Shown in pieces: positions 1 through 17,169 of a stretch of DNA of 17,169 bases. This stretch comes from an uncultured Lachnospiraceae bacterium (GTDB taxonomy: Bacteria; Bacillota; Clostridia; Lachnospirales; Lachnospiraceae). Position 1 is the first letter of the stretch; every line of letters starts with the position of its first letter. A program made the position numbers and the translations under genes. The DNA is taken from the NCBI GenBank assembly GCA_947594085.1, contig CANQEB010000021.1, positions 1-17,169 on the forward strand. The letters are read 5' to 3'. Below the pieces are notes generated by a model. The model was not told the origin of the DNA and made no database searches. It worked only from the letters and a program-made list of their open reading frames with translations.

Positions 1-868
1 GTGAAATGTCTTCAACACCACGACGAAGCTCAATAACGCCGTCCTTATCTTTACCGCCATCCTCGGCGTAACGAATCATAACTCGCTTCGGGTCTACCAT
101 CTCAGGAAACTCTGGCGTCCACCAAGTCTTTCCTTTATCCGGCGTAAATTCTTGAACAGAGCCTATCTCATATTTATGGTGTTGAACCCAACTACGAACG
201 TCCTTCTCTGTCTCTCCCTCTTTTGGCTTTCGCGCCAAAACAGTCATGGTCGTCTTATTACCCTGTCCAAATTGCTGTTCAAGCTGGACCCACGTTTTAA
301 CGTAACCTTCTCGCACAAGGATCGCCATAGCAACTTTTTTTGTATAATCAGGGACGCCCATAATATCTTCAACACCACTAGACACGTCTAGTGTACCGTT
401 TCCTTCATCAATTTTTTTACGAAGGAAGTCAGCAGTTTTTTGATATCGATCCTGGCGATCGGCAATGGAATCCTTTAAATATGATCGAACAGAGCTCTCA
501 TTCATACCAAGACGACGACCAGTTTCGGAAGCATTACCATGACATTCATCATAAACCTTCAAAACCCTAGCTCGAACCGCTTTGCGGGCCTCGGAATTTG
601 CGATAGAAATCTCAGCCCGAAGGTCAGTAGACGTGTACCAAACAGGTTCTCCAGTTTTCTTATCAATACCCTTTTGCCCAAGTAACGCTTTTGCAATTTC
701 AGATTCGGTGAGCCCCTTTTTCTTCAAAGAATCCACTTCGCTGAGGAAATCGAATTGATGCTGTGCAGGATTCTCACCAGAACCCCAAGCGTAGCGGCCA
801 GAACCTCGTCCCGGCGGATTCTCGTCATGGCCGACACCAGAATGATAAATATAATATTCAGTATCCAT
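1..868 (-). CDS. Large phage protein of unknown function, N-terminal part (3' end beyond window)
   Basis: Open from an ATG at 868 to the window edge, about 289 codons without a stop. An AAGGAGG site stands about 9 bases before the ATG, and the start overlaps the end of the upstream nuclease gene by 11 bases. The N-terminus (MDTEYYIYHSG) leads into a Gly/Pro/Arg-rich stretch (NPPGRGSGRYAWGSGENP). Near residues 125-132 the segment GRRLGMNESSVRSYL looks like a helix-turn-helix, and an earlier segment (GLTESEIAKALLG) has a similar look. The visible C-terminal part contains VMIRYAEDGG and GVIELRRG. I recall similar large proteins in gut phage genomes without an assigned function, so I give none. 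Placement after two nucleases suggests a DNA-related or late-early role, which is inference. A copy of the dispersed ATTATATTY motif lies in codons 5-8. Confidence 0.8.
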   Translation of the reverse strand, partial: MDTEYYIYHSGVGHDENPPGRGSGRYAWGSGENPAQHQFDFLSEVDSLKKKGLTESEIAKALLGQKGIDKKTGEPVWYTSTDLRAEISIANSEARKAVRARVLKVYDECHGNASETGRRLGMNESSVRSYLKDSIADRQDRYQKTADFLRKKIDEGNGTLDVSSGVEDIMGVPDYTKKVAMAILVREGYVKTWVQLEQQFGQGNKTTMTVLARKPKEGETEKDVRSWVQHHKYEIGSVQEFTPDKGKTWWTPEFPEMVDPKRVMIRYAEDGGKDKDGVIELRRGVEDIS

Positions 869-1430
869 TATGTTCGCCCTCCTTAAATTCTGTGATTAGA
901 CCGTCAAACCAAACGATCTTGTCCATTACCGGAACAATATCAGTTGCGTCAAAAGTCTCAATTCGAACGTCATCGTTCTGGTAAATGCGAGCTTCACAGC
1001 CTTTCAAGGATGCTGGGCGAATGTCATACTCTAAACAAAAAAGTGCAGAATAAATTAAAAGTTGATCGAAACTAGCTTCAGAAACTCCTGTCTTCAAATC
1101 GTGAACACGTAAAAAATTCTGCCGAAAGCTAATAGCATCTGCAGTACCATAACAATTCGGCGAAAAATATAATACTTGTTCCGGCTGCATTCGATAACCG
1201 ATCGCATCATTGACGTACATGTTCAACGTCAGATTACGCTTCGGAAGTTTTTGGCCCAACATAATACACTGGGCAGCAAAAGCATGAAGCTGTGTTCCTC
1301 GCACAGCCGCCAGATGATTTGCATAAACATCCAAAATTTTATCTTGATCGTAACGAAGCCAATGATATGCAGAAGGGCTAAGAAAGGCGTGACTTCCTGC
1401 AGCGACGTTTGTATGCTCGTTCCATCTCAT
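858..1430 (-). CDS. RecB/Cas4-like PD-(D/E)XK nuclease
   Basis: Protein of 190 aa. Motifs fit the PD-(D/E)XK exonuclease fold of RecB/Cas4-type phage nucleases: an N-terminal LSPSAYHWLRY element, GTQLHAF with His49, GTADA with Asp98, then HDLKTG with Asp111 and Lys113 as the D-x-K catalytic pair, followed by Gln123 and Tyr127 (QLLIY). In this fold the acidic residues bind metal and the Lys helps cleave DNA. Start chosen at the ATG preceded by AAGGAGGAGG. The gene overlaps the upstream VRR-NUC gene by 53 bases in another frame and the downstream gene by 11. It probably trims or recombines phage DNA together with the neighbouring helicase and SSB-like protein. Fold assignment is fairly firm; substrate is unknown. 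Confidence 0.78.
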   Translation of the reverse strand: MRWNEHTNVAAGSHAFLSPSAYHWLRYDQDKILDVYANHLAAVRGTQLHAFAAQCIMLGQKLPKRNLTLNMYVNDAIGYRMQPEQVLYFSPNCYGTADAISFRQNFLRVHDLKTGVSEASFDQLLIYSALFCLEYDIRPASLKGCEARIYQNDDVRIETFDATDIVPVMDKIVWFDGLITEFKEGEHNGY

Positions 1431-1698
1431 TGAGAACCTCCTCCTTGTTCTCTGGATAGATTGTTGCTGAGAAACTCATGTTCCCAGCTTTATTCAGATG
1501 ATATTCCTGATTAGGCCGATACGAAGCATCGGCTGACCGTTTCGTCTCTAAAACCGCCCACCAACTTCCTGGCATCAAAACGGTAATATCTGGAAAGCCT
1601 TGGATATACCCAGAGTCATTCTTCAGAATATAAGCTTCGGGAAATCGGTCTTTTAATTCCTTAATAAGATCCCGTTGAAAATCTCTTTCAAGGGGCAT
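1378..1698 (-). CDS. VRR-NUC domain nuclease
   Basis: Protein of 106 aa, the usual size for stand-alone phage VRR-NUC proteins. Visible motifs: FQRDLIKELK at the N-terminus, KNDSGYIQGFPD with Gly34-x-Pro36-Asp37, then the ETK triad with Glu51 and Lys53, followed by RPNQ and a C-terminal IYPENKEEVLNEME. These are the core of the VRR-NUC branch of PD-(D/E)XK nucleases, which in phages sit beside SNF2-like helicases and are thought to cut branched DNA. Start is the ATG after AGGAGGTGCTTCA. It lies downstream of the XRE gene, with a 90-base gap, and its last 17 codons are also read in another frame as the start of the next nuclease. Confidence 0.85.
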   Translation of the reverse strand: MPLERDFQRDLIKELKDRFPEAYILKNDSGYIQGFPDITVLMPGSWWAVLETKRSADASYRPNQEYHLNKAGNMSFSATIYPENKEEVLNEMERAYKRRCRKSRLS

Positions 1699-1787
1699 TG
1701 AAGCACCTCCTCAAAAATATATAATGAAAAGGCACATATGCGCTTCTCTCTCTATTATAAGCGATGTTTACGACGCGAATCCGAAGA

Positions 1788-2042
1788 TTACGAAATATAG
1801 GCCCTAGGAACGCTTTCCTGAAGTTTCACCCAGGCCATCGTCATAAGTTCCAATGGAACTTCATAATAATCGGCTAACTTCTCAAGACGCTCCTGACTAA
1901 TCTCGCCGCAACGCTCATAAGCAGCAAGTGTTCCTCTTGGAATTCCAGTGTCCTTTGAAACCTGTTTCTGCGTAAGATTGTGAAGAATACGAAGCTTCTT
2001 CAAATTCTTTGCAATCTGCATCTGTTCAACAATAGTAGCCAT
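1788..2042 (-). CDS. XRE-family helix-turn-helix regulator
   Basis: An 84-aa protein that is almost entirely an HTH_3/Cro-CI type domain. Helices cover about residues 11-66: KNLKKLRILHNLTQKQVSKD leads into the recognition segment TGIPRGTLAAYERCG, then ISQERLEKLADYYEV. There is no extra oligomerisation domain. The site TTAGGAGG lies directly before it and the spacer to the ATG is itself a copy of the dispersed motif ATTATATTT. The stop of the helicase gene is 14 bases upstream, so the two are co-transcribed. An XRE gene between helicase and VRR-NUC is a common phage arrangement. It may regulate the replication operon, but no operator for it is identifiable here. Confidence 0.9.
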   Translation of the reverse strand: MATIVEQMQIAKNLKKLRILHNLTQKQVSKDTGIPRGTLAAYERCGEISQERLEKLADYYEVPLELMTMAWVKLQESVPRAYIS

Positions 2043-2055
2043 AAATATAATCCTC

Positions 2056-3264
2056 CTAACTACTTTTCGACATCATCTTGTTATAGAACGACCGTTCATT
2101 AAAATTATGCTTCCGACTGAGAGCTCTAGCAATCGCCAAATCGATGGGTGCAGATGATCGAAACTTATAATAATACAAATCCTTGTAAGTCGTGTTCATT
2201 CGATCAATTCTTCCCATCGCTTGTTCTGTCATTCGATACGAATAACTCTGACTATAAAAAATCATGACATTTGTTGTTGTACAATTCCACCCTTCGCAAC
2301 CAGCGGAATATTGAACCAAATAAACCCAACGAGTCCCAGTTGGAAGATCCTCATGCTTTTCGCCATTCCATTCGGCGAACGGGATGGCCCATCCAAGACA
2401 AAGTTGTCGAAGAGCTTCTAACTCGTAAGTAAAATTGTAGAATATAATGACTCGATTATTGAGCATTAACAACTCTGACGTCTTCTCAATTCTAGATAAA
2501 TCAGAATTCACAACTTTACGAAGAAGATAGAACAGCTTTCCAGTCTCAGGAATCGGACAGTCGTCATACGGATCCCATCGATCTCGAAATACTTTCTTAT
2601 ACAGATCCTTGTCATAGTCAACAATGACTGTCTCAATGTGACGCTCTGTCACTTTTGGGCTCTCCATCGTGACAAGAATTTTTCGTCGATGAGCTTCAAG
2701 GATTCGTTCATCAAAATATCTTTCGATCTTCGGATAACTCGTGTGAATGCTAAAGATACAATGTCGATTTGTAAAGTCTGTCTTATTCCGATAGAATCCA
2801 TTTGCAATGAAAACTGGAATATAATCACTCCACTGATCGCCAGGAGTCGCCGACAACAAAATCCAATTATTCTTTCTCGTGATCTTTAAAAATGCTTTTG
2901 TCCATGCGCCATAGCCTACTACTCGTTGCTCATCAAATATAAAGAAAGCGTCTGAGACGTCAACATACTTCTTGATGTTATTCCAACTATCCACAACAGG
3001 AGTAAGAGAAAACATAGCAGCTTCTTTTAACCACTCGTTTGTATCTCTCTTCTTTGCTGTTGTGATAATGTACAGATCCTTCGGGTCCTTCATTGGAATA
3101 TAATCACCCTGTCCATTGATTCGTAAGCTTCCCTTACATTCTCGAGTAAAGTAGTAGGCTAACGCGGTACGTGATTTACCAGAACCGACTCCACCGCATA
3201 AGATGGAGCCGGTCTTCAGCTTCTTTATGACCTCAAGCTGATAATCGGCCAACTCTACTGTCAT
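2056..3264 (-). CDS. SNF2-like / DEAD-box phage helicase (SF2)
   Basis: Protein of 402 aa with both RecA-like lobes of an SF2 ATPase. Lobe 1: a Q-motif-like LADYQ at the N-terminus, Walker A GGVGSGKS (Lys30, Ser31), Walker B FIFDEQR with Asp111-Glu112 (DEQR in place of DEAH), and motif III LLSATPGD at 137-142. Lobe 2: VIIFYNF, then QYSAGCEGWN, and motif VI QAMGRIDR at 348-355 with the arginine fingers. Length and motifs match the short helicase found widely beside VRR-NUC genes in Firmicute phages. It probably translocates on or remodels DNA during replication or recombination. Start is the ATG after AGGAGGTGTCTTT. The stop codon TAG lies inside the ribosome binding site of the XRE gene. Two copies of ATTATATTC occur in the reading frame, both giving the residues DYIP. 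Confidence 0.92.
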   Translation of the reverse strand: MTVELADYQLEVIKKLKTGSILCGGVGSGKSRTALAYYFTRECKGSLRINGQGDYIPMKDPKDLYIITTAKKRDTNEWLKEAAMFSLTPVVDSWNNIKKYVDVSDAFFIFDEQRVVGYGAWTKAFLKITRKNNWILLSATPGDQWSDYIPVFIANGFYRNKTDFTNRHCIFSIHTSYPKIERYFDERILEAHRRKILVTMESPKVTERHIETVIVDYDKDLYKKVFRDRWDPYDDCPIPETGKLFYLLRKVVNSDLSRIEKTSELLMLNNRVIIFYNFTYELEALRQLCLGWAIPFAEWNGEKHEDLPTGTRWVYLVQYSAGCEGWNCTTTNVMIFYSQSYSYRMTEQAMGRIDRMNTTYKDLYYYKFRSSAPIDLAIARALSRKHNFNERSFYNKMMSKSS

Positions 3265-3288
3265 AAAGACACCTCCTGATAAATATAT

Positions 3289-3456
3289 TTACTCGACTTT
3301 CTCCTTAATATATGGATGACGCTGAATAGCTATCGGACCAGCATCATTAAAGTACTGTTCAAAATAGCCTCGAACAAAACAGATTGCAAGATCCAAATCC
3401 ATTTCAGAAGCGGCTACTTTACCGTCAATCAAAATATCATACTTATCCGGGATCAT
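3289..3456 (-). CDS. Small hypothetical protein (55 aa)
   Basis: Short gene between the SSB-like and helicase genes. The ATG follows GAGGAGTAAGAA, so its ribosome binding site overlaps the stop codon of the SSB-like gene. It starts MIPDKYDILIDGKVAASEMD and ends RHPYIKEKVE, with a central amphipathic segment containing CFVRGYFEQYF. The frame is open, the spacing to both neighbours is tight (3 bases upstream, 24 downstream), and the next gene has its own AGGAGG. I do not recognise the family. Position implies co-expression with the replication proteins, perhaps as an accessory factor, which is inference only. Confidence 0.75.
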   Translation of the reverse strand: MIPDKYDILIDGKVAASEMDLDLAICFVRGYFEQYFNDAGPIAIQRHPYIKEKVE

Positions 3457-3459
3457 TTC

Positions 3460-4050
3460 TTACTCCTCAAACGGCAGTTCATCATCCTCCGACATCGGAC
3501 TCTCGTCCGTCATCCGAATGTCACGATACTTCCTCTCCAGAGGATCATCCACAATCGTCACATACAGAGCATCCAGATAACAAGAAATCCCGCCAGGACG
3601 ATTCGGACGATCAGGGTAACGAGAAGGACGAATATTCATATCTACATGCATAATAGCACGAGATCGAGCAAGAATATCAATCAGCCCAATCGTGTCTTCA
3701 GTCAGCTTAGTCTGGACCATCTTCTCCTTATCATCAGGATCGTCAGGATCCACTTTGATCAGCCAAACCTTAGGCGGAATACGAGAGTTAAAGTTCACCT
3801 TCACCTTGATCCAGTCAGTAGGAGTGGAATCAGGATCGTCCGCATAAGCGGGAAGGGTCTTCACACGGAAGCCATCCTCACGAAGCTGTTCCGCGAGATC
3901 AGGATCGACAACCGCACCAAAGTTACGATCACCTTCGGCATTGAAGTCAGTCTTTCGACCGGAAAAGTTCGGATAGATCAGTCGAGTACCACTGAGACGC
4001 AGCAGTCCAAATCCATTCTTTCCATTGTAGGCAGAATTGATGTTTTCCAT
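3460..4050 (-). CDS. Single-stranded DNA-binding protein-like
   Basis: Protein of 196 aa with features of phage SSB proteins. Beta-rich segments compatible with an OB fold run from about residue 15 to 170 (TRLIYPNFSG, DRNFGAVVD, DWIKVKVNF, PKVWLIK, YLDALYVTIVDD), and a strongly acidic C-terminal tail ends DDELPFEE, like the partner-binding tip of bacterial SSBs. It directly follows the polymerase fusion gene, with 46 bases between, as expected for a protein that coats the single strand made by the helicase. Start is the ATG after AAAGGAACAAAAACA. The gap before it holds one ATTATATTT motif. I recall similar proteins next to phage replication genes. Function is likely but not proven by motif alone. 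Confidence 0.72.
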   Translation of the reverse strand: MENINSAYNGKNGFGLLRLSGTRLIYPNFSGRKTDFNAEGDRNFGAVVDPDLAEQLREDGFRVKTLPAYADDPDSTPTDWIKVKVNFNSRIPPKVWLIKVDPDDPDDKEKMVQTKLTEDTIGLIDILARSRAIMHVDMNIRPSRYPDRPNRPGGISCYLDALYVTIVDDPLERKYRDIRMTDESPMSEDDELPFEE

Positions 4051-4096
4051 TGTTTTTGTTCCTTTCTTGTTTTAAAATATAATTTTTATGTCAACC

Positions 4097-7000
4097 TCAA
4101 GCGGCGAACCACTCAAAGTCTCCATACGCAGAGATAGTGTCGACTGCTTCGTCGACGAGTCGATTCCAATAAGATCGATCAATTTGATCCACAAGCCCGA
4201 GGGTCCTAACAGTTTCTGATTCAAGCCATCGATAAACTCCTGAATCTCCTGCTTTTGTTGCTTTTCCGGGACGTTTTGTTCCGACAGCCGCTGCCATCTT
4301 CCCATTATTCTCCCTAAGCAATACCCCGCCCCCGGCGCCGTCAACAATCGGACAGAACTGCCCGACTCGTCCGACGAACTGATAATTATGTTCATCTTCA
4401 CCTAGTCCTTCATTCATATCCAAATATAATGCTGAAGTCACTTGCTTTGTCTCGCACAAGTCCTCAAATGCTATGGGTTCATGACTAAACAACGTCTTAA
4501 ACACGTACGGAACCTGAAACTGTGTGCCCGTTGCCGTCCAATGGCCATCTGCAGCATCCTTTGCCACATACACAGCGTCGTTCACAAGACACAGTTTTTC
4601 ATAGGTCGCCTCATGCTCGAATTCATATCCGTACTGCTTGGCATAATCCATACAGAAGGATATAATTTCAGGAGTAGCATCAGCAATCTTAATTGAATCA
4701 GTCTTGATGTGAACGACCGTAAATCCGCGATCCTGCACTTCGTGCTTTAAATTGATCATGAACAATGCGCCATACTTAGCCACAATATTATCCGCATTCC
4801 GAGGGTCTCGCAGCTTATTAGGGAACTTGGCAGCAGTCAAACCATACACAGAGTTAATGGCTGTCTTCAGAGCCGTCGACAACTTCTTCGCTTGATCCTT
4901 ATCGTCCAAATACTTCGCAAGCTTTCCGTCGAACAGCTTCTTAGCCGCATCGTAATCCCCATGCTTGATAAATATCCGTGCATTGACTAGGTCCTCAAAC
5001 CGCTTTGTGTACGTATCACCGAACAAATTCAGCCGAATCAGACTATGCGGATGCATCGAAGCAACATCAAGCAATGCCACATTTGTGTGAATTCCAGGAG
5101 TTGCGAACACATAGCCACCTTCTCCAGGATCCTCACCGCGGTAAATCGACTTAGCCGACACAATCTTCGTTCCTTCATTATACTCCTCCTTCGGGATTCC
5201 ATAAGAAGAATATCTATAACCGGGAAAGATCGTCTCGAGCTTCGTGTACACAAACTGATCCTGCGGGTGCCTATTCGTTCCAACTATGATCCTCGTGGTA
5301 TGCTGGTTCGTTGTATCATTTACCGTCAGTCCAGACAAATCAGCCAGAATCTCTCGAGCCATCCAATCCTGCTGGTTGGCATTCCACACGGCTTCCGTTG
5401 CGATCACATCGTTTGTACAGTACTCGGCAACGAGTTCCCAATTCTCTTTTGGCACTTCCTGATCCCATGGTAAGCCAAGCTCCTGATGATGGATGCCAAG
5501 CTTGATCTCCCACTTCTTCAGACTCATCTTATTGCCGGCCGACAAGAAATCATAAATATCAGTGTAAGACAGATCAAATGCATCGTTGAACAGTGCACTA
5601 TCCTTTGACTTCTTATCCTCGCTCCCGATGATTCGCTGACTCAACCGATACAACTGCAATTCTGTGTATCCCATCATCCGTCCATAGAGAATATGATTAT
5701 CGTAACGCCGATTATTGAATCCAACAAGCCGACGCTTGATCAACCCCTTAATATCTTCCTCCGACGGATTGATCATCTTCACGCATTTCTTACCTTCTCC
5801 AGCATCCTTCCATACGACAATAAACAGATTAGGAAACACCTCAACGTCGAAGAACGTCAGCGGTGCTTTCTCATCTACATACCGAGGCGCTTCTGTCGTA
5901 TCGGCACCCCCAATGTTTTCTTCTACATCTTTCGAACAAAAATGCATCTTCGAAACGATCCGTATGCACGTCTGAGACTGGTTACTACTACTCATCGCGA
6001 ACGTCATTACAGACGTCGCCATATCCCGCACATCGTAACTCAGATCAGATGCATACGCATCTTCCAAAATCTTAAATATCATGTCGATCGACGGTTTTGT
6101 ATTCGGCCAAATCTCTCGGTTCAGATTCCGAAGAATCTGCTCACGGAGACTTTTCTCTGATCGAATACGTCGATCTTTCAACACTAGCTTTTCCTCCTTT
6201 AATGGCAATCCACTGGAGATCGTAGCGATGGGCAATCCGTTACACTTTGTAACCATTCGCCGCAACGAACTATTCCCAGTAAACACCTTAATCTCAATGT
6301 CAGGAGCAAATATCCGACTAAGCTTCATTGCATCTCCTTCATAAAAGTAATGCAAGTGAATCCCCGCACCACTCTTACTCAACTCAGCATAAGTGGGCGG
6401 CCACTTCGAAGCTTCTCTCAAATTTGCCTCCTGGTCTTTTTCTCCTTTCGAATTTTTAATATCGAAGTCAATGACGATCAAATTCCTTGGAAGTTTCACA
6501 TAATGAAGTTTTGTTGTGTCTAGATCGGCCAGAACACTCTCACACTCGATCCACTTTCGAATTGGCTTGCCGTCGTCCGTGGCATATTGTGCTTTGTTCT
6601 CCGAGAATATAATGTCAAATCCGGATTTCTTCTTATTAAACTTCAGCCACGACTCTGCTTCCTGCGCTTCCTCCACTTTTTCTGTCTCTTTCTTTTCTAC
6701 ATAATCGATCTTCTCCTTCTTAAATCCGACATAAACATTTCTGGCATTAGCTTTACGATCAACCACATCATCAAAGTAATTTCGTAGCTCGTCTCGAAAT
6801 TGGCGCTTATTCAATGGATAATTAATCTTTGCATCCTCAACCCACTCTTTGTACCGAAGCCAAGCAGAAGTGAGTGTAACCTCATCTGGGTGATCAACAA
6901 CAAAAAAGTCGTAGTTATCCTCAATAAAGTTATAGAAATCATTTGTAACAGACATCATTGACGTGGGAATATAATTGTCGTAATAGCCAATACCAAGCTC

Positions 7001-7990
7001 CTCGTAAACTTTCAAACAATGATCGGCAATCGCTCCGAGTTCATAAGAGATTCCGTTCATTAATTCAGCATAACGCCTCTGAGAAACTCTCCTCCCGCTC
7101 GGATTTACGTCAACCAGCCGTCGAATAATGCCTGATTTTGCGTCGGTAATTCTAACTGGCTTATTTGTTCCCATAAATATAAAACTCTTAAACTGACTTT
7201 GATACGTCGATTTAAACTTTTCATTCACAAGTATAGGCTCATGCGATACAATCGAGTTTAATTTTGTATTATCCTCGATTCGGCTTAGATCACCATCATG
7301 CTGAATCGCTATCAAAGGATTATCACGAAACGCCTCAAGAGCGAACGAATTATTTGCTGATGCCAGCGTCTTTGCATCAAATACTGAATAATATCCAGGA
7401 AACATCTCCTGCACGATATTAAGTATTGTAGATTTGCCCGTCCTAGGACCACCATACAATACAATAAATTTCTGAATCTTTTTTGAATCGCCGGATATAA
7501 TAGAACCAATGGCCCATTCAAGCTTCTCTCGCTCCTCTGGGTCGTACAAAGTATTCATCAACTCGTCATAATTACTTATCTCACCTTCCTCCATAGGATA
7601 GTCCAGCCGTCGAGTTATGTAATCGGTCTTCTTGACCGGGGTATTCGAGAATATAATACGATCATCAAGCTCATGGTAACAATCAGGCATCGACTTACAA
7701 TACGTGAGCCACTCAGTCCACTTCTTGGATGAAAAATTGCTCATTAACTTCACAGACTTCCGGTCTGTCGTCTCGTACGCTTCTGCCTTTTTCAGTACCA
7801 TGTCGTCGACAAGTCGTTGAACGTCACCCTCCGACTTAGACCATAGTCCCTTCTCCTCGTCCCACACGGCATAAAACGACTTACCCCGGATCATCAGATC
7901 TCGAGGGTGCTGTTTCACAAGGAACTCTGGATAAATATCAGTGACCCCTCGCTTCGTAGAAGCTGCGTTCACAGACACGAAATCCAGCAT
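4097..7990 (-). CDS. Helicase-primase-DNA polymerase fusion: SF3/D5 helicase + AEP primase-like + family B polymerase
   Basis: Single open frame; residues are numbered from the ATG at 7990 (1,297 aa). A TTG at 8029 would add 13 residues, but AAGGAGG stands 11 bases before the ATG. Residues 20-160 resemble the D5 N-terminal domain. SF3 helicase: Walker A GGPRTGKS 180-187, sensor FMGTN, and an arginine-finger region IIRRLVDVNP. AEP primase-like domain: VIDFD with Asp508 and Asp510, GIHLH with His545, IEIKVF with Glu566. Family B exonuclease: FFDVE (Asp715, Glu717), NNRRYD (Asp764), YCTND (Tyr857, Asp861). Polymerase: motif A DVASMHPHS (Asp975), motif B KTAINSVYG (Lys1042 to Gly1050), motif C KTDS (Asp1098; Lys1096 where Asp is usual). 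Together it could unwind, prime and copy phage DNA. It heads the replication operon. Confidence 0.88.
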   Translation of the reverse strand: MLDFVSVNAASTKRGVTDIYPEFLVKQHPRDLMIRGKSFYAVWDEEKGLWSKSEGDVQRLVDDMVLKKAEAYETTDRKSVKLMSNFSSKKWTEWLTYCKSMPDCYHELDDRIIFSNTPVKKTDYITRRLDYPMEEGEISNYDELMNTLYDPEEREKLEWAIGSIISGDSKKIQKFIVLYGGPRTGKSTILNIVQEMFPGYYSVFDAKTLASANNSFALEAFRDNPLIAIQHDGDLSRIEDNTKLNSIVSHEPILVNEKFKSTYQSQFKSFIFMGTNKPVRITDAKSGIIRRLVDVNPSGRRVSQRRYAELMNGISYELGAIADHCLKVYEELGIGYYDNYIPTSMMSVTNDFYNFIEDNYDFFVVDHPDEVTLTSAWLRYKEWVEDAKINYPLNKRQFRDELRNYFDDVVDRKANARNVYVGFKKEKIDYVEKKETEKVEEAQEAESWLKFNKKKSGFDIIFSENKAQYATDDGKPIRKWIECESVLADLDTTKLHYVKLPRNLIVIDFDIKNSKGEKDQEANLREASKWPPTYAELSKSGAGIHLHYFYEGDAMKLSRIFAPDIEIKVFTGNSSLRRMVTKCNGLPIATISSGLPLKEEKLVLKDRRIRSEKSLREQILRNLNREIWPNTKPSIDMIFKILEDAYASDLSYDVRDMATSVMTFAMSSSNQSQTCIRIVSKMHFCSKDVEENIGGADTTEAPRYVDEKAPLTFFDVEVFPNLFIVVWKDAGEGKKCVKMINPSEEDIKGLIKRRLVGFNNRRYDNHILYGRMMGYTELQLYRLSQRIIGSEDKKSKDSALFNDAFDLSYTDIYDFLSAGNKMSLKKWEIKLGIHHQELGLPWDQEVPKENWELVAEYCTNDVIATEAVWNANQQDWMAREILADLSGLTVNDTTNQHTTRIIVGTNRHPQDQFVYTKLETIFPGYRYSSYGIPKEEYNEGTKIVSAKSIYRGEDPGEGGYVFATPGIHTNVALLDVASMHPHSLIRLNLFGDTYTKRFEDLVNARIFIKHGDYDAAKKLFDGKLAKYLDDKDQAKKLSTALKTAINSVYGLTAAKFPNKLRDPRNADNIVAKYGALFMINLKHEVQDRGFTVVHIKTDSIKIADATPEIISFCMDYAKQYGYEFEHEATYEKLCLVNDAVYVAKDAADGHWTATGTQFQVPYVFKTLFSHEPIAFEDLCETKQVTSALYLDMNEGLGEDEHNYQFVGRVGQFCPIVDGAGGGVLLRENNGKMAAAVGTKRPGKATKAGDSGVYRWLESETVRTLGLVDQIDRSYWNRLVDEAVDTISAYGDFEWFAA

Positions 7991-8089
7991 AAATATCCAG
8001 GCCTCCTTCGCTAATGTAAATTTTGTCAAAAATCGTCCAATGACAAAATGACACTTTTTTCTCTATATTCTTTTATATATTTAATTTTT

Positions 8090-8118
8090 TCTATAATTAA
8101 TATAAAAATTTTTGTCAT
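8090..8118 (-). promoter_or_regulatory. Candidate sigma70-like promoter of the replication operon
   Basis: On the minus strand, ATGACA (8118-8113, 5 of 6 to TTGACA) is followed by a 17-base A/T spacer and TATAGA (8095-8090, 4 of 6 to TATAAT). It points at the polymerase fusion gene and lies directly after a terminator. Its -35 box is inside the TGTCATTTTGTCA repeat at 8113-8125, so a protein bound to that repeat would compete with RNA polymerase. Confidence 0.5.
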
Positions 8119-8125
8119 TTTGTCA

Positions 8126-8159
8126 CAAAAACCCGCAAACCCTTGGGCCCCAAGGGTTT
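8126..8159 (-). terminator. Strong hairpin terminator before the replication operon
   Basis: A perfect 23-base palindrome (8137-8159) with arms AAACCCTTGGG and CCCAAGGGTTT and one central base. On the minus strand it is followed by GCGGGTTTTT. It lies after the 8206-8403 gene and before the candidate promoter, separating the upstream small genes from the replication operon. The palindrome could also be a cruciform or protein site in an origin. Confidence 0.65.
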
Positions 8160-8205
8160 CAGCGATGACATTTTTAAAAAAAAGTGTCACAAAAGTGTCA
8201 TTTTG

Positions 8206-8403
8206 TCATCCTTTTTCTTTCCTATATCTCCCATTCATCTTATCTATTACTCGATTTTTCTCATCCATAACCAATTTTCTGACTTCTTCTGCCATGCTAA
8301 TTCCGTCTCTTTCTGCCAAAACTCTGAGCCATTGCTTCTCATCCTCAGCGAAATATAATGAAAATCCATAGCAACGATCGGGTTTGAATTGCTTTTTATC
8401 CAT
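8206..8403 (-). CDS. Small ribbon-helix-helix-like (Arc/CopG-type) protein
   Basis: A 65-aa basic protein. Residues 12-18 (YGFSLYF) could form the DNA-contacting beta strand. EDEKQWLRVLAERDG and then ISMAEEVRKLVMDE give the two helices typical of an Arc/CopG/MetJ ribbon-helix-helix fold. The C-terminus is Arg/Lys-rich. The start ATGGATAAA overlaps the stop of the upstream interrupted ORF. The nearest AAGGAG is about 14 bases away, which is long. The gene stops within a TGTCATTTTGTCA repeat, and the replication promoter lies just beyond. It is a natural candidate for the protein that binds these repeats, but that is inference from fold and position. Confidence 0.7.
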   Translation of the reverse strand: MDKKQFKPDRCYGFSLYFAEDEKQWLRVLAERDGISMAEEVRKLVMDEKNRVIDKMNGRYRKEKG

Positions 8404-8557
8404 GACTCATTAGCTCCTTATAGCATCTTCTTAAGTACTCTGTGTAAATAAGTCTTTCGAGCTCGTCCTCTGTCGAAGAATTATCTAAATGTGCCAACTC
8501 ACTCTACTCAAGAAACGGTAGTTTGTGGATCTTGATCTCAATCAGTTCCTCGTCCAT
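8396..8557 (-). pseudogene. Small ORF interrupted by an in-frame amber codon
   Basis: A good start (AAGGAGAGACA then ATG at 8557) opens 17 codons, MDEELIEIKIHKLPFLE, ending in TAG at 8504-8506. The same frame then stays open for 35 more codons (including EDELERLIYTEYLRRCYKEL) to a TAA at 8396-8398 that overlaps the start of the next gene, the usual layout in this operon. Read through, it would be an acidic, helical 53-residue protein. It may be a nonsense-mutated gene, a leaky amber, or a 17-codon leader followed by a TTG-started 33-codon ORF at 8497. TAG ends several other genes here, so wholesale recoding is unlikely. No family recognised. Confidence 0.45.
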
Positions 8558-8569
8558 TGTCTCTCCTTC

Positions 8570-8920
8570 TCAAAGTTCCAATTTTCCGGCATCTTTTATT
8601 CCCTCCTGCTGCTCTCGAATACTTCCATCTATTGACTTACGTATCTTTTCCATCTCTTCATTAATAGAAAGTTGAATGGATGCTCTCCGATTACTTTCTT
8701 TTAGTTCGTCTTGAAGATTTCTAATTTCTCGATCAATAATATACGGGTCTGATGTGGCAAGACCCGTATAACCATGCCGAAACCGATACCAACCAGAAAT
8801 TGCGTTTTCGATTTCCGTCGTTAGCGAAACATGATCCTCTTCTGCCATTTTACACAAAATATCAACAGTTCGTTCACTAAGCGATACCTTACAATGAACA
8901 GATTTATCCATCTCGTCCAT
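8570..8920 (-). CDS. Small protein with N-terminal ribbon-helix-helix-like segment and coiled coil
   Basis: A 116-aa protein. Residues 7-45 (VHCKVSLSERTVDILCKMAE, then HVSLTTEIENAISGWYRF) match the strand-helix-helix pattern of Arc/CopG-type DNA-binding proteins. Residues from about 65 to the end are charged and helical (IDREIRNLQDELKESNRRA, then NEEMEKIRKSID), probably a coiled coil. The start lies 2 bases after the previous stop, with AAAGGGTGG as binding site. Together with the 65-aa protein downstream it makes two ribbon-helix-helix candidates next to the TGTCA repeats. DNA binding is inferred, not shown. Confidence 0.7.
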   Translation of the reverse strand: MDEMDKSVHCKVSLSERTVDILCKMAEEDHVSLTTEIENAISGWYRFRHGYTGLATSDPYIIDREIRNLQDELKESNRRASIQLSINEEMEKIRKSIDGSIREQQEGIKDAGKLEL

Positions 8921-8921
8921 T

Positions 8922-9455
8922 TTACCACCCTTTCTCCGTCAAATACTCATTCATCTGCGACCAAATCTCGATCTCGCGTTGATCTCGTATGGGGTTACTC
9001 ACCGGAAATATCGACCCAGCTCCATCAGATAAGAATTCTCGATCCATCCACTGATCGAGGACATACTCCACCTCGTCACTTTCAAAATGCCGATCATCAA
9101 ATATGTCCAATCCAAGGTTGCAGATCATCTCCCAAAATATCAATTCCGGATGACTTTTCCCAGGATCCCCAGTGTATTCATCTTCGATCCGTTCCGCCAA
9201 TGCTACGAGCATTTCAAGCACCGAACAGTCATCTCGATGATCATACACCCCAATGTCAATGTCTTTTTCACGGTAGAACTCTTCTCTGAGACTGATCCCG
9301 TCGTCCGCTCGATTCCTATCCCGCTCCAAAATATAAATGAACGGGGTGTCATGCAGCTGCTTCATAAGTCGAGAGTAGCCAATTTTCCGCAACCGCACGT
9401 GATTTACGAGCCAAATTCCGTACTCATCCCAGAGCTGAGCTCCCATTGCATGCAT
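8922..9455 (-). CDS. Conserved phage protein of unknown function (177 aa)
   Basis: Acidic 177-aa protein with an ordered, conserved look. The N-terminus is WDEYGIWLVNHV; then comes LMKQLHDTPFIYILERDRNRADDG, with Leu, His, Arg and Asp positions I recall from many Firmicute phage proteins of this size; then CSVLEMLVALAERIED and LIFWEMICNLGLDIFDD; and a C-terminal REIEIWSQMNEYL. The family is familiar from phage early regions but I know no established function. The start is the ATG after AAAGGAGGTATCTTT. The leader upstream carries a terminator for the preceding gene and one ATTATATTT motif, so only 30 bases separate terminator and start codon. No signal peptide or membrane segment is visible. 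Confidence 0.85.
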   Translation of the reverse strand: MHAMGAQLWDEYGIWLVNHVRLRKIGYSRLMKQLHDTPFIYILERDRNRADDGISLREEFYREKDIDIGVYDHRDDCSVLEMLVALAERIEDEYTGDPGKSHPELIFWEMICNLGLDIFDDRHFESDEVEYVLDQWMDREFLSDGAGSIFPVSNPIRDQREIEIWSQMNEYLTEKGW

Positions 9456-9485
9456 AAAGATACCTCCTTTCTAAATATAATAGGT

Positions 9486-9513
9486 AAAAAGAAGAGCCCA
9501 TGTTAGGACTCTT
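9486..9513 (-). terminator. Terminator with stop codon of the 9503-9811 gene in its loop
   Basis: Minus-strand hairpin AAGAGTCC / GGGCTCTT (8 pairs, one G-U) around the loop TAACAT, then C and TTTTT. The TAA stop of the upstream gene forms the start of the loop, so the last codons encode the 5' arm. Confidence 0.75.
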
Positions 9514-9811
9514 TAAGATATGCATCAATTATGCTGTCTCCATATCGATCCCACCAGTCTCCGATAATCTCAGGCATTGTCCAAGAAAACTCGCTATGGA
9601 TTCTTTTAGTATACTCAATATATGCCTGCATTGCGTTCTTTCCAAGAGCGTAATAATCTACGTAAGCGAGATCAAGCTCTCTTTCATAAACACTTCCGCA
9701 TATACAGTCTTGTAGTATTTTCAAAATATCAAATCCATCTTCCAAGTACTCGATCCAATCCTTCACTTCCTCGAAGAAACACCGGGTCCAAATTTTAATT
9801 TCTTTCAGCAT
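9503..9811 (-). CDS. Hypothetical acidic helical protein (102 aa)
   Basis: A 102-aa protein, rich in Trp, Tyr, Asp and Glu, predicted mainly helical by eye: FFEEVKDWIEYLEDGFDI, then AYVDYYALGKNAMQAYIEY, and WWDRYGDSIIDAYL at the end. Two cysteines sit in LQDCICGS. No motif of known function is seen. The start is the ATG after AAGGAGGTGTATTATT. It is the last of three consecutive small genes (10223, 9872, 9503) that each carry their own ribosome binding site and a stop-codon-straddling terminator with the same loop, which suggests exchangeable one-gene cassettes. Role unknown. Confidence 0.78.
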   Translation of the reverse strand: MLKEIKIWTRCFFEEVKDWIEYLEDGFDILKILQDCICGSVYERELDLAYVDYYALGKNAMQAYIEYTKRIHSEFSWTMPEIIGDWWDRYGDSIIDAYLKES

Positions 9812-9851
9812 AATAATACACCTCCTTATTAAAGGACAGGAATATCACGCG

Positions 9852-9882
9852 AATAAAAGAAAGGTGCCATGTTAGGCACCCT
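9852..9882 (-). terminator. Terminator with stop codon of the 9872-10162 gene in its loop
   Basis: Minus-strand GGTGCC / GGCACC around loop TAACAT, extendable with wobble pairs on the outside, followed by TTTCTTTTATT. The TAA stop codon opens the loop, as in the two neighbouring terminators. Confidence 0.72.
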
Positions 9883-10162
9883 CCTCCGATTCGGTCTTCT
9901 TCTGTTTCTTCGCTTTTACCTTCTTAATGAGCTCCGGACCAAGTTCAGCCGCAACCATCCCAAGGCAAGCAGCGACAGCTCCGTCAAGCATGGACAAGAC
10001 TCTGACGGTACAGAATGTCTTCCATCTAATGAGAAACCAGTCTTGGCCCATCATTTTAGCCAATTTGTCCATGTCTTGTCGGACAACGTCATATTGCTCC
10101 CCGACAGCAGTTGAAACTTTCATCTGGCCACACTTAGAGTTCAAATATAGGTCTGTAAACAT
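9872..10162 (-). CDS. Hypothetical protein with possible membrane segment (96 aa)
   Basis: A 96-aa protein. The N-terminal half is mixed (MFTDLYLNSKCGQMKVS); a hydrophobic, alanine-rich stretch spans about residues 56-74 (VLSMLDGAVAACLGMVAAEL) and could be a membrane helix or a buried helix. The C-terminus is lysine-rich (KKVKAKKQKK) and then acidic. A positive tail after a hydrophobic helix suggests an inward-facing C-terminus if it is membrane-bound. The start is the ATG after AAAGGAGGTCTTTATC. It sits between two terminators of the same design. No family recognised. Confidence 0.75.
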   Translation of the reverse strand: MFTDLYLNSKCGQMKVSTAVGEQYDVVRQDMDKLAKMMGQDWFLIRWKTFCTVRVLSMLDGAVAACLGMVAAELGPELIKKVKAKKQKKTESEEGA

Positions 10163-10203
10163 GATAAAGACCTCCTTTCATTGTAAGCTTCGATTTCTAG
10201 ACG

Positions 10204-10233
10204 AAAAAAAGAAGAGGCCATGTTAAGCCTCTT
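10204..10233 (-). terminator. Terminator with stop codon of the 10223-10546 gene in its loop
   Basis: Minus-strand AAGAGGC / GCCTCTT (7 perfect pairs) around loop TTAACATG, then C and seven T. The TAA stop lies in the loop. The loop sequence TAACAT is shared with the next two terminators downstream. Confidence 0.78.
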
Positions 10234-10546
10234 GCGGAATCATCCATAGCAGATACAAACAATCTGCTACGAGATCCGACTTGCTTCCATGCCTCTCCTT
10301 CATCCAGAAATAGTACGTCCTGCAAATATCCATGTTGGCCCAGCATCTAAAGGCCTCTTTCTCTGTCTCAAACTCGACAATTTCACTCAGATTGGTACAT
10401 AGTTCCCCATAACCATCCCAGAATTCATCCCAGTGGTCCTCAAACCACATGTAATCCTGTTCAGATTGGGTCTTGTAAACCCATCCATCGAACCTGTAAG
10501 TGAATATCAGTCCTTTTACTAAGCTAACGATGCCAAATTTATGCAT
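10223..10546 (-). CDS. Hypothetical aromatic-rich protein (107 aa)
   Basis: Start chosen at the ATG at 10546 (MHKFGIVSLV), 8 bases after AAGGAGG; a GTG three codons earlier would sit too close to it. The protein is unusually rich in Trp, Tyr and Phe (YRFDGWVYKTQ, WFEDHWDEFWDGYGE, RTYYFWMKERHG) and acidic. The leader contains CCTTC-ATTATAAC-GAAGG, a short hairpin that would pair with part of the ribosome binding site, so translation might be modulated. No known domain. First of three adjacent genes with a stop-codon-straddling terminator. Confidence 0.75.
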   Translation of the reverse strand: MHKFGIVSLVKGLIFTYRFDGWVYKTQSEQDYMWFEDHWDEFWDGYGELCTNLSEIVEFETEKEAFRCWANMDICRTYYFWMKERHGSKSDLVADCLYLLWMIPQEA

Positions 10547-10589
10547 ATAGCACACCTCCTTCGTTATAATGAAGGATTTCTGTGCGATT

Positions 10590-10922
10590 CTAATGTTCTA
10601 TAATATCCACCATCCCACCGTGCTTCTCGATTAACTGGTCCACGATTTCGACTGGGACCTGACCATAAACAGTATGCGTCGGCTCACTTGGCGTCTCAGC
10701 ATACTCCAAAATAAGATCGTCCACCATGCTAGGATATCCGAGCTCGACTGTCTCGTATCGAGGTGCGTCGTTCACTCTAGGTGTGCAGTAGTGCCCATAA
10801 CTCGCCTGAATAGACACTTCGAATCCATCCTCGCATTTTACTCCCGGGCGGATTCTAAAATATCCAGATTGATCCCTTGAGCGAGTCAGTTTCAGAAACA
10901 AATTGGTGTTAAATGGCTGCAT
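10590..10922 (-). CDS. Conserved phage hypothetical protein (110 aa)
   Basis: Start at the ATG at 10922 (MQPFNTNLFLKL) after AAAGGAGAAAAGACA, 14 bases inside the end of the upstream gene. The protein has alternating short strands (YFRIRPGVKCEDGFEVSIQA, then YETVELGYPS) and a C-terminal segment TVYGQVPVEIVDQLIEKHGG. I recall proteins with this GFEVSIQA and VYGxVPxEIVxxxIxKHGG pattern in many Firmicute phages, all without known function. No membrane segment or catalytic motif. It is probably a small globular protein expressed early with its neighbours. Confidence 0.82.
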   Translation of the reverse strand: MQPFNTNLFLKLTRSRDQSGYFRIRPGVKCEDGFEVSIQASYGHYCTPRVNDAPRYETVELGYPSMVDDLILEYAETPSEPTHTVYGQVPVEIVDQLIEKHGGMVDIIEH

Positions 10923-11163
10923 TGTCTTTTCTCCTTTCATAGATTGTGTAATATCTTTTGACATTCTTCATATTCAGACAGACTTTCGCAATTTTGCGTA
11001 TATGATCGGGTTTATTATCTCGCTCCGCGTCTAGAAACGCACCATAATCAGACAAAAAGGTGTCCGGATCGTCAAGATTTACTTCTTTTGCCCATTTTTT
11101 GAATTGCTTGAGAAAGCGGTCAATTCTCAATTTCAAAATTGGCCCAACGAAAAAATTATTCAT
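10909..11163 (-). CDS. Hypothetical helical protein (84 aa)
   Basis: An 84-aa basic protein, MNNFFVGPILKL at the start, then RIDRFLKQFKKWAKEVNLDD, then IRKIAKVCLNMKNVKRYYTI, mainly helical by eye. The start is the ATG after AAAGGAGAAAAAGAC. A GATATTTT element lies just before the binding site. The gene overlaps the next one by 14 bases, so translation is probably coupled. No known motif, no signal peptide. Function unknown. Confidence 0.75.
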   Translation of the reverse strand: MNNFFVGPILKLRIDRFLKQFKKWAKEVNLDDPDTFLSDYGAFLDAERDNKPDHIRKIAKVCLNMKNVKRYYTIYERRKDNAAI

Positions 11164-11184
11164 GTCTTTTTCTCCTTTAAAATA

Positions 11185-11553
11185 TCATTCAATTGCCGTA
11201 TCCGGATCGAGAATTTTCGACAGATCTACCAAATCGACGAATTTGATCTTTAATTTATGATCGAACGGTATATATTCGTCCCCGTTTGTAGTCAGAAATA
11301 GGTCAAGATCCGGGAATTTCTCTTTATCGTCCCACACCCAGCCAAGAGTCAATGCCTCTCTTGACACGGGCAATTCGAGGTAACTCAAAATATCAATAAG
11401 TATTACAAACCCTCGTCGAAGCAATCGGCCTCGAAAATCGTTTCGAACATTGTTTAGAATGGCGATGCCCCATGCGCATCCCATGTGAGAATCCATAAAC
11501 CACACGTTTGAATTCCGATCGACGCATCTTATGCAAGTTTTTGTCTTTTTCAT
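11185..11553 (-). CDS. Stand-alone relative of the DUF6353 C-terminal module (copy 1)
   Basis: Start at the ATG at 11553 (MKKTKTCIRCVDRNSN), which follows GGAGGAAGTC; upstream codons in frame lack a binding site. A CIRC pair lies at the N-terminus. The core, ILNNVRNDFRGRLLRRGFVI, then LELPVSREALTLGWVWDD and KLKIKFVDL, aligns by eye with the neighbouring 11585-11944 protein and with the C-terminal part of the DUF6353-like proteins at 13018 and 16348 (pattern N-x(10)-G-x-V-x-L-x-(E/D), then L-x-(L/F)-P, then GW). Unlike those, it has no membrane segment. Biochemical role unknown. Confidence 0.75.
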   Translation of the reverse strand: MKKTKTCIRCVDRNSNVWFMDSHMGCAWGIAILNNVRNDFRGRLLRRGFVILIDILSYLELPVSREALTLGWVWDDKEKFPDLDLFLTTNGDEYIPFDHKLKIKFVDLVDLSKILDPDTAIE

Positions 11554-11563
11554 GACTTCCTCC

Positions 11564-11599
11564 AAAAATATAAGAAGAGGAGCCCTATGCGAGCCCCTC
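11564..11599 (-). terminator. Terminator overlapping the 3' end of the 11585-11944 gene
   Basis: Minus-strand GAGGGGCTC / GGGCTCCTC, 9 pairs with two G-U, loop GCATA, then TTCTTATATTTTT. The TAG stop codon starts in the loop and ends in the 3' arm. The ribosome binding site of the next gene follows at once. Confidence 0.7.
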
Positions 11600-11944
11600 C
11601 TCCGTTTTGTACAGGCCACTTATGTCCTTCAGATTATGGAAAGTCACCTCGAACCATCCTCCCGGAAGATAAGACCAGGTCACCAGATCTTCCTTCCTCA
11701 GTTTCTCATCGAATTCCCATCCGAGAGTCAATCCCTCGTAAGACTGCCGAAGATGCATCCATTTGAGAGCCTCATTCAAGGTCTCAACGCCATGAACCTC
11801 CAACGAGCGCATAAGGCATTTCCTCATGTTCCGAAGTTCGTACTCGATATCATCCGAGCCTTTAGAAGACATCCAATACTTCCAGTAAGATTCTTCCGGT
11901 CCAACTTTCCGAGTGACTTCCATAGTATTTTTGTTAATAGACAT
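11585..11944 (-). CDS. Stand-alone relative of the DUF6353 C-terminal module (copy 2)
   Basis: Start at the ATG at 11944 (MSINKNTMEVTRK), 7 bases after AGGAAGGT; a GTG at 11953 is the alternative. 119 aa. Core segments ELRNMRKCLMRSLEVHG, ETLNEALKWMHLRQSYEG, LTLGWEFDE and WFEVTFHNLKDIS match the next gene in order and spacing (LTLGW is identical), so the two are probably tandem duplicates. The TLNE and LGW positions also match FLNEVYDALGFP and LVGW in the DUF6353-like protein at 13018. No catalytic signature. The last codons form one arm of a terminator. Confidence 0.75.
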   Translation of the reverse strand: MSINKNTMEVTRKVGPEESYWKYWMSSKGSDDIEYELRNMRKCLMRSLEVHGVETLNEALKWMHLRQSYEGLTLGWEFDEKLRKEDLVTWSYLPGGWFEVTFHNLKDISGLYKTEEGLA

Positions 11945-11965
11945 TATAGTCACCTTCCTTTCACT

Positions 11966-12181
11966 CTAGGAATGGATTTCACCGCGAATATAATCCTCCA
12001 AAATCCTAGAGATCTGCGGACAGCTATCATGGTTCCATTTCTCGCAGACTTTGATATGCTTACAGCTAATCGCCTTCACATTGAATCCGTTTTGCCAAAG
12101 AAGAGACTCAATATCCGGATCAAAGTCCCAGCATTCCAAACAGCACGGTTTCAAATCGATTATGTGCCTATACTCACTCAT
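11966..12181 (-). CDS. Cysteine-rich small protein (71 aa), possible zinc binder
   Basis: Start at the ATG at 12181 (MSEYRHIIDLKP), 8 bases inside the upstream gene, with CGAGGAGACG before it. It carries six cysteines in two clusters: CCLEC near residue 13, then CKHIKVC followed by HDSC around residues 41-54, with a nearby histidine. Such spacing could bind a metal, but it matches no zinc-finger type I can name. The C-terminus ILEDYIRGEIHS contains a copy of the dispersed ATTATATTC motif, about 40 bases before the next start codon. Function unknown. Confidence 0.72.
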   Translation of the reverse strand: MSEYRHIIDLKPCCLECWDFDPDIESLLWQNGFNVKAISCKHIKVCEKWNHDSCPQISRILEDYIRGEIHS

Positions 12182-12881
12182 CAGGATGCGTCTCCTCATA
12201 CGAAGCATCAATGCGCATGATCTCATAACACGTATCGAGTTCGTCGTTCATGACATAGATAACCTTCTCGTCCGAGTCCATAAACCCATACTTCCTCAGA
12301 CAATCCCCGACAAGCCGCTCGACGTCGCTGATGCGCTCTTCCGTATCCACATCGGCAAGGACGTTGTCCTCATCGTAGAATTGCAGCTCCACCATGTCGA
12401 TGCCAGCCGGGAGTTCCGCCGCCTTGTCGGCCGAGATTAGATGTGGCTTCCGCCCTTTGGACGCTTCATGGCGGGAGATGATTTCGGCAAGCTCGGGGTC
12501 TTCGATTTCGGAATCGTCGTCTTCGGAATCCTCGGTGTCCTCACTGTCTTGGGTGCTTTCGTTATCATGGGATGGTTCCTCCTTTTTTACTGTGCCGTAC
12601 ATAGCGGCGTAATTTGTTCCCTGCCGATTACGCTCGAGACGCTCTCGAATTTCAGCCGCTTTCTGATCGCTCCATTTGACAGGGTTGATCTCTTCTTCCT
12701 GCTCCTCGGAAACTTCTTCCTCATCCTTGGGAACGCCGTAGACGAGCTGCTTCATCTCATTGACTGTCTCCTCAGCATATTCGCGATAGACCTTCTCGTA
12801 ATGGACTTTCGCGCCAAAGAAGCCACCGAGAGCGCCGATGACGGCGCCTCCGATGAAGAATATAATATTAGTGTGTTTCAT
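12174..12881 (-). CDS. Membrane-anchored acidic phage protein (235 aa)
   Basis: An N-terminal membrane helix (residues 5-24, glycine-rich, NIIFFIGGAVIGALGGFFGA) is followed by a Lys/Tyr/Glu helix, an acidic linker (EEEVSEEQEEE), a conserved-looking KWSDQKAAEIRERLERNRQG at 69-88, and a long Asp/Glu/Ser tract at 103-130. The globular C-terminus has HLISADKAAELP, VELQFYDEDNVLADVDTEE and VIYVMNDELDTCYEIMR. I recall phage proteins with this C-terminal pattern next to DUF6353 genes, all of unknown function. The start ATG overlaps the stop of a 47-aa membrane protein whose last codons supply the AAAAGGAGG site. The body probably faces the cytoplasm. Confidence 0.82.
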   Translation of the reverse strand: MKHTNIIFFIGGAVIGALGGFFGAKVHYEKVYREYAEETVNEMKQLVYGVPKDEEEVSEEQEEEINPVKWSDQKAAEIRERLERNRQGTNYAAMYGTVKKEEPSHDNESTQDSEDTEDSEDDDSEIEDPELAEIISRHEASKGRKPHLISADKAAELPAGIDMVELQFYDEDNVLADVDTEERISDVERLVGDCLRKYGFMDSDEKVIYVMNDELDTCYEIMRIDASYEETHPDE

Positions 12882-13021
12882 TTGTCTTTTTTCCTCCTTT
12901 TAAATTCTTTCAATGGATCGTCCGAGAAGAAGTCGACTAGTGTGTAAATAACGTCAAACATGAGACCGATTATAGCACAGCCAACCACCGACAGAAGAAT
13001 ATAAAATGCAATGTCACTCAT
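12878..13021 (-). CDS. Small single-pass membrane protein (47 aa)
   Basis: ATG at 13021 overlaps the stop of the DUF6353-like gene (ATGA), and the stop at 12878 overlaps the next ATG, so it is tightly nested in the operon. Residues 3-25 are hydrophobic (DIAFYILLSVVGCAIIGLMF), then VIYTLVDFFSDDP, and the tail is basic (KEFKRRKKDK). This is the pattern of a single-pass protein with a cytoplasmic C-terminus. The tail codons double as the ribosome binding site of the downstream gene. No family recognised. It may partner the flanking membrane proteins, which is inference from position. Confidence 0.75.
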   Translation of the reverse strand: MSDIAFYILLSVVGCAIIGLMFDVIYTLVDFFSDDPLKEFKRRKKDK

Positions 13022-14025
13022 ATCAGATCAATAATTACTCCATCGACATTGAAGTCGAGAAGTACGGCATTCTCTTGCTGGTTGATAAACCGTCTCACCT
13101 GAGGATTGCTGATGTCACGCAGACCGAACGAAATATAATTACTCGGTTCAGACGGAGGATTCTGTACCCAGCCGACCAAGCCTCCCTCAGACGTCATGGG
13201 GAACCCGAGTGCATCATACACCTCATTCAGGAACACGTAACCACGCGTGTTGAGGATCGTGTTGAAGTAGTTCTCCTGCGCCTTCAGGAACTGCATGTTG
13301 AAGAACGGGTCGTCATACCAATTTGGATTGGGCACGCCGTCACGAATATAATGCTCAAATACACGAGCATACTGAGACGGCTCCCCACCGTCGAGGGTCA
13401 GAATATCCTCCTTGGTCTTCTTTTTCTTACCCTTCTCGTCCGTGGTCTCTCCAACGAGCTGCTCCTTCTTCCAGCCGTAGCGGAAGCGTTCATCGGCCTC
13501 ATCTCCGAGCTCCTCCCGCACTCTCTGACGATATGTCTCAAATGCTGCCATAGCGCCGTTATAGGCTCCCAGAAGGCCCGTATAGCGCTTCTTTTCCACG
13601 CTGTAGGATCCCACGATGCAAGCCCCAGAAGCCAGCCCAAGGCTCACAGAGGGGCCGTAGAGGCAAATATAATCCTTGGCAATGGTTAGATAAGCCTTCG
13701 TCTTTTCTTTCTGCACGTCCTTTACAGAAATAGCATGGCCTGTGATCTCATCGTCGTCAAGAGTCGTAGGCATAGTCGTGCCAATGTAATCTTCCATCTC
13801 GTGAATATCATCCATCATGTCCTCGTGGGATGCTACAACACCTGGAAGCTTCGTCGTCGCCTTGCAAGCCAAAATTACGGTCCCCACAAATCCACTGATC
13901 CCGCTCACAAGCAGAATCTCCGGAGAGTGCTTCTGGACCCGCAACTTACTTCTTCCAAGAAATCTGGAAAGCTTTACAGGAATTTTAACCTGGGGAATTT
14001 TTACGTTAGGCAGTTTCATTTTCAT
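13018..14025 (-). CDS. DUF6353-like membrane protein (335 aa)
   Basis: An N-terminal basic repeat (LPNVKIPQVKIPVKL) precedes KHSPEILLVSGISGFVGTVI (33-52), a membrane helix with the SPEIL entry typical of DUF6353 proteins. A second hydrophobic segment covers about 119-141 (YGPSVSLGLASGACIVGS). After a charged region (residues about 170-215) the C-terminal module has NYFNTILNTRGYVFLNEVYD, ALGFPMT, GLVGWV, and near the end AVLLDFNVDG. Two helices plus a soluble C-terminal module suggest a membrane-attached protein. A shorter paralog lies at 16348-17169. The start is the ATG after AAAGGAGCTCAATTCA. The family is common in Firmicute phages and has no known function. Confidence 0.83.
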   Translation of the reverse strand: MKMKLPNVKIPQVKIPVKLSRFLGRSKLRVQKHSPEILLVSGISGFVGTVILACKATTKLPGVVASHEDMMDDIHEMEDYIGTTMPTTLDDDEITGHAISVKDVQKEKTKAYLTIAKDYICLYGPSVSLGLASGACIVGSYSVEKKRYTGLLGAYNGAMAAFETYRQRVREELGDEADERFRYGWKKEQLVGETTDEKGKKKKTKEDILTLDGGEPSQYARVFEHYIRDGVPNPNWYDDPFFNMQFLKAQENYFNTILNTRGYVFLNEVYDALGFPMTSEGGLVGWVQNPPSEPSNYISFGLRDISNPQVRRFINQQENAVLLDFNVDGVIIDLI

Positions 14026-14048
14026 TGAATTGAGCTCCTTTCAATATT

Positions 14049-14600
14049 TTATTCCGCAGAGGGTGGATAAGAGTCCATCACTACTTCTGGATCTTCCTTC
14101 ACCCAGTCGATCGGCTCCAACGGCTGATTCGCCATTGCCTCCGCTTCCCGTTCGATGTTCTCCCACTGATTACAACCTGTAATCGCCTCGTTACTCTTTG
14201 TTTTCAATTCGCGAAAACCCTCGTTAAACCCTTTGGCTTCTGCGATCTTCATTTCTTGAATGGCCTCTTCAAGAGAAACCCCGCCGAATTCATCCTTGGG
14301 ATCATTTACACGATAGATCTTTTTGAATGCGTCGATTAGACTATCGCCATCCTTAAGATCCTTCCGAACCTGACTGTAAATCTGCTTTTTAGGCCGATTC
14401 CGATAAGGTTTTGTGCCTAGATTCCAGTTCGTTTCGTCATAATACAGAAAATATAGTACCAAACCGGTCTCCAGTTCTATCCTGAGCATTCTCGCACCGA
14501 TCTTGTTGCGGGTTTTGATCGGAACAGAACCCAAAGCCAATCCATAGAGACTCCAGAATTTGTCGAACAATTCCCGTTCTGTCATTTTCTCAAACGCCAT
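14049..14600 (-). CDS. Hypothetical phage protein (183 aa)
   Basis: Start at the ATG at 14600 (MAFEKMTERELFDKF), 7 bases after AAGGAGG. A GTG at 14645 would add 15 residues but reads through a palindrome and has no binding site. The N-terminal half contains RNKIGARMLRIELETGLVLY and FLYYDETNWNLGTKPYRNRP, which looks globular; the middle is helical (SLEEAIQEMKIAEAKGFNEG); the C-terminus is acidic and proline-containing. No known domain. The gene is bracketed by two near-identical GATTACA palindromes, one just upstream of its binding site and one inside it. Confidence 0.75.
   Translation of the reverse strand: MAFEKMTERELFDKFWSLYGLALGSVPIKTRNKIGARMLRIELETGLVLYFLYYDETNWNLGTKPYRNRPKKQIYSQVRKDLKDGDSLIDAFKKIYRVNDPKDEFGGVSLEEAIQEMKIAEAKGFNEGFRELKTKSNEAITGCNQWENIEREAEAMANQPLEPIDWVKEDPEVVMDSYPPSAE
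14167..14185. repeat. GATTACA inverted repeat, intragenic copy
   Basis: GATTACA-ACC-TGTAATC (14168-14184), a 7-base perfect inverted repeat with a 3-base spacer. It matches the copy at 14626-14644 at 17 of 19 positions. It lies within the coding region of the 14049-14600 gene (residues AITGCNQ). Confidence 0.7.
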
Positions 14601-14625
14601 TTTTGATTCCTCCTTGTAAATATAA

Positions 14626-14644
14626 TGATTACATCCTGTAATCA
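14626..14644. repeat. GATTACA inverted repeat, intergenic copy
   Basis: TGATTACA-TCC-TGTAATCA, an 8-base perfect inverted repeat with a 3-base spacer, one base after the stop of the 14646-15305 gene and shortly upstream of the next ribosome binding site. The length and symmetry fit a dimeric repressor operator. One edge base is shared with an ATTATATTT motif at 14618-14626. Confidence 0.7.
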
Positions 14645-14645
14645 C

Positions 14646-15305
14646 TCAGTCGTCCAATGGTTCTGCATCATCCACATCAATCAGCCAGCCACGTCCCACA
14701 TGACTGATCCCGATCTGCTCAGGACTCCTCCAGCCGTATGCTGTGTCAGTATATACCGACGACTGATCCACCAATTCCAATAGATCCGCCACAGAAGCAG
14801 ACCCGTACGTCTTAATTCGATCGTGAAGGCTCGCCACGACATTACGAGCATCGTTCCGATCGCTCAGAACGATTTCTCGGTAGTCCGTATCGATCCCTCG
14901 ACGAGAATATCTTTTCTCATCTCTGTCACGACGGTCACGATCCCTAGGAGATCGATAGGATGCTGAGTAGTCGGTCGAAACATTGCTGTAACTCCTACGA
15001 CCTCTGCTACGCCGTCTCCCGCTCACCTGACCGAATAGAAGCATCTCTCCCAGGTCGAGGATCGTGTCTTTGATAAATGGAACAATAAGTTCGTTTACCA
15101 AATATCCACCAACATCCTCGACATCGTCTGCAATGAACAGAGACCGGATCCGCTTCCCAAGAGTAGGCTTTGTACTCACGACTCTTCCCTGTTTTACCAC
15201 CGACTCGAGTTTTGGGGCTGTCTTTTTGTCTGTCGGTTGCTCCGTAGGTTTCTTATTCGGCGGCAACATTGACCTGTCCACTTTGATCATTTCATGTTCT
15301 GCCAT
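14646..15305 (-). CDS. Phage protein with arginine-rich linker (219 aa)
   Basis: Three parts. Residues 1-50 are polar and proline/lysine-rich. Residues 51-92 contain a conserved-looking helical block (LGKRIRSLFI, then VGGYLVNELIVPFIKDTILD, LGEMLLFG). Residues 97-137 are very rich in Arg, Ser, Asp and Tyr (RRRSRGRRSYSN, later RDRDRRDRDEKRYSRRG), likely disordered and able to bind nucleic acid. The C-terminus (ARNVVASLHDRIKTYGSASV, then ADLLELV and YGWRSPEQIG) resembles a module I recall in other Firmicute phage proteins of unknown role. The start is the ATG after AAGGAGGAATAAAT, directly downstream of a terminator. It may be a packaging-, DNA- or RNA-associated protein, which is inference. Confidence 0.8.
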   Translation of the reverse strand: MAEHEMIKVDRSMLPPNKKPTEQPTDKKTAPKLESVVKQGRVVSTKPTLGKRIRSLFIADDVEDVGGYLVNELIVPFIKDTILDLGEMLLFGQVSGRRRSRGRRSYSNVSTDYSASYRSPRDRDRRDRDEKRYSRRGIDTDYREIVLSDRNDARNVVASLHDRIKTYGSASVADLLELVDQSSVYTDTAYGWRSPEQIGISHVGRGWLIDVDDAEPLDD

Positions 15306-15319
15306 ATTTATTCCTCCTT

Positions 15320-15355
15320 AAAAATATAAGGAGCGTTGTTTAAAACGCCCCTTAT
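15320..15355 (-). terminator. Intrinsic terminator after the 15368-15703 gene
   Basis: Minus-strand ATAAGGGGCG / CGCTCCTTAT, 10 pairs with one G-U, a 10-base loop, then ATTTTT. It begins 12 bases after the stop codon. The ribosome binding site of the next gene starts right after the T-run. Confidence 0.78.
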
Positions 15356-15367
15356 TTGGACTTAGTT

Positions 15368-15703
15368 TCAATCCTCTTCTTCGGACTCCTCGTCCGGCTG
15401 GATTTCGTGAATCACGCCCTCCTGCACCTTGGCGCCCTTTACCTTTTTCGCCTTCTTCCTCCAGAACTGGTAGAACTTCTCCCGCTCCGGGGTAGCGATG
15501 CCTTTCTTCTCACAGTGCTTGTCATACACCTTCTGAGAGATCTTTGTCCCTCCGAAGATCAGACCTACTGCGGCAGCACCTACACCCAGAATGGTACCCC
15601 ATCCAGTGCTGGATTCCACAACAGGCGGAAGTTCGGTGATATCGGTCACCTCAGCGCCCAGATCCTCCATCGTATCCATCACGACTTCCTTCTGCTCGTC
15701 CAT
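15368..15703 (-). CDS. Single-pass membrane protein (111 aa)
   Basis: The acidic N-terminus (MDEQKEVVMDTMEDLGAEVTD) is followed by a small-residue-rich membrane helix at about 34-52 (GWGTILGVGAAAVGLIFGG), then a basic region (SQKVYDKHCEKKG, FWRKKAKKVKGAKV) and an acidic end (DEESEEED). The positive region after the helix predicts a cytoplasmic C-terminus. The start is the ATG after AGGAGGATTTAAAA, with TTATATTT immediately before the binding site. The gene has its own terminator. No family name known to me. It is one of at least five membrane proteins in this part of the window. Confidence 0.8.
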   Translation of the reverse strand: MDEQKEVVMDTMEDLGAEVTDITELPPVVESSTGWGTILGVGAAAVGLIFGGTKISQKVYDKHCEKKGIATPEREKFYQFWRKKAKKVKGAKVQEGVIHEIQPDEESEEED

Positions 15704-15733
15704 TTTTAAATCCTCCTAAATATAAAGTATTTT

Positions 15734-15753
15734 TGAAACTAGGTTTCATTATA
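15734..15753 (-). promoter_or_regulatory. Possible -10 box with adjoining inverted repeat
   Basis: In the 70-base gap before the 15368-15703 gene, the minus strand has TATAAT (15753-15748) followed directly by TGAAAC-CTA-GTTTCA (15748-15734), a 6-base perfect inverted repeat where transcription would start. No good -35 box is visible, so a promoter with an overlapping operator is only a possibility. Confidence 0.3.
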
Positions 15754-15773
15754 GTGCTGGAATTTTGTGCGAA

Positions 15774-15971
15774 TTAGTGGTCTGTCGGAAGCTTAGTAAG
15801 AATCTCCTGCAGAGTCACACGAAGTTCGAGAAGCTGTGCCCCATCTAGGGTGACCATTTTAGTCGAAAGAGGCTCCACTTCATTTTTCACGACAAGTTGA
15901 GCTGTGTTTTCTCCGTCTACATACACAACATCCAAACTGGATGCTATAGACCAAGTCGTAATTTTAGTCAT
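15774..15971 (-). CDS. Small hypothetical protein (65 aa)
   Basis: The start ATG at 15971 overlaps the stop of the upstream gene (ATGA), with TTTGGGAGGACAGAA as binding site. The protein is strand-rich at first (MTKITTWSIASSLDVVYVDG, then AQLVVKNEVEPLSTKMVTLD) and ends in a helix (AQLLELRVTLQEILTKL). It is mildly acidic, with no cysteine and no membrane segment. No family recognised. Last gene of a run of three short overlapping genes following the DUF6353-like gene. Confidence 0.75.
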   Translation of the reverse strand: MTKITTWSIASSLDVVYVDGENTAQLVVKNEVEPLSTKMVTLDGAQLLELRVTLQEILTKLPTDH

Positions 15972-16156
15972 TTCTGTCCTCCCAAAAACCAAAGTGCGAA
16001 GGTCGCTCTAGAATATAATTCTCTTCCAGAGAGTTCGAACGCCTCTCCGAACAGATAATACCTTCGCAGAACTTCATCGCGCCATGCATCAGAAGAGCCG
16101 AAGAATCTCGTTTTAAGAAATTCCCCGACCCAATTCTCGAATGTCGTTTTAATCAT
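15968..16156 (-). CDS. Small hypothetical protein (62 aa), possible paralog of its upstream neighbour
   Basis: Start at the ATG at 16156 (MIKTTFENWVGEF), overlapping the upstream stop by 8 bases with the same AATGAYTAR layout as the pair before it; AGAGGTTGTCACAGA provides the binding site. The C-terminal part, RRYYLFGEAFELSGRELYSR then ATFALWFL, resembles IYFEWGERNKIEEWKLLTQ then IYFFTWI of the upstream gene in spacing of aromatic and Gly-Glu residues, so a tandem duplication is possible. No known domain. Contains an ATTATATTC motif about 40 bases before the next start. Confidence 0.72.
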   Translation of the reverse strand: MIKTTFENWVGEFLKTRFFGSSDAWRDEVLRRYYLFGEAFELSGRELYSRATFALWFLGGQK

Positions 16157-16355
16157 TCTGTGACAACCTCTTTTCAAGCTCGTTAATCCAAGTGAAGAAG
16201 TAGATCTGCGTCAGAAGTTTCCACTCTTCGATCTTGTTGCGCTCGCCCCATTCGAAGTAGATGTCCATTATCTGCCGAACATCTGCTTCAGATAGTTTAG
16301 GAAATGCACCCTTAAAATATAAAAGCTGTCTCTGAACAAATTCTTCTCTAGTCAT
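16149..16355 (-). CDS. Small hypothetical helical protein (68 aa)
   Basis: Start at the ATG at 16355 (MTREEFVQRQLLYF), 8 bases inside the end of the DUF6353-like gene, with GCGAGGATCGGGCCGA before it. A longer reading from 16433 has no binding site and lies wholly inside the upstream gene. The protein is helical and aromatic: FPKLSEADVRQIMDIYFEWG, then KLLTQIYFFTWINELEKRL. The arrangement of two or three short helices resembles a small adaptor, but no family is recognised. Overlap with both neighbours suggests coupled translation. Confidence 0.75.
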   Translation of the reverse strand: MTREEFVQRQLLYFKGAFPKLSEADVRQIMDIYFEWGERNKIEEWKLLTQIYFFTWINELEKRLSQND

Positions 16356-17169
16356 TCGGCCCGATCCTCGCCTGATCTCGATAATACGGGAGCACTTCAA
16401 CCTCATACTGAAGTACCAGAACCGGCTGTTCATGCTCGTTTACACATGCCGTGAACGAAATATCAACGATTCCTTTTCTCCGATTCTCAGAAGTCCAGCC
16501 GAGTATTTCTCCCATCTTGATCTCCGGGATGTTCAATCGGTCGTAGAGCTCATTCAATGTCACGTAGTCATCGCACTGACACTGATACGAGATCTCATTG
16601 AATGCCCGTTTGACTGCCTCCGGGCTGGATGTAAAATATCTTCCCGTCCATCGGTCGAGGCACAACGTGTCCCCGTTCCCAGTTACGTAAATGGGCGTTC
16701 CATCGGCACTTGTAGCCTTCAGACGGTCTTTCGAGATCTCATTCATAACCTTCTGGTCCTTCTGTTCGCCACGATCACCAAGAAGCCCCTCTTTAACTTT
16801 CTCCCGATAGGCATCAAGTGTGCTCTGCGTCGCCGTACACACCGCAGACAGCGCCGCAATACGCTGAGACGAGATGCTGGTCGACCCGATTACCGCAGCA
16901 GAAGATGCTACACCAAGGAGGACAGGACCGGCTACATTTTTACAAATATCAACGACTAAATCTTTTTTTGCTTCTTTCTGGTCATAATACTCTGGCTTTT
17001 CTCCAGTCTCATACTTGTAATTTCCGATTGCCTTGTCGATTTTCGGCGCACTTTTATAAGTCCACCACATTGCCCCCCAGAATCCTGCAACGCCCATGCC
17101 GGCAAGGATCTGAGGCCTCTCTTCCGCTTCGAACACTCTGGCCGCTCGATACAGCCTTTTTACGTCCAG
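16348..17169 (-). CDS. DUF6353-like membrane protein, 5' end beyond window
   Basis: The frame is open to the right edge. The internal GTG at 17136 is unlikely to be the start, because the preceding residues (VKRLYRAARVFEAEERPQIL) align with SKLRVQKHSPEIL of the 13018-14025 paralog. A first hydrophobic segment (ILAGMGVAGFWGAMWW) and a second (VAGPVLLGVASSAAVIGS) match those of the paralog in order. Then come AYREKVKEGLLGDRGEQ, the DDYVTLNELYDRLNIPE element, EILGWT, and PVLVLQYEVEVLP at the end. The same architecture with a shorter central region suggests two diverged copies in one phage. Likely membrane-associated; function of the family unknown. Confidence 0.8.
   Translation of the reverse strand: MDVKRLYRAARVFEAEERPQILAGMGVAGFWGAMWWTYKSAPKIDKAIGNYKYETGEKPEYYDQKEAKKDLVVDICKNVAGPVLLGVASSAAVIGSTSISSQRIAALSAVCTATQSTLDAYREKVKEGLLGDRGEQKDQKVMNEISKDRLKATSADGTPIYVTGNGDTLCLDRWTGRYFTSSPEAVKRAFNEISYQCQCDDYVTLNELYDRLNIPEIKMGEILGWTSENRRKGIVDISFTACVNEHEQPVLVLQYEVEVLPYYRDQARIGPND

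What the first reader, a model, noticed from the sequence alone, without database searches (positions are those of the whole stretch)
847..16019. One-orientation dispersed 9-mer RAATATAAT, antisense to all genes
Twenty exact copies of AATATAAT lie on the plus strand, each preceded by A or G, and I found none on the other strand. With the window's composition a given A/T 8-mer should occur less than once. Inside genes the coding-strand form ATTATATTY is used in all three frames (residues I-I-F, x-Y-I, L-Y), so protein sequence does not explain it, and it also stands in gaps before start codons. The plus-strand form contains a perfect TATAAT. I count about 28 TATAAT on the plus strand against about 4 on the coding strand. 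Possible roles: sites for a phage DNA-binding or methylating protein, a coding-strand promoter-like or RNA signal for a phage factor, or antisense -10 elements.
Basis: seen in the sequence. Interest (0 to 1): 0.85.

Follow-up and report, generated by a model that had tools for sequence, protein, structure and literature searches.

The report
Strand-polar DNA word throughout phage genomes
A family of gut and soil phages carries a short DNA word, BATATTY, far more often than chance wherever its proteins allow it, nearly always pointing along the same genome strand and seldom closer together than about 55 bases; what reads it is unknown.

Summary
Confirmed: 20 RAATATAAT on the plus strand, none on the other. 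The 9-mer is part of a wider coding-strand word, BATATTY (B = C/G/T, Y = C/T): 64 copies against 13.6 expected, 9 against 13.0 on the other strand. It survives codon-preserving shuffles and recurs in diverged phages with the same polymerase/helicase and a YonO-like single-chain RNA polymerase, up to 61% GC. Pooled over 17 genomes, the top five of 4096 hexamers belong to it. FP_oengus-like phages realise 785 of 1130 permitted positions in non-structural genes (expected 22.6%) and avoid the reverse orientation. Gaps under 55 nt are half as frequent as expected. In 54 leftward integrases it follows the genome's rightward strand, not the coding strand. A second polar word, TCAAAATG, marks structural genes. 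Antisense -10 elements, gene-specific mRNA signals, Rho antagonism and lysogenic stoperators fit poorly. Best guess: loading or initiation sites of a phage polymerase, most likely the RNA polymerase; lagging-strand priming is the main rival.

The parts
477..16950 (-). Array of 64 BATATTY sites on the coding (minus) strand; the 20 RAATATAAT copies are its TATATTY sub-form
   Evidence: One search lists all 64 coordinates; 64 observed, 13.6 expected; 9 on the plus strand, 13.0 expected
847..855 (-). RAATATAAT copy (coding strand ATTATATTY)
1165..1173 (-). RAATATAAT copy
2043..2051 (-). RAATATAAT copy, between a GGAGG and an ATG start
2440..2448 (-). RAATATAAT copy
2817..2825 (-). RAATATAAT copy; the DYIPV site in the helicase is shared with G001, and the same site appears in the Maya/Pepy6 and Secretariat/window comparisons
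3096..3104 (-). RAATATAAT copy
4075..4083 (-). RAATATAAT copy, between two genes of the set used
4422..4430 (-). RAATATAAT copy
6605..6613 (-). RAATATAAT copy
6967..6975 (-). RAATATAAT copy
7649..7657 (-). RAATATAAT copy
8351..8359 (-). RAATATAAT copy
9473..9481 (-). RAATATAAT copy, just upstream of a Shine-Dalgarno-like AGGAGG
11986..11994 (-). RAATATAAT copy
12858..12866 (-). RAATATAAT copy
13131..13139 (-). RAATATAAT copy
13344..13352 (-). RAATATAAT copy
13665..13673 (-). RAATATAAT copy
14618..14626 (-). RAATATAAT copy, just upstream of a Shine-Dalgarno-like AGGAGG
16011..16019 (-). RAATATAAT copy
5..811 (-). N-terminal part of a YonO-like single-chain RNA polymerase, cut by the contig end; candidate reader
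   Evidence: 37% identity to FP_oengus gp55, residues 27-282 of 924
4097..8029 (-). DNA polymerase with N-terminal D5/SF3-type helicase region; second candidate reader
2056..3264 (-). DNA helicase
858..1430 (-). exonuclease
   Evidence: phrog_3953
1378..1698 (-). endonuclease (phrog_93)
3460..4050 (-). single-strand annealing / ssDNA-binding protein

Best explanation
BATATTY is a selected, strand-polar address that a phage-encoded machine reads along the rightward strand of the genome. I commit to transcription: the sites are loading, initiation or re-initiation points for the phage's transcription system, most likely the YonO-like single-chain RNA polymerase encoded at the window's left edge. 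Sites closer than about one polymerase footprint would get in each other's way, sites pointing backwards would cost antisense transcription, and TCAAAATG would be the counterpart word in structural genes. SHOWN: the word, its polarity, its high use of permitted positions, the shortage of short gaps, its family range, and that it follows the genome strand and not the gene's coding strand in integrases. NOT SHOWN: any transcript start, any binding.
For: Codon-preserving shuffles: z 6.1 to 24.6 for the rightward word in the 25 motif-bearing genomes or loci tested. Range: 28 of 31 genomes or loci have at least 2-fold rightward excess over Markov expectation; 105 of 113 further loci around the RNA polymerase at least 1.5-fold. 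Use of permitted positions: 785/1130 (exp 22.6%) in non-structural genes of the FP_oengus-like set, 298/595 (exp 5.3%) in actinophages. Reverse orientation avoided in the FP_oengus-like set (ratio 0.52 non-structural, 0.42 structural; four AT-rich controls 0.82-1.07), independently of distance to a sense site. Spacing: realised fraction 82-84% at 80-400 nt from another site, 54% at 25-55, 17% at 8-15; control words show no comparable rise. 103 nonredundant loci: gaps of 8-55 nt 159 vs 355 expected, controls at or above expectation. Two words for two gene classes: TCAAAATG 79/138 in structural genes (exp 9.8%), 8/78 elsewhere (exp 9.9%). Integrases: rightward strand 251/479, own strand 21/158. 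YonO transcribes SPbeta late genes (PMC5467207, part of the text and passages).
Against: No second promoter element or initiator base around 481 sites in GC-rich phages. Some sites sit between Shine-Dalgarno and start codon, an odd place for that gene's promoter. Mudcat, 1706 and P162 carry the same RNA polymerase family with at most weak excess (z 3.5, -2.5, 2.6); 8 of 113 loci are below 1.5-fold; the 40 kb of SPbeta examined shows none. In Scap1 the word is almost only in structural genes (16/45 vs 2/52), and in Maya, Pepy6 and BitterVaud1 it is in both, so the early/late division holds only for part of the family. In integrases only the T-form is enriched at hexamer level (TATATT rank 1, ATATTT rank 3 of 4096; GATATT, CATATT, ATATTC not). 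No rightward consensus promoter was found consistently beside the integrase. RNA polymerase and DNA polymerase are found at high coverage in similar numbers of records (247 and 252; overlap not computed), so the two candidates are not separated.
Confidence: 0.4

Rival explanations
1. Priming sites for discontinuous DNA synthesis. The rightward strand is the lagging-strand template of a fork that crosses the genome rightward; the pyrimidine Y is where a purine-initiated leftward primer (5'-RAAUAUV) starts, and priming too close to another site is wasted.
For: Polarity is indifferent to gene orientation in integrases and never flips over the 95 kb of G007; no flanking information in GC-rich phages; short gaps are rare; the polymerase/helicase is in all 20 genomes compared.
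Against: In the FP_oengus-like set the use drops in structural genes, and TCAAAATG then needs a separate explanation. Known primase sites are about 3 nt (recalled). Mudcat, 1706 and P162 have the same replication protein without clear enrichment. The excess of 80-140 nt gaps (487 vs 358) is matched by three of four control words, so a preferred fragment length is not shown; I lowered this rival from 0.25 for that reason.
Confidence: 0.22
2. Signal in the nascent rightward transcript, bound or cut by a phage protein every few hundred nt (RegB-like decay, RNA coating or antitermination).
For: Intragenic, all frames, with a peak 20-30 nt before start codons; classes differ in the FP_oengus-like set.
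Against: The word is on the non-coding strand of integrase genes. Avoidance of the complement has no obvious RNA reason except pairing. A Rho-blocking version is contradicted: phages in hosts without a Rho RNA-binding domain hit (for example L155, L157, L174, L189, L204; some hosts are incomplete MAGs) carry the word strongly, while Lactococcus lactis gave a hit (control) and its phages 1706 and P162 lack clear enrichment.
Confidence: 0.15
3. Lysogenic repressor sites (L5-type stoperators).
For: L5 sites are asymmetric and their orientation follows transcription (PMC9283540, passages).
Against: No integrase is annotated in the fetched 50 kb stretches of Secretariat, Camille, Pepy6, Maya or Serenabean, or in the whole Scap1 record, all with the word; the word is shorter, far more frequent, intragenic and shared between Bacillota and actinobacterial phages.
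Confidence: 0.05
4. Recombination or DNA-translocation polarity signal (Chi- or KOPS-like) read by the phage exonuclease/helicase, or one-strand nick sites.
For: Genome-strand polarity; the helicase is shared by all 20 genomes compared.
Against: A shortage of gaps under about 55 nt is not expected for Chi or KOPS (recalled). The nick version predicts that opposite-strand sites are avoided near sense sites; they are equally rare at all distances (11-18%).
Confidence: 0.08
5. Mutational or compositional bias without function.
For: The word is AT-only in its core, and in actinophages AT-rich control words deviate too (they are depleted).
Against: Codon-preserving shuffles, flat AT-rich controls in the FP_oengus-like set, the shortage of short gaps, and sites with ATA codons in 59-61% GC phages.
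Confidence: 0.03

Closest known systems
Mycobacteriophage L5 stoperators
   Same: Asymmetric sites scattered through a phage genome, orientation matched to transcription; reversal abolishes repression (PMC9283540, passages)
   Different: 13-mers, more than twenty per genome, in promoters and short gaps, temperate phages; here a 7-mer, up to 302 in one contig (G007), inside genes, also in phages without annotated integrase
Chi and KOPS (recalled)
   Same: Short, over-represented, strand-polar words of a chromosome
   Different: Bacterial and host-specific; no minimum spacing of tens of nt and no second word for a gene class known to me
YonO of SPbeta and its late promoter
   Same: Same class of single-chain RNA polymerase
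   Different: Reported as one late operon with one start site, recognition sequence undetermined (PMC5467207); the 40 kb of SPbeta examined shows no enrichment
T4 RegB sites (recalled)
   Same: Short word of early transcripts, often at translation starts
   Different: The word here lies on the antisense strand of integrase genes
phiKZ-type short late promoters (recalled)
   Same: Precedent for very short recognition by a phage polymerase of this fold superfamily
   Different: Not known to me as a dense intragenic array

Membership tests
L5-type stoperator system | orientation follows transcription of the lytic genes | tested here: met
L5-type stoperator system | long (13-mer) asymmetric site, tens of copies, mostly intergenic | tested here: not met
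   7-mer core without flanking information in GC-rich phages; 64 in 17 kb; of 61 KATATTY in the window 51 lie in the CDS set used
L5-type stoperator system | temperate phage with a repressor | tested here: inconclusive
   integrase annotated in FP_oengus and homologous ones in G003 and G007; none annotated in motif-bearing actinophages in the stretches fetched
sigma-70 -10 element (antisense promoter) | TATAAT with a -35 element | tested here: not met
   GATATT and CATATT forms have no TATAAT; no second element around 481 sites
YonO-like polymerase promoter | transcript starts at the site in a polymerase-dependent way | not testable with these tools
   needs RNA mapping
YonO-like polymerase promoter | present wherever the polymerase is present | tested here: not met
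   Mudcat, 1706, P162 at most weak; 8 of 113 loci below 1.5-fold; SPbeta stretch none
Rho antagonism | hosts have Rho | tested here: not met
   14 of 42 searched host genomes have no Rho RNA-binding domain hit, several with strongly enriched phages; some are incomplete MAGs
Chi / KOPS | strand polarity over the genome | tested here: met
Chi / KOPS | recognised by a recombination or translocation enzyme | not testable with these tools
   needs biochemistry
Coding-strand or mRNA signal of each gene | sites on the coding strand of every gene, leftward ones included | tested here: not met
   54 leftward integrases: own strand 21/158 (exp 16.6%), other strand 251/479 (exp 36.2%)

The most novel reading that the evidence does not exclude
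A phage family has written a two-word, strand-polar, spacing-controlled address code through its coding sequences: BATATTY (in the FP_oengus-like phages mainly in the non-structural half) and TCAAAATG in the structural half. Its single-chain RNA polymerase would load and start every few hundred bases and not at a few promoters.
Probability: 0.3. Interest if true: 0.95.

Novelty: categorically new. Interest (0 to 1): 0.85.

Why it matters
The recognition sequence of YonO was reported as undetermined (PMC5467207); if these words are that of the related phage polymerases, the question becomes directly testable on culturable phages. If the sites are priming sites, they would be an unusually long sequence code for discontinuous replication. 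Either way, in the FP_oengus-like set the word occupies about 70% of the positions that non-structural proteins allow, and 82-84% where the nearest other site is 80-400 nt away. That is a strong genome-wide constraint on synonymous sites that annotation, codon-usage studies and phylogeny would have to respect.

Tried and rejected
Antisense -10 elements, gene-specific mRNA signals, Rho antagonism, lysogenic stoperators, strand nicks and mutational bias: see rivals.

Gene content (420 seed proteins from six genomes against 20): no family was present in all 17 motif-bearing genomes and absent from Mudcat, 1706 and P162. Structural genes could not be judged fully because the Mudcat, Pepy6 and Maya stretches were incomplete. 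A replacement polar word in ten genomes or loci with little or no enrichment: only weak candidates (TTGACC in 1706, TCTGAAG in Mudcat). Leftward genes other than integrases: 5 found, 2 own-strand and 4 rightward sites, uninformative. Promoter search beside integrases: inconclusive. crAss-like cr1_1 as control: BATATTY not enriched, best word z 6.9 with weak strand bias. Positional conservation: at aligned identical tripeptides that permit the word, P(site in B) is 0.83 if A has it and 0.44 if not, but control words also show odds ratios of 3.5 to 19 with small counts, so I read this as high usage more than as position-specific conservation. Antisense avoidance is specific only in the FP_oengus-like set; in actinophages other AT-rich words are depleted as much. 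The excess of 80-140 nt gaps is not specific to the word. In the FP_oengus-like set weak base preferences reach -3 and +9 to +13 around sites, the latter possibly from Shine-Dalgarno sequences.

Dropped rows and limits: of 160 loci around the RNA polymerase I left out L141 and L228 (broken or cut match); 113 of the 158 had at least 4 kb upstream, and the totals use every segment of at least 1.5 kb. Of 80 integrase loci 54 remained after removing near-copies; they are still related to each other. In one search 103 of the 113 loci remained after removing near-copies. ORFs holding N were dropped in scripts. The FP_oengus-like ('gut') set is FP_oengus, the window and IMG/VR loci whose habitat I did not look up. 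'Early' and 'late' limits were set by annotation in named phages but by eye for the IMG/VR contigs, helped by motif density. later located structural genes: G002, G004, G007 and G011 agree; the terminases of G012 and G015 lie in the part counted as early; 0-22 kb of G003 is unassigned. L009 and L019 showed no clear enrichment and are not among the 31. Several IMG/VR loci are near relatives of each other.


Full report
WHAT WAS CLAIMED AND WHETHER IT IS THERE. AATATAAT occurs 20 times on the plus strand of the window, always after A or G, and never on the minus strand. The gene set I used, 30 ORFs chosen by hand from the ORF list, is all on the minus strand; nine of them were scanned against family libraries. 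On the coding strand the 8-mer ATTATATT has 20 copies against 0.99 expected. Codon-preserving shuffles of the 30 ORFs give 1.98 +/- 1.26 copies of ATTATATTY (maximum 6 of 1000) where 16 are observed. The strongest 7-mers are TTATATT, TATATTT, ATTATAT and GATATTT, with 0, 2, 0 and 0 copies reversed.

WHERE THE WINDOW COMES FROM. The window is contig C21 of a 2.4 Mb metagenome-assembled genome. Its genes are phage genes: a 1310-residue DNA polymerase with a D5/SF3-type helicase part, helicase, annealing protein, exonuclease, endonuclease, two DUF6353 proteins, and at 5-811 the first part of a YonO-like RNA polymerase, 37% identical to FP_oengus gp55. The best named match of the polymerase is Faecalibacterium phage FP_oengus at 54%.

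THE WORD IS FAMILY-WIDE. The same words head the over-represented list in most of 20 IMG/VR loci found with the polymerase; L009 and L019 are clear exceptions. With high-GC relatives the shared core becomes BATATTY: Gordonia phage Secretariat 98 vs 7.8 expected and 0 on the other strand, Microbacterium phage Camille 67 vs 6.8 and 1, Streptomyces phage Scap1 24 vs 1.0 and 0, Curtobacterium phage Serenabean 29 vs 1.4 and 0, Rhodococcus phage ReqiPepy6 140 vs 14.3 and 0, Streptomyces phage Maya 94 vs 4.8 and 3, Bifidobacterium phage BitterVaud1 156 vs 37.2 and 14. In all, 28 of 31 genomes or loci show at least 2-fold rightward excess; Arthrobacter phage Mudcat (1.8-fold, and 2.4-fold reversed) and Lactococcus phages 1706 and P162 do not. 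Around the RNA polymerase in 158 further loci, 113 had at least 4 kb upstream; 105 of these show at least 1.5-fold and 93 at least 2-fold. Totals upstream, over segments of at least 1.5 kb, are 3277 vs 1230 forward and 1076 vs 1398 reverse. A 40 kb stretch of SPbeta and a crAss-like phage show no enrichment.

IT IS NOT CODON USAGE. Over 17 genomes or loci, against shuffles that keep every protein and the codon counts, the five most over-represented of all 4096 hexamers are ATATTT (z 40), GATATT (34), ATATTC (32), TATATT (24) and CATATT (22). Counting only positions where the encoded residues permit the word, the FP_oengus-like set (ten genomes or loci) realises 785 of 1130 in non-structural genes (expected 22.6% from codon usage) and 245 of 582 in structural genes (21.6%); seven actinophages 298 of 595 (5.3%) and 147 of 345 (5.0%). 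The opposite orientation is realised at 119 of 823 (27.9%) and 78 of 707 (26.6%) in the first set, while four AT-rich control words run at 0.82 to 1.07 of expectation. In actinophages the AT-rich controls are depleted too, so there the avoidance is not specific.

SPACING. In non-structural genes of 13 FP_oengus-like genomes or loci the realised fraction depends on the distance to the nearest other site: 4/23 at 8-15 nt, 20/53 at 15-25, 89/164 at 25-55, 142/202 at 55-80, 286/342 at 80-130, 222/266 at 130-220, 126/153 at 220-400, and 30/47 beyond 400. Four control words show no comparable rise, though their short-distance counts are small. Five actinophages behave alike: 2/29 below 25 nt, 43/60 at 80-100. 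In 103 nonredundant loci around the RNA polymerase, gaps of 8-55 nt number 159 against 355 expected, where four control words give 36 to 110 against 21 to 84, each at or above expectation. Gaps of 80-140 nt are in excess (487 vs 358), but so they are for three of the four controls, so no preferred distance is shown. Mean gaps are 241 and 373 nt in the two sets. Opposite-strand sites are equally rare at all distances from a sense site (11-18%).

GENOME STRAND, NOT CODING STRAND. FP_oengus-type phages have a leftward integrase. In 54 nonredundant integrases the word is realised on the gene's own strand at 21 of 158 permitted positions (expected 16.6%) and on the rightward strand at 251 of 479 (36.2%; 62% when averaged by distinct residue context), with eight control words at 0.59 to 1.09 of expectation. 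These fractions resemble those of rightward genes (14.5% and 69.5%). Shuffles within each gene give 177.5 +/- 9.5 rightward and 26.2 +/- 4.2 on the own strand, but the genes are related, so this overstates independence. At hexamer level only TATATT (rank 1) and ATATTT (rank 3 of 4096) are enriched on the rightward strand; GATATT, CATATT and ATATTC are not, and most sites are Lys-Tyr or Glu-Tyr codon pairs.

REGION. In FP_oengus, whose map is annotated, 40 of 84 permitted positions are realised in the non-structural region and 5 of 43 in the structural one; T[TG]ATATT[TC] becomes sparse past the RNA polymerase gene, with 5 of its 50 rightward sites beyond 32 kb. In the 95 kb contig G007 the structural block is poorer (54/119 against 67/100 and 71/93). 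Actinophages differ: Maya and Pepy6 carry the word throughout, Scap1 almost only in structural genes.

A SECOND WORD. TCAAAATG is realised at 79 of 138 permitted positions in structural genes of the FP_oengus-like set (expected 9.8%) and 8 of 78 elsewhere (9.9%); in actinophages 14 of 49 (3.2%) and 2 of 34 (2.9%). G007 has 68 forward, 56 of them in the structural block, and 0 reverse. It often overlaps a start codon or Shine-Dalgarno sequence and is followed by a purine in 126 of 139 cases. The window, which holds no structural genes that I recognised, has none on its coding strand.

WHAT READS IT. In GC-rich phages there is no information beyond one base on either side of the word (481 sites); in the FP_oengus-like set weak preferences reach -3 and +9 to +13. 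A host reader is unlikely, because hosts span Bacillota and Actinomycetota; Rho is not it, because 14 of 42 searched host genomes gave no hit for its RNA-binding domain, including those of strongly enriched prophages, while Lactococcus lactis has one and its two phages lack clear enrichment. The likely readers are shared phage proteins, such as the RNA polymerase, the DNA polymerase/helicase and the helicase. I prefer transcription because, in the FP_oengus-like set, two words divide the genome by gene class and backward sites are avoided. I keep lagging-strand priming as a serious rival because polarity ignores the orientation of the integrase and the pyrimidine Y could template a purine start. 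Neither is shown.

LITERATURE. Nine searches of the open-access library were made; three (81-83) were aimed at a motif in these phages. No title or abstract listed describes this word; I did not open the papers for this purpose, and most subscription papers are not held. PMC5467207: first of five parts of the text, and passages. PMC9283540 and PMC7824862: passages. Statements on Chi, KOPS, RegB, phiKZ promoters and primase sites are recalled.

Noticed in passing
L063, L069, L071 (Gordonia, Rhodococcus, Streptomyces phages): Repeated GACCCCTA (L063, L069) and TATAATGA words (all three) look like conserved host-type early promoters.
   Followed up: no
G007 structural region; L021/L024; L059, L063, L064, L071: TCAAAATG lies inside the terminase (read by eye as DTIKMEL) and in a SLSKWE-like stretch of a tail-region gene in several diverged phages, GC-rich ones included.
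   Followed up: partly
hosts of L152, L155-L157, L159, L174, L189, L203, L204 and five others: 14 of 42 host genomes, among them Faecalibacterium and several Oscillospiraceae, gave no hit for the Rho RNA-binding domain.
   Followed up: no
L021:1-28 and FP_oengus 58364-58391: The FP_oengus record begins and ends with the same 28 bases, so it may be a circular sequence with an untrimmed overlap.
   Followed up: no
Lactococcus phage 1706 (EU081845) 52136-55063; L069:46746-49460: The YonO-like polymerase is annotated as a structural protein in one 1706 record and by similarity in ReqiPepy6, which hints at a virion polymerase.
   Followed up: no
L060 (Arthrobacter phage Mudcat): BATATTY is in excess on both strands (40 vs 22.6 and 61 vs 25.5); the reverse excess is the highest of the 31 genomes or loci compared.
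   Followed up: partly
window 1788-2042: Small minus-strand ORF whose sequence looks to the eye like a Cro/CI-type helix-turn-helix protein; not scanned against any library.
   Followed up: no
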